Shown here: positions 1 to 64,000 of the stretch, piece by piece
Layout of the letters: each line of letters opens with the position of its first letter
Position numbering within the stretch: the first letter of the stretch is position 1
Source: Fusobacterium massiliense
GTDB lineage: Bacteria > Fusobacteriota > Fusobacteriia > Fusobacteriales > Fusobacteriaceae
Length of the DNA: 64,000 bases
Direction: 5' to 3'
Assembly (NCBI RefSeq): GCF_900095705.1
Contig: NZ_LT608327.1
Location: 806,001-870,000, forward strand
Notes under the pieces: model-generated
Told to the model about the DNA's origin: nothing
Database searches by the model: none
What the model saw: only the letters and a program-made list of their open reading frames with translations
Made by a program: the position numbers and the translations under genes

Positions 1-333
1 AGCAATATCATAACCTATTCTTATTTTTGCTCCACTAAAAAATGTTAATAAACTACTTCTTAAATATCTGTGTGGAGTTATGCATACATCTATTTTTAAA
101 GCTCTTATATCTTTTATCATTCTAAAAAAAGCTTTAATTCCTTTGTCTTTTTTATTTTTATCATAAACTATAATATCTTTTATCTTAGGATTATTTTTTA
201 ATACTTCTTTTCCTAAAGGTGTCGTTAAGAAATATATATTTGAATCAGGATATTTATTTTTTAATTTCGATACCAAAGCCGTTGCTAAAACAATATCTCC
301 AATAAAAGCAGTATGAACTATTAATATATTCAT
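1..333 (-). CDS. LPS heptosyltransferase, glycosyltransferase family 9 (partial)
   Basis: This is the N-terminal 111 codons of a gene that runs off the left window edge. The protein begins MNILIVHTAFIGDIVLATAL, the Rossmann start typical of ADP-heptose:LPS heptosyltransferases (WaaF/RfaF type, family GT9), and continues with a basic segment as in the family's N-terminal acceptor domain. The start codon overlaps the stop of the upstream GT9 gene in an ATGA, so the two are translationally coupled. It probably adds a heptose to the inner core of lipopolysaccharide at the inner face of the inner membrane. The donor-binding half is outside the window, so the exact sugar and linkage cannot be told. 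Confidence 0.8.
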   Translation of the reverse strand, partial: MNILIVHTAFIGDIVLATALVSKLKNKYPDSNIYFLTTPLGKEVLKNNPKIKDIIVYDKNKKDKGIKAFFRMIKDIRALKIDVCITPHRYLRSSLLTFFSGAKIRIGYDIA

Positions 334-1349
334 TGAAGCCCCTCTACTAAATAGTTTACAGTTTTCTCTATCCATTTTTCATCAAAATTATCAAAATATT
401 TATTTTTGTAATTTTCTTTAGGATTATCTTCATCAGGAATTACATATTTTACATTATCGTTGTTTAATACTCCCCATCTAGTTGGACTTTGTGTGTTTTT
501 TCTAGGATATATTGCCACAATTTTCTTTCCTAAGGCTCCAGCTATATGAGTTGGTCCTGTAGATCCTCCAAAATATAAATCTGCTCTCTCTATTATACTT
601 GCTGTATTTAAAATACTAGCCCCATTAGCAAAAACAAATACTTTGTCACTTCCTATAGATTGTTTAAGATTTTCTGCTCTCTCTTCATCTGAGATATGAC
701 AAGTTATTATAATATTTAAATTTTCAACTTTTTGTAAAAGAATTTTTAATACTATTGAATATTCATCATCACTAATGTTTTTAGCTGATCCTCCCATAAA
801 AGGATTAACCACTAAGACTTTTCCAACTATCTTGTTTTCTTGAAAATATAAACTTGCTACTTTTCTATTTTCTTCAGTTAGCTCAATTTTTGTATTAAGT
901 TCAAATAATTTTTTATATAATTCACTATCTAACTTTTCAATTAAATCTAAATTATATTCTCCTTCATTTTTAATTGACTTAGATCTTTTTTGAATAATCC
1001 CTTTATTATATGTAAAAAAAGAACATAATTTTGAAATTGGTCCTATCTTTATTTTAGCTTTACTTGCTTTAGCAAGTAATGATATAAAACTATCATTATA
1101 TAAAGCTATGAAAACATCTGCCTTAAAATATTCTATTTTTGTTAAAAGCTCTGCTTTTGTGTAATCATCAATTTTTATAACCCTATCTATATATGATAAA
1201 TTTCTCACAATATCTGCATTGTAATCTCTAACTAAAACTACAAGTTCTGCATTAGGATACATCTTTTTCAACATAAAAAAACTTGGTATTGATAATACTA
1301 AATCTCCTATTTTATCTGTTCTTGAAACTAAAATTCTTTTAATTTCCAT
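330..1349 (-). CDS. ADP-heptose:LPS heptosyltransferase family protein (GT9)
   Basis: This 339-residue protein has the length and layout of family GT9 (WaaC/WaaF/WaaQ). The N-terminal strand RILVSRTDKIGDLVLSIP includes the family's D-x-x-G-D-x-x-L pattern. A GGSAKN segment lies near residue 186, and a GGSTGPTHIAGALG donor-site motif lies near residue 260. It is expected to transfer a heptose onto lipid A-core in the cytoplasm. It overlaps the GT2 gene upstream by 11 bp and the next GT9 gene downstream by 4 bp, so three glycosyltransferases and a deacetylase form one envelope-glycan operon. The family is secure but acceptor specificity is not. Confidence 0.85.
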   Translation of the reverse strand: MEIKRILVSRTDKIGDLVLSIPSFFMLKKMYPNAELVVLVRDYNADIVRNLSYIDRVIKIDDYTKAELLTKIEYFKADVFIALYNDSFISLLAKASKAKIKIGPISKLCSFFTYNKGIIQKRSKSIKNEGEYNLDLIEKLDSELYKKLFELNTKIELTEENRKVASLYFQENKIVGKVLVVNPFMGGSAKNISDDEYSIVLKILLQKVENLNIIITCHISDEERAENLKQSIGSDKVFVFANGASILNTASIIERADLYFGGSTGPTHIAGALGKKIVAIYPRKNTQSPTRWGVLNNDNVKYVIPDEDNPKENYKNKYFDNFDEKWIEKTVNYLVEGLQ

Positions 1350-2121
1350 TTTTTTCTTCCCTCTTTATATAGCTATTATTCTTATATATTTCTCTTAATT
1401 TGTAGTATTTTACCATTGTATATAGTGAACTCGTTATTGCTAAAATAAATCCCTCTAGTCCATCTAAAAATCCTAATCTTAAAATATACATTCTTAAAAA
1501 TTTATATATTGGACTAAAAACTATAGATAATATTCCAGCTCTTTTTTTCTTTTTATAGTATTCTATAGCTCCTAATGTTGTATACTTATTAAACTTCTCA
1601 AAATAATCTGCTAAATCTGAATAACTATGATGATAAATATACTCTTTTATCTTTCCAATTTCTTCTTTTGTAACAAATTCTTCATGTACATTGTTTTCAT
1701 TAAATCTTCCTGATGATTTTTTAAATAATCTTATCCTGTATGTATTACTCCAACCACCGTGTTTTATTTTTTTTGAAAAACACACAGACATAAAATTTAT
1801 TTTATACACAGAAAATTTAGTCTTATTTTCTTTTATATTTATTATTTCTTTAGCTAGTTCTTCAGAAATTTCTTCATCAGCATCTATATTTAACACCCAT
1901 TCAGAATTAGCTAAATCTATAGCTTTATTTCTTTGTGGACCATATCCAAGCCACTTTTGATACACAAAATTAGCCCCAAAAGATTTTGCTATATCTTCAG
2001 TCTTATCAGTAGAACCACTATCGACAATTACTATTTCATCAGCAAAACTTTTAACAGAGTTTAAAGTTCTCGCCAAATTTTTTTCTTCATTTAAAGTTAT
2101 AATCGAAACTGTTAAAGTCAT
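1339..2121 (-). CDS. Glycosyltransferase family 2, WaaE/KdtX-like
   Basis: This 260-residue GT2 enzyme has the nucleotide-sugar binding start VSIITLNEEKNLARTL, a VDSGSTDKT loop near residue 33-41 and the DAD metal-binding motif at about residues 80-82. The segment YGPQRNKAIDLA matches the WaaE/KdtX group, which adds a beta-glucose to the first heptose of the LPS core. A hydrophobic C-terminal part (about 190-235) suggests membrane association. It follows the deacetylase gene by about 40 bp and overlaps the heptosyltransferase after it. The LPS-core role is inferred from family and neighbours, and the sugar transferred is not certain. Confidence 0.8.
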   Translation of the reverse strand: MTLTVSIITLNEEKNLARTLNSVKSFADEIVIVDSGSTDKTEDIAKSFGANFVYQKWLGYGPQRNKAIDLANSEWVLNIDADEEISEELAKEIINIKENKTKFSVYKINFMSVCFSKKIKHGGWSNTYRIRLFKKSSGRFNENNVHEEFVTKEEIGKIKEYIYHHSYSDLADYFEKFNKYTTLGAIEYYKKKKRAGILSIVFSPIYKFLRMYILRLGFLDGLEGFILAITSSLYTMVKYYKLREIYKNNSYIKREEKNGN

Positions 2122-2161
2122 ATTTACCTCGTTTTTAATAGAATCTTAAAACATTTTTATT

Positions 2162-3247
2162 TTAAGATATCCACCCATATATTTTCCCTAAAATTAAATT
2201 TCTTGCTATCAATAAATTTAATAAATATTTTCTCTTAGTATATTTTCTAAGTTCTATTCTTCTTATCATATTCCAATCAGGATGAAAAGAATTAGTCCCT
2301 TTTTTAGTAGATATAAAACCTGCTACTCCTATCTTTTTTAATATTTCAATACTTTGTTTACTTCTATGTCCCCAAGGCCAACAGAAAAATTTTACATGAT
2401 TTTTTAGATTATTTTCAATAAGTTTTTTGTTTTCAAAAAAATCATTTTTAATTCTTTGTTCGTATTCTTGATTAGTTTCTTCTCTATAATACTCTTTATT
2501 ATTATCAATAAACTCTTGAGCTATTTTCTCTATTTCTTTTTCACTTATTTCTTTATTCTTAATTTTATCTTCAATAAATTTTTTAAATAATTTAAAAAAC
2601 TCTTTTTCTATAAGTATTGCTTTTCCTGTATATTCTCCTCTTTTATCAAAAATAGGGAAATTATCCTCTAGTTCTCCATATAGATATAAGTCAGGTGCTT
2701 CCATTTTTTCTTTTTTAGTCAAACCTTTAAACTGAGTATTTGTAAACATTGCCATATGCTTATGAGAATGAGCTTGAAAATCAACTAATCCACTTTCATA
2801 CATTTCTTTTATTTCTTCCCAAGACATATATTGACTAATTGTTGCACTCCCTGTTTCAATATATCTTTTCATAGCTTCTAAATTTACTGTATTATTATCT
2901 CTAATTTTTGGTTCTTCTAATCTTTCATCAGCTATATATAAAGTATTTAAAAAGATTGTTGCTTTCATACCATATTTTTTTAAAAGTGGAAATACATATT
3001 TATAGTTATCATAATATCCATCATCAAAAGTTAGAAGAATAGAATTATTTTCAACTTTATCTGAGTAATATTCTGTAATTGTAATAGTTTTCATCTTCAA
3101 TTTTTTTATGATTTTTAAATGTTCTTCAAACAATTCTGGAAAAACATTTGAAAGTGGATTAACTTGATGATATAAAAAAATTGGAACTGCTCTTTTGTTA
3201 AAAATCAACAATAAAATTAATAATAAAATAATTATTAATAAAAACAT
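2162..3247 (-). CDS. Membrane-anchored polysaccharide deacetylase (NodB domain with insertion)
   Basis: This 361-residue protein has a single N-terminal membrane segment (residues 1-17) and a carbohydrate esterase family 4 domain outside the membrane. Motif 1 is TFDDG (73-77), with the catalytic base and metal aspartates. Motif 2 is H160 and H164 in HSHKH. Motif 3 is the FCWPWGH stretch near 288-294. Motifs 2 and 3 are usually only some 40 residues apart, but here about 125 residues separate them, so a charged, probably helical insertion of roughly 85 residues is present. It has a strong ribosome-binding site (AGGAGG). It opens the LPS glycosyltransferase operon, so a surface-sugar N-deacetylase is likely. 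The substrate is unknown. Confidence 0.82.
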   Translation of the reverse strand: MFLLIIILLLILLLIFNKRAVPIFLYHQVNPLSNVFPELFEEHLKIIKKLKMKTITITEYYSDKVENNSILLTFDDGYYDNYKYVFPLLKKYGMKATIFLNTLYIADERLEEPKIRDNNTVNLEAMKRYIETGSATISQYMSWEEIKEMYESGLVDFQAHSHKHMAMFTNTQFKGLTKKEKMEAPDLYLYGELEDNFPIFDKRGEYTGKAILIEKEFFKLFKKFIEDKIKNKEISEKEIEKIAQEFIDNNKEYYREETNQEYEQRIKNDFFENKKLIENNLKNHVKFFCWPWGHRSKQSIEILKKIGVAGFISTKKGTNSFHPDWNMIRRIELRKYTKRKYLLNLLIARNLILGKIYGWIS

Positions 3248-3360
3248 TATCTACCTCCTTTTAATCTTTATCAGAATATTCATTATACCATAAATAAGCA
3301 AAAAATTCTTTCTTATATTTTAACACAATTTTGCATTTTTAATAAATTAAATATAAATTT

Positions 3361-3388
3361 TTCAAACTAATACAAATGTCAGAGATTA
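3361..3388 (+). repeat. Half copy of the AGTCTCT hairpin repeat
   Basis: TTCAAACTAATAC followed by AAATGTCAGAGATT matches only the right half of the repeat (consensus TTCGAACTAATACGG then ACGTCAGAGACT). There is no left arm upstream, so the hairpin cannot form. It appears to be a decayed remnant beside the intact copy at 3393. Confidence 0.75.
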
Positions 3389-3392
3389 TTTT

Positions 3393-3467
3393 AGTCTCTT
3401 GACAGCCGTATGACTCTTCCGAGCTCACCGAAATGCTCTCCAGAGTAATACGCGGACGTCAGAGACT
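3393..3467 (+). repeat. AGTCTCT hairpin repeat, copy 1 (variant middle stem)
   Basis: The copy begins AGTCTCTTGACAGCCG and ends GGACGTCAGAGACT. It is followed by the usual flank running to TTTCCTATA. The middle stem reads GACTCT on the left and AGAGTAA on the right, instead of GAGTTC and GAACTAA as in most copies, so pairing is retained with different bases. It shares this variant with the copy at 50087. It lies between two minus-strand genes, after the terminator of one and before the start of the next. Confidence 0.9.
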
Positions 3468-3510
3468 AAATTTCATTATTTAATTTTATACTTTCCTATA
3501 AAATAAAAAA

Positions 3511-3546
3511 AGTGTGAGAAAAAATAAAAAAATTCTCACACTTTTT
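3511..3546 (-). terminator. Rho-independent terminator after the outer-membrane protein gene
   Basis: The arms AGTGTGAGAA (3511-3520) and TTCTCACACT (3533-3542) pair perfectly, with an A/T loop and T-rich tracts on both sides, so the hairpin could work in both directions. It ends the minus-strand operon that starts with ctpA. Confidence 0.9.
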
Positions 3547-3563
3547 CTAATTTTATAAAAAAT

Positions 3564-4370
3564 TTAAAACTTTAATTCCACACCTAATTTATAAACTGGT
3601 TTTGTTTCTGAGTACATAAAATTTTGCATATCTCTTTGTGTATCTTTAAATTTAAATATATCATATCCTACTCCAGCTACAACATTAACTTCTTTATTTC
3701 CACTTCTGTATAAATTATAAGCTCCTGTCAAAGAAGTTTCTAAAGATGATTTTATACTATCATGTGGAATATGAGACATTGCATCTAATTTTACAGAAAA
3801 GTCATCATTAACTTTGTAAACAGCTTCTCCTCCAAGTCTTATCCCTCCTGCTCCAAATGCTCTCTCATCATTATTTATAGTTGTACTTCCTGTAGAAGAA
3901 AACTTATATGAAAATTGTAAAAGAGAAAATTCTGCTTTTGGAGTAATAGTAAATTTAGGGTTCACATTAAAATCATAAGAAAGTCCTAACCCATAAAAAG
4001 CATATAAATGTTTACTAGATATATGATCTCCTTTTCTAAGTTGAATATTGTGAGTTTTTAAATCTTCATTTAAAGTTGCACTTCCATTAAATGATTTATA
4101 TTTCATTCCATAATAAACTCCCCAATTATCCCATTTAGCACCTACAAATAATTCTGGATAATTAATATTTTTTATATTTAGTTCATCAAAAGTTGGTCTT
4201 CTTTCTGAAGTAGTATTGAACTGTCCTCCTTGTGGTATTTGTACAAAGCCATCAATTTTACCAAAATTATGAGTATATCTTACTGTGTAAGACTTTGGTA
4301 ATTCTGCTTTCATGGCTAAAGCTGATGTTGAAATTGCTACAAGAGATAAAACTGTCAAAATTTTTTTCAT
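3564..4370 (-). CDS. Outer-membrane beta-barrel protein
   Basis: This 268-residue protein starts with a clear signal peptide, MKKILTVLSLVAISTSALA. The mature part is built of alternating strands with aromatic-rich turns and ends in the terminal phenylalanine of ELKF, the usual signal for outer-membrane insertion. No catalytic motif is visible. It resembles the many small fusobacterial porin-like or OmpW/Omp-type barrels, but I cannot assign a named family. It is the last gene before the terminator at 3511, 28 bp after the small membrane-protein gene. Confidence 0.75.
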   Translation of the reverse strand: MKKILTVLSLVAISTSALAMKAELPKSYTVRYTHNFGKIDGFVQIPQGGQFNTTSERRPTFDELNIKNINYPELFVGAKWDNWGVYYGMKYKSFNGSATLNEDLKTHNIQLRKGDHISSKHLYAFYGLGLSYDFNVNPKFTITPKAEFSLLQFSYKFSSTGSTTINNDERAFGAGGIRLGGEAVYKVNDDFSVKLDAMSHIPHDSIKSSLETSLTGAYNLYRSGNKEVNVVAGVGYDIFKFKDTQRDMQNFMYSETKPVYKLGVELKF

Positions 4371-4398
4371 ATAGTTCCTCCTAATTTTTATAAAATAG

Positions 4399-4758
4399 TT
4401 ATTTTTTATTTTCCTCTATTTTTTGATCGATCTTTTTTATTTTTTTATCCAATTCATTTATTCTCATTTCAATAGAATTTAATATCCAAAATTGAAAATG
4501 CATTGATTTTTGTGCCTGTTGCAACATCCATATTATTTTAAAAGTCGCAATTAAAATTAAAATTAAGAGTGTTGTGGTTGGAGATAATCTTCTTAGAATT
4601 ATTCCTGTCACAAATATAACTAGTACAATACCTGCAAAAAGAGTTGTTACTAATTTATATTGTCCATTACTAGAACCTCCAATTTTCCCAATAATATCTC
4701 TCAGTTCTTCTTTTCTATTTAAAAATTCGTTTAAATCGTCCTTCAAATGATTTTCCAT
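4399..4758 (-). CDS. Small membrane protein with coiled-coil tail, unknown function
   Basis: This 119-residue protein has a charged helical start (about 1-28), two hydrophobic segments (about 37-56 and 62-80) and a C-terminal coiled coil rich in Lys, Glu and Ile (about 93-119). I do not recognise a family. The gene follows nadE by 6 bp and precedes the outer-membrane protein gene by 28 bp, so it is cotranscribed. A role as a small inner-membrane scaffold is possible but only a guess. Confidence 0.7.
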   Translation of the reverse strand: MENHLKDDLNEFLNRKEELRDIIGKIGGSSNGQYKLVTTLFAGIVLVIFVTGIILRRLSPTTTLLILILIATFKIIWMLQQAQKSMHFQFWILNSIEMRINELDKKIKKIDQKIEENKK

Positions 4759-4764
4759 AAATAC

Positions 4765-5541
4765 CTACCTTGTTATTTTAGCAATAAGAGGCATTTTTCT
4801 CTTATACTCACTTCTACTTATTCTTTTAGTAATATTTTCAATTAACCCTTTATCAAAACCTTCACTTATTATTTCTTCAACAGTTTTATTTTCTTCAATT
4901 AATCTAAATAATATTTTATCTGCCTCTAAATAAGTTATTCCCATTTCTTCTTCATCAGTTTGACCTTCCCACAAATCAGCACTAGGTTTTTTATCTATAA
5001 TTTCTTGTGGAACTTTTAAATATCTTGCTAAATTCCAAATATTAGTTTTATATAAATCCCCTATTGGATTTAAAGCACATGCAGAATCTCCAAATTGAGT
5101 GCTATATCCTAAGAAAATTTCTGTTTTGTTTGATGTTCCAACAACAAGAGCATTTTCTTTAGATGAATTATCAAATAAAATTGACATTCTTTCTCTAGCC
5201 ATTTTATTGCCTTTTCTAAGTGATGATGGATTTTCTTCATTTTTAAAATATGCATCTATCATATCTGTTATTTCAACTACTTTTGAGTTTATTCCTAAAT
5301 CTTTTACAACCAATTCAGCATGTAATAAGCTATTTTTATTTGAAGTTTTATAAGGCATCATTATAGCATAAACATTTTCTTTTCCTAAAGCGTCTCTTAA
5401 TAAATAAGCAACTAAAGCAGAATCTATACCTCCGGATAAACCTAGTACAGCTTTCTTAAACCCATTTTTCTTAAAATTATATCTTAAAAATTCCACTAAT
5501 TCTTCATGTACTTTTTTCAAATCTAAATCTAATTTATTCAT
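4765..5541 (-). CDS. nadE: NAD+ synthetase, ammonia-dependent
   Basis: NadE makes NAD from deamido-NAD, ATP and ammonia in the cytoplasm. The 258 residues match the short, ammonia-using form, since there is no N-terminal glutaminase domain. The PP-loop is SGGIDS (36-41). The segments VGTSNKTEIFLGYSTQFGD and KKPSADLWEGQTDEEEMG are the conserved substrate-binding parts of the family. It lies 8 bp after the YwqK-like gene and 6 bp before a small membrane-protein gene. Confidence 0.95.
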   Translation of the reverse strand: MNKLDLDLKKVHEELVEFLRYNFKKNGFKKAVLGLSGGIDSALVAYLLRDALGKENVYAIMMPYKTSNKNSLLHAELVVKDLGINSKVVEITDMIDAYFKNEENPSSLRKGNKMARERMSILFDNSSKENALVVGTSNKTEIFLGYSTQFGDSACALNPIGDLYKTNIWNLARYLKVPQEIIDKKPSADLWEGQTDEEEMGITYLEADKILFRLIEENKTVEEIISEGFDKGLIENITKRISRSEYKRKMPLIAKITR

Positions 5542-5549
5542 TCTTTCTC

Positions 5550-6614
5550 CTATTTTAATTTTTTATTTTTTTTACTATTTATTATTTTTTTATTCTTTTT
5601 TGAATTTTCTTCCTTTAGTAATTTACCATTTTCATCATAATATTTTTCATAATTACTTCCTTTTTTATAATCATAAAATATATCTTCAGCTATTTTCCCA
5701 TTTTCATGATAGGCTTTCCTTACATATGTTTTGTCAACATCATTTAATATAATTTCAACTTTTAAATCCCCATTAGGATAGTATTTTTTTTGAAATTTTT
5801 TTTCATTTTCCCCTACTATTTCTACTTCTAATTTGTCATTTAGATATGCTTTTATTTCAGTATTATTATCATCAAAAATTTTTGTGTAAATTTTTCTAAT
5901 TTCTCCATTTTCTCCGTATGCTGTCATTATTATTTCATTATCTTTTTCTTCTTGGATTAATTTTAATTTACCATTTTCATATACCTTACTTATTCCACTT
6001 TGTATATAACTTTTATATTTATTTAAAATTTTATCCACATCTTTCATAGAAAGAATTTCTTTTTTCTCTGCCTCAGTTAGTTCTCTTTTTAAAATAATTT
6101 CGTTTATTGTGTTTATTTTATTTTCTTCATCTCCCATTGTCATTTCTTGAAACAGTTTTATCTTTCCATCTTTTTTTGTAATAGTCATTTTTGACTTGGC
6201 ATCCATAAATAAATCTAAAAATTTTGATGCCTCTTCTTTTTGAGCTTCATCAGAATTAGAAATTATTATTTCAGACATTTTTAGCATAACTAACATTTCA
6301 TCAGGTAATTTTTCAGAATATAAAACTTCTTGATTTTCTGATAGAATTTCAACTTTTTTATTTTTAGTATTTATTTTTCCGAAATATACTACTTCCCCTT
6401 TTTTAGAAAGATTGTCATTTATGTAATCGAAAAACTTTTTATAGTTTGGAACATTCTTTTTTTCTTCTTGCAAAATACCCATCAATATTTTAATATTGTC
6501 ACCAATTTTAAGCTTTTTTTCACCTAAAGGAATAGTATATTTTTCATTTAAAGCTGAAAAACTAAAAACACTACACAAAATAAAAATCAGCATTAATAAT
6601 TTCTTCTTTATCAT
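5550..6614 (-). CDS. Secreted or periplasmic protein with YwqK/MORN-like repeats
   Basis: This 354-residue protein has a signal peptide (LLMLIFILCSVFSFS, about residues 5-19). The C-terminal third carries MORN-variant repeats of the YwqK type: YYPNGDLKVEI, YHENGKIAEDI and YYDENGKLLKEE. The tail is strongly lysine-rich. The middle is charged and mostly helical with no known motif. Repeats of this kind are common in Fusobacterium, and their function is generally unknown despite the antitoxin label often attached to YwqK. It lies between ylqF and nadE with very short gaps. I infer only an envelope location. Confidence 0.7.
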   Translation of the reverse strand: MIKKKLLMLIFILCSVFSFSALNEKYTIPLGEKKLKIGDNIKILMGILQEEKKNVPNYKKFFDYINDNLSKKGEVVYFGKINTKNKKVEILSENQEVLYSEKLPDEMLVMLKMSEIIISNSDEAQKEEASKFLDLFMDAKSKMTITKKDGKIKLFQEMTMGDEENKINTINEIILKRELTEAEKKEILSMKDVDKILNKYKSYIQSGISKVYENGKLKLIQEEKDNEIIMTAYGENGEIRKIYTKIFDDNNTEIKAYLNDKLEVEIVGENEKKFQKKYYPNGDLKVEIILNDVDKTYVRKAYHENGKIAEDIFYDYKKGSNYEKYYDENGKLLKEENSKKNKKIINSKKNKKLK

Positions 6615-6625
6615 AGTTGGTCTCC

Positions 6626-7495
6626 TTATATAATTTCATCTAAACAAAATTTTCCAAGTTTTGCTGCTCTGTAATCTCTAAGTAATGTATAAGCTGCCTG
6701 TAAAACATTAGGCTCACTACCTTTATTTAGCATAGACATTCTAATGGCAATACTAGATAAAATTTTTTCCATTATTTCGTCTTTATCTTCATCTAAAAGT
6801 TTATACCTTTGCTTTAACACATCCCATTTCCCAAGTTCTAGAATCTTTTTTAAAAACTCACAAGCAACATCTTCTATTGGTAAAATTTCATCTCTTATGG
6901 CTCCACTTATAGCAAGATTTACTCCGACAACATGACTTTCAAATTTAGGCCATAAAATTCCAGGAGTATCTAATAATTCTATCCCCTCTTTTATTCTTAC
7001 CCATTGTTTACCTCTTGTAAATCCAGGTTTATTACCAACAGCAGCACTATTCTTACCAACTATTCTGTTTATAAGTCTTGATTTACCAACGTTTGGAATC
7101 CCTAAAACTATTATTCTTGTGCTAACTTTCTTCAATCCTTTTTTCATTAGCTTTTCTTTTCTTTCTTTAGAAACAAACTCAATAGCATCATAAAGTTTCT
7201 TTACATTAAAGCCTGTCTCAGCACTCATTTCTACCACTTCATCAGCTAAATCCTGCTCCTTAAAATATTTTTTCCATTTTTCTAGCTCTGGTTTTAATAC
7301 TAAATCCGCTTTATTTAAGACTATTATTCTTTTTTTCCCTTTTGATAATGTTGCTATATTAGGATTTCTACTCGAGAGAGGAATTCTTGCATCAACCATT
7401 TCTAAAACGACATCTATCAACTTTAGATTTTCTTCTATTAAATCTTTAGTTTTTTTCATATGCCCTGGATACCAGTTAATCTGTGTCATCGACAT
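6626..7495 (-). CDS. ylqF: Ribosome biogenesis GTPase YlqF/RbgA
   Basis: RbgA is a circularly permuted GTPase that acts in late assembly of the 50S subunit. The order of motifs shows the permutation: NKAD (G4, 61-64) and SAE (G5, 91-93) come before GIPNVGKS (G1, 132-139), a threonine near 160 (G2) and DTPG (G3, 176-179). The start INWYPGHM is family-typical. I chose the first methionine because AGGAGG lies 8 bases upstream. It overlaps the end of rsmI by 20 bp, so translation is probably coupled. The 289-residue length is normal. Confidence 0.95.
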   Translation of the reverse strand: MSMTQINWYPGHMKKTKDLIEENLKLIDVVLEMVDARIPLSSRNPNIATLSKGKKRIIVLNKADLVLKPELEKWKKYFKEQDLADEVVEMSAETGFNVKKLYDAIEFVSKERKEKLMKKGLKKVSTRIIVLGIPNVGKSRLINRIVGKNSAAVGNKPGFTRGKQWVRIKEGIELLDTPGILWPKFESHVVGVNLAISGAIRDEILPIEDVACEFLKKILELGKWDVLKQRYKLLDEDKDEIMEKILSSIAIRMSMLNKGSEPNVLQAAYTLLRDYRAAKLGKFCLDEII

Positions 7496-8174
7496 ACTTG
7501 TTTCCTCCTTTTTGTATTGGCTCTATTAACAATACAATTTCTCCTTTTATAGGTTTCTTTTCTAATTTTTCTATTAATTCTGTTGTAGTTCCTCTCAAAA
7601 TTTCTTCATAAATTTTTGTTATTTCTCTAACAATTACTACTTCTCTTACGCCTATAAAAGTTTCTATATCTCTTAAAGTTTTTTCAATCCTAAAAGGAGA
7701 TTCATATATAACTATTGTTCTTTCTTTTTCCTCAGCAAGTTCCTTCAAAAGCGTTTGTCTTCCTTTTTTCTTTGGAAGAAACCCCTCAAAACAAAATCTT
7801 CTCATACTTATACCAGCTACTGAAGCAGAAGCTGTTAAAGCACTTGCTCCTGGAATTGCAACAACTTTTATATTTTCTTTATGTGCAGCATCTACAACCT
7901 CATAACCCGGATCTGAAATACAAGGTGTCCCTGCATCTGTAACTAAAGCTATATTTTTATCCTCTTTTAATAAATTTATAATATTAGCTACTTGATGTTG
8001 TTTTGTATGTTCATCATATCTATAAACAGTATTTTTTATTTCGTAGTGATCTAAAAGTTTTTTAGTAACTCTTGTATCTTCAGCAAAAATATAGTCTACT
8101 TCTTTTAAAGTTCTTATGGCTCTAAAAGTCATATCTTCCAAATTTCCTATAGGTGTTGCCACTATATATAACAT
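7476..8174 (-). CDS. rsmI: 16S rRNA (cytidine-1402-2'-O)-methyltransferase
   Basis: RsmI methylates the ribose of C1402 in the decoding centre of 16S rRNA using S-adenosylmethionine. The protein starts MLYIVATPIGNLEDMTFRAI and carries the family motifs EDTRVTKKLL near residue 36 and VTDAGTPCISDPG near residue 79. Its 232 residues are slightly short for the family, lacking part of the C-terminal extension. Its start shares one base with the ctpA stop (TAATG), and its end overlaps ylqF. Confidence 0.95.
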   Translation of the reverse strand: MLYIVATPIGNLEDMTFRAIRTLKEVDYIFAEDTRVTKKLLDHYEIKNTVYRYDEHTKQHQVANIINLLKEDKNIALVTDAGTPCISDPGYEVVDAAHKENIKVVAIPGASALTASASVAGISMRRFCFEGFLPKKKGRQTLLKELAEEKERTIVIYESPFRIEKTLRDIETFIGVREVVIVREITKIYEEILRGTTTELIEKLEKKPIKGEIVLLIEPIQKGGNKYVDDTD

Positions 8175-9559
8175 TATTTACCCTCTTTCAAAAGCAGTGC
8201 TTTTAATATTCCTTTAGCAGATTCAAGTTGAATATCTTTATGTTTATCAACTTCCTCTGCAGCCTTTTCTCCTTTGGCACTTTTTATTAATTCTTTTTTA
8301 TTTTCTTTTTGCTCTTTTTCATTGACATTAGTTATCATACTATCGGAAATCAAATAATATTCTTTATCTTCTATTTTTACATCTGGTTCTATTCCAGTTC
8401 CATCAATACTAATGTCATTTGGTGTATAATATTTGGCAATAGTTATTTTTAATCCGTCTCCATCTGGAAGAGGTAATAAAGTCTGAACACTTCCCTTTCC
8501 AAAAGTTTTTTCTCCGACAAGTGTGGCTCTCTTATGATCTTTCAAGGCTCCAGATACAATTTCAGAAGCAGAAGCACTACCTCCATTTACTAATACAACC
8601 ATTGGAAATTCTCCAAAATACTTTCCTTCTCTCATATAAACTTTTTCTTTTTCTTTTCTTTGTTTTGTGCTAACTATTCTTCCATTTTGAATAAACATAG
8701 AAGCTATTTTTACAGATTGACTTAACTCTCCACCAGGATTACTTCTCAAATCTAAAACAAGAGCTTTCATTCCTTTTGCCTGCAATCCTTCTAGAGCTTT
8801 TTTCATGTCATCATAAACATTATCTCCAAACTGAGTTAATCTTAAATAACCTATATGTGATTCTAGCATTTTGCTCTTAACATATTTTAATTCTATGACT
8901 TCTCTTTTTATTTCAAAAACTTTTGTTGTATTATTTATTTCTCTAAAAACTTTTATTTTTACAGTTGTATTTGCTTTTCCTTTTAATCTCTTTGTACTTT
9001 CTTCTGAAGTTAAACTATATGTAGATTTCCCATCTATTTCTGTAATTTTATCTTTTGGTTTTACTCCTACTTTATATGCAGGACCATCTTCTATTGGAGA
9101 AACAACAACTATCGGCTCATTAGCCTTCTTTTGAATTACCATTCCAACTCCAACATATTTTCCTTTTATATCTTCTTGAAAACTTTTTAATTCCTCTTTT
9201 GTAAAATATGTTGAATGAGGATCATCTAAAGATTCTACCATACCTTTTATAGCACCTTGCATAAGAGATCTTCTAGTTAAAACACTAGGTTTTTTAGGTT
9301 CTGTTGTATTTTTTATATCATTCTTCTTTTTATTTGTTTTTTTATTTTGGCCATCAACTTTTTCTTCTTTTTCCTCTCTTTGTTTTTGTGCATTAGCATT
9401 CTCAACATAACTTTCTTGAATTAAATCCATAATATCTGATATTTCTTTTAACTCTCTTAAATTATATAAAAAACCTGTTCTATCTGTATCCTTTGCAACA
9501 GATGAAGAGAAAAGTGTTAGCATCATTACGGCTACTACTTTTTTTAATTCTAATTTCAC
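8174..9559 (-). CDS. ctpA: C-terminal processing protease, S41 family
   Basis: This is a carboxyl-terminal serine protease of the periplasm. Order of parts: a hydrophobic N-terminal segment (7-20) that should act as signal or anchor, a Lys/Glu-rich low-complexity stretch (56-92), a PDZ domain (about 130-215) and the S41 peptidase core. The catalytic serine lies in GGSASAS (326-332) and the general-base lysine is K355 in KTFGKGSV. The start codon is GTG with GGAGG eight bases upstream. A repeat copy separates it from tlyA upstream, so it heads its own operon with rsmI and ylqF. Substrates are unknown. Confidence 0.92.
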   Translation of the reverse strand: MKLELKKVVAVMMLTLFSSSVAKDTDRTGFLYNLRELKEISDIMDLIQESYVENANAQKQREEKEEKVDGQNKKTNKKKNDIKNTTEPKKPSVLTRRSLMQGAIKGMVESLDDPHSTYFTKEELKSFQEDIKGKYVGVGMVIQKKANEPIVVVSPIEDGPAYKVGVKPKDKITEIDGKSTYSLTSEESTKRLKGKANTTVKIKVFREINNTTKVFEIKREVIELKYVKSKMLESHIGYLRLTQFGDNVYDDMKKALEGLQAKGMKALVLDLRSNPGGELSQSVKIASMFIQNGRIVSTKQRKEKEKVYMREGKYFGEFPMVVLVNGGSASASEIVSGALKDHKRATLVGEKTFGKGSVQTLLPLPDGDGLKITIAKYYTPNDISIDGTGIEPDVKIEDKEYYLISDSMITNVNEKEQKENKKELIKSAKGEKAAEEVDKHKDIQLESAKGILKALLLKEGK

Positions 9560-9588
9560 TTTATATGCCTCCTTACATTTATAAGTAA

Positions 9589-9664
9589 AGTCTCTTGACA
9601 GCCGTATGAGTTATACGAGCTCAATAAAGACAGGCTCTTCAAACTAATACGAACATCAGAGACT
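9589..9664 (+). repeat. AGTCTCT hairpin repeat, copy 2 (overlaps the end of tlyA)
   Basis: The copy begins AGTCTCTTGACAGCCG, ends CATCAGAGACT, and has some drift in the right half (AATACGAAC). The right flank continues into tlyA: the stop codon of tlyA (9663-9665) is part of the repeat's GAGACTAA, and the last dozen or so codons come from the conserved flank. It separates tlyA from ctpA on the minus strand. Confidence 0.9.
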
Positions 9665-10493
9665 AATTTTCATTATTTATTTTTATACTTTTTTGTAAAT
9701 TAAAAATAATATTTTTTATCTCATCTAGTCCAATCTCTTTTTTATCTCTAGAAAATTTAGCTAAATATTCTGTATTTCCTTTAGCTCCTTTTATAGGAGA
9801 AGTAGTGAAATTGTTTAGAAACAAATTCATCCTCTTTATATGTTCAACAATTTCTATTATAATTTTTAAATGAACATCTAAATCTCTTACTATCCCCTTT
9901 TCTATCTCTTCTTTATCAGCTTCAAACTGAGGTTTTATCAAAAATATTGCCTCTGTATTTTCATTCATCAATTCTACTATTTTATCTATAACTTTCTTAA
10001 TAGATATAAACGAAATATCCATTACAATTATATCTATACTCTTATCTAAATCACTCTTTTCTAAGTCATTTATATGTTTGTTTTCTATACTTTTTATTTT
10101 TAAATTATTTCTTAATTTCCAATCTAACTGATTGGTTCCCACATCTACAGCATATACAAAACTAGCTCCATTTTGAAGTGAACAATCCGTAAAACCTCCA
10201 GTAGATGCACCAATATCTAAGACTACTTTATTTTTAAAATCCATTTTAAATTCTTTTATAGCTTTTTCTAATTTTAAGCCCCCTCGACTTACATAGGGAA
10301 TATCTCTTTCCTTTATTCTTATCTCTCTTATCTTATCAATCGAAATAATTTCTCCAGGTTTATCAATTTTCCTTTCATTGACAATTACATTTCCTACCAT
10401 TATTTGCCTTTTAGCAAATTCTATATTTTCAAAATAGTCTTTAAGGCATAAATATTCATCTAGTCTCATTTTCTTCTTCAAAGATTTTTCCAT
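9663..10493 (-). CDS. tlyA: TlyA family rRNA 2'-O-methyltransferase
   Basis: TlyA enzymes methylate cytidine riboses in 16S and/or 23S rRNA. An S4 RNA-binding domain (RLDEYL... to about residue 65) is followed by an FtsJ-like methyltransferase domain. That domain has the SAM-binding stretch VVLDIGASTGGFTD near residue 90, a VDVGTNQLDWKLR segment and IKPQFEA. The start is uncertain: M1 or the methionine nine residues in (10469), which begins MRLDEYL as in other family members. It overlaps the HD-domain gene. The C-terminal residues KSIKINNEN and the stop are encoded by the flank of the hairpin repeat, so the natural end of the protein has been replaced. Confidence 0.9.
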   Translation of the reverse strand: MEKSLKKKMRLDEYLCLKDYFENIEFAKRQIMVGNVIVNERKIDKPGEIISIDKIREIRIKERDIPYVSRGGLKLEKAIKEFKMDFKNKVVLDIGASTGGFTDCSLQNGASFVYAVDVGTNQLDWKLRNNLKIKSIENKHINDLEKSDLDKSIDIIVMDISFISIKKVIDKIVELMNENTEAIFLIKPQFEADKEEIEKGIVRDLDVHLKIIIEIVEHIKRMNLFLNNFTTSPIKGAKGNTEYLAKFSRDKKEIGLDEIKNIIFNLQKSIKINNEN

Positions 10494-11295
10494 CTATCAT
10501 ATACTCCATAAGTGGATTTTGCATAAAAAGATTATAAAAACCTTTCTCATCCACATATTTTTTTAATTTTTTTGTTTCTTCAGATCTCAATACAAAGAAT
10601 TTATCTCCTATTGGAACTCTTCCCTTCTCTTTAAAAAGTTCTACAAGTTCTGCAAAAGTTTTTACTTTAACTTCTGATTTTGCCCTTTTTATCCTGTCTT
10701 TTATAACACTTTCAGAGCAATCCAATTTTTCTGCAATTTGTTTCAGCCCTAATCCTTTTACTGTATATTTCAAAATATCATTAGCTTGTATAGGATTTAT
10801 TCTATGGTACTTAGCTGACTCCATATCAGCTAAATAAACTATTTCTGCTTCTTCAGTTTCTGGTTGAATTTTTCCCCATTTTCCATGATGAGATAAAACA
10901 ATATGACCTATATTTCTCTTTATTTCTTTTTTTAACTTATGATTTATTTGTTTCTCTATCAAAGCTAATACTTGATATACTTCTTTTAAAATATATTCTG
11001 GATTTTTTATCATCATTTGAGAATGAGATAAGTTTTCATCATTTCTCTTCAAACTAGATTTACTTATATCATGTATTATTATCCCAACAGTTATCACAAA
11101 GAAATCTATCTTTTCTTTTGCATTATCAAATGTTTTATATCTCCCTAAAATCTTTTTTCTAGAGATATTCAACACATCATATGTGTGTGTAGTAACTTTA
11201 ACTCCTTGATCATCACATAACTCAAGATTTTTTACATCTTTGTAATTTAAGAGTTTATCAATAAATTTTTTAGATTTTTCGTTCTTCACTAGCAT
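10456..11295 (-). CDS. HD-domain phosphohydrolase with C-terminal helix-turn-helix-like segment
   Basis: This 279-residue protein has an HD metal-binding core: H37, H75-D76 in IIIHDISKS, H91, the HH pair at 136-137 in VLSHHGKW, and D157 in YLADMES. A short segment at about 180-206 (LGLKQIAEKLDCSESVIKDRI) resembles a sigma-70 region 4-type helix-turn-helix. HD proteins of this layout may cleave cyclic nucleotides or other phosphoesters, but the substrate cannot be told. It is sandwiched between dxs (26 bp overlap) and tlyA (38 bp overlap), so it is cotranscribed with isoprenoid and rRNA-methylation genes. Confidence 0.75.
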   Translation of the reverse strand: MLVKNEKSKKFIDKLLNYKDVKNLELCDDQGVKVTTHTYDVLNISRKKILGRYKTFDNAKEKIDFFVITVGIIIHDISKSSLKRNDENLSHSQMMIKNPEYILKEVYQVLALIEKQINHKLKKEIKRNIGHIVLSHHGKWGKIQPETEEAEIVYLADMESAKYHRINPIQANDILKYTVKGLGLKQIAEKLDCSESVIKDRIKRAKSEVKVKTFAELVELFKEKGRVPIGDKFFVLRSEETKKLKKYVDEKGFYNLFMQNPLMEYMIDGKIFEEENETR

Positions 11296-13078
11296 AAAAA
11301 AGTTCCTCTATTCTTTCTATTAAACTTTTTCCTTTCAGTCCTTCTTCTTCCAATAATTCTTCTCTTTTTCCATGTGGTATAATAGCATTTTTTAGACAAA
11401 TTCTATGTATAATTTTATTGATACCATTATCATTTAAAAATTCAAGAATAGAAGTTCCAAAAGAATTTCTCATATAACTTTCTTCTAAAACATAAACATT
11501 ATCGTATTCCCTAATATAGTTTAATAGATATTCTTCATCAAGAGGTCTTACAGAGGCTGCACTTACTATAGTTCCTTCAATTCCTTTACTCTTTAATTCA
11601 TCGTATATAGTAAGTAATTCCTTCAACATCGTTCCTGTTACAATAAATAAATTTTTACTTCCTTTTTTTATTTCTTTCCATTTTCCAATTTCTAGTCTAT
11701 TTTCTTCTTCTAAATCAAACACATTATCTTTAGGTATTCTTATTACTAAAGGAGAATTAAAGTTTTTAGATATATCTAGCGCCTGTTCTAATTCTTTTGC
11801 AGTAGTTGGGCATAAAACTGTAAAATTTTGAAGTGTTAAAAATATAGACATATCGTAAAACCCATTATGAGTTTTTCCATCTTCTCCTACTATTCCGCTT
11901 CTATCAATTATAAATTTAACAGGTAAATTTTGTATTGATACATCATGTATTATTTGACTTACTGCTCTTTGAATAAAAGTTGAATACACACATACATAAG
12001 GTTTTTTACCTGATTTAGCAAGTCCAGCAGCAAAAGTCACTAAAAAACCTTCTGCTATTCCTGTATCTATACATCTATTAGGAAGCTCCTTTGAGAACTC
12101 TCCTAAACCTGTTCCTTTAATCATTGCTGCTGAAAGTGCATATATGTCATTGTCTTCTTTTGCTATTTTTAGTATTTTTTCTCCAAAAACTTCAGAATAA
12201 GTTTTATTTTTTTTATAGGTATTTCCCGTTTCTATATCAAATGGAGAAATCCCATGAAATTTTTCTTTGTTCGCTTCTGCAAAACAATACCCTTTTCCTT
12301 TTTCGGTCTTTACCAATAAAATTGTAGGTTTTCTTTGAATTTTTGCTTTTTCAAAAAGTGAAATTAATGAACTTATATTATGTCCATCTGCTAAACTAAA
12401 AAATTTAAATCCAAAATTTTCTACAACATAAAGTGGTGTCACATAATTCTTTAAGGAATTCTCAAGTCTTCCTAAGGTTTTTTTAACTCTAATAGCATTT
12501 ATTTTTTCAAAAAATACTTTTATTTCTGATTTAAAATTTTGATATGTTCCACTTGATATGACTCTTTTTAAAAATTTTGATATAAACCCAATATTCTCTC
12601 CGATAGACATCTCATTATCATTTATGATAATTATTAGGTTTTCAAGCTTTTTAGAACCAATATAATTTAAAGCTTCTAAAGAATGTCCATTTGATACCGA
12701 AGCATCCCCTACAATAACTATAACTTTTTTATCTGGATTTGCCATTGCAAAACCGACTGCAGCAGGTAAGGCTGTTCCTGCATGTCCAGATATAAAATGA
12801 TCATAACTACTTTCAGATGGATCTTGAAACGGAGATAATCCATGTCTTTTCCTTAAAGTTTCTATTTTATCTCCCCTATCAGTTAAAATCTTATAAACAT
12901 AAGCTTGATGACCAACATCAAAGAGTAAAATATCTTCTTTAAAATTAAAAACCTCATTCAAACATACAGTTAATTCAACTACACCTAAATTTGGTCCTAA
13001 ATGTCCTCCATTTTTACTTGTAACATCTATCAACTTTTTTCTTATTTCTTCACATCTATTGATAAGTTCAGTATTCAT
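11270..13078 (-). CDS. dxs: 1-deoxy-D-xylulose-5-phosphate synthase
   Basis: Dxs condenses pyruvate and glyceraldehyde 3-phosphate, the first step of the MEP isoprenoid pathway. The transketolase fold is clear: H57 in FDVGHQAY, a GHAGTALPAA stretch near 98, and the thiamine-diphosphate motif GDASVSNG (124-131) to N154. It also has RSGIVGEDGKTHNG in the pyrimidine domain and a C-terminal transketolase domain ending with ILEFLNDNGINK. The 602 residues are slightly shorter than typical Dxs because the N-terminus is abbreviated. It is followed without a gap by the HD-domain gene. Confidence 0.95.
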   Translation of the reverse strand: MNTELINRCEEIRKKLIDVTSKNGGHLGPNLGVVELTVCLNEVFNFKEDILLFDVGHQAYVYKILTDRGDKIETLRKRHGLSPFQDPSESSYDHFISGHAGTALPAAVGFAMANPDKKVIVIVGDASVSNGHSLEALNYIGSKKLENLIIIINDNEMSIGENIGFISKFLKRVISSGTYQNFKSEIKVFFEKINAIRVKKTLGRLENSLKNYVTPLYVVENFGFKFFSLADGHNISSLISLFEKAKIQRKPTILLVKTEKGKGYCFAEANKEKFHGISPFDIETGNTYKKNKTYSEVFGEKILKIAKEDNDIYALSAAMIKGTGLGEFSKELPNRCIDTGIAEGFLVTFAAGLAKSGKKPYVCVYSTFIQRAVSQIIHDVSIQNLPVKFIIDRSGIVGEDGKTHNGFYDMSIFLTLQNFTVLCPTTAKELEQALDISKNFNSPLVIRIPKDNVFDLEEENRLEIGKWKEIKKGSKNLFIVTGTMLKELLTIYDELKSKGIEGTIVSAASVRPLDEEYLLNYIREYDNVYVLEESYMRNSFGTSILEFLNDNGINKIIHRICLKNAIIPHGKREELLEEEGLKGKSLIERIEELFYASEERKI

Positions 13079-13100
13079 AGCTTAATTTCACCAATTTCTA

Positions 13101-13400
13101 TTATATATTTTTCCATTCTAAAGATATACTAGGGTTTTCTTTGTTTTCTTTAAAAATAATTATAGTTCTTCCAACTATTCCAACTACTTCAAACTCTTTA
13201 ATATCCATCAATTTAGAATAAATAACTCCCTTTTCTTCTTCACAGTTCTGTAAAATTTTCACTTTTATAAGTTCTCTTGAATTTATCGCTTCCAAAATAC
13301 TTGTTATTATATTTGAATTTAATCCATCTTTTCCTATTCTAACTAAAGGTTCTAAATTATGTGCTTTTTTCTTTAAAAAAGCTCTTTTTTTACTGTTCAT
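13101..13400 (-). CDS. yhbY: CRS1/YhbY (CRM) domain RNA-binding protein
   Basis: This is a small protein of about 99 residues formed by a single CRM domain, as in E. coli YhbY, which associates with pre-50S ribosomal particles. The diagnostic segments are LKKKAHNLEPLVRIGKDGL and INSRELIKVKIL. I place the start at the MNSKKR methionine because GGGAG lies about six bases upstream. The upstream in-frame methionine at 13412 has no such site. It sits between RNase J and dxs with gaps of about 20 bp. Confidence 0.9.
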   Translation of the reverse strand: MNSKKRAFLKKKAHNLEPLVRIGKDGLNSNIITSILEAINSRELIKVKILQNCEEEKGVIYSKLMDIKEFEVVGIVGRTIIIFKENKENPSISLEWKNI

Positions 13401-13418
13401 TTTCTCTCCCATTTTCTC

Positions 13419-15347
13419 TTATATTTCTAATAACATAGGTAATATAATTGGATTTCTTTTTAATTTTTCATAGAAAAATCTCGATAATAAATCTCTCATA
13501 TTTCCTTTTAAATCAGCCCAATCTCTACCTTCGTAAGTTTCTGAATAACTAATTTTTGATTTCAACAAATCTAAAGCCTCTTTTATTGTATCCTCTGAAT
13601 CTTTATAATAAACAAAACCTTTAGTTGAAATTTCAGGCCCTGCTAAAATTTTACCAGTTTTCTTATCTACAGAATAAGCTACAATCACAATTCCATCTTC
13701 AGATAGTTGTTGTCTATCTTTTATAACTTTACTTCCTATATCTCCTACTCCAAGTCCATCAACTAAAACTTCTCCTGAAGTTACTTTTCCATTTACTTTA
13801 GCATATTCTTTTGTTACTTCTACCTTATCTCCGTTTTGAGTTAAAAGTATTTTATCCTTGGGAACTCCTGTTTCTATTGCTGATTTCATATGTGCTTTAA
13901 GCATTCTATATTCTCCATGAACGGGCATAAAGTTCTTAGGATTTATTAAATTAAGCATAAGTTTTTGTTCCTCTTTACTTCCATGACCAGACACATGTAT
14001 TCCAGCAACTTTCTTAAAAACTAAGTCAACATCATATCTTAATATATTATTAATATTAGTTGAAACAGCTTTTTCATTTCCAGGTATTGGTGTTGAAGAT
14101 ATAATAACTGTATCCCCTTCTCTCAATGTTATGTGTTTATGCATAGTCTTTGCTATCCTTGAAAGAGCTGCCATTGGTTCCCCTTGAGTTCCTGTACATA
14201 ATATAACTACTTCATCATCATTATATTTTTCTACTTCCGATATAGGAATCACTAAATTTTTAGGTATATTTAAGCAACCAACAGTAGGTGCTATTTCAAA
14301 AACTTTTATTAAACTTCTTCCATCAATAGCTATCTTTCTCTTGAATTGAGTTGCTATATCTACTATTTGTTGTATTCTATGCACATGTGATGCAAAAACA
14401 GCTATAATAATTCTTCCACTAGCTTTTTGAAATTCTTGTCTAAACGCATCTCCGACACTTCTTTCTGATGGAGTAAATCCTTCAACCTCAGAGTTTGTTG
14501 AGTCAGATAGCATTAAATCTACTCCTTCTTCCCCTAATTCAGAAAGTCTTACAAAGTCAACTTTTTCTCCATCAACCGGAGTTAAATCTATCTTAAAATC
14601 TCCTGTAAAGAATACATGACCTGCTGGTGTTTTTATTGATAAACAATAAGAATCTGCTATTGAATGTGTTACTTTTACAAATTCAACAGTAAAATATTTC
14701 CCAGCATTAACTTTGCTTCTTGAAGATACTTCTATCATCTTAGGAACTTTTTTCTTTTTACCAAAATTTTCAAATTTTGATTTTATAAGTGCATTTGTTA
14801 ATTTACCACTATATATAGGAGTATCCTTTTCTATTTTTTCATATAAATAAGGTATTCCTCCAATATGATCTTCATGTCCATGAGTAACAAATAATCCTTT
14901 TATCTTTTCTTTATTGTTTTCTAAAAAAGAATAATCTGGTATGACTAAGTCTATCCCTGGTAAATTTTCATCAGGAAAAATTGCTCCTGCATCTATAATT
15001 ATTATCTCATCTTTATACTGAACGATGCTACAATTTTTACCTACTTCTTCAAGACCACCCAAAGGAATAACATACATTTTATCTAAATCTTTCTTACTCT
15101 TTTTAGTTTTATTTTTCGTAGATATTTCTTTATTCTCTTTTTTTATTATTTCAAGCTCAGAAACTTCTTCCAAAACCTCTACGTTTTTATTTTCTTTATT
15201 TTTTTTGACAGATTTTCTTTTTTTATTATTTTTTTTATTTTCTTTTATATCCAATACATCATTTTTAATATTTTTTATTTTGTCTTCTATACTAATTTTA
15301 TTCTCCTTCATTTCCAATTGTCGTTTCTCTTGACTCGTTTTCTTCAT
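13419..15347 (-). CDS. rnj: Ribonuclease J with lysine-rich N-terminal extension
   Basis: RNase J is a metallo-beta-lactamase/beta-CASP nuclease with endo- and 5'-exonuclease activity in mRNA decay and rRNA maturation. The catalytic signature is HGHEDH (156-161). SDSTNSEVEGF, the GTQGEPMAAL segment and the VHGEYRML motif are all family-typical. The conserved core starts near MYVIPLGGLEEVG (91). The first 90 residues are an unusual Lys/Glu/Asn-rich extension, probably disordered or helical. The first methionine is supported by GGAG upstream. The gene overlaps the end of mrdA by 50 bp. Confidence 0.95.
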   Translation of the reverse strand: MKKTSQEKRQLEMKENKISIEDKIKNIKNDVLDIKENKKNNKKRKSVKKNKENKNVEVLEEVSELEIIKKENKEISTKNKTKKSKKDLDKMYVIPLGGLEEVGKNCSIVQYKDEIIIIDAGAIFPDENLPGIDLVIPDYSFLENNKEKIKGLFVTHGHEDHIGGIPYLYEKIEKDTPIYSGKLTNALIKSKFENFGKKKKVPKMIEVSSRSKVNAGKYFTVEFVKVTHSIADSYCLSIKTPAGHVFFTGDFKIDLTPVDGEKVDFVRLSELGEEGVDLMLSDSTNSEVEGFTPSERSVGDAFRQEFQKASGRIIIAVFASHVHRIQQIVDIATQFKRKIAIDGRSLIKVFEIAPTVGCLNIPKNLVIPISEVEKYNDDEVVILCTGTQGEPMAALSRIAKTMHKHITLREGDTVIISSTPIPGNEKAVSTNINNILRYDVDLVFKKVAGIHVSGHGSKEEQKLMLNLINPKNFMPVHGEYRMLKAHMKSAIETGVPKDKILLTQNGDKVEVTKEYAKVNGKVTSGEVLVDGLGVGDIGSKVIKDRQQLSEDGIVIVAYSVDKKTGKILAGPEISTKGFVYYKDSEDTIKEALDLLKSKISYSETYEGRDWADLKGNMRDLLSRFFYEKLKRNPIILPMLLEI

Positions 15348-17250
15348 TTCTCACTTCTCCTATTCTCTCTCCTTCTTCAATTATATTTTGTCCATCAGAA
15401 ATAGTAGAATTTCTAGGTTCTATCGGTATATGTGATACTGGTTTTATTCCTTTTTCTATTTCAAGGTATTTATTTAAAAATCTTCTTGTCATTCCACCAG
15501 CTACAGCTCCTCCACCTCCAGCTCCTTCAAGTAAGCACACAAAAACAATTTCTGGTTCTTGATCAGCTGGAAAATAACCAGCTACCCAAGCGTGTGTTAA
15601 TTTTGAATGTGGATTTTGAGCTGATCCACTCTTTGCAGCTACTTTTACATATGGATTTTTTAAAATTCTAGTTGTCCCATTTACTTGCTCTACAGTTGCT
15701 ATTAAAGCATCATTTATTATTTCATAATATGAATTTTCATAATCCGTTACTCTTGTAATATTTGTTTTTATATCTATTTTTTTACCAGTTTGTAAATCTT
15801 CAATTTTTGAAACTACATGAGGCTCATATGCCCATCCTTTATTTGCTATCATAGAGTACATCTTTGCTATTTGAATAGGTGTAACTAATGTATACCCTTG
15901 ACCTATAGATAAAAGTATAGTATCTCCTTTAAACCACCCTGTTTTAATTTTTTTCTTTTTCCAATTTGCATCAGGAATTATCCCCTTCTTTTCTCCTGGG
16001 ATATCTATACCACTTTTTTCTCCTAGAGAAAAATCTCTTGCAGCTCTTATTATAGGCTCTGCCCCTATTTGATCTGAATATTTATAATAATAGGGGTTAG
16101 CAGATTCAACCAAAGATTTTTTCATATCTGTTGCACCATGGCCTCCTCTTTTCCAAGCTCTCCATTTCCATTTCCCTATTTGATAATATCCAGTGTAATC
16201 ATAATATTTTTCTTTTGGATCTATACCTTTTTTTAAAAAAGCCATAGCTGAAATTACTTTAAAAATAGATCCAGGTGGATATTCTCCAGCAATACTTTTA
16301 TTTGTTAAAATCTTTCTTGGGTCATTTGAAATTCTTGCCCAATCTTCTTTTGAAATTTGTGAACTAAACATGTTTAAAGAATAAGTCGGATAACTCACTA
16401 TAGTTATTATTTCTCCATTTGATGGTCTAAGTGCAATAAAAGCTCCACTTCTACCATCTTTTTTAAATTCTTCTTCCATATACTGTTGCAATTCCATATC
16501 TATACCCATATACAAATTTTTCCCTGCAACAGGAGTTTTTACTCTATCTACATCTCTTTGCCTTCTATTTAAAGCATTTACTTCTATATATTCGTATCCA
16601 CTTTTCCCTCTTAAAATATCATCATAGCTTTTTTCTATACCAGATTTTCCTATAACATCTCTCGGACTATACCCTTCTTCTTTTAAATTTTCATATTCTT
16701 TTTCAGATATTTTTTTTATATACCCTATAGTATGAGAAGCAACTGAATCATATAGATATTTTCTTTTAGAATAAATTTGTACTTCTAAATAAGGATAATC
16801 ATTTGCTATCTCCATTATCTTATGTGCTTTTTCTTCTTCTAAATCTTCCAATATAACATTGTCTTTAGAATATGGAAATATTTCTCCATTTTTTATTCTC
16901 TTTGAAATATATTCTTCTGTTCTATCTGTTAACTTTGCTATTTCCCTTATATAATCTAAATTTTGCTCTCTCCCTAAGGAATAGATAAGTCTATACCCTG
17001 TTCCATTAGTTACTACCATTCTATCTTTAGAATCAAAAATTTTCCCTCTAGGAGATTCTATTTTTATTAATTTGTATTGATTTCTTTCAGCTAAGTATGA
17101 ATAATCATTTCCTCTTATAACTTGTAAATAAAAAAGTCTTAAAAGTAAAATTGAAAAACATAATAAGATTAATATTTTAAATATCACTTCTCGTTCTTGA
17201 CTTTTTTCTCCTAATGTTGGTTTTTTTTCTCTTCTTCTATCAAACTTCAT
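15298..17250 (-). CDS. mrdA: Penicillin-binding protein 2 (rod-shape transpeptidase)
   Basis: PBP2 is the class B transpeptidase of the elongation machinery that makes peptidoglycan along the side wall. A membrane anchor at 24-42 is followed by the pedestal domain (with RGKIFD at 69-74) and the transpeptidase domain. The active-site SxxK is S328-K331 in PPGSIFKV, the SxN motif is in VESANPYY, and the third motif is KSGSAQ. The C-terminus is an extended, Glu/Asn-rich tail that overlaps the RNase J start. An MreD-like gene ends directly before it, as in many rod operons. Confidence 0.95.
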   Translation of the reverse strand: MKFDRRREKKPTLGEKSQEREVIFKILILLCFSILLLRLFYLQVIRGNDYSYLAERNQYKLIKIESPRGKIFDSKDRMVVTNGTGYRLIYSLGREQNLDYIREIAKLTDRTEEYISKRIKNGEIFPYSKDNVILEDLEEEKAHKIMEIANDYPYLEVQIYSKRKYLYDSVASHTIGYIKKISEKEYENLKEEGYSPRDVIGKSGIEKSYDDILRGKSGYEYIEVNALNRRQRDVDRVKTPVAGKNLYMGIDMELQQYMEEEFKKDGRSGAFIALRPSNGEIITIVSYPTYSLNMFSSQISKEDWARISNDPRKILTNKSIAGEYPPGSIFKVISAMAFLKKGIDPKEKYYDYTGYYQIGKWKWRAWKRGGHGATDMKKSLVESANPYYYKYSDQIGAEPIIRAARDFSLGEKSGIDIPGEKKGIIPDANWKKKKIKTGWFKGDTILLSIGQGYTLVTPIQIAKMYSMIANKGWAYEPHVVSKIEDLQTGKKIDIKTNITRVTDYENSYYEIINDALIATVEQVNGTTRILKNPYVKVAAKSGSAQNPHSKLTHAWVAGYFPADQEPEIVFVCLLEGAGGGGAVAGGMTRRFLNKYLEIEKGIKPVSHIPIEPRNSTISDGQNIIEEGERIGEVRNEENESRETTIGNEGE

Positions 17251-17658
17251 TTACTTATTTCCTTTTATTTCTCTAGATCTGGCAGTATAAATATAATTGA
17301 AAATTATAAAAAATATTATATTTACCAACAAATATTCTATCTCAAAATTTCTATAAGAATATAAAAAATAAAATATTATATCCATTATTGGTAAATAAAG
17401 AGATATCTTTCTACTATATTCTATAAACCTAAAAATAAAAAAATTTACTCCACAAAATAGTGCTAACATAAAAAAATTAAAAAAATATCTATCCGATTGC
17501 AATGACATAAAAACATATACTAGTAATATAAGAAGTAAATTTTTCTTTTTTCCTAATATAAATGATAAATATGGCAAGCTAATCCCAACCAAAATACTGT
17601 TTACTGATATACTATTTTCTATAAATATTAAAATTAAAGATATTAAATTTACTATCAT
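17251..17658 (-). CDS. MreD-like membrane protein
   Basis: This 135-residue, almost entirely hydrophobic protein has four or five predicted membrane segments and few charged residues until the tail SREIKGNK. Sequence alone is too divergent for a sure family call. The position immediately before mrdA, with adjacent stop and start, matches the mreD-mrdA order, and size and topology fit a short MreD. I therefore propose a rod-shape protein. No mreB or mreC is in the window. Confidence 0.55.
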   Translation of the reverse strand: MIVNLISLILIFIENSISVNSILVGISLPYLSFILGKKKNLLLILLVYVFMSLQSDRYFFNFFMLALFCGVNFFIFRFIEYSRKISLYLPIMDIIFYFLYSYRNFEIEYLLVNIIFFIIFNYIYTARSREIKGNK

Positions 17659-17667
17659 TTTTCATCT

Positions 17668-18657
17668 CTACTTTATTGTTATATTAACTCTATTTTCTAA
17701 ATCATTATTTTCTACCATGTCTTCAATTTTAAGTACTTTAGCTATTTTTTGTGCTATAAAATAATCTTCCTTATTATATTCAACAATACTTTTCTCCATA
17801 TCTTTTTCTGATTTTTGATTTATGGAATTATATCCAGCTTTCTTTAAAGCATTAGTAGCTTTTTTTACATTCTCTTCTGAAGCGAATATATCAATTTTAA
17901 AATCTATCTTCTTCTCACTACCTAAAATTACGACAACATTTGCCAATGTAGGAATAGATGATTTATTTTTAATTTTAAAATATTTTTCTGGTAACTTATC
18001 TATAATTTCAGCTGCCTTTTCTTTTGAAATATCATTCAGTATGATATAGCTTTGATCTAATTGATTTTCATAGTTAGCTGCATTGTATTTTACTCCTAGA
18101 GAATTTTTTAAACTATCTCCTGCTTTTCTAGCATAGCCTCCAACTCCGTTTGCATTCAATATATCTACTAATATATTTGAATTTACTTCTTCGACTCCAT
18201 TTTTTTCATGGTATAGTTCCTTAAACATCGAATATAAACTTGAAGTCAATATAAATCTTTTTTCTTCTATATTTGTTTCTGGAATATTTTTTTCATTATC
18301 AACATCTAATTTCATTTCTCCGTTTTTTATAACTGCATATCTAGTTAATTTTTCTGGAACTATAGAGTTAATTTTTTCTAAAACTTTCTCATAGTTATGA
18401 GTATCAACTAGATCTTTTATTGTTTCATCATTATCTAAATATAACTCAAAAGGTATTTTTATAGCTAGCTTATCTTCATATACTGCAAACAAATTTTGCT
18501 TTCCTATTATTAAAACTTTTTCGTCTTTAGTAAGTTTTAAACTAGATGCTCTAAAATTAAAAAATAATAAAATTGCTAAAATAGCTGTTAAAACTATTAT
18601 CAATATTGGAGCACGACCTCTTTTTTTAGTTTTTTTATTTATTGACTTCTTACTCAT
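17668..18657 (-). CDS. Membrane-anchored LytR_C domain protein
   Basis: This 329-residue protein has a basic N-terminus (KKSINKKTKKRGR) and one membrane segment (about 17-35), with the bulk outside the membrane. A LytR C-terminal-type domain starts near residue 163 with VDILNANGVGGYARKAGDSL and contains the NYENQLDQSYIIL stretch. A second repeat-like half follows (VVVILGSEK... to 330). The LytR_C domain occurs in envelope proteins, but its role is unknown. It lies between mtaB, which it overlaps by 8 bp, and the MreD-like gene, which suggests a cell-wall function. Confidence 0.72.
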   Translation of the reverse strand: MSKKSINKKTKKRGRAPILIIVLTAILAILLFFNFRASSLKLTKDEKVLIIGKQNLFAVYEDKLAIKIPFELYLDNDETIKDLVDTHNYEKVLEKINSIVPEKLTRYAVIKNGEMKLDVDNEKNIPETNIEEKRFILTSSLYSMFKELYHEKNGVEEVNSNILVDILNANGVGGYARKAGDSLKNSLGVKYNAANYENQLDQSYIILNDISKEKAAEIIDKLPEKYFKIKNKSSIPTLANVVVILGSEKKIDFKIDIFASEENVKKATNALKKAGYNSINQKSEKDMEKSIVEYNKEDYFIAQKIAKVLKIEDMVENNDLENRVNITIK

Positions 18658-19969
18658 TGTTAGTATTATCCTCCTTACCTATTAAAATTTCATCTTCTAT
18701 TTCTATTATTTTTATTTTTACCAAACTATTTAAGAGTTCTTTTTTTTCAGATTTAAATCTCACCCTAAGATAATTATCTGTATATCCTAAATACTCCCCA
18801 TTTTTTTCTTCTTCTACCAACACTTCAAGTATTTCACCTAGATATTTTTCTCTAGTCTCTTTCATCATAACATGTTTTAGGGTACTTAATCTATCTGCTC
18901 TTTCTTTCTTAATATTATTTGGAACTTTCCCTTCCATATTATTTGCAATAGTTCCTTCTCTATCTGAGTATTGGAAAATATGAAGTCCAGAAAATCCTAT
19001 TTCCTCTATAATTTTATATGTGTTTATAAACATTTCTTCTTCTTCTTTTGGAAAACCTACTATAACATCAGCTGTAAACTCTATATTTTTTACTTCTGAT
19101 TTTAATTTTAAGAGACTTTCTCTTATAAGTGAACTTCCATAGCTCCTTCTCATATTTTTAAGAACTGTATCATCACAAGATTGCAAAGATATATGTAAAT
19201 GTGGCATTAAATTTTTGTTTTTAAATAATTCAATAAATTTATCTGAAATTTTATCCGGATACACCGAACCTATTCTAATTCTTTTCAATCCGTCTATTTT
19301 CAATATATCTTCCAATAAAGTTTCAAAAGTTTCTCCACTTTCAAAATCTTCTCCATAAGCACCTAAATTTATCCCAATTAAAATAACTTCTTTAAATCCA
19401 TCTTCAATTAGCTTTTGAATTTCATTCAATATATTCTCTTTTTTTCTTGATCTACTTTTCCCTCTTGCAAAAGGAATTTTACAGTATGAGCAGAATTGAT
19501 TACAACCATCTTGTATTTTCACATAAGCTCTTGTCATTTCTCTCAAAGTTGCAAATTCGTATTCTTGATATTCTTTTTCTTGAAAAATATTTCCATTTTT
19601 TTCTCTTTCAAAACTTATATCTTCTATAGCTCCAACAAAGTTTACTATATTACTTTTATTTTTGTTATCAATAACAAAATCTACATCTTCTATTTCTAAA
19701 ATTTCCCTACTATTTGTTTGAGCATAACAACCTGTAACTATAACTTTAGCTGCAGGATTTATTTTTTTTGCTCTTCTAAGCATATTTCTAGTTTTTCTAT
19801 CTGCTATACTTGTAACTGTACAAGAGTTAATTATATATATGTCTGACGATTCTTCAAAAGAAACCTCTTCATACCCTTTTTTTAACAGTTGATTTTTTAT
19901 ACTTTCTGTTTCATATTGATTAACCTTACACCCCAGAGTGTGAAAAGCAACCTTTTTAGAAAAACTCAT
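18650..19969 (-). CDS. mtaB: tRNA N6-threonylcarbamoyladenosine methylthiotransferase
   Basis: MtaB adds a methylthio group to t6A37 of tRNAs that read ANN codons. The N-terminal UPF0004 domain has cysteines C14 (TLGCKVNQYE) and C49 (INSCTVTS) and a third in VTGCYAQTN, which bind one iron-sulfur cluster. The radical-SAM cluster is in CNQFCSYCKIPFARG. A TRAM domain ends the protein (GYTDNYLRVRF). TLGCKVNQ at the start is characteristic of MtaB rather than MiaB. It overlaps rsmE by 14 bp. Confidence 0.93.
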   Translation of the reverse strand: MSFSKKVAFHTLGCKVNQYETESIKNQLLKKGYEEVSFEESSDIYIINSCTVTSIADRKTRNMLRRAKKINPAAKVIVTGCYAQTNSREILEIEDVDFVIDNKNKSNIVNFVGAIEDISFEREKNGNIFQEKEYQEYEFATLREMTRAYVKIQDGCNQFCSYCKIPFARGKSRSRKKENILNEIQKLIEDGFKEVILIGINLGAYGEDFESGETFETLLEDILKIDGLKRIRIGSVYPDKISDKFIELFKNKNLMPHLHISLQSCDDTVLKNMRRSYGSSLIRESLLKLKSEVKNIEFTADVIVGFPKEEEEMFINTYKIIEEIGFSGLHIFQYSDREGTIANNMEGKVPNNIKKERADRLSTLKHVMMKETREKYLGEILEVLVEEEKNGEYLGYTDNYLRVRFKSEKKELLNSLVKIKIIEIEDEILIGKEDNTNNE

Positions 19970-20663
19970 TTATTATAACTCCTCCCGTAACTATGGCTGC
20001 TGTCTCAGCTCTTAATATTCTATTTCCTAAACTAATTATTTTAGCTTCTCTTTTTTTTAAGAGTTCTATTTCTTCGTTTTCAAATCCACCTTCTGGTCCT
20101 ATTATATATAAAATATTCTTAATTTCTTTGTCCTTGTTTTTTAAAATCTCTTTTATATAAATATTTTTTTCACTTTCATATGGAACAATAATCAAATCAT
20201 ATTTTTCAAATTCTAACTCATTCATTTTTTTAATATCATCAATAATAGTTGGATTAACCCCTTGACATTGTTTAAGAGCCTCTTTTGAAATATTATCCCA
20301 TCTATCTTTTTTCTTATCTAATTTAACAACACATCTATTAGCTAAAATAGGTATAATTTTATTAATACCTAATTCTGTCAACTTTTGAATGGTTAAATCC
20401 ATTTTATCTCCCTTTAATATAGATATTCCAGCATCAATTTTTATATTAAGGGAAAATTTATCTTCTTTTTTTTCAATTATTTTTAACTTTATATGTTTTT
20501 CATCTATTTCTTCTATTTTGCAAAAATATTCATTTTTTCCGTCAACCGCTCTTAGCTTGTCTCCAATATTTTTTCTAAAAACATTTTTCACATGATTTAT
20601 ATCTGATAAATCAAGAATTTCTATATAGTCCCCTTGAATTTCTGACACAACAACACTTAACAA
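19956..20663 (-). CDS. rsmE: 16S rRNA (uracil-1498-N3)-methyltransferase
   Basis: RsmE is a SPOUT-fold enzyme that methylates U1498 of 16S rRNA. The 235-residue protein has an N-terminal PUA-like part and the knot region IIGPEGGFENEEIELL, followed by ISLGNRILRAETAAI, both family signatures. The start codon is TTG, supported by AGGAG six bases upstream. It lies 10 bp after the Rrf2 regulator gene. Confidence 0.93.
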   Translation of the reverse strand: MLSVVVSEIQGDYIEILDLSDINHVKNVFRKNIGDKLRAVDGKNEYFCKIEEIDEKHIKLKIIEKKEDKFSLNIKIDAGISILKGDKMDLTIQKLTELGINKIIPILANRCVVKLDKKKDRWDNISKEALKQCQGVNPTIIDDIKKMNELEFEKYDLIIVPYESEKNIYIKEILKNKDKEIKNILYIIGPEGGFENEEIELLKKREAKIISLGNRILRAETAAIVTGGVIINEFF

Positions 20664-20672
20664 CTTTTTCTC

Positions 20673-21095
20673 CTATATTCTTTTTCCATTTTTTATAAAA
20701 TCTTGTAATGTAGTTTCAGATAATATTTTTGTCATAGCATTATCAAGTTTACTCCAAATGCAAGTTTCCCCACAAGCATCTTCTAAGCAATTATGCCCAC
20801 TTTTATCCATTTCATTACAATCTATAACCTTTTCTTCATCATCTAATATTTTATATATAGTATATAAATTTATTTCTTCTGGAGCTAGTGCCAATTTATA
20901 CCCTCCACTAGGTCCTCTTTTCCCTTCAATTATATTTTCATTTTTTAATTTAAATAGTATCTGCTCCAAATATTGAACAGATATATCTTGTTCTTCTGAT
21001 ATTTCTTTAATTCTCACCAACTTACTTTCATTAGAATTTTCAGAAATATAGGCTAATGCTCTTAATCCATATCTAACTTTCGTGTTAATTTTCAT
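20673..21095 (-). CDS. Rrf2-family transcriptional regulator (IscR-like)
   Basis: This 140-residue protein has an N-terminal winged helix ([12 protein letters not shown]... [23 protein letters not shown]) and the Rrf2 glycine motif [12 protein letters not shown]. Cysteines in the C-terminal part ([10 protein letters not shown]) have the spacing of iron-sulfur ligands in IscR/NsrR-type sensors, so a redox or cluster-sensing repressor is likely. No isc or suf genes are next to it. It is embedded in a long operon, overlapping ruvB by 4 bp, so it may act on distant targets. Confidence 0.88.
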
Positions 21096-22090
21096 TTCTT
21101 TCCTCTTTCTTTCTCAAAATGCTCATAAGCTCTTGGAGTTACAACTCTACCTCTATTAGTTCTTTTTAAAAATCCCATCTTTACTAAATAAGGTTCGTAT
21201 ACTTCTTCTAAAGTTCTCCTATCTTCTCCTAACAATAAAGATAAAGTTTCTATCCCAACAGGTCCTCCATCATAGTTTTCAATAATTGAATTTATAATAT
21301 TCCTATCCAACTCATCTAAACCAAAACTATCTATACCCAACATATCCAATGCTTTCACTGCATCAATCTCATTTATATTTCCATTTCCTTTAATTTCACA
21401 ATAATCCCTAACTCTTTTTAACAATCTATTTGCTATTCTTGGTGTTCCTCTGCTTCTTTTAGAAATTTCATTTGCTCCATCTTCTGTTATTCCTATTCCT
21501 AAAAGCTTTGCTCCCCTTTTTACTATGGATTTTATTTCATCGTCTGTATAATATTCCATTTTGTGACTAACACCAAATCTATCTCTAAGTGGAGCACTTA
21601 AAAGTCCAGCTCTTGTTGTTGCTCCTATTAATGTAAATGCTTGTAACTCTATTCTAACAGATTTTGCTGATGGCCCTTTTCCTATCATTATATCCAACTC
21701 TCCATCTTCCATTGCTGGATATAATATTTCTTCTACCGAATTATTTAATCTATGTATCTCATCTATGAAAAGTATATCATTTTCTTCTAAAGAAGTTAAA
21801 ATAGCAGCTAAATCTCCTGCTTTTTCCAATATTGGCCCCGATGTTATTCTTAAATTTGCTTTCATTTCATTGGCTATTACTCCTGCTAAAGTTGTTTTCC
21901 CTAGTCCAGGTGGACCATATAGAAGAATATGATCAACAGTCGTATTTCTCTTTTGAGCAGCTTTTATTGAAATTTCCATTTTTTCTTTTAGTTTTTCTTG
22001 TCCAATATATTCTTTAAAGGTTTTTGGTCTTAATGATTTTTGAATTTCCACTTCATTTTGAAACTCAAACTCACTTAATATTCGTTCCAT
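21092..22090 (-). CDS. ruvB: Holliday junction branch migration ATPase RuvB
   Basis: RuvB is the AAA+ motor that drives branch migration with RuvA. Walker A is GPPGLGKTT (59-67), Walker B is the FIDEIHRL stretch near 107, and the arginine-finger region follows in [18 protein letters not shown]. The C-terminal winged helix ends with [16 protein letters not shown]. At 332 residues it is of usual length. No ruvA is adjacent. It overlaps the Rrf2 gene downstream in an ATGA-type junction. Confidence 0.97.
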
Positions 22091-22119
22091 AAAATACCCC
22101 TTTCTCTCTAAATTAAAAC

Positions 22120-22719
22120 TTAAATAAATCTAAAAATTAGGTATTCTACCAAACCTATAATTCCCCCTAATATTCCCCCAATAACTTCTATGTGTTTTAA
22201 TTCTTTTTTAGCTAATTCTATTATTATTTTTTCTAGCTTATCAAGTGAAAAACTAGAAATTTTTTCAGATATAATAAGTGTAAATTTTATATTATCCTCT
22301 GCATAATTTGAGAAAACTTCAATTATCTTGTCCTGATTTTCCATAACAACGTTCTTAATAGTAGAACTTATTTCAGACATAACATTGTCAGTTAAAAAAA
22401 ATTGCATTAATGGAAACATTTCTTTAAGTTTTGATTTTAAGTTTTTTTGTAAAATTTGGTCAATTAATTCTTCTAATTTCAAAGAAAATTTATCCCTATC
22501 AATATTTTCAATAACATCCTTTACTGAAATCAGTTCTTTCTCTATTACATTTGCAATACCTTGTCCAATTTCTGCTCGTCTTCTAGGAATCAAACCTTGT
22601 ATCTTAAAAAGTCCCAAATTTATTTCCTTATATGGTCTAAATAACATTTTTATAGCTAGATAATTTGTTATCCAACCAATAATTGCTGATATTAATACTA
22701 TCAAAATTAATTCTTTCAT
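22120..22719 (-). CDS. DUF445 family membrane protein
   Basis: This protein of about 199 residues starts with a membrane segment ([23 protein letters not shown]). It continues with the DUF445 signature [30 protein letters not shown], then an amphipathic helical middle and a C-terminal membrane segment ([16 protein letters not shown]). I chose the methionine at 22719 because GGTGA lies five bases upstream. A longer frame exists to 22770. The family function is unknown. The gene precedes ruvB by about 30 bp and may be the first gene of the 13-gene operon. Confidence 0.8.
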
Positions 22720-23062
22720 TACTTTCACCCATTTAACATTATTCGCCTTATATTTTATCATAAATTGCAATAAATTAAAATCTTTAATTTTTTGATAAAG
22801 AAAAATATTTTTTGAATAGTAATTTTTTTAATTTCATTTTATTTTTGATTTACTACTATACTTGAGATATTTATACTATATATTTTTTGTATATAAAATC
22901 TATAATATAGAACCTTTTATTAGAATTTATTTTTTAAAATAAATATTTTTTTAATATTTTATAGAACTTTTATTATTGTTATTTGAGTTCTATTATTATT
23001 TAAAACTTTATTATAAAATTACTTATCAAGTATTTAAAAATATATAAATTTAGGAGGAAGTT
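22720..23062. other. Divergent intergenic region, very A/T-rich
   Basis: No gene, RNA or repeat copy is visible. The region must carry the promoters of the minus-strand ruvB operon and the plus-strand cysteine-synthase-like gene. There are several TATAAT-like words, for example at 22901-22906 on the plus strand, but none has a good -35 partner. I see no riboswitch or T-box signature. Confidence 0.5.
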
Positions 23063-23983
23063 ATGTTAGCAAATTCTGTTATTGATCTAATTGGTAATAC
23101 ACCATTAGTAAAAATTAATAATATTGATACTTTTGGAAATAATATTTTTATAAAAATGGAAGGAGCTAATCCTGGAAGAAGTACAAAAGACAGAATTGCA
23201 TTAAAAATGATACAGGAAGCTGAAAAAGAAGGATTACTAGATAAAGAAACAGTTATTATAGAAGCTACTAGTGGAAATACTGGTATCGGTCTTGCTATGA
23301 TTTGTGCTATTAAAAATTATAAATTAAAAATAATTATGCCTGATACTATGAGTGTTGAAAGAATACAACTTATGAGAGCTTATGGAACTGAAGTTATTCT
23401 AACTAAAGGTGCTTTAGGTATGAAAGGTTGTTTGGAAAAATTAGAAGAAATTAAAAAAAATGAGAAGAAATTCTTTGTTCCAAACCAGTTTAAAAATATG
23501 AACAATCCAAAAGCTCACTATGAAACAACTGCTGAAGAAATTTTAAAAGATTTAGATAATAAAGTTGATATTTTTATTTGTGGAACTGGTACTGGAGGAA
23601 GTTTCTCTGGTACTGCAAAAAAATTAAAGGAAAAACTTCCGCATGTAAAAACTTTTCCTGTTGAACCTGCATCATCTCCTCTTCTTTCTAAAGGATATAT
23701 TGGGCCTCATAAAATTCAAGGTATGGGAATGAGTATTGGAGGAATTCCTGCTGTTTATGATGGAAGTCTTGCTGATGGAATTTTAACTTGTGAATGCGAT
23801 GATGCTTTTAATACTATGAGAGAATTAAGTCATAAAGAAGGAATTTTAGCAGGAATATCAAGTGGTGCAACTCTTCATGCTGCCCTTGAATATTCAAAAG
23901 AAAATATGAATAAAAATTTAAACATAGTTGTTCTTGCAACTGATTCAGGAGAAAAATACTTATCAAATATTTGTGAATTATAA
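23063..23983 (+). CDS. Cysteine synthase family PLP enzyme (possible H2S-producing variant)
   Basis: This 306-residue protein is of the O-acetylserine sulfhydrylase/cystathionine beta-synthase fold. The PLP lysine is K42 in GRSTKDR, the substrate loop is TSGNTG (69-74), the phosphate-binding loop is GTGTGGSFSG (174-183), and SSG lies at 266-268. KMEGANPGRSTKDR and the MGMSIGGIPAVYDGS segment near 221-235 depart from classical CysK. In Fusobacterium, members of this family are known to act on L-cysteine, giving H2S with serine or lanthionine, so the reaction may differ from cysteine synthesis. AGGAGG precedes the ATG. The stop codon lies in the flank of a repeat copy. Confidence 0.85.
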   Translation: MLANSVIDLIGNTPLVKINNIDTFGNNIFIKMEGANPGRSTKDRIALKMIQEAEKEGLLDKETVIIEATSGNTGIGLAMICAIKNYKLKIIMPDTMSVERIQLMRAYGTEVILTKGALGMKGCLEKLEEIKKNEKKFFVPNQFKNMNNPKAHYETTAEEILKDLDNKVDIFICGTGTGGSFSGTAKKLKEKLPHVKTFPVEPASSPLLSKGYIGPHKIQGMGMSIGGIPAVYDGSLADGILTCECDDAFNTMRELSHKEGILAGISSGATLHAALEYSKENMNKNLNIVVLATDSGEKYLSNICEL

Positions 23984-23988
23984 ATAAA

Positions 23989-24063
23989 GTCTCTGACGTC
24001 CGTATTAGTTCGAAGAGCCTGTGTTTATTGAGCTCGTAGAACTCATACGGCTGTCAAGAGACT
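23989..24063 (-). repeat. AGTCTCT hairpin repeat, copy 3 (core inverted relative to flanks)
   Basis: On the plus strand the core reads AGTCTCTGACGTCCG and ends CTGTCAAGAGACT, the reverse of copy 1. The flanks are in the forward arrangement, with TATAAATAA on the left and AATTTTTATATTAAA on the right. It sits between the convergent ends of the cysteine-synthase-like gene and yeiH, where I see no other terminator. Confidence 0.92.
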
Positions 24064-24077
24064 AATTTTTATATTAA

Positions 24078-24140
24078 AATAAAAAATACTTTTATTATAT
24101 ATCTGACATACCTCTAGAAGAAGCAGATGAAAAACTATTG
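24078..24140 (+). pseudogene. Possible remnant of a coding end
   Basis: Starting right after an in-frame stop, about 20 codons read plausibly as protein (ISDIPLEEADEKLLV) and end in TAA. There is no start codon or ribosome-binding site. It could be the last codons of a deleted gene. A chance open stretch in A/T-rich DNA is equally possible. Confidence 0.2.
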
Positions 24141-24192
24141 GTATAAAGAAATTAGTTGTTTTATTTAACAAATAAATTTACTTCAATAACAC

Positions 24193-25248
24193 TTAAAATA
24201 TACCTAATATCTTTTGCAACAAAATATCTATAAGTCCGATACATACCCAACAAGAAAACCCTAATACTAAAGGTTTTACTCCTGAACCTATCAATTTTTT
24301 TACATTAGTATTTAAACCAATTGCCGTCATAGCCATAACAATAAAAAATTTACTTAAGCTCTTTAAAATATGAAATAAATTTTTTATGTATTCTGATATA
24401 TCAACCGATATTAATCCAATTTCAAAAAAGTAATTAAAAATTGTAGTAATTATTGAAGCACAAACAAAGTATGCAATAAACATAGGAAAAATTTTCCCTA
24501 GTGAAACTTTATTTTTACTAGAATTTTTCTTAGCATTGTAGAATGCTAAAGTTAAAGTTATTGGTATTATTGCAAGTGTTCTAGTCAATTTTACTATAGT
24601 TGCTCTATCTAAAACCATAGTTCCTGTATGGTGTAGTAAATCCCAAGCTGTTGCTGTTGCTGTTACAGATGATGTATCATTTACAGCTGTACCTGCAAAA
24701 ATTCCAAATCCTTCATTTGAAAATCCTAGTATTTCTCCAAGAGTTGGAAAAATTAAGGCTGCCAACACATTAAATAAAAATATAACAGATATACTTTGAG
24801 CTATTTCATCGTCTTTTGCTTCAATAACCGGAGCTGTTGCTGCTATTGCTGAACCTCCACATATTGATGAACCCACTCCTATTAAAATTGCTATATTTTT
24901 AGAAATTTTTAATGTTTTTGATAAAATATATGCAACTAAAAGTGCAATACTTATAGAACTTACTATTATTGGAAGTGATGTTTTTCCAACAGATATTACA
25001 GTCTGTAAATTAAGTCCAAACCCTAATAAAATAACAGCATACTGAAGTACTTTTTTTGATACAAATCCTATGCCTTTATCTAATTTTTCTCTTTTTTTTA
25101 AAAAAGAACTCAAAACAATTCCAATTAATATTCCAAAAACTGGACTCCCCACTATTGGAAAAGATTTCCCTAAATACCAAGCTGGAATAGCTAAAATTAA
25201 ACACAATAAAACTCCATATAATTTACTGGAACATTCACTTTTCTCCAT
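24193..25248 (-). CDS. yeiH: YeiH/UPF0324 family putative sulfate exporter
   Basis: This 351-residue integral membrane protein has about ten predicted membrane segments. The family marks are the [15 protein letters not shown] stretch near residue 33, [17 protein letters not shown] near 66, and [16 protein letters not shown], where the conserved glycine-rich loop lies. The segment [10 protein letters not shown] is also typical. The family is annotated as sulfate or sulfur-compound exporters, but direct evidence is thin. Its convergent neighbour is a cysteine-handling enzyme, which fits a sulfur theme. The ribosome-binding site AGGAG is good. Confidence 0.88.
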
Positions 25249-25360
25249 TACATAACTCCTTTTTTATTTATTTTTAATATATTCAGAAATATTATAGCAC
25301 AAAGTTTATAAAATATAGTATTTTAAAATTTCTAATTTTTATATTTTCCTATATAAATAA

Positions 25361-25436
25361 AGTCTCTTGACAGCCTTATGAGTTCTACGAGCTCAATGAA
25401 CACAGGCTCTTCGAACTAATTCGGACGTCAGAGACT
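25361..25436 (+). repeat. AGTCTCT hairpin repeat, copy 4
   Basis: Forward core from AGTCTCTTGACAGCC to ACGTCAGAGACT with both flanks well kept: left TTTCCTATATAAATAA and right AATTTTGCTATTTAA followed by TATACTTTCCTG. It lies between the terminator of the PP-loop enzyme operon and the yeiH start (both minus). TTTCCT-type motifs bracket the unit on both sides in the same direction. Confidence 0.93.
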
Positions 25437-25480
25437 AATTTTGCTATTTAATTTTTATACTTTCCTGTAGATTAAAAAAA

Positions 25481-25526
25481 GCCAATTGCAGATTTTAAAA
25501 AAATCTTTTGCAATTGGCGTTTTTTA
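25481..25526 (-). terminator. Terminator after the PP-loop enzyme gene
   Basis: The arms GCCAATTGCA (25481-25490) and TGCAATTGGC (25509-25518) pair perfectly, an inner GATTTT/AAAATC extends the stem, and T/A tracts lie on both sides. It ends the traT-pgcA-hemW-yggS-sepF operon. Confidence 0.93.
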
Positions 25527-25536
25527 GTTTATATTT

Positions 25537-26541
25537 TTACATTTGTTGATATAACTTTATTTTTTCATCTAACTTTTCTAAATTAACTACATCAACTTCA
25601 ACTTCTTCTCCATTAAGTATAAGTTTAACTTTTTCTTTTCCTTTTACTTTGGAATATCTTGAGAAAAGATTTTTTGCAAATTCTGTTTCTTCATCGGTTA
25701 AAATTGTGTTAGCTACCATATGTGGACCTGGGACTCCATTACTGTAAATGTAGCAACTCAAATTCTCTTTTCTTCTCATATCATCTATTGTTTCATTAGA
25801 TTCAAAATTTCTTCCTACAAAAAGATATCTAGCTTTAGATAATCTAAAAAATCTAGCCTCTTTTATTAATTTAAAAAGCCAAGCATGTTCTTCTTCCAAA
25901 AGTCCATCTTCTTCCAAAACTTTTAACCTACTAGAGTATCCTGGATCTGTTAGTAAACACCCTCCACCAGGACTAGGATACTCAACAAGACCATAATAAT
26001 CCATAAGCTCCATCTGTCTATGTCTAGATCTTCCATTTATATCTAATAATCCTTCTCGTTTTATCCAACCTTCCCTTTCAGCTTTACTAGGTGGTAAAAG
26101 TTTCCCAGATAAAGGTCTTAATATTAAATCTTCCATTCCAGATAATTTTTTAACTTTCTCCAAAGCTTGTGGATTTTGTGACATAGGTCTTTGCCCTAAA
26201 ACTTCACCAGATATAACAAATTGAGCATCGTACTCTTCCAACAATTCTCCAGCTATTTTAAACATAAGAGAATGGCAATCTATGCAAGGATTCATATTTT
26301 TCCCTCTTCCATAAACTGGATCTTTAACAACTACTGTATGTCTCTTTTTAAAATCTATATATTCTAGTTTAATTCCTAACTGCTTTGCCATATTTTCAGC
26401 TTTTTCATTTTTTCCACCAAAAAAATGTGAAACAAAATTAAGTGCAATAACTTCTACTCCTTGTTCTTGAACAACTTTAATTGCTAATGCACTATCTAAG
26501 CCTCCTGAAAATAATGCCAATGCTCTAATTTTTTCTCTCAA
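25537..26541 (-). CDS. PP-loop ATPase of the ThiI/MnmA-like group with C-terminal NFACT-R-type domain
   Basis: The ATP-pyrophosphatase loop is FSGGLDSALA (SGGLDS at 12-17). A CIDC pair at C86 and C89 is followed by a third cysteine in SPGGGCLLTDPG near 198. The C-terminal third, after about residue 215, includes RYLFVGRNFESNE and GPHMVANTILTDEE, which resembles the NFACT-R type of RNA-associated domain. This layout suggests tRNA thiolation or a related RNA modification, but the product is not established. Automatic tools sometimes call such proteins 7-cyano-7-deazaguanine synthase or tRNA methyltransferase. The start is TTG with GGGGA upstream, overlapping sepF by 17 bp. Confidence 0.7.
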   Translation of the reverse strand: MREKIRALALFSGGLDSALAIKVVQEQGVEVIALNFVSHFFGGKNEKAENMAKQLGIKLEYIDFKKRHTVVVKDPVYGRGKNMNPCIDCHSLMFKIAGELLEEYDAQFVISGEVLGQRPMSQNPQALEKVKKLSGMEDLILRPLSGKLLPPSKAEREGWIKREGLLDINGRSRHRQMELMDYYGLVEYPSPGGGCLLTDPGYSSRLKVLEEDGLLEEEHAWLFKLIKEARFFRLSKARYLFVGRNFESNETIDDMRRKENLSCYIYSNGVPGPHMVANTILTDEETEFAKNLFSRYSKVKGKEKVKLILNGEEVEVDVVNLEKLDEKIKLYQQM

Positions 26542-27046
26542 TTCTTTCCCCTTTTTCTAAATCAATTAATTTTTTTTCTCTTTTTTTCCCTTCATAAAAT
26601 ACTTTCATATTTTCAGGTACTATTGTATACACATTTTTAGCTATTTGAGCAAAACTTGCATTTTTTATTTCCATAGCTCCCGCTAGAAAATCCATTATTC
26701 TTTGAGCTACATTTGGTCCAACATTTTCTAAATTTATAGTTATCATTTTCCCTTTATCTATAAAATTTGCAATTTTTTTACAATCTTCAAATTGTTTTGG
26801 ATCTATAAATACAGTACTATAATCACTTTCTTCCTCAAAGTTTTCTTCATCGTACTCTTCATCTTCTTCTTTAATATTTTTTTTCTTTTTTCCTAATAAA
26901 GATTTTGATATTTTATTCTTTTTTGTTTCTTTTATCTCTTCTTCTTCATAATCTTCATCATATTCTTCATTGTATTCCTCATCATCAACACTATCTACAC
27001 CTATTAATTCTTTTCCTTCTTTTATTATTTTAGAAAATAATTTCAT
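26525..27046 (-). CDS. sepF: Cell division protein SepF
   Basis: SepF bundles FtsZ filaments and tethers them to the membrane. This 173-residue protein has a short amphipathic N-terminus, a long Glu/Asp/Lys linker (about 20-80) and the SepF domain (about 84-160). The domain contains VFIDPKQFEDCKKIANFIDKG and VAQRIMDFLAGAMEI. SepF is mostly known from Gram-positives, Cyanobacteria and Archaea, so its presence beside FtsX and EnvC in a diderm is notable. The gene lies between yggS and the PP-loop enzyme. Confidence 0.9.
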   Translation of the reverse strand: MKLFSKIIKEGKELIGVDSVDDEEYNEEYDEDYEEEEIKETKKNKISKSLLGKKKKNIKEEDEEYDEENFEEESDYSTVFIDPKQFEDCKKIANFIDKGKMITINLENVGPNVAQRIMDFLAGAMEIKNASFAQIAKNVYTIVPENMKVFYEGKKREKKLIDLEKGERIERKN

Positions 27047-27064
27047 TTTGTCCTCCTATTTTAT

Positions 27065-27736
27065 TTATTTAAAAATCTTTGTTCCAACTCTAATAAAGGT
27101 ACTTCCTTCTTCCAAAGCTATTTTATAATCATTTGACATACCCATTGACAATTCTGTCAAACTTCCAAAAAAATACTTTTCATTTAATTCATCTTTTACT
27201 TTTCTTAAATCTGAAAAAACTTTTCTTAAAACTTTTTCTTCCTCAATAAAAGGTGCCATAGTCATAAGCCCAGTTATATTTAAATTTTTTAATTTTTTTA
27301 GTTCCTCTATATCCTTTTCAAAGTCTTCCAAATTATATCCTTGCTTACTTTCTTCACCAAAAATATTAATTTCAATTAAGACATCTTGGATTTTATTTAT
27401 TTGCTCTGCTTTTTTATTAATTTCTTGAGCTAAAGCCAACTTATTTACAGAATGAATTAAATTTACATCTTCTATTATATATTTAACTTTATTTTTTTGC
27501 AAATTTCCAATAAAATGCCATTCTACTTTTTTTTCTTTCTCTTTAAAGTATTCTATTTTTTCTTTTATTACCTGAACTTTATTTTCTCCACAAATATTTT
27601 GACCAGTTGTTAAAAATAAATCAATATCTTCAACTGGAGAATATTTTGTCACAGCAACAAGTTTTACTTTTTCTGGATAAGGAGAACATTTTTTTATATC
27701 TTCTAATATTTCCTCAACATTTCTTTTTATATCCAT
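27065..27736 (-). CDS. yggS: YggS/PLPBP family pyridoxal phosphate homeostasis protein
   Basis: This 223-residue single-domain PLP-binding TIM barrel is of the alanine racemase N-terminal type. The PLP lysine is K31 in VAVTKYS. HFIGNLQKNKVKYI and LSMGMSNDYKIALEEGST near the end are signatures of the family. These proteins keep vitamin B6 and amino-acid pools balanced, with no known enzymatic reaction. The yggS-sepF order is the one found in Gram-positive division clusters. Confidence 0.93.
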   Translation of the reverse strand: MDIKRNVEEILEDIKKCSPYPEKVKLVAVTKYSPVEDIDLFLTTGQNICGENKVQVIKEKIEYFKEKEKKVEWHFIGNLQKNKVKYIIEDVNLIHSVNKLALAQEINKKAEQINKIQDVLIEINIFGEESKQGYNLEDFEKDIEELKKLKNLNITGLMTMAPFIEEEKVLRKVFSDLRKVKDELNEKYFFGSLTELSMGMSNDYKIALEEGSTFIRVGTKIFK

Positions 27737-27748
27737 AACAACCTCTTT

Positions 27749-28852
27749 TTATATTTCTAACAACTCTGTCATAACATCGTTAAAAACCATCAACCCTTTA
27801 TGACTTAACACATAGCCTTTATTTTTTGAGTTTAAATAGCCATCTAGGAAAAGTTTTTTACATTTTCTCTGATACTTTCCTCGAGGAATAATTTCATCGT
27901 TTAGTAATCTGAACCCTACTAAATATCTATACACTTCTGTATCTTCTTCTGTTAAAATTTCTTTTTCTTCTACTGGTAAAATATCCTTATCTAATTTTTT
28001 ATAATAATCTTTTAAATTAAAAAAATTCTTGTATCTTTCATTAGCTAAATATCCAGCAGAAGATAAGCCTATACCTAAATAATTTTTATTTTCCCAATAT
28101 ATTGAATTATGTTTTGCTTGAAAACCAGGTTTACAAAAGTTTGAAATCTCATAATGAATATAGCCTTTTTCTACTAAAAAATTTATTATATATTCATACA
28201 TTGTTGCTTCTAAATCATTATCTGCTTCCTGTAATTTACCAGCCTTTAAATCTCTATAAAATTTAGTTCCTTCTTCCCAAATCAAAGAATAGATTGAGAT
28301 ATGTTCCGGATTTAATTCAATAACTTTTTCTAAATCATATTTTAACATTTCTAATGTTTGATTAGGTAGAGCAAACATTAAATCTACACTCATATTTTTA
28401 AAGCCTATATTTCTAGCTAGTTTATAAATATTTATAGCCTCTTCACTACTATGTATCCTTCCTAAAAGTTTCAATTTTTCTTCATTAAATGTTTGTATAC
28501 CAATACTTAATCTATTTATTCCTAATTCTTTATAAGCAATCAATTTATTTTTATCAACAGTTTTAGGATTAACTTCAATAGTCAACTCCGTATTTTCATC
28601 AAAATAAAATTGAGATAATATTTTTTTTAAGTTTTCAATAGAAAGGAGAGACGGCGTCCCTCCTCCAAAATAAATAGTTTTTTGCTTTTCTTTTATATCA
28701 ACTTTTCTTTTATAAATTTCTAGTTCTTTTAACAAATATTCAATATACTCGTCTATTTTTTGCTCAGTTGATGTAATTGAAGTAAAATCACAATAATTAC
28801 ATTTCCTCTCACAGAAAGGTATATGAATATAAGTATTATAGACTTTCAACAT
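27749..28852 (-). CDS. hemW: Radical SAM haem chaperone HemW
   Basis: This 367-residue HemN-like protein is without coproporphyrinogen oxidase activity in the known members and transfers haem to target proteins. The radical SAM cysteines are C14, C18 and C21 in CERKCNYCDF. GGGTPSLL, NPKTVDKNKL and SIGIQTFNEEKL are conserved family stretches. A HemN C-terminal domain ends the protein. It overlaps the end of the phosphoglucomutase gene by 17 bp. Confidence 0.9.
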   Translation of the reverse strand: MLKVYNTYIHIPFCERKCNYCDFTSITSTEQKIDEYIEYLLKELEIYKRKVDIKEKQKTIYFGGGTPSLLSIENLKKILSQFYFDENTELTIEVNPKTVDKNKLIAYKELGINRLSIGIQTFNEEKLKLLGRIHSSEEAINIYKLARNIGFKNMSVDLMFALPNQTLEMLKYDLEKVIELNPEHISIYSLIWEEGTKFYRDLKAGKLQEADNDLEATMYEYIINFLVEKGYIHYEISNFCKPGFQAKHNSIYWENKNYLGIGLSSAGYLANERYKNFFNLKDYYKKLDKDILPVEEKEILTEEDTEVYRYLVGFRLLNDEIIPRGKYQRKCKKLFLDGYLNSKNKGYVLSHKGLMVFNDVMTELLEI

Positions 28853-30524
28853 AACTTAAAAATTCTTTCTCCATATTTTGTAATTTTCTTTCAGCAACTT
28901 CTTTGTTATTATCAACAACAGAAATATAGAATTTAATTTTGGGTTCTGTTCCAGATGGTCTAACAGTTAAATATGTTTCATCTTCCAATATAAATTGAAT
29001 TACATCTGCTTTAGGTAAAGTCCCTATACCATTTTTATAATCTAGATATTCTTTTACTTTAATTCCTGCTATCTCTGTGTGTTTATGTTCTCTTAAAGAT
29101 TTCATAATTTTAGAAATTTCTTCTAATCCATCTTTTCCTTTTTTAGTGATTGGAATAGTATTTTCAAGTCTCCAACCATATTTCTCATAAATTTTAATTA
29201 ATTCTTTATACAATGTTGAATTATTATTTTTATAATGAGTTACCATTTCAGCCATAATCATACTAGCAACAACGGCATCTTTATCTCTTACATGTGTTCC
29301 TACTAAATACCCTATTGCTTCTTCAAACCCAAATAAAAAAGTTCCATCTAATTCTTTATTTTCAAATTGTCTAATTTTTTCTCCTATATATTTGAAACCT
29401 GTTAAAGTTCTAAAAGATTTTTTATTATTTTTCTTTACAATAGTATCTAAAAGAGGTGTAGAAACTATTGTTGTTATCATAGTTCCATTTTCTGGTATAT
29501 TTTTTTTATTCATTAGAATATACTCAGCAAATAAAATACCTATTTGATTTCCATTTGGATAAAACCATTCTCCTTCATTATTACGAATAGCAATTCCAAC
29601 TCTATCTCCATCGGGGTCATTTGCTATACAAATATCTGCCCCTATTTTATCAGCAAGTTCTGTACTTAATTTAAATACAGAAGTATCTTCAGGGTTGGCA
29701 TAATCACAAGTTGGAAAATTTCCATTTGGTTCTTCTTGTTCTTTAACAGGATGTACATTAGAATATCCCATCTCTTTTAGCACTCTTTCAACCGGTCTTG
29801 CTGCAACTCCATGTAAAGGAGAATAAACTATTTTAAGATTTTCTTTATTTTCCACATTTGGATTAATTGCATTTTTTTTAACTTCTTCTGTATATTTATC
29901 ATCTAAATCTTTTCCAACATATACAAGTAAACCTTTTTCAATAGCTTCTTCTTTCGACATTAACTTTATTCCATTAAAAATATCTACTGCTTCAACTGAA
30001 GAAACTATACCTTTTGCTTGAGGATCAACTATTTGAGCTCCATCTTCCCAGTAAACTTTGTATCCATTATATTCTTTAGGATTGTGTGAAGCTGTTATCA
30101 TTACACCTGCTTGAGCTTTTAATTCTCTAGTTGCAAATGAAAGTTCTGGTGTAGAATGTACACTATCAAATAAATAGCTTTTTATTCCATTACCTGCCAA
30201 AGTCATTGCTGTATTTTCTGCATTTTCAACTGAATCTAATCTAGAATCATATGCAATAGCAACCCCTTTATTTTTACCAACTTCTCCTGTATGTTCTATA
30301 ATATAGTTTGCTAATCCTTGAGTAGCTTTTCTTATATTGTATTTATTCATTCTATTTTTACCAATACCTCTAACCCCTCTCATTCCAGCTGTTCCAAAGC
30401 TAAGATTTTGATAAAATCTACTCTCGATTTCTTTTTCATTATTCTCAATACTTCTTAATTCTTCTTTTTCTTCTTGAGTTAAAACATCAGAGTTTAACCA
30501 TTTTTTGTATTCATCTAAAAACAT
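28836..30524 (-). CDS. pgcA: Phosphoglucomutase/phosphomannomutase
   Basis: This alpha-D-phosphohexomutase interconverts glucose 1- and 6-phosphate and feeds surface-glycan synthesis. The active serine is S146 in TASHNP (144-149). The magnesium loop is DPDGDR near residue 305, the sugar-binding loop is GFEEAIGY, and the phosphate site is RPSGTEPKIKFY near the C-terminus. Its 562 residues match the longer Bacillus PgcA type. It starts 16 bp after the traT-like gene. Confidence 0.93.
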   Translation of the reverse strand: MFLDEYKKWLNSDVLTQEEKEELRSIENNEKEIESRFYQNLSFGTAGMRGVRGIGKNRMNKYNIRKATQGLANYIIEHTGEVGKNKGVAIAYDSRLDSVENAENTAMTLAGNGIKSYLFDSVHSTPELSFATRELKAQAGVMITASHNPKEYNGYKVYWEDGAQIVDPQAKGIVSSVEAVDIFNGIKLMSKEEAIEKGLLVYVGKDLDDKYTEEVKKNAINPNVENKENLKIVYSPLHGVAARPVERVLKEMGYSNVHPVKEQEEPNGNFPTCDYANPEDTSVFKLSTELADKIGADICIANDPDGDRVGIAIRNNEGEWFYPNGNQIGILFAEYILMNKKNIPENGTMITTIVSTPLLDTIVKKNNKKSFRTLTGFKYIGEKIRQFENKELDGTFLFGFEEAIGYLVGTHVRDKDAVVASMIMAEMVTHYKNNNSTLYKELIKIYEKYGWRLENTIPITKKGKDGLEEISKIMKSLREHKHTEIAGIKVKEYLDYKNGIGTLPKADVIQFILEDETYLTVRPSGTEPKIKFYISVVDNNKEVAERKLQNMEKEFLSYVESL

Positions 30525-30540
30525 AATTTACTCCTTTTTT

Positions 30541-31272
30541 TTAAAATATTCCCCCAACTACTCTTCCTAATTCATCTTCTAATACTGGAACAGCTTCATT
30601 GAAGTCTAAGTTTATTTTATTAGCTATACTTAGAACTCTTGTTGAATACTTATCCATATTAGTTTGTTCTGTAGATGTTGATGTTCTACTTCCTGAACTT
30701 CCTTGTTTTATACTATTTTTTGTTGCAACATTAACGGTTTTTTCTGTCTTTTCTGTTATTAAAATATCTGTTATCATTGCATACTTAACATCTTTTACTA
30801 AGGCATCTGCAATTGTTGCAACAGCAGATGCTGCTAACCCCCAACCTACAGCAGTATAAACTCCTCCTGATCTTTGTCCTCCTAAGAAAGCTCCAACTCC
30901 TCCCGCAAGAACTGCATCAGAAAAACCTCCTTGATTATCCCCAGTTAAATTTATTTTATCTACTTTTAAAATATTAGCCTGTAACCAATATTTTGCTTGA
31001 CTTGGATCTTCTACTATTTTATAACCTTTTGATACTAAAGTTGTCTTTATTTTTTGATCAATATTCAAATTTTTTCCGCTTGTATTTTTTATTTCAACAA
31101 AGACAGTTTTTTGAGCTGGTGCTGCTGGTTCTAACCATATAGTATCAGACATTTTAGTCTGTACATCTAAATTTCTTTTCGATACTACTGTATGCACTGT
31201 CGAACAAGATGCAAATACAAGTATCACTCCTATTGATAATAAAATTATTTTAAAATATTTTTTCATTTCCAT
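30541..31272 (-). CDS. traT: TraT-family complement resistance lipoprotein
   Basis: This 243-residue protein has a lipoprotein signal ending in FASC (C22 from the first methionine). It matches the TraT outer-membrane lipoprotein in order and detail: KRNLDVQTKMSDTIWLEP, VFVEIKNTSGKNL, a glycine-rich hydrophobic middle, YAMITDILITEKT, and KINLDFNEAVPVLEDELG at the end. TraT on F-like plasmids gives surface exclusion and serum resistance. This copy is chromosomal and heads an operon of metabolic and division genes, with no conjugation genes nearby. The start may be the third residue (31266), which is better spaced from AAGGAAGG. Confidence 0.9.
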   Translation of the reverse strand: MEMKKYFKIILLSIGVILVFASCSTVHTVVSKRNLDVQTKMSDTIWLEPAAPAQKTVFVEIKNTSGKNLNIDQKIKTTLVSKGYKIVEDPSQAKYWLQANILKVDKINLTGDNQGGFSDAVLAGGVGAFLGGQRSGGVYTAVGWGLAASAVATIADALVKDVKYAMITDILITEKTEKTVNVATKNSIKQGSSGSRTSTSTEQTNMDKYSTRVLSIANKINLDFNEAVPVLEDELGRVVGGIF

Positions 31273-31313
31273 ACCTTCCTTCTTAATTTGTATTTTGTTT
31301 AATTTGTAAATAA

Positions 31314-31387
31314 AGTCTCTTGATAGCCGTATGAGTTTACGAACTAATAAACATAGGCTCTTCGAACTAATACAAACATCAGAGACT
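31314..31387 (+). repeat. AGTCTCT hairpin repeat, copy 5 (degenerate)
   Basis: Forward core beginning AGTCTCTTGATAGCCG and ending CATCAGAGACT, with the middle drifted (GTTTACGAACTAAT in place of TTCTACGAGCTC). The right flank is well kept (ACTATTTAATTTTAT and TTTCCTATAG). It lies upstream of traT on the minus strand. Confidence 0.88.
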
Positions 31388-31525
31388 AACTTTTACTATT
31401 TAATTTTATAGTTTCCTATAGAATAAAAAAAATTTATTTTTATTCTATCATATTTTTTTTATTTTTTAAATAAATTTATACTTTTTACTTTATAATTTAT
31501 TTTTTTATTTTCCTAACTTTTAAGA

Positions 31526-31555
31526 TTGCTTTTTAAGAAAATAATGTGTTATAAT
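31526..31555 (+). promoter_or_regulatory. Promoter of pnp
   Basis: TTGCTT (31526-31531), an 18-base spacer and TATAAT (31550-31555), with TG just before the -10 as an extended element. It lies about 50 bases before the pnp start. Confidence 0.75.
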
Positions 31556-31606
31556 TATTTGAAAATAAAATGGTGAAAATATATTATATTTATTTAGGAG
31601 GATTTA

Positions 31607-33706
31607 ATGTTTGATGAAAAAATTATGGAGTTCGAATTAGCAGGAAGAACTCTTAAAGTTTCAACTGGAAAAATTTCAAGACAATCTAGTGGAGCAATAA
31701 TGATACAATACGGAGATACAGTTTTATTATCTACTGCAAACCGTAGTAAAGAAGCTAGAAAAGGTGCTGATTTTTTCCCTTTAACAGTTGACTACATAGA
31801 AAAATTTTACTCAACTGGAAAGTTTCCAGGTGGATTTAATAAAAGAGAGGCTAGACCTTCAACAAATGCTACACTTATAGCAAGACTTATTGATAGACCT
31901 ATAAGACCTATGTTTCCTGAGGGATTTAATTATGATGTACATATCGTAAATACAGTTTTATCTTATGATGAAATCAATACTCCAGATTATCTTGGAATAA
32001 TTGGTTCATCCCTAGCTTTAATGATTTCTGATATTCCTTTCTTAGGCCCTGTTGCTGGAGTTACAGTTGGATATATTGATGGGGAATTTATTTTAAACCC
32101 AAGCCCAGAACAATTAGAAAATAGTGAACTTGATCTATCTGTTGCCGGAACAAAAGAAGCTGTAAATATGGTTGAAGCAGGAGCTAAAGAACTTGATGAA
32201 GAAACTATGCTTAAAGCTATTATGTTTGCACATGAAAATATTAAAAAAATATGTGAATTCCAAGAAGAATTTGCTAAACTATACGGTAAAGAAAATATAG
32301 AATTTGTTAAAGAAGAAACTTTACCACTTGTTAAAACATTTATAGACACTTATGGTCACGAAAGATTGCAACAAGCTGTTTTAACTACTGGAAAGAAAAA
32401 TAGAGAAGAAGCTGTTGATAGTTTAGAAGAAGAATTGCTTGAAAAATTCATTCAAGAAAACTATCCTGAAGTCGCTGAAGAAGATTTGCCTGAAGATGTT
32501 ATTCTTGAATTTAAAACTTATTATCATGATTTAATGAAAAAATTAGTAAGAGAAGCTATTCTTTACCACAAACATAGAGTTGATGGAAGAACTACTACTG
32601 AAATAAGACCTCTTGATGCTCAAATAAATGTATTACCTATACCACATGGATCAGCATTATTCACAAGAGGAGAAACTCAATCTTTAGCTATCACTACTTT
32701 AGGAACAAAAGAAGACGAACAACTTGTAGATGATTTAGAAAAAGAATACTATAAGAAGTTCTACTTACATTATAACTTCCCTCCATATTCAGTTGGAGAA
32801 GTTGGAAGAATGGGATCTCCTGGTAGAAGAGAATTAGGTCATGGTTCTTTAGCAGAAAGAGCATTAAGATATGTTATTCCTAGTGAAACTGATTTCCCTT
32901 ATACTATAAGAGTTGTTTCTGAAATTACTGAATCTAATGGTTCTTCATCTCAAGCATCTATTTGTGGTGGTTCTTTATCATTAATGTCAGCTGGAGTACC
33001 TATAAAAGAACATGTAGCTGGTATTGCTATGGGACTTATAAAAGAAGGAGAAGAATTTACTGTTTTAACAGATATAATGGGACTTGAAGACCACTTAGGA
33101 GATATGGATTTCAAGGTTGCTGGGACAAAATCTGGAATTACTGCTCTTCAAATGGATATAAAGATTACTGGAATTACTGAAGAAATTATGAGAATTGCTT
33201 TAAATCAAGCTCTAAAAGCAAGACTTGAAATATTAGAACTTATGAATAATACTATTTCAACTCCTGCTGAATTAAAACCTAATGTACCTAGAATAAAACA
33301 AATAACTATTCCAAAAGATAAAATAGCTATTTTAATAGGTCCTGGAGGTAAAAATATTAAAAGCATCATAGAAAAAACTGGTTCTACTGTTGATATTACA
33401 GATGATGGACTTGTTTCTGTTTTCTCTAAAAATATTGATGTGTTAGAAGAAACTTTAAAACTTATCGACTCTTATGTTAGAGAAGTTGAATATAATGAAG
33501 TATATGAAGGTCGTGTTGTATCTATTATGAAATTTGGTGCATTTATGGAAATTTTACCTGGAAAAGAAGGTTTATTACATGTTTCTGAAATTTCTAAAGA
33601 AAGAGTAGAAAATGTTGAAGATGTACTTTCTATCGGAGATGTCTTTAAAGTAAGAGTTATCTCTATGGAAGGTGGAAAAATTTCTTTAAGTAAGAAAAAA
33701 GTTTAA
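31607..33706 (+). CDS. pnp: Polynucleotide phosphorylase
   Basis: PNPase degrades RNA 3' to 5' with phosphate and is a core part of mRNA turnover. The 699 residues contain the two RNase PH domains, with GDTVLLSTA and RPLFPEGF-like stretches in the first and [23 protein letters not shown] and [10 protein letters not shown] in the second. A KH domain ([18 protein letters not shown]) and an S1 domain ([21 protein letters not shown]) follow. AGGAGG precedes the start. It heads an operon with pgsA and yggT. No rpsO is next to it, unlike in many bacteria. Confidence 0.97.
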
Positions 33707-33727
33707 TTATTTACCGGAGGATTTATC

Positions 33728-34288
33728 ATGAACTTACCTAATAGATTAACAACTATAAGATTTCTATTAGCTATACCATTTATTATATTCTTACAAGAAT
33801 CCGAATCAGGAAAATATGAATTAATTTTTAGAATGATAGCCTTAGCTATTTTCATAGTTGCTTCACTCACAGATTTTTTTGATGGGTATATTGCAAGAAA
33901 ATATAATTTAATCACAGATTTTGGTAAAATTATGGACCCTTTAGCCGATAAAATTTTAGTAATCTCTGCTCTGGTTATATTTGTACAACTAAACTATATT
34001 CCAGGTTGGATGTCAATTGTTGTTTTAGCTAGAGAATTTTTAATAAGTGGTATTAGAATTATGGCTGCTGCTAAAGGTGAAATTATTGCAGCAGGAAATT
34101 TAGGTAAATATAAAACTACCAGTCAAATGATAGTTGTTATTATAGCCTTAATCATTGGACCTGTTTCTGTAAATATTTTAGGCTTAGATTTCACTGTAAC
34201 TGAACTTTTAATGCTTATTCCTGTTATACTTACTATTTGGTCGGGTTGGGAATACACATTTAAAGCTAAACATTATTTTATTGGATAA
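33728..34288 (+). CDS. pgsA: CDP-diacylglycerol-glycerol-3-phosphate phosphatidyltransferase
   Basis: PgsA makes phosphatidylglycerol phosphate, the first committed step to phosphatidylglycerol and cardiolipin. This 186-residue membrane enzyme shows the full CDP-alcohol transferase motif: D49, D52-G53, A56-R57, G66, D70 and D74. NLPNRLTTIRF at the start is typical. GGAGG precedes the ATG. It follows pnp by 21 bp. Confidence 0.95.
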   Translation: MNLPNRLTTIRFLLAIPFIIFLQESESGKYELIFRMIALAIFIVASLTDFFDGYIARKYNLITDFGKIMDPLADKILVISALVIFVQLNYIPGWMSIVVLAREFLISGIRIMAAAKGEIIAAGNLGKYKTTSQMIVVIIALIIGPVSVNILGLDFTVTELLMLIPVILTIWSGWEYTFKAKHYFIG

Positions 34289-34313
34289 ATTTATTTATAA
34301 GAAAGGAGATATT

Positions 34314-34595
34314 ATGCCATTCTTATTTAGTGGTTTAGGATATAACTTATATAATATAATTGTGACAATTGAGAGAATTGTTGAGATTTTAATAATTATT
34401 AGAGTTCTTTTATCGTGGGTTAATTTCAGTAACTCTCTTGCAGATATTGTCTACACACTAACGGAACCATTATTAAAACCTTTTAGAAATTTATTGTACA
34501 GTCTTTTAAATTTACCTATAGATTTATCTCCTGTACTTTTCTTAATAGTGTTTAGAACTTTTATTAGATTTTTATTAAAAATATTGTTTTTTTAA
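34314..34595 (+). CDS. yggT: YggT family membrane protein
   Basis: This protein of about 93 residues has two hydrophobic segments and the YggT signature: IIRVLLSWVNFSNSLADIVYTLTEPLLKPFRNLL, ending with FLIVFRTFIRFLLK. I set the start at 34314 because AGGAG lies five bases upstream. The longer frame from 34281 overlaps pgsA without a site. YggT proteins are placed in osmotic tolerance and division-linked membrane organisation, but the mechanism is unknown. Confidence 0.85.
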   Translation: MPFLFSGLGYNLYNIIVTIERIVEILIIIRVLLSWVNFSNSLADIVYTLTEPLLKPFRNLLYSLLNLPIDLSPVLFLIVFRTFIRFLLKILFF

Positions 34596-34608
34596 TTATT
34601 ATATTAAA

Positions 34609-34687
34609 AGAGACTATTGTATTTATTTGATTTAATATAGAGTTAGTATTATCATTTACTAATCTTATTCTACTTACAATAGTCTCT
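34609..34687 (+). terminator. Long intercistronic hairpin between yggT and rsmH
   Basis: The arms AGAGACTATTGTA (34609-34621) and TACAATAGTCTCT (34675-34687) are exact complements of 13 bp. Inside, TTAGTA and TACTAA can form a second stem. The right arm is followed by TTTCTATATT. It may terminate the pnp-pgsA-yggT transcript or act as a leader structure for rsmH, whose ribosome-binding site starts about 12 bases later. Its 53-base interior is larger than in an ordinary terminator. Confidence 0.6.
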
Positions 34688-34710
34688 TTCTATATTAAAG
34701 GAGAAAATAG

Positions 34711-35655
34711 ATGGAAAATATTGGAAATGAATATCATATTCCAGTTTTATTTTATGAAACACTGGATAATTTAGTTATAAATCCAGATGGTATATATATC
34801 GATTGTACTCTTGGTGGTGGTAGTCATTCAGAAGGTATACTTCAAAGACTATCAGATAAAGGACTTTTAATATCAATAGATCAAGATATAAATGCAATAG
34901 AATATTCAAAAAAAAGATTAGAAAAGTATTCTTCAAAATGGAAAGTTTTTAAAGGAAATTTTGAGACTATTGATACTATTGCATATATGGCTGGTGTTGA
35001 TAAGGTCGATGGTATCCTTATGGATATAGGTGTTTCCTCTAATCAACTAGATGAACCAGAAAGAGGATTTTCTTATCGTTATGATGTAAAACTTGATATG
35101 AGAATGAATCCAGAACAGGAGCTTTCAGCCTATGATGTTGTAAATAACTATTCAGAAGAAGATTTATCAAAAATTATTTTTGAATATGGTGAAGAAAGAC
35201 ATGCAAAAAAAATTGCAAAACTTATTTCTGAAGAAAGAAAAAAAGCACCTATAACAACTACTTTTGAACTAATTTCTCTTATAAAAAGAGCATACCCAGA
35301 AAGAGCAAATAAGCATCCAGCTAAAAAAACATTTCAAGCTATAAGAATAGAAGTCAACAAAGAGCTTGAAGTTTTAGAAAAAGCAATGGATAAAGCTATT
35401 AATCTTCTAAAACTAAATGGAAGATTAGCTATAATTACATTTCACTCATTGGAAGATAGAATCGTTAAAAATAAATTTAAAGAACTTTCAACTGCTTGTA
35501 AATGTCCTAAAGACATTCCTATCTGTATGTGTGGTGGAATCAAAAGATTTGAAATTTTAACAAGAAAGCCTATTATTCCAAATGATGAAGAAATTAAAAA
35601 TAACAACAGAGCCCATTCTTCAAAGTTAAGAGTGCTTGAAAGGATTGATTTTTAA
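34711..35655 (+). CDS. rsmH: 16S rRNA (cytosine-1402-N4)-methyltransferase
   Basis: RsmH methylates N4 of C1402 in 16S rRNA, the same nucleotide whose ribose is modified by RsmI elsewhere in this window. The 314-residue protein has the N-terminal HIPVLFYETLDNL, the SAM loop CTLGGGSHSEGIL, DGILMDIGVSSNQLD, RGFSYRYDVKLDMRM and ITFHSLEDRIVKN. It leads the usual rsmH-ftsL arrangement. Its stop TAA is directly followed by the ATG of the next gene. Confidence 0.97.
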   Translation: MENIGNEYHIPVLFYETLDNLVINPDGIYIDCTLGGGSHSEGILQRLSDKGLLISIDQDINAIEYSKKRLEKYSSKWKVFKGNFETIDTIAYMAGVDKVDGILMDIGVSSNQLDEPERGFSYRYDVKLDMRMNPEQELSAYDVVNNYSEEDLSKIIFEYGEERHAKKIAKLISEERKKAPITTTFELISLIKRAYPERANKHPAKKTFQAIRIEVNKELEVLEKAMDKAINLLKLNGRLAIITFHSLEDRIVKNKFKELSTACKCPKDIPICMCGGIKRFEILTRKPIIPNDEEIKNNNRAHSSKLRVLERIDF

Positions 35656-35913
35656 ATGAAATATATTATTTTTTTCTTTACTATTATTGTCGTCGGATTT
35701 TGGGTATATAATCCCATAACTCTAAATAAAGTTTCTAAAGCCGAAAAAGACCTTAAAATTGCTAATGATACTTTAGAAGAACTTCAAAAAGAATTGGATA
35801 GAAAAATGATATACTATGATACAAAATTAGACTTGAGTGCTATAAAATTAGAAATGGAAAGTAAAGGTTTTAGTATGGCAGATAATATTATTTATTTTGA
35901 AATTGAGGATTAA
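35656..35913 (+). CDS. FtsL-like small bitopic protein
   Basis: This 85-residue protein has one N-terminal membrane segment (about 2-19) followed by a coiled coil (KAEKDLKIANDTLEELQKELDRK, about 29-53) and a short C-terminal part. That is the topology of the division protein FtsL, and ftsL normally follows rsmH directly, as here with zero spacing. Sequence similarity cannot be judged at this length, so the call rests on position and shape. Confidence 0.55.
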   Translation: MKYIIFFFTIIVVGFWVYNPITLNKVSKAEKDLKIANDTLEELQKELDRKMIYYDTKLDLSAIKLEMESKGFSMADNIIYFEIED

Positions 35914-35914
35914 A

Positions 35915-37273
35915 ATGTTAAAAATCAAAGATATTATTACAATAAAAATTGAAAAAATTGTTTTTGGTGGGGAAGGTCTAGGATATTTCAATGATTTTGC
36001 TGTTTTTGTGCCTATGTCTGTTCCTGGAGATACTGTAGAAATTGAAATAATATCTTCAAAAAAGACTTATGCTAGAGGACTTATCAGAAAAATAATTAAT
36101 CCTTCATCTGAGAGAATTGAAGATACTAGCAAAATTTCTTTTGAAGATTTCTATGGTTGTGATTTTGCAATGTTAAAATATGAAAATCAACTTAAATATA
36201 AAAAAATAATGGTTGAAGATGTAATGAAAAGATTAGCTGGCCTTGATAATTTCCCTATTGAAGATGTTGTTCCCAGTGACAATATATATCACTATAGAAA
36301 TAAAATTATTGAACCTTTCTCTTTCTATGATAATAAAATCATTACAGGATTTTTTAAAAGAAAAAGTCATGATATTTTTGAAGTTGAAGAAAATATTTTA
36401 AATTCGGTTCTAGGAAATAAAATTATTAAATCTTTAAAAGAACTTCTTAATGAATATAAAATTTCTGTTTACGATGAAATTAATCACAAAGGACTTTTAA
36501 GAAATGTTATGATAAGAACAAATTCAAATAACGAAGCTATGCTTGTTCTTATTATAAATTCTAATAAAGTTAATGAAAAGATTAAAGATATACTTTTAAA
36601 ATTTAAAGATAAATTTTCTGAAATCAAATCAATATATATTTCTTTAAATTCAAAAAAAGTAAATACTGTTATTGGGGAAAAAAATATCTTAATATACGGT
36701 GCTAAAACAATTAAAGAAAATATTAATGGTATTGATTTTCATATATCACCAACATCTTTTTTCCAAATTAATATTGAACAAACAAAAAAATTATACAATA
36801 TTGCACTTGAACTATTTTCAGATATTGAAAATAAATATATAGTCGATGCTTACTCTGGAACTGGTACCATTGCTATGATAATGTCTAAAAAAGCTAAAAA
36901 AGTTTACTCTATTGAAATAGTAAAATCTGCTTCTGAAGATGGAGAAAAAACAGCTCTTGAAAATGGAATAAACAATATAGAATTTATCAATGGTGCTGTT
37001 GAGGATAAATTAGATTTTCTTATAAAAAATTCTAAAAAAATTGATACTATTATTTTTGACCCACCTAGAAAAGGTTTGGATTCATCTATTATAGATAAAG
37101 TCAGTGACTTAAACTTACAAGAAATTGTATATATTTCTTGTAATCCATCAACTCTAGCTCGAGATATCAAACTTTTCAAAGATAAGGGATATTCACTTAA
37201 AACCCTAAAAACTGTCGATATGTTTCCTCAAACGAGCCATATTGAATGTGTTGCATTAATATCACGTATATAA
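35915..37273 (+). CDS. RlmD/TrmA-family 23S rRNA (uracil-C5)-methyltransferase
   Basis: This protein of about 452 residues has an N-terminal TRAM domain (IKIEKIVFGGEGLGYFNDFAVFVP) and a C-terminal SAM domain. The latter carries VDAYSGTGTIAM, FDPPRKGLD and the catalytic-cysteine stretch YISCNPSTLARD, then MFPQTSHIECVALI. I start at 35915 because GAGG lies six bases upstream. A TTG-led extension to 35897 lacks a site. The usual CGGC cluster motif before the QLKYK region is reduced to YGCDFAML, so an iron-sulfur cluster seems to be missing. Which uridine is modified (1939, 747 or both) cannot be told. Confidence 0.88.
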   Translation: MLKIKDIITIKIEKIVFGGEGLGYFNDFAVFVPMSVPGDTVEIEIISSKKTYARGLIRKIINPSSERIEDTSKISFEDFYGCDFAMLKYENQLKYKKIMVEDVMKRLAGLDNFPIEDVVPSDNIYHYRNKIIEPFSFYDNKIITGFFKRKSHDIFEVEENILNSVLGNKIIKSLKELLNEYKISVYDEINHKGLLRNVMIRTNSNNEAMLVLIINSNKVNEKIKDILLKFKDKFSEIKSIYISLNSKKVNTVIGEKNILIYGAKTIKENINGIDFHISPTSFFQINIEQTKKLYNIALELFSDIENKYIVDAYSGTGTIAMIMSKKAKKVYSIEIVKSASEDGEKTALENGINNIEFINGAVEDKLDFLIKNSKKIDTIIFDPPRKGLDSSIIDKVSDLNLQEIVYISCNPSTLARDIKLFKDKGYSLKTLKTVDMFPQTSHIECVALISRI

Positions 37274-37320
37274 ATTATTAGAAATATAAAATTTATTGTT
37301 TTATTATAAGAATAAAAATT

Positions 37321-37396
37321 AGTCTCTGACGTCCGTATTAGTTCGAAGAGCCTGTGTTTATTGAGCTCGCAGAACTTATACGGCTGTCAAGAGACT
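37321..37396 (-). repeat. AGTCTCT hairpin repeat, copy 6
   Basis: On the plus strand the core reads AGTCTCTGACGTCCG and ends CTGTCAAGAGACT followed by six Ts. The left flank is AATAAAAATT, consistent with a fully reversed unit. It lies between the converging ends of the rlmD-like gene and pxpC, with no other hairpin there, so it probably terminates both. Confidence 0.92.
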
Positions 37397-37436
37397 TTTT
37401 TAATATCTTTATCTTTAGAAAAATACAATTTCCCCT

Positions 37437-38450
37437 TTATTTTTCTATTCTCTTCCCAAAAAGTTTCTTCATAACGTAAAGCTGTCTTTCTGTGTATATT
37501 TTTGGTTTTTCTACAAAACTTTCTCTTATTTCATCTAAAACTTGATAAAATTTCTTATACTCCTTTTGAGCTTCTGCTATATCAATTTTAATAAAATTAA
37601 TCTTATCATTTGGTAAAACTTGAGCAAGTTTTGGAAGATCTGCTTTTATAACAGTTCCTATTTTTGTATAACCTCCAGTTGTTTGTCTATCAGCAAGAAG
37701 TATTATAGGTTGTCCATTTCCTGGAACTTGAATCGAACCAAATACTGCAGCATCTGAAATTATATCTGCTTTATCTTTGTGTTTTATAACTTCTCCATTC
37801 AATCTAATTCCCATTCTATCAGCATCTTTAGTTACTTGATAAGAGCTTAAAAATAGCTTTTCTATACTTTCTTTTTCAAAATAATCATCTTGAGGTCCTA
37901 AAACTATTCTGACATCTATTTCATGTTTGTATTCTGGAATATATTTTCTTTCTAAATTTTTTCTCTTAGTAAGTGTTCTTGGATTTTTAATCTTGATAAT
38001 ATCCCCTACTTTAAGTTGTCTCCCTTCAAAACCTCCTAATTTAGATTTTAAAAGTGTTGATTTACTTCCCATTACAACTGGAACGTCTATTTCTCCTGCA
38101 ATAGCTAAATAAGATCTAAAGCCACCTTTTGCACTACCAATTTCTAATATATCTCCTTTTTTTACATTTATACTTTGCCACATAGAAACATCTCTATCAT
38201 TTATTTTTACTTGTATTGTTGCACCTGTTATTGCAATGCTCACATCAAAATCAAATTGTAAACTAGGTCCCATAAATGGTATTTCAAAAACAGCATTATT
38301 CTTATCATTACCAAGAATATAATTTGCTACCGTAAAAGCATACTCGTCCATAACTCCTGATACAGGTATCCCAAATTGTTGATATCCAATTCTTCCTATA
38401 TCTTGAATCGTAACACATAAACCAGCTTTAAGAACTTTTATATCAGACAT
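37437..38450 (-). CDS. pxpC: 5-oxoprolinase subunit C
   Basis: PxpC (KipA/YbgK type, biotin-dependent carboxyltransferase-like domain) works with PxpA and PxpB to hydrolyse 5-oxoproline to glutamate with ATP. The 337 residues include LCVTIQDIGRIGYQQFGIPVSGVMDEYA, LGPQDDYF, MGIRLNGEVI and GSIQVPGNGQPIILLADRQTTGGYTKIG, all strong family segments. It overlaps pxpB by 8 bp. Confidence 0.95.
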   Translation of the reverse strand: MSDIKVLKAGLCVTIQDIGRIGYQQFGIPVSGVMDEYAFTVANYILGNDKNNAVFEIPFMGPSLQFDFDVSIAITGATIQVKINDRDVSMWQSINVKKGDILEIGSAKGGFRSYLAIAGEIDVPVVMGSKSTLLKSKLGGFEGRQLKVGDIIKIKNPRTLTKRKNLERKYIPEYKHEIDVRIVLGPQDDYFEKESIEKLFLSSYQVTKDADRMGIRLNGEVIKHKDKADIISDAAVFGSIQVPGNGQPIILLADRQTTGGYTKIGTVIKADLPKLAQVLPNDKINFIKIDIAEAQKEYKKFYQVLDEIRESFVEKPKIYTERQLYVMKKLFGKRIEK

Positions 38451-39189
38451 TTAGTTCACCTCTTTTTACTCTACGAATATTTATTTTATACTCATCATTT
38501 TCAACCTTTTTTAAAATTTCATTATATTCATCTTGAGAAATTGAAACATATCTAATATAGTCTCCAGAGCTTATATAAACAGGAGTTTCTCTATTAGGAT
38601 TATACAAATTCAAAGGTGTTCTTCCTATTATTCTCCAACCACCTGGTGACATTGATGGATACATTCCTGTTTGTTTTCCTGCTATTCCAACTGAACCTGG
38701 GAATATTTGTAATCTAGGACTTTCTAATCTTGGAGTAGCAATTTTCTCAGACATTCCCCCAAGATAAGTAAATCCTGGCATAAACCCAAGCATATAAACT
38801 AAATAGTCTGTTCCTGTATGAATTTTTATAACTTCTTCTTTGCTTAACTTATTATACTCAGCAACATAAGATAAATCAGGCCCACATTCATCATTATATA
38901 AAGTTGGAATTTCTACTAAAGTTACTTCTTCTGTTTCTGTTACCTCATTTTTTACTTCTAATAGCTTTTTTAATTTCTCAATTAAAATATCGTATTCTAT
39001 TTTTAAAACATCATAATTTATTAATAATGAACAATAAGTTGGAACAAGTTCTACTATCCCATCTATATTTTCTTTTTTTATATTGTCCATCATTTTTCTA
39101 ATTTTTTTATTTATTTCAGGTTTAATTTCACTTCCAAATTGAATTACAAGAGCTGAATCACCTGAAAGCAAAAATTTCACTTCTTCCAT
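38443..39189 (-). CDS. pxpB: 5-oxoprolinase subunit B
   Basis: PxpB (KipI/YbgJ type) is the partner of PxpC. The 248-residue protein has SGDSALVIQFGSEI at the start, IPTLYNDECGPDL, YMLGFMPGFTYLGGM, GSVGIAGKQTGMYPSMSPGGWRIIGRTP and PVYISSGDYIRYV. AGGAGG precedes the start. A repeat copy lies between it and the transporter gene, so its expression may be partly uncoupled from pxpA. Confidence 0.95.
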   Translation of the reverse strand: MEEVKFLLSGDSALVIQFGSEIKPEINKKIRKMMDNIKKENIDGIVELVPTYCSLLINYDVLKIEYDILIEKLKKLLEVKNEVTETEEVTLVEIPTLYNDECGPDLSYVAEYNKLSKEEVIKIHTGTDYLVYMLGFMPGFTYLGGMSEKIATPRLESPRLQIFPGSVGIAGKQTGMYPSMSPGGWRIIGRTPLNLYNPNRETPVYISSGDYIRYVSISQDEYNEILKKVENDEYKINIRRVKRGELNV

Positions 39190-39208
39190 TAAAACCTCCT
39201 ATAAATAC

Positions 39209-39284
39209 AGTATCTTGACAACTATATAAGTTCTACAAACTGGGTAAACATAGACTCTTTGAACTCACACAGACATCAGAGATT
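39209..39284 (+). repeat. AGTCTCT hairpin repeat, copy 7 (degenerate)
   Basis: Forward core AGTATCTTGACAACTAT to CATCAGAGATT, with many changes in both arms. The flanks remain recognisable (TATAAATAC on the left, CACTATTTAATC on the right). It splits the 5-oxoprolinase operon between the transporter gene and pxpB, both on the minus strand. Confidence 0.82.
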
Positions 39285-39342
39285 AATTTTCACTATTTAA
39301 TCTATACTTCTATTTTTTTATTTTTATATCCAAAAAATAATA

Positions 39343-40530
39343 TTATGCAAATAATTTAGTTAAACTTGATAGAGACTGTACTCCAATATATGCAGTAACA
39401 ATTACAACTATCCACCCCAAATAAAATAATATATTTGAATGCTTGTAACTTCCAACTATTGAACTTTTTTTACTAGCTATTAATGTTATAGCTAAAGTGA
39501 TAGGTAATATTATTCCATTTAATGAACCTGCCAATATTAATAGTTTTACAGGTTTTCCTAAGAAAATTAGTATTAATGTTGAAGTTACAATAAATCCTAT
39601 AATAAATAAATTTTCATATTTTGCCACAACTTTAAATAAAGTCTTTAAAAAAGATACACTTGTATAAGCTGCTCCGACAATAGATGTTAACGCTGCTGCT
39701 AAAAATACCAAACCAAATATTTTATATCCAACTACCCCTGCTGCTATTTTAAAAGCATCTGCTGCTGGATTTCCTGGATCTAATTCATTTCCTAAAGTTA
39801 CAACACCTAGAACAGCTAAAAATAAGAAAATTCTAACTACTGTTGCAACACCCATTCCTAACATAGCAGATTTATTTACTTCTTTTAAATTTTCTTCTCC
39901 AACTATACCTGCATCAATAAGTCTATGTCCTCCTGAAAAGATTATATATCCCCCAACAGTCCCACCTATTAAAGTTATAATTGCCATTAAATTTACACTT
40001 GATGGAACAAAAGTTTCTTTAACTGCTGCACCTACAGGTGGATTTGTAGAAAAAGCAACATAACCTATAAGTAAAATCATTAAAGCACCTAAAACTTGAG
40101 TTAATTTATCCATAAGTTTCGAAGCAGATTTAAAAGAAAATATTATTACTCCAACTGCTCCACTTATAATAGCAGCTAATTTTAAATCTATATCAAATAA
40201 AACTTGAAATCCTAATGCTGCTCCACCAACATTACCTATGTTAAATGCAAGTCCACCTAAACATACTAAAAATGTAATTACATAACCAAGCCCTGGTAAA
40301 ATACTATTTGCTACGTCTTGTCCTCTCATTTTTGATACTGCTAAAATTCTCCAAACATTTAATTGAGCAACAAAAGACATTATAACTGATATCAATATAA
40401 CAAAAGCAAATGTTGGTCCCATATCTTTAGTAAATACAGCTGTTTGTGTCATAAATCCAGGTCCAATAGCTGAAGTTGCCATCAAAAATGCTGCCCCTAA
40501 TAAAACTGATAAATTTGATTTTTTATCCAT
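39343..40530 (-). CDS. NRAMP-family transporter (YcsG type)
   Basis: This 395-residue protein has about eleven membrane segments. ATSAIGPGFMTQTAVF near residue 20 is the first NRAMP consensus helix, and GGHRLIDAGIVGEEN and the VGAAYTSVSFLK stretch are family-like. The canonical DPGN metal motif of MntH is not present at the first helix (the sequence is GPGF). YcsG-type members beside pxp genes are thought to move organic substrates or other ions. The link to 5-oxoproline uptake is inferred from the operon only. Confidence 0.8.
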   Translation of the reverse strand: MDKKSNLSVLLGAAFLMATSAIGPGFMTQTAVFTKDMGPTFAFVILISVIMSFVAQLNVWRILAVSKMRGQDVANSILPGLGYVITFLVCLGGLAFNIGNVGGAALGFQVLFDIDLKLAAIISGAVGVIIFSFKSASKLMDKLTQVLGALMILLIGYVAFSTNPPVGAAVKETFVPSSVNLMAIITLIGGTVGGYIIFSGGHRLIDAGIVGEENLKEVNKSAMLGMGVATVVRIFLFLAVLGVVTLGNELDPGNPAADAFKIAAGVVGYKIFGLVFLAAALTSIVGAAYTSVSFLKTLFKVVAKYENLFIIGFIVTSTLILIFLGKPVKLLILAGSLNGIILPITLAITLIASKKSSIVGSYKHSNILFYLGWIVVIVTAYIGVQSLSSLTKLFA

Positions 40531-40547
40531 ATAAACACCCCTTAATA

Positions 40548-41321
40548 TTATTTTATAAATTCATCTAAAGATTTTACTTCTATTCCATTTTCAATAAGAG
40601 ATTTTCTTATTCTATCTACAAATTCTATAGCTTTTGGATTATCACCATGAACACAAATAGAATCAGCATTTATATCGATTTCTTCGCCGTTGACAGCTGT
40701 AACTTTTTTAGTTTTAACCATTTTTATAACTCTGGCTATTGCTTCTTCAGGGTCTTTAACAAAAGCTCCTGGCAAAGCTCTATTAACCAAAGTTCCATCT
40801 GCATTATATCCTCTATCTGCAAAAACTTCTTCTGCAACTCTCATACCTCTTCTTTTAGCTTCTTGAGCCATATAACTTCCACTTAAAGTCATAACAATAA
40901 TATTTTTATCAAACTCTTCTATTCCATCTAATACAGCATCTGCAAGATTTTTTTCTACAGCAGCCATATTATAAAAAGCTCCATGTAATTTCATATGTTG
41001 AATTTTCTTACCGTTTGTTTTTGCAAAAGCTGATAAAGCTCCTAATTGATATAACATATAAGCTTTTGCTTCTTCAGGAGTTACTACCATTTTTCGTCTT
41101 CCAAAACCTAACAAATCAGGATAACCTGGGTGTGCTCCAATAGCAACTTCATTTGCTTTTGCTATTTTTATAGTTTTATCCATTATTAATGGATCTCCAG
41201 CATGCCAACCACATGCAATATTAACACTTGTAACACACTTCATTATCTCTTCATCCATTCCCATTTTATAAGCTCCGTATCCTTCTCCAATATCAGAATT
41301 TAAGTCAACAAAAAACTTCAT
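40548..41321 (-). CDS. pxpA: 5-oxoprolinase subunit A (LamB/YcsF family)
   Basis: PxpA is the third subunit of prokaryotic 5-oxoprolinase. The 257-residue protein starts [19 protein letters not shown] and contains [55 protein letters not shown] and [11 protein letters not shown], all diagnostic. It heads the operon, with AGGAGG upstream and a strong minus-strand promoter at 41357-41385. Removing 5-oxoproline and recovering glutamate suits an amino-acid fermenter. Confidence 0.96.
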
Positions 41322-41356
41322 ATAACTACCTCCTAATTTTTAATTACAGTTAGTCT

Positions 41357-41385
41357 ATAATACTTTATTTTTTATTTTTTGTCAA
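41357..41385 (-). promoter_or_regulatory. Promoter of the 5-oxoprolinase operon
   Basis: On the minus strand: TTGACA (41385-41380), 17-base spacer, TATTAT (41362-41357). It lies about 36 bases upstream of the pxpA start. Confidence 0.85.
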
Positions 41386-41487
41386 TAAATTATTTTATAT
41401 GCCTTATATTAAACCGTTTTGTATAATTTTAATCTTAATTATATTTTTTATTATAAAATGTTTTTTTCTTTTCTATTATATTTTTTA

Positions 41488-41516
41488 TTGAAAAATACTC
41501 ATTTTTTAAGTATAAT
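41488..41516 (+). promoter_or_regulatory. Promoter of the arginine tRNA genes
   Basis: TTGAAA (41488-41493), 17-base spacer, TATAAT (41511-41516). The first tRNA starts 13 bases after the -10, so the leader is very short. Confidence 0.85.
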
Positions 41517-41528
41517 ATTAATACACAC

Positions 41529-41605
41529 GCATCTATAGCTCAATTGGATAGAGCATCTGACTTCGGATCAGAGGGTTGTGGGTTCGATTCCTACTGGGTG
41601 CGCCA
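41529..41605 (+). tRNA. tRNA-Arg (anticodon TCG)
   Basis: The 77-base gene has acceptor arm GCATCTA pairing with TGGGTGC (with wobble pairs), D-arm AGCTCAATTGGATAGAGC, anticodon stem TCTGA/TCAGA with loop CTTCGGA, T-loop TTCGATT and an encoded CCA. It reads the arginine codon CGA and possibly other CGN codons. Confidence 0.97.
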
Positions 41606-41654
41606 TTTTCAACTTGATTTTTTTCAAGAAATTTGTTATACTTTTAAAGTTATT

Positions 41655-41731
<77 letters not shown>

Positions 41732-41781
41732 TTCATTATTTTGATTTTAAATATCATTAAAATAATAGGTAAAAATATAAA

Positions 41782-41813
41782 AAATGTCAGCAAGTTTTTT
41801 TACTGACATTTTT
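41782..41813 (+). terminator. Terminator of the tRNA-Arg operon
   Basis: AAATGTCAG (41782-41790) pairs with CTGACATTT (41803-41811), followed by a T-rich run. Loop is rich in T. Confidence 0.9.
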
Positions 41814-41846
41814 ATTTTATTTACAAGAAAAATTATAAATAACTAA

Positions 41847-41922
41847 AGTCTCTTGACAGCCGTATGAGTTCTACGAGCTCAATGAACATAGGCTCTTCGA
41901 ACTAATACGGACGTCAGAGACT
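41847..41922 (+). repeat. AGTCTCT hairpin repeat, copy 8
   Basis: Forward core AGTCTCTTGACAGCCG to ACGTCAGAGACT, with the right flank ACTTTTATTATTTAA and TATACTTTCCTATAG well kept. It lies between the tRNA terminator and the end of the autotransporter gene, where no other terminator for the latter is evident. Confidence 0.93.
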
Positions 41923-41972
41923 AACTTTTATTATTTAATTTTATACTTTCCTATAGAATTAAAAGACAAAAA

Positions 41973-44900
41973 TTAAAGTGTATATCTCATTCCTAAATTA
42001 ATTTGCCATTTTTGTTTAATTCTATGTTTTGATGACTTTTGAATTTCTAAATATATCTGTCTTCCTTTTTCCTTATTAATATTAGTTAAGCCAAGTCCAT
42101 ATGTAAACCAATGATCTTTATTTCTAACTTCTTCCATTCCTGACTCGTTAAAATGATGTCTAACTTTTCCCAAAAATTCTTTTTCATACATTAATTTTAT
42201 ATAAGGGTTAATACTTTCGTTAGCAAAACTATCCAATCCTGCTCTAAATCCAATTCTTCCTATTAAACTATCTAAGTCTTCTGTTCTAACTTGTAGACCA
42301 TTAGATAAATTTAAGTTATACCCATTTGTAAATTGATATTTCAATTGAGCTTCAGGTTGAATATAATATTCTTTTTTCTCACTTTGATTTAAGAAAATTC
42401 TCTTTCCAGCTTCAACAGACAATAAATACGATTTTATACGAGCTTTATTTGAACTAACTTTTTGTTTAGAATAATTTTCTATATCATATTGACCTTTATA
42501 TCTAGTCGCTTTAGCTACAAAATCATAATACACATTATTTTCTTTATTTAACCAAGTTGAATATAAGCCAAGTTCTTCTCCTGCAATTTTACTCTTACCA
42601 GGATAGCTTCCAAATTTAGCAGAAGATTCTATATGTCCAAATAATAAGCCATTATAATTTATCCATTTTTCTCTTGCTTTTACCCAATCATATCCAACTT
42701 CCATTCCCCAATAACGATGTCTATATTTACCTGTTCTTAAATTCTCTCCACTATATTTCCCATTTATATGTTTTATCCAAACATTATTATTTTTTATAAT
42801 ATCTTTGTCAAAATGGACTTCTCCTAATCTTTGAACTAGAGTTTCTATAGAAACTAAGTTTAATTGATAAATTAAATCGTTAAAAATCAGACTTGTTTCG
42901 GCACCAGGTGTTAATTTCCCTGGCTTATCATCAATAATTTTAGGAGATTCCCCTGGCTTTATTTTTTCTTCTTCTTTATATGGATATAAATACCAGTTAT
43001 TTTTATTCTTATCTCCAGTATCTACTACTTTTGAATCAGTTGCTCTTCCTAAAGCATAAAGATATGCTCCTCTTTCAATAAGTGCTCCAGGATTTATAGG
43101 TTTACTATTATCTTCTGGTATATCAACTCTATCATTCGGATTTTTTAATTTGAATGTAGCATTATTATCCACTTCATTTCCCAAACTTTCTACAAGTTTT
43201 AAAACTTCTGTCCCACTAGATTTTGCTCCAGCCATATTTTCAAACTCTATATAGTGATTTCCTTTACTACTATTTTTTATAGACAATAAGTCTGTTTCTC
43301 CAGTCTGAACATTTCCCTGCATTTTAAATATTCCACCATTACCTTTTAAATTATCAACAGACAATGTTACAGGACTTTCTGCATCTAAAAAATCTATTGT
43401 ACCTTCAGAAGAAATATCCAATGTATTTATTTTTGAGTCATCTGTCATTAACCAATGACTAGAATTAGCTAATTTTGTGTCTATAATCCCAGTAGAATTA
43501 TTATTAGCAAGTCCTATTAAATGAGAATTTTCATTTAATAAATTCAAGCTAACTTTTCCTTTATTTGATGTAAAAATATTTCCTAATATATTTACATCAT
43601 CTTTACCTGCAACAGTTATTTCAGCATTTTTTCCACTAGAGACTAATGCAGGATCCGTTGGAGCTCCAACAATATTTAATTTCTTATTAAATGTTATTGT
43701 ACTTTTTGAGTCATCTGTTACATTTTCTGGAGCTACATTGTAAACTGCTATTTTTTTATTTCCGTTACCATTCATAGTTATAGAGACATCTCCATTGAAA
43801 GTAGTCTCAGTTTTATTAATGGATTCTGTATGAATTTGAGAAATTCCATAACCACTAGCTTCAGTATTAATTCTTATATTTACATTAGAATCTTTATCTG
43901 ATGTAATAGTAGTTCCCTTACCTATATTAGCTCTATCTTTTTCTATTCTAATTCCATAAGCATTAGATAAAGCCTTTGAGTAAATATTATTATTTCCTTT
44001 AAAATTTATAGAATTTTCTCCTTTTCCATCACTTTCGCTATTACTTTGTAAATTAATTCCATAAGAGTATTGCCCCTCTGTTTCAATAGAAGTATTTTCT
44101 AATTCAAAATTATTTTTACCAAGGTTTTCATCAGCTATATCAATATTTCTTGCAACATAATTAGAATTAGTAGTTATATTAGTATTTTTTAACTTGATAT
44201 TATTTTCTCCATCTGTAGAAGTAGCTTTAATCCCATACACCCAAGCACTAGTTCCTTCATTACTTGTCTCTATTTTATTTTTTTCTCCATTAAATTCTAA
44301 AGTGTTTTTACCATTATCTCTTGCATCAAGAAATATTCCATAAATACTTCCACTCTTATTTAAAGTAATTAAATTCATATTTGAATTAAATAAAAACTTA
44401 CTTTCTCCATTTGTAGTAGTTTTCGAATAAAAATTAAGACTATTAGCTTTATCCTCAGAAGTATTTACTATTTTTGAAGTAAAAGTTTTTCCAGCTTTAT
44501 TTGTAACTTTTACTCCACCACCAAATTGTGTATTACTTAAAAACCACAATTTTGTTGTTGTATTTCCAGTCATCACACTATCCACATTTCCATTAAAAGT
44601 AACTGTTGACCCTCCATTTTCTTTGTCAATAGTATCTTTAGTGGAAACTGTTTTAAAACGATTTTCTCCATTATTTTCCAATCGAAATGCAGTTATTTGT
44701 AAATTATCTGTAGTGGATTTTGTTAGCATGGACAAATCATCATTAAATGTTAAATGAGTCTCTCCTCCAGTATCAGATTGATTAAAAAATACATTAACTC
44801 TTTTTTCATAATCTTTCAAACCACTTGGATTAACAGTTTGAATTTCATTTTTCATACTTACTTTTTTTAAAAAATTTATAGTTGAAACAGGTTTTGTAAC

Positions 44901-45425
44901 ATTACCTGAAGCACCTTCCCCAACAATCTTTACTACATTATAGATAAGATAATAATTCCCTTTATATTTTTTATGTGTCTTAATATTAAAATCTGCATTC
45001 GTATCAAAATTTAATATTGTTTCTGATCTATCAACCATGTTAGAATTAGAGTTATACACATGTACTCCAACTTGCCAATCAATAGGTTTATCATCATCAA
45101 CATGTATAAGATGTAATGTTCCATCAGATGATATTGTTGTTTCTGTAATAGGTTTTACCAACTCTCCACCATGTATATTTTTGCTCTCAATAATATTATC
45201 GACTGTATTTGCATTTGGAATATTTTTACTTTTTGTTCCAATTACATCTCCGTCTAGGTAAGAATAATTAAATTTTACTTTATTTTCACTTTTTTCAATA
45301 TTACTACTCTTATTTGTTTCAATTGTTTTCCAATCATTCTTAGTAATTGTATTTTCATTATACTCTTCTGCTTTTGTTACTAAAGAAACAAGTAAAAAAA
45401 ATAATATAATTTTTTTATTTTTCAC
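41973..45425 (-). CDS. Type V autotransporter adhesin-like protein
   Basis: The 1150-residue protein begins with a signal peptide (KKIILFFLLVSLVTKAEE). A long passenger (about 20-860) is rich in Asn, Thr, Ser and Lys, with short repeats such as GENNIKLKNTNIT and KNNFELENTSIE, which suggest a beta-helix. The C-terminal autotransporter barrel (about 890-1150) ends in a family-type strand, WQINLGMRYTL. It should pass through its own barrel and display the passenger at the cell surface. The start codon is GTG, with GGAGG six bases upstream. Fusobacteria have many such proteins, and the ligand or activity cannot be read from sequence. Confidence 0.9.
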   Translation of the reverse strand: MKNKKIILFFLLVSLVTKAEEYNENTITKNDWKTIETNKSSNIEKSENKVKFNYSYLDGDVIGTKSKNIPNANTVDNIIESKNIHGGELVKPITETTISSDGTLHLIHVDDDKPIDWQVGVHVYNSNSNMVDRSETILNFDTNADFNIKTHKKYKGNYYLIYNVVKIVGEGASGNVTKPVSTINFLKKVSMKNEIQTVNPSGLKDYEKRVNVFFNQSDTGGETHLTFNDDLSMLTKSTTDNLQITAFRLENNGENRFKTVSTKDTIDKENGGSTVTFNGNVDSVMTGNTTTKLWFLSNTQFGGGVKVTNKAGKTFTSKIVNTSEDKANSLNFYSKTTTNGESKFLFNSNMNLITLNKSGSIYGIFLDARDNGKNTLEFNGEKNKIETSNEGTSAWVYGIKATSTDGENNIKLKNTNITTNSNYVARNIDIADENLGKNNFELENTSIETEGQYSYGINLQSNSESDGKGENSINFKGNNNIYSKALSNAYGIRIEKDRANIGKGTTITSDKDSNVNIRINTEASGYGISQIHTESINKTETTFNGDVSITMNGNGNKKIAVYNVAPENVTDDSKSTITFNKKLNIVGAPTDPALVSSGKNAEITVAGKDDVNILGNIFTSNKGKVSLNLLNENSHLIGLANNNSTGIIDTKLANSSHWLMTDDSKINTLDISSEGTIDFLDAESPVTLSVDNLKGNGGIFKMQGNVQTGETDLLSIKNSSKGNHYIEFENMAGAKSSGTEVLKLVESLGNEVDNNATFKLKNPNDRVDIPEDNSKPINPGALIERGAYLYALGRATDSKVVDTGDKNKNNWYLYPYKEEEKIKPGESPKIIDDKPGKLTPGAETSLIFNDLIYQLNLVSIETLVQRLGEVHFDKDIIKNNNVWIKHINGKYSGENLRTGKYRHRYWGMEVGYDWVKAREKWINYNGLLFGHIESSAKFGSYPGKSKIAGEELGLYSTWLNKENNVYYDFVAKATRYKGQYDIENYSKQKVSSNKARIKSYLLSVEAGKRIFLNQSEKKEYYIQPEAQLKYQFTNGYNLNLSNGLQVRTEDLDSLIGRIGFRAGLDSFANESINPYIKLMYEKEFLGKVRHHFNESGMEEVRNKDHWFTYGLGLTNINKEKGRQIYLEIQKSSKHRIKQKWQINLGMRYTL

Positions 45426-45485
45426 TTTTTCCCTCCTTTTATTTCTTATTCAGTACATTTTCGAGTTTTTTTGTTATATATTTCT

Positions 45486-45514
45486 ATTATATAACTAAAA
45501 AACAAATTTTACAA
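45486..45514 (-). promoter_or_regulatory. Promoter of the autotransporter gene
   Basis: On the minus strand: TTGTAA (45514-45509), 17-base spacer, TATAAT (45491-45486), about 60 bases upstream of the GTG start. Confidence 0.75.
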
Positions 45515-45600
45515 GTTATAATATATACAATATATATAAGTATTCATTTAAATATTAATGTTTTTCCTGATTTTTACTTTATACTTTTCCATATAAATAA

Positions 45601-45676
45601 AGTCTCTGACGTCCGTATTAGTTCGAAGAACCTGTGTTTATTGAGCTCGTAGAACTCATACGACTGTCAAGAGACT
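45601..45676 (-). repeat. AGTCTCT hairpin repeat, copy 9 (core inverted relative to flanks)
   Basis: The core on the plus strand reads AGTCTCTGACGTCCG to CTGTCAAGAGACT, whereas the flanks are forward: TTTTCCATATAAATAA before it and AATTTTTGCTATTTAA after it. It lies between rplQ and the autotransporter promoter, both minus strand. Confidence 0.93.
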
Positions 45677-45719
45677 AATTTTTGCTATTTAAACTTTTTC
45701 TTTCTTTATAAATAAAAAA

Positions 45720-45751
45720 GCAGATAAGATTTATAAAATAATCCTATCTGC
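45720..45751 (-). terminator. Terminator of the ribosomal alpha operon
   Basis: GCAGATA (45720-45726) pairs with TATCTGC (45745-45751), with further GAT/ATC pairing inside. On the minus strand it is followed by a run of Ts. Confidence 0.88.
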
Positions 45752-45821
45752 TCATTTTTCATTTTCAAGTCCAACACTTTTAAAAGTTATTGGTATTATT
45801 GATTTAAATATATCTTAGCTA

Positions 45822-46172
45822 TTATACTAATTCTATTATAGCCATTTCTGCTGAGTCACCTTTTCTAACAGATGTCTTTATTATTCTAGTGTATCCACCA
45901 TTTCTTTCAGCATATTTTGGAGCTATTTCATTGAATATTTTAGCAACAGCTTCTTCATCTCTTAAGAAAGCAAAAGCATTTCTTCTAGATGCTAAAGTAT
46001 TTTTCTTTCCAAAAGTAATCATTCTTTCAGCAAATTTTCTTAATTCTTTAGCTCTTGTAACCGTAGTTTCTATTCTTTCAGCTTTAACTAAAGATATAGT
46101 CATATTTTTTAGCATAGCCTTTCTATGATCGGCTCTTCTTCCTAACTTTCTATATGATTTATTGTGATTCAT
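45822..46172 (-). CDS. rplQ: 50S ribosomal protein L17
   Basis: The 116-residue protein has the L17 start [24 protein letters not shown] and the segment [20 protein letters not shown]17 binds 23S rRNA near the exit tunnel. It is the last gene of the alpha operon, 26 bp after rpoA, with GGAGG upstream and the operon terminator following. Confidence 0.98.
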
Positions 46173-46198
46173 TAGTAGAATTTCCTCCTCTTACAAGT

Positions 46199-47179
46199 TT
46201 ATTCAGGAGATCCATTTTTTTCAAGATCATATCCTAAATCTTTCATCTTTTCCAAAATCTCATCTAAAGATTTTTTTCCCAAATTTTTAATTTTTAATAA
46301 TTCATTTAAAGATAAGCTTGCTAATTGAGATACATCTTCTATCCCAGCTTTTTTCAAGCAATTAAAAGATCTAACTGTTAAATCTAATTCTTCTATCTTC
46401 ATGTCATGAGACTTTTCATCTACAATTTGGACAGTTATAGATTCTTCAATATCTTCATCTATTTCTTCTCTTAAATTTTCCATTCTATTTCCAATTTCTA
46501 AGAAAGGATCTAAATGTAATTTTAAAAGCTCAACAGCATAAGAAATTGCATCTTTTATTTCAATACTACCATCTGTTTCAATGCTAAGAGTTAGTTTATC
46601 AAAATCAGTCATTCCTCCAAACATAGTATCTTGTACTTCATAAGATACTCTTTTAATAGGAGTATATATAGCGTCTACTGCTATAAAATCTACTGCCCAA
46701 TCTTTTCTATCTATTTCTTCAGATACTACAAAACCTTCTCCAGTATCTACAATAAACTCCATATCTAAAGTTCTATCTGTTGTTACATTGCAAATAACTT
46801 GATCTGGATTTACTATCTCTATTCCAGCATCTGGAATTATATCTGAAGCTTTAACAACCCTAGGTCCTTTAACAGAAAGAGTCATCTTTCTTTCTCCAGT
46901 AGTTTCAGCTTTTACTACAATTTCTTTTACATTTAATATAATTTCAGTAACAGCTTCTTTTATTCCATCCATTACTGTAAACTCACTTAAAACACCATCT
47001 ATTCTAATAGCTTTTATTGCAGCTCCAGGTATAGATGAAAGTAAAACTCTTCTTAGAGCATTTCCTAATGTATTTCCATATCCTCTATATAATGGTTCTA
47101 CAACAAAGTTACCTTTATAATTGCTTTCTTTATTTTCTGTAATTTTTATTGATTTAGCCTGCTTTTCTATTTTTAACAT
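46199..47179 (-). CDS. rpoA: RNA polymerase subunit alpha
   Basis: This 326-residue alpha subunit has an N-terminal assembly domain (GNFVVEPLYRGYGNTLGNALRRVLLSSIPGAAI) and a C-terminal DNA-binding domain (LTVRSFNCLKKAGIEDVSQLASLSLNELLKIKNLGKKSLDEI). I start at MLKIEKQAK (47179), with AGGAG eight bases upstream. The frame extends further to 47227 without a site and overlaps rpsD. Confidence 0.98.
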   Translation of the reverse strand: MLKIEKQAKSIKITENKESNYKGNFVVEPLYRGYGNTLGNALRRVLLSSIPGAAIKAIRIDGVLSEFTVMDGIKEAVTEIILNVKEIVVKAETTGERKMTLSVKGPRVVKASDIIPDAGIEIVNPDQVICNVTTDRTLDMEFIVDTGEGFVVSEEIDRKDWAVDFIAVDAIYTPIKRVSYEVQDTMFGGMTDFDKLTLSIETDGSIEIKDAISYAVELLKLHLDPFLEIGNRMENLREEIDEDIEESITVQIVDEKSHDMKIEELDLTVRSFNCLKKAGIEDVSQLASLSLNELLKIKNLGKKSLDEILEKMKDLGYDLEKNGSPE

Positions 47180-47207
47180 TATATCAACTCCTATCAAAAG
47201 GATTACA

Positions 47208-47795
47208 TTATCTTGAATAAAATTCAACTATTAAAGATTCGTTTAATTCAAAATCCAAATCCTCTTTTGTTGGGTTTTGAAGAACCTTTCCTGAAAATGC
47301 AGCTCTATCTAATTCTAACCATGCAGGAGTAGTTGCATCTTCTACTGCTGATTTTATTAGTTCTACATTTTTAGAGTTTTCTATTACAGATACAACATCT
47401 CCAACTTTTACTCTGTAAGAAGCTATATTAACTCTTCTTCCATTTACAGCTATATGTCCATGAGATACTATTTGTCTTGCTTGTCTTCTAGTTTTAGCAA
47501 AACCTAATCTGTAAACAACATTTTCTAATCTTCTTTCTAGGTATTCTATTAAAGTTAAACCTGTTACTCCAAGTTTTCTTGCTGCTTCTTCATATATTTT
47601 TCTAAATTGTTTTTCCATTACATTATATATAAATTTTGCTTTTTGTTTTTCTCTCAATTGAATTGCATATTCAGTTGGTTTTTTATTTGCATTTGGTCTA
47701 ATTCCTCTGTTTGAAGATTTATTAACTCCTAGGATAACTGGATCTATTCCTAAAGCTCTACATTTCTTCAAAATAGGCTGTCTATTTCTTGCCAT
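47208..47795 (-). CDS. rpsD: 30S ribosomal protein S4
   Basis: The 195-residue S4 starts MARNRQPILKKCRALGIDP. It contains the S4 RNA-binding domain (RLENVVYRLGFAKTRRQARQIVSHGHIAVNGRRVNI). It starts assembly of the 30S body and commonly represses its own operon through the rpsM leader, which may apply here. The N-terminal CxxC zinc motif found in some S4 proteins is absent. Confidence 0.98.
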   Translation of the reverse strand: MARNRQPILKKCRALGIDPVILGVNKSSNRGIRPNANKKPTEYAIQLREKQKAKFIYNVMEKQFRKIYEEAARKLGVTGLTLIEYLERRLENVVYRLGFAKTRRQARQIVSHGHIAVNGRRVNIASYRVKVGDVVSVIENSKNVELIKSAVEDATTPAWLELDRAAFSGKVLQNPTKEDLDFELNESLIVEFYSR

Positions 47796-47835
47796 TCTTT
47801 AATATTCCTCCTTTATATTTTATACAAATATATGA

Positions 47836-48225
47836 TTACACTCTTCTTCTTTTTGGTGGTCTACATCCATTATGAGGTACAGGAGTTACGTCAGTTATTT
47901 TAGTAACTTCTAATCCTGCAGCTTGAAGTGATCTGATACAAGCTTCTCTTCCTGAACCAGGTCCTTTTACTTTAACTTCAACCTTTCTCATTCCATTTTC
48001 CATAGCAATTTGAGCTGCTTGTTCTGCTGCTATTTGAGCTGCGAATGGAGTTCCTTTCTTAGTTCCTTTGAAACCTGAAGTTCCACCAGATTTCCAGCTT
48101 ACAACCTTACCATCTACATCAGTTATTGCAACTATTGTGTTATTAAAAGTTGAATGTATATGAGCTACTCCGTTAGGAATATTCTTATTTTTCTTTTTTA
48201 TCTTAGCTACTGTCTTTTTAGCCAA
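47836..48225 (-). CDS. rpsK: 30S ribosomal protein S11
   Basis: The 129-residue S11 has [42 protein letters not shown] and the C-terminal [13 protein letters not shown]. The start codon is TTG, with GGGAGG eight bases upstream. Confidence 0.98.
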
Positions 48226-48269
48226 TTTAGCTACCTCCCTTACTAAGTCTTTAAATATCTAAAATACGC

Positions 48270-48626
48270 TTATTTTTTTATAGGTTTTTTAGGACCTTTT
48301 ACAGTTCTTGCATTAGTTTTTGAACTTTGTCCTCTTACAGGAAGATTCATTTTATGTCTTAATCCTCTGTAACATTTGATATCCATAAGTCTTTTTATAG
48401 ATAATCTTACTTCTTTTCTAAGATCTCCTTCAACTTTGATATCTTTTATTATTTCTCTGATTTTATTTACTTCTTCTTCAGTTAAGTCTTTAACTCTAGT
48501 GTCAAAGTTTACTCCAGCTTCTTTTAATATTTTTTGAGAAGTTGGTCTTCCAATTCCATAAATATATGTTAGAGCTATTTCAACTCTTTTGTTTCTTGGG
48601 ATATCTACTCCTGCTATTCTAGCCAA
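48270..48626 (-). CDS. rpsM: 30S ribosomal protein S13
   Basis: The 118-residue S13 starts [26 protein letters not shown] and ends with the basic tail [18 protein letters not shown]. It contacts the 50S subunit and the P-site tRNA. The start codon is TTG, with AGGAGG seven bases upstream. A structured leader precedes it. Confidence 0.98.
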
Positions 48627-48673
48627 AATTTTTCCTCCTCTTTTAAAATGAAATTTTAAAGGTTATATATTAT

Positions 48674-48801
48674 GTTGGTAACTTTCCCCAACTAATACTT
48701 TCATCGACATGTCCCATTCTGCAATTATGGAGATGGTCCTACGACTCACCATGTCTTTACAGTACTTCATTATCTTAATAAAATTAAAATCCTTCTGTAC
48801 T
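48674..48801 (-). promoter_or_regulatory. Structured leader upstream of rpsM (S4-type autoregulatory candidate)
   Basis: About 190 bases separate rpmJ and rpsM, far more than the other gaps in this operon, and they are less A/T-rich. On the minus strand three stems can form: AGTAC (48801-48797) with GTACT (48765-48761), GACATG (48755-48750) with CATGTC (48711-48706), and GTTGG (48692-48688) with CCAAC (48678-48674). Further ATGG/CCAT pairings occur inside the second. Ribosomal protein S4 represses this operon through leaders at the same place in other bacteria. The function here is inferred from position and folding potential. Confidence 0.6.
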
Positions 48802-48816
48802 TTCTCTTACTACAAA

Positions 48817-48930
48817 CTATCCTTGAACTTGTTTATGTTTAGGATTTTCACAGATTACTCTTATTTTTCCATGTCTTTTAATAATCTTACACTTGTCACA
48901 AATAGGTTTTATTGATACTCTTACTTTCAT
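48817..48930 (-). CDS. rpmJ: 50S ribosomal protein L36
   Basis: This is a short gene of 37 codons, reading [19 protein letters not shown] and ending HKQVQG. The zinc ligands C11, C14 and C27 and a histidine (H32 in NPKHK) are all present, so this is the zinc-binding form of L36. It lies between infA and the rpsM leader, its normal place. Confidence 0.97.
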
Positions 48931-48949
48931 TTCTTCCTCCTTTCTCGAT

Positions 48950-49171
48950 CTAGTTTTTCTTTCTGTAAACTATTCTACCCCTCGACAAGTCATAAGGAGA
49001 GATCTGTACAGTTACTCCATCTCCAGGTAAAATTTTAATGTAATTCATTCTCATTTTCCCAGAAATGTGGCCAAGTATAGTATGCCCATTTTCTAATTCT
49101 ACTTTAAACATAGCATTAGGTAAGGCTTCTACTATAGTACCTTCCAATTCGATAACATCTTTCTTTGACAT
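48950..49171 (-). CDS. infA: Translation initiation factor IF-1
   Basis: The 73-residue S1-fold protein starts [26 protein letters not shown] and ends [16 protein letters not shown]. It binds the ribosomal A site during initiation. I start at 49171, where GGAGG sits a few bases upstream. The in-frame ATG at 49198 has no such site. Confidence 0.97.
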
Positions 49172-49295
49172 TTTTCCTCCCATCGAACAGAAATTCATAT
49201 CATTTTACCATATTAATCAAAAAAAATCAATACTGTATTTTTTTTTACTACAATTTTTTTTATAAAATAATTAAAATAAAATATAAAATTCAAAA

Positions 49296-50060
49296 TTAAT
49301 CTAACTCACTTAAAATAACTGGTTTGCCATCAATAATTGCAATGCTATGTTCAAAATGGGCTGATCTTTTACCATCTCTTGTTACAACTGTCCAACCATC
49401 TGGCATAATAGCAACTTTATATGTCCCAACATTCACCATTGGTTCTATTGCTAATACCATACCGTTTTCTATTTTTAGACCTCTACCTTTTCTTCCATAA
49501 TTAGGTATCATTGGTTCTTCATGTAAAGCCAAACCTACCCCATGACCAGCAAAATCTCTTACAACAGAAAAACCATTTTTTTCTACATAATATTGAATAG
49601 CATGCCCTAAATCTCCTAGTCTATTTCCAACAACTGCTGCTTCTATTCCAATAGCTCTTGATTTTTCAGTTACTTCTAACAATCTCTTGCTTTCTTCATC
49701 TATTTCTCCTATGGCAAAAGTTTTTGCAGAATCCCCATAAAATCCATCAAGTTCTGTTACTATATCAAGGCTTACAATATCTCCATCTTTTATTACTCTA
49801 TCCCCTGGCACTCCATGAACTACTTCTTCATTGACAGAAATACAAGTTGCTGCTGGAAATGGGCCATAGTATCCTTCAACTCCAATACAAGCTGGTCTAG
49901 CTCCACAACTTCTTATATAATTTTCAATTATTTTGTCTATTTCTCTTGTTGTAATTCCAGCTTTTAAATATGGTGGAATTACATCTTCATAAATCTTTGC
50001 TATTATTTGATTAGCTTTTTTTATTCCTTTTATTTCATCTAAAGTTTTTATTAATCTCAT
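49296..50060 (-). CDS. map: Methionine aminopeptidase type I
   Basis: Map removes the initiator methionine from new proteins. The 254-residue protein contains VSLDIVTELDGFYGDSAKTF with the metal aspartates, RDFAGHGVGLALHEEP with the metal histidine, IEPMVNVG with a glutamate ligand, and HFEHSIAI. I start at MRLIKTLDEI (50060), with AAGGA upstream. The open frame continues to 50168 only because it reads through the hairpin repeat. It precedes infA by about 120 bp. Confidence 0.96.
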   Translation of the reverse strand: MRLIKTLDEIKGIKKANQIIAKIYEDVIPPYLKAGITTREIDKIIENYIRSCGARPACIGVEGYYGPFPAATCISVNEEVVHGVPGDRVIKDGDIVSLDIVTELDGFYGDSAKTFAIGEIDEESKRLLEVTEKSRAIGIEAAVVGNRLGDLGHAIQYYVEKNGFSVVRDFAGHGVGLALHEEPMIPNYGRKGRGLKIENGMVLAIEPMVNVGTYKVAIMPDGWTVVTRDGKRSAHFEHSIAIIDGKPVILSELD

Positions 50061-50086
50061 TTTTTCCTTCTTTCTAAAATAAATAA

Positions 50087-50159
50087 AGTCTCCTGACAGC
50101 CGTATGACTCTTCCGAGCTCACCGAAATACTCTCCAGAGTAATACGGACGTCGGAGACT
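50087..50159 (+). repeat. AGTCTCT hairpin repeat, copy 10 (variant middle stem, compensated end)
   Basis: Forward core beginning AGTCTCCTGACAG and ending GTCGGAGACT: the left T-to-C change at position seven is matched by A-to-G on the right. The middle stem has the GACTCT/AGAGTAA variant shared with copy 1. Right flank TATACTTTCCTATAA is kept. It lies between adk (end) and map (start), both minus, where these genes are usually contiguous. Confidence 0.93.
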
Positions 50160-50199
50160 AATTTTCATATTAAATTATACTTTCCTATAAAGTTAAAAA

Positions 50200-50231
50200 G
50201 GTTGTCACAATAAAAACACCTTGCAACAACC
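50200..50231 (-). terminator. Terminator of adk
   Basis: GGTTGT (50200-50205) pairs with ACAACC (50226-50231), and after a two-base mismatch CAA pairs with TTG. On the minus strand a T-rich tract follows. Confidence 0.8.
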
Positions 50232-50242
50232 CCAAAAAACTA

Positions 50243-50869
50243 TTATCCTAATATTTTATATATATCATTAGTAATATCTTCTAATTTTTTTGTTCCATCT
50301 ATTTCAGTTACTTTGTTTTGTGCTTTATAATAATCTAAAACAGGTGCTGTTTGACTATGATAAGTTTCTAATCTTTTTACAACAACTTCTTCAGTATCAT
50401 CTGCTCTTTGAACAAGATCTTCCTCTTTTTCATCAACTGGTGGATTAAATTTAATATGATAAATTTTCCCTGTTACTTTTGATGTTCTTCTTCCTGTAAT
50501 TCTTTCAATAATATCTGCATCAGGTACATTTAAAGCTATTACTTTTTCTATTTTCTTTCCTAATTTTTCTAATATTTCATCTAGAGTTTTAGCTTGAACA
50601 ACTGTTCTTGGAAATCCGTCCATTATAAAACCTTTTTCACAATCTTTTTCAGCTAATCTTTCTGCAACTAATCCATTAACTACTTCATCTGGAACTAATT
50701 TTCCTGCGTCCATAAAACTTTTAGCTTCTAAACCTAATTTTGTTTTATTAGCTATAGCAGCTCTTAATATATCTCCTGTTGAAATTTGAGGAATCCCATA
50801 TTTATCCACAATAAACTTTGCTTGAGTTCCTTTTCCAGCTCCTGGTGCTCCAAATAATACTATATTCAT
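50243..50869 (-). CDS. adk: Adenylate kinase
   Basis: Adk interconverts ATP, AMP and ADP. The P-loop is FGAPGAGKGTQA (7-18), and ISTGDILRAA and GFPRTVVQA form the AMP site. The lid domain spans ITGRRTSKVTGKIYHIKFNPP and lacks the zinc-binding cysteines of Gram-positive enzymes. The 208-residue length is normal. A TATAAT on the minus strand at 50916-50911 is a likely -10, with only a poor -35. secY, the usual upstream neighbour, is absent. A terminator and repeat cut adk off from map. Confidence 0.97.
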   Translation of the reverse strand: MNIVLFGAPGAGKGTQAKFIVDKYGIPQISTGDILRAAIANKTKLGLEAKSFMDAGKLVPDEVVNGLVAERLAEKDCEKGFIMDGFPRTVVQAKTLDEILEKLGKKIEKVIALNVPDADIIERITGRRTSKVTGKIYHIKFNPPVDEKEEDLVQRADDTEEVVVKRLETYHSQTAPVLDYYKAQNKVTEIDGTKKLEDITNDIYKILG

Positions 50870-51023
50870 TTTACTATACCTCCATTTTATTATTTTATAA
50901 TTTCATATATATTATACATCAGTTTTTACAAAAACAAAATTTTATTTCATTTTTTTACTTTTTATTTTTTCAACTTCTTCAGTCATAATCTATTCCTCTA
51001 AATTTTATATGATTTATATAAAA

Positions 51024-51098
51024 AGTCTTGACGTCCGTATTAGTTCGAAGAGCCTGTGTTCATTGAGCTCGTAGAACTCATACGGCTGTCAAGAGACT
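51024..51098 (-). repeat. AGTCTCT hairpin repeat, copy 11 (core inverted relative to flanks)
   Basis: The core on the plus strand reads AGTCTTGACGTCCG, with two bases missing in the left end, and closes CTGTCAAGAGACT. The right flank AATTTTTATATTAAA followed by TATACTTTCCTATAG is the forward flank, so core and flank disagree in orientation as in copies 3 and 9. Confidence 0.9.
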
Positions 51099-51145
51099 AA
51101 TTTTTATATTAAATTTATACTTTCCTATAGAATAAAAAAGGACAA

Positions 51146-51174
51146 TTGAAAAATAACATATTTTATGTTAGTAT
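51146..51174 (+). promoter_or_regulatory. Promoter of the parvulin-like gene
   Basis: TTGAAA (51146-51151), 17-base spacer, TAGTAT (51169-51174) with TG one base before the -10. About 37 bases upstream of the start codon. Confidence 0.65.
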
Positions 51175-51210
51175 TTAAGTAATTATATTTTTTAAATTTA
51201 GGAGATGAAT

Positions 51211-51846
51211 ATGGATAATAATGTATTACATGAAATTTTATTAAGAAAAGCTAGAGCAGCTGAGTACACAAATTTTGAAGTAGAACAAATTAACATTCAG
51301 TCGGAAGCTCTTTTTATTAGATATTTTTTAGAAAGAGAAACTGACAAAATTTTAGAAAGTTCTACTATTGAGGAAGAAACTATAAAAAAATTCTATGAAG
51401 ACAACAAAAGTATTTTAAAGAAAGAAAAAGAAGTTAAAATAGAAACTATTTTTATTAGAGATTTAAAAAAAGCTGAAAAAGTATTAAATGAAATTAATCA
51501 AAAAAACTTTAAAACATTAAAAAAAGAAAACGATGAAAAAGTAAATGTTTTAGAAAATGACGAGTTTATTGGTATTAGTAGAATACATCCTCAAATAGCT
51601 GAACTTATAGGAAAACACAAAAAAGGAATTATTAAAGAACTTGCTTATATTGAAGATGGTGCTCATATAATTTGGATTAAAGATATAATCGAAGAAAGAG
51701 AAGCTACTTATGAAGAAAGCAAGGAATTTATAACAATTGAACTAAAAAAATCTCTATTCAATCAAATATATGAAAATTTAATAAATAGTATAATAAACGA
51801 GAAAGTAAGTTTAGATAATACTTCCGCTGAAAAAGAAAACAAATAA
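51211..51846 (+). CDS. Parvulin-like peptidyl-prolyl isomerase without signal peptide
   Basis: This protein of about 211 residues has a SurA/PrsA-like helical N-terminal part (RYFLERETDKILESSTIEEETIKKFYEDNKSIL), then a rotamase-type core. The core runs from VKIETIFIRDLKKAEKVLNEI to GKHKKGIIKELAYIEDGAHIIWIKDI. Catalytic residues of parvulins are not all evident. There is no signal peptide, so it may act in the cytoplasm, trigger-factor fashion. I start at 51211, six bases after AGGAG. The ATG at 51205 directly abuts it. The stop lies just before a repeat copy. Confidence 0.68.
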   Translation: MDNNVLHEILLRKARAAEYTNFEVEQINIQSEALFIRYFLERETDKILESSTIEEETIKKFYEDNKSILKKEKEVKIETIFIRDLKKAEKVLNEINQKNFKTLKKENDEKVNVLENDEFIGISRIHPQIAELIGKHKKGIIKELAYIEDGAHIIWIKDIIEEREATYEESKEFITIELKKSLFNQIYENLINSIINEKVSLDNTSAEKENK

Positions 51847-51851
51847 GGAAA

Positions 51852-51900
51852 AATCCCTTGACAGCCGTAGCTTTTCGAACTAATACGGACGTCAGAGACT
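51852..51900 (+). repeat. AGTCTCT hairpin repeat, copy 12 (internal deletion)
   Basis: AATCCCTTGACAGCCGTA joins directly to CTTTTCGAACTAATACGG and ACGTCAGAGACT, so about 27 bases of the centre are gone, including the GAGCTC region. The end bases no longer pair well. The outer inverted parts remain. Confidence 0.88.
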
Positions 51901-51941
51901 AATTTTTGTTATTTATTTAATTTTCACATAGAATAAAAATA

Positions 51942-51993
51942 AGTCCCTAATATCTGTATATGAAATTTATTCTAATACAGATATCTAGGGACT
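51942..51993 (-). terminator. Long bidirectional hairpin terminator
   Basis: AGTCCCTA then ATATCTGTAT on the left pair with ATACAGATAT and TAGGGACT on the right (one bulged C), a stem of about 18 bp. On the minus strand it is followed by TTATTTTTATT, so it fits the terminator of the era operon. It can also serve the converging parvulin-like gene. Confidence 0.88.
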
Positions 51994-52000
51994 TTATTCG

Positions 52001-52201
52001 TTATATCATTTTTGTTACAACAACATTAAAAACTACTATGCCTAGAACTCCCCAATAAAGTCTATCCATCTTTTTTCTTTCTGAAGTAGTTAAGCCTTCT
52101 TTCTTTTCCTTTTTACTTAATTTTCTAAGTGACAGTAAAAGATACAACAATACCACAACATTGATTATAACCAAAATTTGATCTGCAACACTTACAGCCA
52201 T
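52001..52201 (-). CDS. Small two-helix membrane protein
   Basis: This 66-residue protein has two membrane segments (about 9-25 and 48-64) joined by a strongly basic loop (RKLSKKEKKEGLTTSERKK). I do not recognise a family. The ribosome-binding site AGGAG is good, and it follows era by 15 bp as the last gene of the operon. The loop should lie in the cytoplasm by the positive-inside rule. Confidence 0.65.
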   Translation of the reverse strand: MAVSVADQILVIINVVVLLYLLLSLRKLSKKEKKEGLTTSERKKMDRLYWGVLGIVVFNVVVTKMI

Positions 52202-52216
52202 TTTACGCTCCTAACT

Positions 52217-53110
52217 TTATTTTTCTTCAATATAGCCCATTTCTTTTAAGAAAGGTTTCTTTTTTCTCCATTCATCTTTAACTTTTACCCAAAGTCCTAG
52301 ATAAATCTTTTGATCTAACAATCTTTCTATCTCATTTCTTGCTTCTGTCCCAATTTCTTTTAACATTTTTCCATTTTTTCCTATGATAATTCCTTTTTGT
52401 GAATCTCTTTCAACATAGATATTGATATTAAATTTATCAACTTTCCCCTCTTCTCTTTTAACCTCTATTATCTCAACAGCAACAGAATGAGGTATTTCAT
52501 CTCTAGTTTTTAAAAGAATTTTTTCACGAACTATTTCAGTAATTATTCTATAAGTTGACATATCTGTATACATGTCATCTGGATAATATTTTACACCTTC
52601 TTCTAAGTAAGGATTTAAAGTCTCTAAAAGATTACTAAGACCAAAAGCATACATACCAGAAGCAAAAATTATTTTATCAAATTTTCCTAATTTTTCTTCA
52701 ATCTCTTGTAGTTTCTCTTCTTTTTGAATATCTGTTATTAAATCCACTTTATTAACAAGTAAAATTCTAGGTTTTTTAGAATTTTCTAATATTCTTTCCA
52801 TAACAAACTGATCTCCAGTTCCTATTGGTTTTGAAGCATCAACTAAAAACAATATAACATCTACATCTCTGAGTATCTTAACAGCGATATTCGTCATATA
52901 TTCTCCCAAAAGATGTTTTGGTTTATGTATACCTGGAGTATCTATGAAAATATATTGATCATCTTTTACATTTAAAATTCCCTTAATATTATCTCTTGTT
53001 GTTCCAGCTTTATCTGAAACTATTGCAACTTTTTCAGCCACAAGCTTATTTATAAGTGTTGATTTCCCAACATTTGGTCTTCCAACAACAGCTATGAATC
53101 CAGCTTTCAT
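52217..53110 (-). CDS. era: Ribosome-assembly GTPase Era
   Basis: Era binds the 3' end of 16S rRNA and couples 30S maturation to growth. The 297-residue protein has G1 GRPNVGKST (10-18), G3 DTPGIHKPKHLLGEYM, G4 NKVD, and a C-terminal KH domain (IIGKNGKMLKEIGTEARNEIERLL). It overlaps the recombinase-like gene by 4 bp. Confidence 0.97.
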   Translation of the reverse strand: MKAGFIAVVGRPNVGKSTLINKLVAEKVAIVSDKAGTTRDNIKGILNVKDDQYIFIDTPGIHKPKHLLGEYMTNIAVKILRDVDVILFLVDASKPIGTGDQFVMERILENSKKPRILLVNKVDLITDIQKEEKLQEIEEKLGKFDKIIFASGMYAFGLSNLLETLNPYLEEGVKYYPDDMYTDMSTYRIITEIVREKILLKTRDEIPHSVAVEIIEVKREEGKVDKFNINIYVERDSQKGIIIGKNGKMLKEIGTEARNEIERLLDQKIYLGLWVKVKDEWRKKKPFLKEMGYIEEK

Positions 53111-53898
53111 TTTTTATCTCCTATTCCTATATTAAAATAAAGTTCTCTTATCTTAGCTTGAATATCATTATCTTCTTCTTCCAAACTTTTCTTTAATTTT
53201 CTTAAATTTACATTATATTTTTTCATATCATTATTAAAACTTGCCTTGCTGTATGCACCAAATAAAAATCTTTTCTCAATTGCATATTTTTTATAGTAAG
53301 AGCTTAGCAATTCTTCAAACTCTTTTTCTAAATCGTAACTAATAATTTTTCTATTTTTTCTAATAATTACTTTTTTAAAATCGTATTTCAATAAATCATT
53401 AATTTGAATTTCAAAAATATTAGTAAGATTTATATTGCACTCAATCACTAACCTACAAATCAATTTTATTCTTAACTCATTTAAATTTTCACTTAATTGA
53501 TTCAAAAATTCTTCATAGGAAATTTCTTTTTTTTCAAAAACACTACTATCTTCACTATTATTACTTGACACAGATGTTTCTTCTTGAAGTTTATTTTCAA
53601 TAAAGTCATAAGAAAAAATATCATTTACATATCTATTTTTAAATAAAAATTTATAAAAACCTCTTATGATACTATATTTCTTTCTAAGACTTGTTTTTTT
53701 ATATTTTTTTTCAAGTTCGATAAAATATTCATCAAAAACATTCTTTTTTACTTCTGTAATATTTTCTCCATTTTGCTTTAAAAACAAAAGATAATCTTCT
53801 ATTTGATTTTGATATGCTTCTATTGATAATTCAGATAAATTTTTCTTATTTCTTAACTCTTCCAAATACAATTCTAATAAATCCACATTAGCCCTCAT
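53107..53898 (-). CDS. Degenerate tyrosine-recombinase-like protein (no catalytic residues)
   Basis: The N-terminal part (LELYLEELRNKKNLSELSIEAYQNQIEDYLLFLKQNG to RKKYSIIRGFYKFLFKNRYV) is the core-binding domain of XerC/XerD-type recombinases. The second half follows the expected fold, but the first catalytic arginine position is an asparagine (ECNINLTNIFEI). The HxxR box and the active-site tyrosine are absent, and the 263 residues stop short. It cannot be an active recombinase by the known mechanism. It is intact, coupled to recN by an 11 bp overlap and to era by ATGA, so it is probably expressed. Confidence 0.72.
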   Translation of the reverse strand: MRANVDLLELYLEELRNKKNLSELSIEAYQNQIEDYLLFLKQNGENITEVKKNVFDEYFIELEKKYKKTSLRKKYSIIRGFYKFLFKNRYVNDIFSYDFIENKLQEETSVSSNNSEDSSVFEKKEISYEEFLNQLSENLNELRIKLICRLVIECNINLTNIFEIQINDLLKYDFKKVIIRKNRKIISYDLEKEFEELLSSYYKKYAIEKRFLFGAYSKASFNNDMKKYNVNLRKLKKSLEEEDNDIQAKIRELYFNIGIGDKK

Positions 53899-55549
53899 TC
53901 AACATGCTGTTAGCAATTTCTAAAACATCTTCTGTTACTTTTTCTCCTACTAACATTCTTCCAATTTCTTTTACTCTTTCTTCAAAATTTAATTTTTTAA
54001 CCCTACTTATAGTTTTTTCATTTTCAACAGATTTTTCAATATAGAACTGTTGAGATGCTTTTGAAGCTATAACTGGAGAGTGAGTTATAGAAATTATTTG
54101 AGTACTTTTTCCAATCTCTTTTAGCTTTAATGCTATTTTTCTAACAGTTTCTCCACCAACTCCAGTATCTATTTCATCAAATATTAAAATTGGTATTTTA
54201 TCAACCTTAGAAAATATAACTTTTAATGCTAGCATAACCCTACTAACTTCTCCACCAGATGCAATTTTAACCAACGATTTCAAACCCTGACCAATATTAG
54301 TTGAAATTAAAAATTCGACATCATCATTTCCCTCATCAGACATTCTATCTTCTTTTTTTATCATAATTTTTAATTTTGCATCTTCCATATTTAAAAATTT
54401 TAATTCTTTACCCAATTCATCTTCAATTTTACTTGCAACTTTTTCTCTTAACTGAGTTAATCTCAATGCTTCTTTTTTATATTCTTCCCCAATTTTTTGA
54501 AGTTCTTTTTTTAATTCTTTTGTTTTAAAATCTCCACTGTCTAAACTGTCTAATTTTTCTTTCAAATTTTCTCTATATTCAATAATTTCTGATATTTCTC
54601 TTTTATATTTTTCTTTTATTCTTTTTAAAGTATTAAGTCTGCCTGCTATTTTGTCTAAATCTCCCTGTTCTGTACTAATTTCTCTAGACATATTTTGAAT
54701 ATCCTCTGCACAATCTTCTAAGTCATAGTAAATAGTTTCTAGTCTATTGGCTATTTTCCCATATCTTTCGTCATATTTTTCCAAATATTCCATATCTTCT
54801 TTACTTGTTATAATCAAACTCAATGCAGAGTCATCATCGTTTTTTAGATAATCTAAACTTTCAAATACTCTTTCTCTTATTTTTTCAGCATTAAATGCTC
54901 TTTTATATTCACTTTCTAAAATCTCATCTTCTCCTTTTTTCAATTTCAATTTCTCTATTTCTTCTAATTGATATTGAAAAAATTCTTTTTTTTCTAAAGT
55001 TTCATTTTTTATTTTTTCTATATTTTGAATTTTTATTTCAATTTCTTTGTATTTTTTTAAACTTTCAGCTAAATTACTCTTTATCTCCTTAGCTTCCTTA
55101 GGTAAAAAACTGTCTAATAACTTTATATGATTAGATTTATTTAATAGCATTTGATGTGAGTGCTGTCCAACTATATCAACTAAAGTAGCAGCAATCTCTT
55201 TCAAATCTGTCATAGAAACTCTAGTATTATTAACAAAAATCTTAGCTTTCCCATTCCTATTTAGATATCTTCTAATTATTACTTCATTATCTGGTGTCTC
55301 TATTCCAAGTTTATCTAATTTTTCCTTTTGCTCCTCATCAACATCGAATACTCCTTGAGCTACCAAGTTTTCTTCTCCATCTCTTATCATATCTACATTA
55401 GCTTTTTCTCCGATTAAAAGGTTTATTCCACTTAAAATAATAGATTTTCCAGCTCCTGTTTCTCCAGTTAAAACAATAAATCCTTCATCAAACTCAATAT
55501 CTAGTTCATCTATAATAGCTAAATTTTCTATTTTTAGTTCTCTTAGCAT
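53888..55549 (-). CDS. recN: DNA repair protein RecN
   Basis: RecN is an SMC-like ATPase that acts early at double-strand breaks. Walker A is TGETGAGKSIIL in the N-terminal head, and VDIVGQHSHQMLL is the family Q-loop region. A long coiled coil spans about residues 150-365, and the signature LVKIASGGEVSRVMLALK and Walker B PILIFDEIDTGVGG follow. I start at MLRELKIENLAII (55549), with GGGGAG seven bases upstream. The frame extends to 55564 inside nadK. Confidence 0.96.
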   Translation of the reverse strand: MLRELKIENLAIIDELDIEFDEGFIVLTGETGAGKSIILSGINLLIGEKANVDMIRDGEENLVAQGVFDVDEEQKEKLDKLGIETPDNEVIIRRYLNRNGKAKIFVNNTRVSMTDLKEIAATLVDIVGQHSHQMLLNKSNHIKLLDSFLPKEAKEIKSNLAESLKKYKEIEIKIQNIEKIKNETLEKKEFFQYQLEEIEKLKLKKGEDEILESEYKRAFNAEKIRERVFESLDYLKNDDDSALSLIITSKEDMEYLEKYDERYGKIANRLETIYYDLEDCAEDIQNMSREISTEQGDLDKIAGRLNTLKRIKEKYKREISEIIEYRENLKEKLDSLDSGDFKTKELKKELQKIGEEYKKEALRLTQLREKVASKIEDELGKELKFLNMEDAKLKIMIKKEDRMSDEGNDDVEFLISTNIGQGLKSLVKIASGGEVSRVMLALKVIFSKVDKIPILIFDEIDTGVGGETVRKIALKLKEIGKSTQIISITHSPVIASKASQQFYIEKSVENEKTISRVKKLNFEERVKEIGRMLVGEKVTEDVLEIANSMLNEG

Positions 55550-56346
55550 AAGTTTTCTCCCCATTTCAACTTTTCTCTCAAAACATTATAATAATTTCTA
55601 TCTTCTGGAATAACTAGCTTTAAAGTATCGTTAGCATAACTTATTTCAATTTCATCTTCAATTTTTATTTTTTTATGTGTATTCCCATCTATATTTAGAT
55701 ATCCCATTTCACTTGGTTTTACTAATTTTAATACGATTTTTAAATTACCAGATATTATTATAGGTCTAGTGTTTAAATTATGTGAAGCTATTGGAGTAAT
55801 TAAAAAAACTTTTAATTCTGGAGTTATTATAGGACCTCCTGCAGAAAGTGAATATGCAGTTGAACCTGTTGGAGTTGAAATTATAACTCCATCTCCTTTA
55901 AATTTCCCTAAAAATTTATTATCCACATAAATTTCTGTAGCAACAATGTTTCTTTTTATGTTTTCTCTAGTCAATAATACTTCATTTAAAGCACTATAAG
56001 AAGAATTATTTATTTTAACCTTAAAATAGTGTCTACTTTCTATACTTATTTTTCCTAACAAAATATTTTCAAAAATTTCTCTATACTTATCTTTTCTAAT
56101 TTCTGTAAGGTAGCCTAATGTTCCTGAGTTTATTGCTATTACTTTGACTTTTTTATTTTTTAAAATTTTAAAACTTCTAAGTAAAGTTCCATCTCCACCT
56201 ATAATAACAATATACTCTGCCCTAACAAAATCTTTAGTTTCTACTACTTCAAATTTTTGATTTGATAGTAAATAAGATTTTAATTCTTTATATATTTTTA
56301 TAGCTTCTTCTTTATCTGAATTGTATATTATCCCTATTTTTATCAT
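55543..56346 (-). CDS. nadK: NAD kinase
   Basis: NadK phosphorylates NAD to NADP. The 267 residues include the GGDGT motif in VIIGGDGTLLRSFKIL, INSGTLGYLTEI, and FKGDGVIISTPTGSTAYSLSAGGPI. The nadK-recN order is the common Gram-positive one. The stop overlaps the recN start region. Confidence 0.96.
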   Translation of the reverse strand: MIKIGIIYNSDKEEAIKIYKELKSYLLSNQKFEVVETKDFVRAEYIVIIGGDGTLLRSFKILKNKKVKVIAINSGTLGYLTEIRKDKYREIFENILLGKISIESRHYFKVKINNSSYSALNEVLLTRENIKRNIVATEIYVDNKFLGKFKGDGVIISTPTGSTAYSLSAGGPIITPELKVFLITPIASHNLNTRPIIISGNLKIVLKLVKPSEMGYLNIDGNTHKKIKIEDEIEISYANDTLKLVIPEDRNYYNVLREKLKWGENLC

Positions 56347-56374
56347 AAAATTTTACCTTTTCACTTTGTATTTT

Positions 56375-57625
56375 TTAAAATGTTGGCATTGGATCTATTG
56401 GTTTTAAATTTACTCTTAATTCATAGTATAAGTTAGGCTCTTTTTCACTTGATAAACCTAATACTCCTATTGTTTGTCCAGCACTTACACTTGAACCTCT
56501 TGAAGCCTTAACGGCAAGCAAATTACCATAAACTCCAATAATACCACTTCCATAATCTATCATAACTACTTTTCCTAAGCCTTGGAAATTATCGGCATAA
56601 ATTACTACTCCAGATTTTGCAGCTACAACTTGAGCTCCTAATTTCCCTCTAATTTCTATACCATTACTTTCAACAACTCCAGCTTTCTTTTGATTAAAAT
56701 ATACAACTACTGGACCATTTATAGGCATAATAGTTTTCCCAACTCTTCTATAGGCTTCTGGATTAGATATCTTTTGTATAACTGGTTCTTTAACTATTAC
56801 TTCTTCTGTTTCTTCTTCTACTTTTTTATTTGAATTTTTAGTATTTTTCTTAGAAGCATTTCTCTTTTCCTTTTCTTTTCTTGCTCTTTCAGCAGCTTCT
56901 CTTGCAGCTTTTTCTGCTGCTCTTCTAGCATTTTCTCTAATTATTCTTTCTATCTCTCTAGAAATTCTTATTTTTTCTTTCTTTAATTTTTCAATAGAAG
57001 ATTCGTGTCCTTTTTTCTCTATTCCCAATTTTTCCTTTAGTCTGCTTTGCTCTGCTCTCTTCGCATCACTTCTCTTTAAATTTTCTCTAAGATCTGCTTC
57101 AAGTTTATCTAGTTTTCTTTTTTGTTCTTCTATTTCTTCTTTTACTTCTTTAATATCTCCAGTAATTCTTTCAATATGATCCATTCTTTTTAGATCTCCA
57201 TGTAAAACTTCTCTATAATTTTTATTAAGAATTACCTTATCTCCTACTTCATTTGGATGAAGCTTTTTATACTTATCCCAAGCAATTATTTTAGCAACTA
57301 ACTCTAATTCTTTTTTATTATGTTCAACCTCAGAAATTTCTAAGTTTTTATTCCCATAGTCAATATTTTTTTTAATTGTATTTATATCAGATTCAATTTC
57401 TTCTCTTTCTTTTTCATTCTTTTTTATTTCTTCTTCCAAATCTTTTATCATTTTTTCGATTTTAGAAGTTTCTGTATCTATCGCTTTGATTCTAGTATTT
57501 TTCTTTTCAATCTCTTTATCTATATTTTTTAATCTTGTATTCATATCATTTACTGATGAAGAATAACTAGAAACAGAGAACAAAAGAAACAGAAAAACTA
57601 AGTTATTATATTTTTTAGTTTTCAT
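56375..57625 (-). CDS. envC: EnvC-like murein hydrolase activator (degenerate LytM domain)
   Basis: After a signal peptide (NLVFLFLLFSVSSYSS), the protein has a long coiled coil with KIEKMIKDLEEEIKKNEKEREEIE and further heptads, an Ala/Arg/Glu-rich linker, and a C-terminal M23/LytM domain. The zinc ligands of active M23 peptidases are replaced: VYGNL stands where HGH-type sequence is expected, and YYELR where HFE-type is expected. That is the pattern of EnvC, which activates amidases under FtsEX control. It follows ftsX directly. I start at 57625. The frame upstream to 57760 is a Met-rich shadow of the ftsX acidic tail. Confidence 0.85.
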   Translation of the reverse strand: MKTKKYNNLVFLFLLFSVSSYSSSVNDMNTRLKNIDKEIEKKNTRIKAIDTETSKIEKMIKDLEEEIKKNEKEREEIESDINTIKKNIDYGNKNLEISEVEHNKKELELVAKIIAWDKYKKLHPNEVGDKVILNKNYREVLHGDLKRMDHIERITGDIKEVKEEIEEQKRKLDKLEADLRENLKRSDAKRAEQSRLKEKLGIEKKGHESSIEKLKKEKIRISREIERIIRENARRAAEKAAREAAERARKEKEKRNASKKNTKNSNKKVEEETEEVIVKEPVIQKISNPEAYRRVGKTIMPINGPVVVYFNQKKAGVVESNGIEIRGKLGAQVVAAKSGVVIYADNFQGLGKVVMIDYGSGIIGVYGNLLAVKASRGSSVSAGQTIGVLGLSSEKEPNLYYELRVNLKPIDPMPTF

Positions 57626-58586
57626 CATCAAAATTAATAATTTTAAAAAGTTTATTTTCTCTTTCATCTTTTTCTCCACTTTCATCATCATCAAATTCAT
57701 CATCAAAATCTTCATCAAATTCATCATCATACTCTGCTTCTTCTTCATCTTCATACTCAATTCTTCCTACGTTTGCCGGCATTAAATAAACTATTGCATT
57801 CACTATAAAAATTACTAGTAAATGCCAAAGTATTATTTCCTTAAACGATAATAAAGTATGTTCAAATTTAATTCCTGATATATATTTTCTAAAATAAATA
57901 TATAAATTAAAAAATATAAGAGTTCCTATTACAGTTGCTGATGAGAATAGAAATAAACCTCTTTTTTTAGATTTTTTTATATTTTTAGCATAATCAAATC
58001 CTGTATTAGCCGAATTTAAAAACTCTATTCCAACTCCAAGATTAAATAAAATTATAGTTATTAAAGCTATAAAAAAAGCAATTACCCCACTTCCTGTTTT
58101 AACCATAGAGAATACTAAACCTTGTTTTTCTGAAAGTTTTAAGTAAGAATCATCTCTGTACACTTCTTTAATCTCTTCTTTTTCTTCCAATTTATCTTGA
58201 ATCAAATTTAAATTTTCAATATTTTTTACATATATAACCAAAGAATCTGAAAGAGGGTTACTAGATTCCGGTATTGATATATTCAACTCATTTTGCAAAT
58301 TTTTAAAACTTTCAGATTTATCCATATATCTTACTGCCTTTACCGAAGCTATCTTGTAGACTTCTTTCTCTAAATTATTTTTTTGTTCGTTTGTTAGATT
58401 ACTTTGTAAATCAGCAACAATAACTGAATTATATAAAGTTTGCTCTGATATACTTTTCAAATTTAGTGAAATATTTACAAAAATATTTAATGAGATTATG
58501 GTTATTATTATTGAATAAAAAACTCTATTTTTTAATCTTTTTATATAAGGAATATCCTTTAATCCATAGCCAAATAATTTATACAT
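57615..58586 (-). CDS. ftsX: Cell division protein FtsX with acidic C-terminal tail
   Basis: FtsX is the membrane part of the FtsEX transporter-like complex that relays ATP hydrolysis to EnvC. The protein has TM1 (about 25-45), an external domain with the family NPLSDSLVIYVKN stretch and three more membrane segments (about 167-190, 210-230, 248-268). It then has an unusual tail of about 50 residues rich in Asp and Glu (EYEDEEEAEYDDEF... ), encoded by TCATCA-type repeats on the plus strand. No ftsE lies next to it. The following gene is envC, which supports the assignment. Confidence 0.85.
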   Translation of the reverse strand: MYKLFGYGLKDIPYIKRLKNRVFYSIIITIISLNIFVNISLNLKSISEQTLYNSVIVADLQSNLTNEQKNNLEKEVYKIASVKAVRYMDKSESFKNLQNELNISIPESSNPLSDSLVIYVKNIENLNLIQDKLEEKEEIKEVYRDDSYLKLSEKQGLVFSMVKTGSGVIAFFIALITIILFNLGVGIEFLNSANTGFDYAKNIKKSKKRGLFLFSSATVIGTLIFFNLYIYFRKYISGIKFEHTLLSFKEIILWHLLVIFIVNAIVYLMPANVGRIEYEDEEEAEYDDEFDEDFDDEFDDDESGEKDERENKLFKIINFDDEN

Positions 58587-58706
58587 AAATAACTCCTCTT
58601 TTCTTTTTTTTATTTCTAGTCTTATCTTATTATTTTAACATAACTTTATTTTTTTTGTGCAATTTTTTTTATCTATTTATTAAAATACTAAGAATGCCAT
58701 TTTATT

Positions 58707-58734
58707 TTGTAAAATTAAAAATATTTGATAAAAT
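58707..58734 (+). promoter_or_regulatory. Possible promoter of the MATE transporter gene
   Basis: TTGTAA (58707-58712), 16-base spacer, TAAAAT (58729-58734), followed by the ribosome-binding site GGTGAG at 58741. Confidence 0.5.
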
Positions 58735-58752
58735 ATTTTTGGTGAGAATAAA

Positions 58753-60057
58753 ATGAAAAAAAAATCAACTTTATCATTAATCTTTAAATATGCTTTCCCA
58801 AATGTTATATCTATGTGGATTTTTACTCTCTACACTATTATAGATGGAATTTTTATTGGAAAATTTGTAGGAGCTACTGCTTTAGCTGGTGTTAATTTAG
58901 TTTTTCCTCTAATCAATCTTATATTTTCAATATCAATAATGATAGGAGTTGGAAGTTCTACGATTATAGCAATAAAATTTGGTGAAAATAAAATTGAAGA
59001 AGGAAATAAAATTCTAACATCAGCAGTGTTTATAAATTTTATTTTTAGCATTGCTATTACAACTGCTATTTTAATTTTTTATAATCCTATTATAGAAATA
59101 CTTGGTGCAAAAAATGGGACAGATATTTATCTTTTTACAAAAGAATATTTGCAATATATAATACCTTTCAGTATCTTTTATATGATTGGCTATGCTCTTG
59201 AAATATATATAAAAGTAGATGGGAAACCAAGCTATCCAGCATACTGTGTTTTAGTCGGTGGGATTACCAATTTAGCTCTTGATTATATTTTTGTTGTAAA
59301 ATTTAATTGGGGAGTTAAAGGTTCTGCCATTGCAACAGGAATTTCCCAAATAGCAAGTTGCTCATTATTAATTTATTATATTTTTTTTAAAGCCAAAATC
59401 ATAAAATTTGTAAAAGTTAATACTTTTTTCATAAAAAAAACTTTTATAATTTTTAAAATAGGATTTCCGGAGTTTTTAACAGAAGTATCTTCTGGAATTT
59501 TAATATTAATTTATAATCTTGTGATTTTAAATAAAATTGGTGTTCAAGGAATATCTGTTTACAGTGTAATAACTTACATTACTTCATTTATTACCATGAC
59601 AATGATAGGTTTTGGTCAAGGTATGCAACCTATTATAAGTTATTATCTTGGAGAGAAAAATTATAAAAAAATCAATGATATTTTTAAAAAATCATTATTT
59701 TTATTGTCAACTATAGGTGTATTTGTCTTTCTATTAATTAATTTTTTTACTGTCAATTTAGGAAAACTTTTTTTTGATGAAAATATATTAGTTTTAGAAT
59801 TAAAAAAATATTTAAGTATTTATAGCTTATCTTATATAATACTAGGAATAAATATTTTTATTTCTTCTTACTTTACCGCTTTAAAAAAGCCTTTATATTC
59901 ATCACTTATCACTTTTCCAAGAACTATTTTATTCAATGGTATATTACTTTTAGTTTTACCTATTTTTTTTGGAAATAACAGTATATGGACAGTAAGTTTT
60001 TTAAGTGAATTTTTAACAATATTTATTTGTATTTTTTTATTTTATAAAAAAATATAA
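58753..60057 (+). CDS. MATE family efflux transporter
   Basis: This 434-residue protein has twelve predicted membrane segments. The first half starts LIFKYAFPNVISMWIFTLYTIIDGIFIGKFVGATALAGVNLVFPL, the classic MATE opening, and a second, similar half begins near 230. Such pumps export cationic drugs or metabolites using sodium or protons. The substrate cannot be told. The stop lies four bases before the arm of a repeat copy, which may terminate transcription. Confidence 0.9.
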   Translation: MKKKSTLSLIFKYAFPNVISMWIFTLYTIIDGIFIGKFVGATALAGVNLVFPLINLIFSISIMIGVGSSTIIAIKFGENKIEEGNKILTSAVFINFIFSIAITTAILIFYNPIIEILGAKNGTDIYLFTKEYLQYIIPFSIFYMIGYALEIYIKVDGKPSYPAYCVLVGGITNLALDYIFVVKFNWGVKGSAIATGISQIASCSLLIYYIFFKAKIIKFVKVNTFFIKKTFIIFKIGFPEFLTEVSSGILILIYNLVILNKIGVQGISVYSVITYITSFITMTMIGFGQGMQPIISYYLGEKNYKKINDIFKKSLFLLSTIGVFVFLLINFFTVNLGKLFFDENILVLELKKYLSIYSLSYIILGINIFISSYFTALKKPLYSSLITFPRTILFNGILLLVLPIFFGNNSIWTVSFLSEFLTIFICIFLFYKKI

Positions 60058-60061
60058 AATT

Positions 60062-60137
60062 AGTTTCTGACATCCGCATTAGTTCGAAGAAACTATGTTC
60101 ATTCAGCTCGTAGAACTCATACAGTTGTCAAGAAACT
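60062..60137 (-). repeat. AGTCTCT hairpin repeat, copy 13 (compensated end)
   Basis: On the plus strand: AGTTTCTGACATCCG to GTTGTCAAGAAACT. The left C-to-T and right G-to-A changes keep the end pairing (AGTTTCT/AGAAACT). Right flank TTATTTAT fits a reversed unit. It lies between the MATE gene and the flavin reductase gene, both plus. Confidence 0.92.
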
Positions 60138-60189
60138 TTATTTATTTAATAAATAAAATTTTTTACTAAATTTTAGAAATGGAGAAAAT

Positions 60190-60780
60190 ATGAAAAAAAG
60201 ATATTTAAAAGGAAGTGTAATTTTAAATCCAGTTCCTGTTGTACTAATAACTTGTAGAAATTTAGAAGGAAAAGAAAATATTTTTACTGTTGCATGGATA
60301 GGAACAGTCTGCTCAAAACCTCCTATGCTTTCAATTTCAATAAGACCTGAAAGATTGTCTTATGACTACATAAAAGAAACTATGGAATTTACAGTTAATA
60401 TTCCCAATAGAAAATTAACAAAAATAACCGATTTTTGTGGTGTTCGTTCTGGAAGACAAATAAACAAGATAGAAGAAATGAATTTAACCATGGTCAAAGG
60501 AAGTGAAATTGAAACTTCGTTTATTGAAGAATGTCCAATTAGTATAGAATGTAAGGTTAAAGAAATTATAAAACTTGGTAGCCATGATATGTTTATAGCT
60601 GAAGTTCTTTGCTCTCATATAAATGAGGATTTATTCGATGAAAAAGATAAAATTGATTTAACAAAAGCTGACCTTATAGCTTACTCTCACGGTGAATACT
60701 TTTCTGTTGATAAAAATCCTTTAGGAAAATTTGGTTATTCTGTTATGAAGAAGAAAAAGAAAAAAATAAAGAATAAATAG
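60190..60780 (+). CDS. Flavin reductase family protein (FMN-binding split barrel)
   Basis: This 196-residue protein has the segments VLNPVPVVLITCRNLEGKENIFTVAWIGTVCSKPPMLSISI and FTVNIPNRKLTKITDFCGVRSGRQINK. They mark flavin reductase-like proteins that bind FMN in a split barrel. Members serve as flavoredoxins or as flavin suppliers to oxygen-handling or sulfur enzymes. The partner is not evident here. The C-terminus is a lysine tail (KKKKKKIKNK). GGAG precedes the ATG. Confidence 0.85.
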   Translation: MKKRYLKGSVILNPVPVVLITCRNLEGKENIFTVAWIGTVCSKPPMLSISIRPERLSYDYIKETMEFTVNIPNRKLTKITDFCGVRSGRQINKIEEMNLTMVKGSEIETSFIEECPISIECKVKEIIKLGSHDMFIAEVLCSHINEDLFDEKDKIDLTKADLIAYSHGEYFSVDKNPLGKFGYSVMKKKKKKIKNK

Positions 60781-60808
60781 TTTTCTAGGTTAAATTAATT
60801 TAGTGTGA

Positions 60809-60814
60809 TATAAT
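60809..60814 (+). promoter_or_regulatory. Extended -10 of the DHH phosphoesterase gene
   Basis: TATAAT preceded by TGA makes an extended -10 (TGnTATAAT). The -35 region 17 bases upstream (TAGGTT) is poor. It lies 59 bases before the start codon. Confidence 0.55.
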
Positions 60815-60873
60815 TAACAGACTAATTTTAAATTTATTAATATTACTAATTTTGTAATTTAGAGAGGAGAAAA

Positions 60874-61941
60874 ATGGCTGATATTTTATACGATACTAGG
60901 TCAAAAAATCTAAATGCTCCTAAAGTTGTTATTCTAACTCATGGAGATGCAGATGGGTTAGTGTCAGCTATGGTTGTAAAAACTTTCGAAGAATTGGAGG
61001 ATAAAAATAAATCATTCCTTATAATGAGTAGTATGGATGTTACACTTGAACAGACAGATAAAATTTTTGATTATATCTGCAAGTACACATCTTTAGGTTC
61101 TAAGGATAGAGTTTATATTTTAGATAGACCTATTCCTAGTATGGATTGGTTAAAAATGAGATATTTAGCATATACCAATATAATTAACATAGATCATCAC
61201 TTAACTAATAATCCTACTCTGTATAAAGATGAGTGTTGTTGTGACGACATTTATTTTTTCTGGGATGATAAAGTCAGTGCTGCTTTTTTGACTTTGAAAT
61301 GGTTTGAACCTTTAGTTGAAAAAGGTGAAAACTATAAAAAAATGTATGAAAAACTATATCCTTTAGTTGAAGCAACTTCTTGTTGGGATATTTTTTCTTG
61401 GAAAACTCTTGGAACTAGCCAAGAAGATATTTTACTTAAAAAAAGAGCTTTAGCAATTAATTCTGCTGAAAAAATATTAGGAACTGAAGCTTTTTATAAG
61501 GCTATAAATAAAAATTTAAACTCTTCTACATATATTAAAGATTTATTTAATTATTTTTTCTGCTTAGATGAAGCATATGAAATAAAGATAAAGAACTATT
61601 TTGATTTTGCTAAAAGAACTATCTATGAGTTAAATCATAAAAGTTATAAAATAGGTGTTGCCTATGGTATTGATGGAGATTACCAATCAATTATTTCTGA
61701 TAAAATATTTCAAGATAAAAAATCAAACTACGATATACTAGCTTTTTTAAATCCTTACGGGACTGTTTCTTTTAGAAGTAAAAATGAAGCAGATGTTAGC
61801 GAAATTGCTAAAAAATTAGGAGAAGTTGTTGGTTTTTCTGGTGGTGGTCACAAAAATGCTGCCGGTTGTAGAATTTGTGATAAAGAAGAAATTAAAAATA
61901 AGATTTTAGAAATTTTTGAAAATTCTTTGGAAAAAATTTAA
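60874..61941 (+). CDS. DHH family phosphoesterase
   Basis: The 355-residue protein has the DHH-superfamily order: motif I THGDADGLVSA (about 22-32), an acidic motif II in VYILDRPI, motif III NIDHHLT near 106, and a DHHA1-type C-terminal domain with VVGFSGGGHKNAAGCRI near 325. Such enzymes hydrolyse nanoRNAs, 3'-phosphoadenosine phosphate or cyclic dinucleotides. The sequence does not decide between them. GGAG is well placed before the ATG. Confidence 0.85.
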   Translation: MADILYDTRSKNLNAPKVVILTHGDADGLVSAMVVKTFEELEDKNKSFLIMSSMDVTLEQTDKIFDYICKYTSLGSKDRVYILDRPIPSMDWLKMRYLAYTNIINIDHHLTNNPTLYKDECCCDDIYFFWDDKVSAAFLTLKWFEPLVEKGENYKKMYEKLYPLVEATSCWDIFSWKTLGTSQEDILLKKRALAINSAEKILGTEAFYKAINKNLNSSTYIKDLFNYFFCLDEAYEIKIKNYFDFAKRTIYELNHKSYKIGVAYGIDGDYQSIISDKIFQDKKSNYDILAFLNPYGTVSFRSKNEADVSEIAKKLGEVVGFSGGGHKNAAGCRICDKEEIKNKILEIFENSLEKI

Positions 61942-61949
61942 ATTTGTTG

Positions 61950-62020
61950 ATTTAAAAATAGTTCGTTATAGCCAGATTTTTAATCTAAAATCTGGAAAAA
62001 TAACTCACTTATTTTTAAAT
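61950..62020 (+). other. Nested inverted repeats upstream of truA
   Basis: Three stems are nested: ATTTAAAAATA (61950-61960) with TATTTTTAAAT (62010-62020), GTTAT (61965-61969) with ATAAC (62000-62004), and CCAGATTTT (61972-61980) with AAAATCTGG (61987-61995). The hairpin is not followed by a T-run on the plus strand, so it is not an ordinary terminator. It directly precedes a repeat copy. Confidence 0.7.
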
Positions 62021-62031
62021 TATCCAAAAGA

Positions 62032-62106
62032 TAGCCCCGATGTCCGTATTAGTTCGAAGAGCCTGTGTTTATTGAGCTCGTAGAACTCATACGGCTATCA
62101 GGGGCT
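62032..62106 (-). repeat. AGTCTCT hairpin repeat, copy 14 (double compensated end)
   Basis: On the plus strand: AGCCCCGATGTCCG to GGCTATCAGGGGCT. The ends AGCCCC/GGGGCT replace AGTCTC/GAGACT, with two compensating pairs. The middle is the consensus reversed form. The A/T flanks are poorly kept. It lies between the DHH gene and truA. Confidence 0.92.
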
Positions 62107-62154
62107 ATAATAAGGTTTATAAATTAGAATTTATGTAAAAAGGATATATGAAAA

Positions 62155-62889
62155 ATGAGAAAGAATATTAAAATAGAATACAGATATGATGGAAGTAATT
62201 ATTTTGGACTTCAAAGACAACCTAATCAAATAACTGTTCAAGGAGAAATAGAAAAAGTTTTAAAAATAATTACAAAAGAAGATATAAATTTAATTTCCGC
62301 TGGTAGAACTGATAGAGCTGTTCATGCTAATCATCAAGTTTCAAACTTCTTCACAACTTCCACAGTTCCTACAGAAAAATATAAATATATATTAAATAGA
62401 TTACTTCCTAAAGATATTGATATTTTAAAAGTGGAAGAAGTTGATTTAGACTTTAATGCCCGTTTTAATGCTAAATCAAGAGAGTATATTTATCTGCTTT
62501 CAACAGTAAAAAATCCATTTGAAAGTAGGTATTATAAATTTGTAAATACAAACATAAATACAAAAGAACTAGAAAAAATTTTTCAAAGTTTTGTAGGAAT
62601 CCATGATTTCAAGAACTTTAGATTAAACGATTGTTCTAGTAAGGTTACAATCAGAGAAATCTATAAAATCGAAGTTAGCTCTTTTGCAGAAAATAAAATA
62701 AAAATTTTAATAAAAGGTAGTTCCTTTTTGAAATCTCAGGTAAGAATTATGGTTGGTATTGCTTTAGAAATCTATAATAAAAATTTACCTTACAATCATA
62801 TAGAACTACTTCTTCAAGATTTTTCTAAGGAATATAAAAAATATTTAGCAGAACCTGAAGGTTTATATTTAAACAAAATAGAGTACTAG
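62155..62889 (+). CDS. truA: tRNA pseudouridine(38-40) synthase
   Basis: TruA makes pseudouridine at positions 38-40 of tRNA. The catalytic aspartate is D53 in [36 protein letters not shown] near the start, [16 protein letters not shown] and [14 protein letters not shown] are family segments. At 244 residues it is of normal length. The ribosome-binding site AAGGA is about ten bases upstream. Confidence 0.96.
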
Positions 62890-62905
62890 AAAGGAAAGAA
62901 AAACT

Positions 62906-63376
62906 ATGGAATTGGTTCATATAACAAATCCTGATTTTGAAACGATGTCTAAAATTATAAAAATTGAAAAAGAGGCTTTTGAAGGTTCAGGAAATGTTGA
63001 CCTATGGATTATAAAAGCTCTTATTAGATACGGTTTTGTTTTTGTTGTAAAAAAAGATGATGAAATTGTATCTATTGCTGAATACATGCAAGTTTTCAAT
63101 AAAAAATCTCTATTTCTTTATGGTATTTCTACCTTGAAAAAATATAGAAATCAAGGCTTTGCAAGTTTTCTACTTGATGAAACTGAAAAAATTTTAAAAA
63201 GCCTAGGTTTCGAAGAAATAGAATTAACTGTTGACCCTCAAAATATAATAGCTATTAACTTATATAAACATCATGGGTATACTATGGAAAAATTTTTAGA
63301 AGATGAATATGGAAAAAATGTACATAGATATATGATGAAAAAAGTTATAAATCACTTGACACAAATAAAAAAATAA
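62906..63376 (+). CDS. GNAT family N-acetyltransferase (RimI-like)
   Basis: This 156-residue protein is of the GNAT fold. The acetyl-CoA loop is in GISTLKKYRNQGFASFLLDETEKIL, and EIELTVDPQNIIAINLYKHHGYTMEKFLEDEYG is the RimI-like C-terminal pattern. It could acetylate ribosomal protein S18 or another amino group, but the substrate is unknown. It follows truA by 16 bp. The promoter of the Fur-family gene overlaps its end. Confidence 0.85.
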   Translation: MELVHITNPDFETMSKIIKIEKEAFEGSGNVDLWIIKALIRYGFVFVVKKDDEIVSIAEYMQVFNKKSLFLYGISTLKKYRNQGFASFLLDETEKILKSLGFEEIELTVDPQNIIAINLYKHHGYTMEKFLEDEYGKNVHRYMMKKVINHLTQIKK

Positions 63377-63384
63377 GATATTAT
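63356..63384 (+). promoter_or_regulatory. Promoter of the Fur-family regulator
   Basis: TTGACA (63356-63361), 17-base spacer, TATTAT (63379-63384). The -35 and most of the spacer lie inside the end of the acetyltransferase gene. Confidence 0.85.
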
Positions 63385-63398
63385 ATATTAGGTAAATC

Positions 63399-63413
63399 TA
63401 ACTAATTTAGTTA
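63399..63413 (+). promoter_or_regulatory. Palindromic operator candidate for the Fur-family regulator
   Basis: TAACTAATTTAGTTA is an inverted repeat with seven-base arms around one central base. It sits about 8 to 22 bases after the expected transcription start and just before the GGGGG ribosome-binding site. It resembles the A/T-rich boxes of Fur and PerR proteins, so autoregulation is likely. Confidence 0.65.
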
Positions 63414-63437
63414 AGTATTATAGAAAGGGGGATACAT

Positions 63438-63866
63438 ATGGAATTACACTTACATAAGTCTGAAATAGGTCATTATTTAAAAAAACATGATATAAAACCA
63501 TCTTATCAAAGAATGAAAATATTTCAATATTTTTTAGATAATCATAACCACCCAACTGTAGATACGATATATAAGGCTCTTTGTTCAGAGATACCCACTT
63601 TATCAAAAACAACCGTTTATAACACTTTAAATTTATTTATTGAAAAAAAATTGGTATATGTTTTAGTTATTGAAGAAAATGAAACAAGATATGATTTATT
63701 AACTGATACTCACGGTCACTTCAAATGTGAATGTTGTGGGGCATTATTTGATGTTGAGCTAAATATTGACTATAATGCTATAAAAGAATTAACAGGTTGT
63801 GAAATAGATGAAAAACATTTTTATTTCAAAGGAATATGTAAAAGTTGTAGAGAAAAAAATAATTAA
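63438..63866 (+). CDS. Fur/PerR family transcriptional regulator
   Basis: This 142-residue metal-dependent repressor has a winged-helix part (KPSYQRMKIFQYFLDNHNHPTVDTIYKALCSEIPTLSKTTVYNTLNLFIEKKLV). The dimerisation and metal domain has HGHFKCECCGALFDVE and a second CxxC in GICKSCREKNN, which together form the structural zinc site. Regulatory metal ligands include H in THGHF and D in YDLL. Whether it senses iron, zinc, manganese or peroxide is not clear. The CxxC pairs and the NETRYDLL loop lean towards PerR. A palindrome in its leader suggests self-control. Confidence 0.88.
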   Translation: MELHLHKSEIGHYLKKHDIKPSYQRMKIFQYFLDNHNHPTVDTIYKALCSEIPTLSKTTVYNTLNLFIEKKLVYVLVIEENETRYDLLTDTHGHFKCECCGALFDVELNIDYNAIKELTGCEIDEKHFYFKGICKSCREKNN

Positions 63867-63880
63867 CAACAAATATAAAT

Positions 63881-63914
63881 AAAAAGCTAGCACAAAAAAG
63901 TGGTAGCTTTTTTT
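63881..63914 (+). terminator. Terminator of the Fur-family gene
   Basis: AAAAAGCTA then GCAC pair with GTGG and TAGCTTTTT around an A-loop, followed by a long T-run. Confidence 0.92.
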
Positions 63915-63951
63915 ATTTATAAGGAAAGTATAAATTTAAATAGCAAAAATT

Positions 63952-64000
63952 AGTCTCTGACGTCCGTATTAGTTCGAAGAGCCTGTGTTCATTGAGCTCG
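63952..64000 (-). repeat. AGTCTCT hairpin repeat, copy 15 (cut by the window end)
   Basis: AGTCTCTGACGTCCG onwards to GAGCTCG at the window edge, preceded by the full reversed flank (AAGGAAAGTATAAAT and TTAAATAGCAAAAATT). Only the left half is visible. Confidence 0.9.

What the first reader, a model, noticed from the sequence alone, without database searches (positions are those of the whole stretch)
3361..64000. Dispersed intergenic hairpin repeat with compensatory base changes
Fourteen complete or internally deleted copies and one half copy of a unit of about 75 bp lie between genes, roughly one per 4-5 kb; the last is cut by the window end. Ends are AGTCTCT and AGAGACT, and almost the whole unit pairs into one long imperfect hairpin with a loop of about 12 bases. 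Three copies have changed ends that still pair: AGTCTCC/GGAGACT at 50087, AGTTTCT/AGAAACT at 60062 and AGCCCC/GGGGCT at 62032. Such covariation suggests the folded form is maintained, as RNA or as cruciform DNA. No protein-coding or tRNA feature explains it, and I do not know a named family for it.
Basis: partly seen in the sequence, partly recalled or inferred. Interest (0 to 1): 0.8.

Follow-up and report, generated by a model that had tools for sequence, protein, structure and literature searches.

The report
Miniature IS91-type hairpin transposons
A tiny DNA parasite, made of a hairpin plus the right-hand end of a rolling-circle transposon, has spread to several hundred places between the genes of one fusobacterium, and its hairpin part seems to be swapped and flipped independently of the rest.

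Summary
The repeat is real: 15 copies plus a half copy in the window, 113 copies reaching both ends in 464 kb of the same genome (roughly 440-520 genome-wide by extrapolation), none in 97 other Fusobacteriota genomes. The whole is about 125 bp: TAAATAA-like left edge, 76-nt hairpin, ~42-nt arm ending in TTTATACTTTCCTATAGAATAAAA or variants. That is the right end of IS91-family (HUH/Y2, rolling-circle) insertion sequences: all 4 right ends readable here and those of G037. It often abuts an A-tract plus hairpin (44 of 63 fetched sites in relatives; 32 of 87 here). Best reading: a non-autonomous IS91-derived mini-element whose hairpin stands where the IS has its own left-end hairpin. No transcriptional orientation bias makes an RNA role unlikely. 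Compensatory changes exceed chance only moderately. Unexpected: the core is inverted relative to the arm in 15 of 97 copies, and identical cores (16 pairs among eight copies) have right ends 16% apart, so the core seems exchanged separately. Transposition is inferred, not shown.

The parts
3348..3392 (+). half copy (3' half of a core), directly left of the next copy
3393..3467 (+). hairpin core; B-type interior with A-type ends (mosaic); arm to the right, about 3468-3510
9589..9664 (+). hairpin core, A-type; arm about 9665-9706
23988..24063 (-). hairpin core INVERTED relative to its arm (arm to the right on the + strand, poorly conserved beyond its first 12 nt or so)
25361..25436 (+). hairpin core; arm about 25437-25480
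25481..25518 (+). hairpin matching the left-end hairpin of the IS91-like elements, abutting the right end of the copy at 25361
31314..31387 (+). hairpin core, 74 nt; arm about 31388-31431
37321..37396 (-). hairpin core; arm poorly conserved
39209..39284 (+). hairpin core, diverged
41847..41922 (+). hairpin core, near consensus; arm about 41923-41966
45601..45676 (-). hairpin core INVERTED relative to its arm (arm about 45677-45718)
50087..50159 (+). hairpin core, B-type, ends AGTCTCC/GGAGACT; arm about 50160-50200
51022..51098 (-). hairpin core with shortened outer stem, INVERTED relative to its arm (arm about 51099-51140)
51852..51900 (+). internally deleted core; arm about 51901-51942
51942..51993 (+). 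short, possibly related hairpin AGTCCCT...AGGGACT (C-type) abutting the previous copy
60062..60137 (-). hairpin core with compensated ends AGTTTCT/AGAAACT; arm to its left on the + strand
62032..62107 (-). hairpin core with TAGCCCC/GGGGCTA ends, inside a different 163-167 bp repeat (61975-62141) without the usual arm
63952..64000 (-). hairpin core cut by the window end; arm about 63910-63951

Best explanation
The repeat is a non-autonomous miniature element that moved with the machinery of IS91-family (HUH/Y2, rolling-circle) insertion sequences of the same genome. SHOWN: its arm ends in the sequence that forms the right end of the IS91-like copies of this genome and of G037. SHOWN: in relatives most examined right ends, and here a minority well above controls, abut an A-tract followed by a hairpin (terminators, or the left hairpin of another copy). 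SHOWN: the IS copies begin on their left with an A-tract plus a hairpin of their own, the place that the 76-nt hairpin takes in the mini-element. INFERRED: the IS91-like transposase acts in trans. It would nick at the right end, displace one strand leftwards, stop at the hairpin, and join the product to another A-tract plus hairpin; this would explain head-to-tail dimers and stacking beside terminators. INFERRED: the hairpin is kept because it serves as a single-stranded stop signal (and as a target), so stems change with compensation although the DNA need not be transcribed. SHOWN but unexplained: the core is often inverted relative to its arm and is far more uniform than the arms are, probably through conversion or template switching between hairpin arms during single-stranded stages.
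For: Arm 24-mer within 3 mismatches: 202 sites in the own genome. 23 of 97 other Fusobacteriota genomes have a match, 15 of them 2 to 31 matches; the 8 with a single match are no better than the reversed control, which gives single hits in 9 of 98 genomes. In G037 it ends 1442-bp units, some in tandem, encoding a 404-aa protein with Y2_Tnp and Zn_Tnp_IS91 domains, IS91 family transposase by NCBIfam (217.9 bits, cut-off 125). The own genome has 5 Y2_Tnp places. All 4 right ends that could be read carry the motif about 130-140 bp behind the gene: three within 2 mismatches, one (L150) a variant found by the arm HMM at E 1.9e-4. All 4 readable left ends carry an A-tract plus a GC(C/T)AATTGCAGA hairpin. 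Right flanks: stems at 44 of 63 sites fetched from relatives against 1 of 63 upstream controls; 32 of 87 own sites against 6 of 87 on the left and 2.6% of shuffles. Mini-elements with unrelated hairpins and the same right end in G052, G054, G058 and G062. Gaps between conserved neighbours are longer where the own genome has the element: median +133 bp (10 comparisons at 9 gaps) against -18 bp (92 comparisons), p=5e-4. Published passages: the right end of IS91 is essential, transposition ends at the left repeat or look-alikes, IS801 yields 229-679 nt miniatures (PMC3189936); a hairpin acts as transposition terminator in a Helitron (PMC4778049).
Against: Only 32-45 of 87 own right flanks have a detectable hairpin, depending on the criterion, so the target rule is not general or has decayed. 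I saw no sequence similarity between the core and the IS left end. No transposition was observed and no clean empty site was found: the best (L049 versus G016) keeps the target hairpin without the core, but the DNA beside it might be a decayed right end. The 4 own transposase copies that cover the site carry an in-frame TGA, so a working enzyme is not certain. Core and arm distances are only weakly linked (Spearman 0.33), which is not what simple movement of the whole unit predicts. Right flanks are not the GAAC-type targets described for IS801. 3 of 10 element-bearing gap comparisons are shorter than, or within 3 nt of, the relative's gap.
Confidence: 0.72

Rival explanations
1. The 76-nt hairpin is itself the mobile unit (REPIN-like, moved by a Y1 or other hairpin-recognising transposase) and was inserted, in either orientation, at the left side of IS91-type right ends.
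For: Core inverted relative to the arm in 15 of 97 copies and in 12 of 71 by HMM placement of the arm. Identical cores (16 pairs among eight copies) have right ends 16% apart, 9 of the 16 pairs in opposite orientation. The core also sits in an unrelated flank in the three TAGCCCC copies. REPINs are hairpins of similar size with common compensatory changes (PMC3116915 passages).
Against: Arms without a core are rare: 20 of 141 hits at E up to 10 lay more than 15 nt from a core, most of them weak, and 4 of 75 strong hits lack one. In the 97 classified copies the junctions are alike, TAAATAA-type|core|AATTTT-type. The only Y1 transposase trace is 38 of 121 positions in a 47-aa frame.
Confidence: 0.15
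2. An RNA element (processing signal, terminator or small RNA) kept by selection in transcripts.
For: Stable predicted fold (-33 kcal/mol) and compensated stem changes; a good share of copies lie next to terminator-like hairpins.
Against: No clear orientation bias in co-directional gaps: arm 29 antisense and 20 sense, 9 undetermined; core 31 and 27. Copies also lie in 29 convergent and 19 divergent gaps. Not found in 97 other Fusobacteriota genomes including two congeners (60 others). No Rfam match at gathering score.
Confidence: 0.06
3. A DDE-type MITE whose terminal inverted repeats are AGTCTCT/AGAGACT, the arm being a target preference.
For: 7-bp inverted ends; dispersed on both strands.
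Against: No longer repeat with these ends was seen in the sampled 464 kb (not an exhaustive search). The conserved unit extends beyond the ends on one side with fixed polarity. The arm ends like the IS91-like elements.
Confidence: 0.04
4. Compensatory changes and inversions are both by-products of template switching in a DNA palindrome; no selection on structure is needed. (Compatible with the best explanation of how the element spread.)
For: Inversions in place; mosaic cores such as window 3393 (A ends, B interior) and cores that read as arm-to-arm conversions, such as L041:562 and L044:6114; number of distinct compensated pair types not above chance.
Against: Unpaired places in the stem (single T bulge, 2x2, 1x1 and 3x3 internal loops) are the same in A and B types, which repeated arm copying should have erased.
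Confidence: 0.3

Closest known systems
Miniature one-ended derivatives of IS801 (IS91 family), Pseudomonas syringae (PMC3189936, passages seen)
   Same: Keep the right end of an IS91-family element, lack a full transposase gene, and are attributed to one-ended rolling-circle transposition.
   Different: Those are 229-679 nt fragments of the IS itself, and the paper reports no obvious palindrome at their left ends. Here the left part is a 76-nt hairpin not seen in the IS, the unit is about 125 bp and copies number in the hundreds.
REPINs / REP sequences with RAYT (Y1) transposases (PMC3116915, passages seen)
   Same: Extragenic hairpins of similar length with common compensatory changes, repeated through one genome, sometimes clustered.
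   Different: Only a trace of a Y1 transposase here; one-sided AT arm with an IS91-type right end; core inverts relative to that arm.
Helitrons, hairpin as transposition terminator (PMC4778049, passages seen)
   Same: HUH-type rolling-circle movement with a terminal hairpin as stop signal is the model adopted here.
   Different: Eukaryotic; a 19-bp palindrome near the 3' end. Here a long hairpin lies opposite an IS91-type right end, often next to bacterial terminators.

Membership tests
IS91 family (non-autonomous member) | partner transposase of the HUH/Y2 type in the genome | tested here: met
   PF04986 at 5 places; NF033538 IS91 family transposase 227.2 bits against cut-off 125, read with TGA as Trp; NPH(I/V)HAL and KYLG(R/K)Y visible in the alignment (that these are the HUH and two-Tyr motifs is recalled)
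IS91 family (non-autonomous member) | shares the right end with the autonomous elements | tested here: met
   motif at 4 of 4 readable own IS right ends (3 within 2 mismatches, 1 variant by HMM) and at the arm end
IS91 family (non-autonomous member) | left end resembles the target | tested here: inconclusive
   A-rich stretch plus hairpin at 4 of 4 readable IS left ends and beside 44 of 63 right ends in relatives, but only 32 of 87 in the own genome
IS91 family (non-autonomous member) | tetranucleotide target such as GAAC/CAAG | tested here: not met
   right flanks are mostly A-rich; the tetranucleotides are described for IS801 in PMC3189936 and may not define the whole family
IS91 family (non-autonomous member) | no target duplication | tested here: inconclusive
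   A-rich sequence on both sides makes a duplication undecidable; no clean empty site
IS91 family (non-autonomous member) | rolling-circle transposition | not testable with these tools
   needs an assay; tandem dimers agree with it
REPIN / RAYT | Y1 (RAYT) transposase in the genome | tested here: not met
   only a 38-of-121-position trace in a 47-aa frame
REPIN / RAYT | hairpin of two inverted conserved ends in extragenic space | tested here: met
Known RNA family (Rfam 15) | match at or above the gathering score | tested here: not met
DDE-type MITE | target duplication and autonomous element with the same terminal repeats | tested here: inconclusive
   duplication undecidable; no longer repeat with these ends noticed among repeats of 200 bp or more in 464 kb, not searched exhaustively

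The most novel reading that the evidence does not exclude
Rolling-circle IS91-type transposons of Fusobacteriota use 'A-tract plus any hairpin' both as left end and as target, so that terminator-like hairpins can become transposon ends. In this species one hairpin has become an exchangeable cassette: it is copied into, and inverted within, existing mini-elements independently of the right end that moves them, giving hundreds of two-part elements with separate evolutionary histories.
Probability: 0.35. Interest if true: 0.78.

Novelty: new variant of a known kind. Interest (0 to 1): 0.6.

Why it matters
Elements related to IS91 mobilise resistance genes in other bacteria (PMC3189936 passage). 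How such elements end and where they land seems, to my knowledge, loosely defined. A genome with hundreds of miniature derivatives, all near the minimal size, is a natural mutagenesis experiment. It separates the right end from the hairpin and suggests that hairpins serve as end and target. It also shows that compensatory changes in an intergenic hairpin need not mean RNA.

Tried and rejected
RNA function: judged unlikely for lack of orientation bias. Rfam: nothing for the element at gathering score, weak hits only (best E 0.068 at 20.8 bits against a gathering score of 249). Y1/REP-type transposase: only a trace. The idea that the arm pre-existed as an empty target: not supported because arms without cores are rare, though right ends without this core exist in relatives and a few in the own genome. 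The TAGCCCC pair in L042 as a composite transposon: not pursued; the ORFs between did not look like transposases by eye (no family search). A TnpB-type origin of the right end: the G015 neighbours tested are housekeeping genes and the G037 units encode IS91-type transposases. Relatives of the core: no exact pattern match in genome contigs or viral contigs, no BLAST match in phages or plasmids; these collections may leave out the own genome. Clean empty sites: none. Papers: 10 searches of the held open-access library listed nothing that I recognised as this element, as IS91-derived MITEs in Fusobacterium, or as IS91-type targeting of terminators. Most subscription journals are not held, so this is no proof of absence. 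Papers seen: passages of PMC3189936, PMC4778049 and PMC3116915; all others only as search listings.

Rows dropped: 135 hits at E up to 1 were cut to 113 that reach both ends at E below 1e-4. Of these 16 had ambiguous flank polarity and were left out of the 97. 87 of 97 had a locatable arm end. 35 young copies were chosen by core similarity, which makes core distances small by construction; 30 of them had an ungapped right end, and ungapped counting inflates right-end distances where there are small indels. The covariation test used 99 A-type copies and left out 14 B-type ones. The 63 right-end sites of relatives come from loci picked from capped lists, not from all matches.
Full report
Where it is. 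The window is C6:806001-870000 of an unnamed 1.81-Mb genome in six contigs. Its nearest named relatives by one protein are MAGs called Fusobacterium sp. at 57-71% identity (the own record may be left out there), and a Fusobacteriales ribosomal leader lies in the window. I do not know the species.

The observation. One 76-nt copy used as a query finds 15 copies in the window; a half copy lies at 3348-3392. In 464 kb (window plus twenty 20-kb stretches) nhmmer gives 135 non-overlapping hits at E up to 1, of which 113 reach both ends with E below 1e-4. That is one per 3.4-4.1 kb, or roughly 440-520 in the genome by extrapolation. Independently, a 29-nt piece of the core occurs 295 times genome-wide with up to 3 mismatches and in none of the other 97 Fusobacteriota genomes searched. 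A sequence search of 61 genomes of the family, own included, agrees. About 390 kb of the two congeners show no dispersed repeat family by the criterion used (low-complexity filter on).

The true unit. In the 97 copies with clear polarity a short left edge is conserved (TAAATAA: 78-94% per position for the last seven bases). On the other side lie about 42 nt ending in TTTATACTTTCCTATAGAATAAAA; in the 58 copies that could be anchored there, conservation stops just after it. The arm is nearly always with a core: 121 of 141 hits lie within 15 nt of one. Relative to this arm the core is in the usual orientation in 82, inverted in 15 and unclear in 16 of 113 copies. Placement by strong HMM hits of the arm gives 59 usual, 12 inverted and 4 without core of 75.

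What the arm is. The final 24-mer, within 3 mismatches, occurs 202 times in the own genome and in 23 of 97 other Fusobacteriota genomes. Fifteen of these have 2-31 matches. The eight with one match are no better than the reversed control, which gives one hit in each of 9 of 98 genomes. In G037 it closes 1442-bp units, some in tandem, encoding a 404-aa protein with Y2_Tnp and Zn_Tnp_IS91 domains, an IS91 family transposase by NCBIfam. The own genome has five Y2_Tnp places. The four readable right ends (L150, L153, L156, L212) carry the motif about 130-140 bp behind the gene, three within 2 mismatches and L150 as a variant (arm HMM E 1.9e-4). The four readable left ends (L150, L153, L156, L158) show an A-tract and the hairpin GC(C/T)AATTGCAGA...GCAATTGGC. 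L158 and L212 are halves at contig ends and may be one copy.

Where it lands. In relatives the right end is followed by a stem in 44 of 63 distinct fetched sites, against 1 of 63 upstream control segments and 3.5% of shuffles. Many look like terminators and some are the left hairpin of another copy. In the own genome 32 of 87 right flanks have such a stem against 6 of 87 left flanks and 2.6% of shuffles; at a fold energy of -8 or lower the counts are 35 against 8, while 16% of random intergenic segments reach it. More than half of the own sites therefore show no hairpin. Several right flanks are the core of a neighbouring copy, giving head-to-tail dimers, and dimers recur at 77-85% identity. 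Between conserved gene neighbours, gaps with the element differ from the congener's by a median of +133 bp (10 comparisons at 9 gaps; 3 of them shorter or within 3 nt), gaps without by -18 bp (92 comparisons; p=5e-4). One site (L049 versus G016) keeps the same A-tract and hairpin without the core, but its flank could be a decayed right end.

Parallel cases. Sites in G052, G054 and G058 (L140, L147, L165-L167, L175, L176, with variants elsewhere) carry the same kind of right end about 50 nt behind an A-tract and the hairpin GCAACGT(G/C)ACGTTGC. Sites in G062 (L190, L195, L203, L207) carry it behind a long hairpin bounded by AATAAGCTACGC and GCGTAGCTTATT or close variants. I see no sequence similarity between these hairpins and the one here, so the architecture seems to have arisen more than once (inference).

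No transcript logic. In co-directional gaps the arm is antisense 29 and sense 20 times (9 undetermined), the core 31 and 27; a further 29 copies are in convergent and 19 in divergent gaps, 6 at stretch edges and 1 inside a predicted ORF start (genes are long ORFs, not curated).

Covariation. 93% of stem cells pair. Compensated cells are 42 against a permutation mean of 26.1 (maximum 37 of 500); without one pair variant 27 against 17.0 (maximum 25). Distinct compensated types are 13 against 10.5 and not significant. The A and B consensus stems differ at four of 25 shared pairs, all four compensated, with the same bulge and internal mismatches. I read this as moderate support for a kept hairpin, at DNA level.

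Decoupled core. Young cores (at most 4 of 76 differences, so similar by choice) differ by 4.8% pairwise, while their right ends differ by 16% and same-length spacers by 23% (139 pairs) in ungapped comparison. Sixteen pairs, among eight copies, have identical cores yet right ends 16% apart and same-length spacers 13% apart, nine of the pairs in opposite orientation. Small indels inflate the right-end figure. Gapped distances agree: 4.6% against 32%. Against full decoupling, core and arm distances are weakly correlated over all pairs (Spearman 0.33). Inverted cores are 9 of 35 young and 6 of 62 other copies. Mosaic cores, such as window 3393 with A-type ends and B-type interior, fit exchange. 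Movement of the whole unit alone does not predict this. Conversion between copies, template switching within the hairpin, independent movement of the core, or strong constraint on the core in many source lineages could. I cannot separate these.

Conclusion. Membership as a non-autonomous IS91-type element rests on the shared right end and the partner transposase. How it works (hairpin as stop signal and target) is by analogy with IS91/IS801 one-ended transposition (PMC3189936, passages) and the Helitron hairpin (PMC4778049, passages), and is untested.

Noticed in passing
L153:1501-2709 (+), L150, L156, L158; L135 (G037): IS91-like transposase genes carry an in-frame TGA where relatives have Trp: the same site in the 4 own copies that cover it, another Trp site in a G037 type. 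dN/dS between two own copies is 0.16 before and 0.20 after the TGA, as if it were read through.
   Followed up: partly
window 51942-51993; L048:3531-3582; L031:10297-10361: A shorter hairpin type (AATCCCT...AGGGATT and AGTCCCT...AGGGACT) that may be an internally deleted relative of the core with compensated stems.
   Followed up: partly
window 61975-62141; L042:11886-12052 and 14152-14314: Core with TAGCCCC/GGGGCTA ends inside a different 163-167 bp repeat at 98% identity in three places.
   Followed up: partly
window 25481-25518: A hairpin matching the IS91-like left end, without the IS, abutting the mini-element at 25361.
   Followed up: no
L140, L147, L165-L167, L175, L176 (G052, G054, G058); L190, L195, L203, L207 (G062): Mini-elements with other hairpins and the same kind of right end in other Fusobacteriota genera.
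   Followed up: partly
window 41973-45425 (-): 1150-aa protein with a Pertactin domain, no match in either congener genome.
   Followed up: no
L043:10729-12630: 830-bp duplication (88%) with a mini-element just behind each half, the cores in opposite orientation and the arms scored with the same polarity, one of the arms poorly conserved; the elements may be separate insertions.
   Followed up: partly
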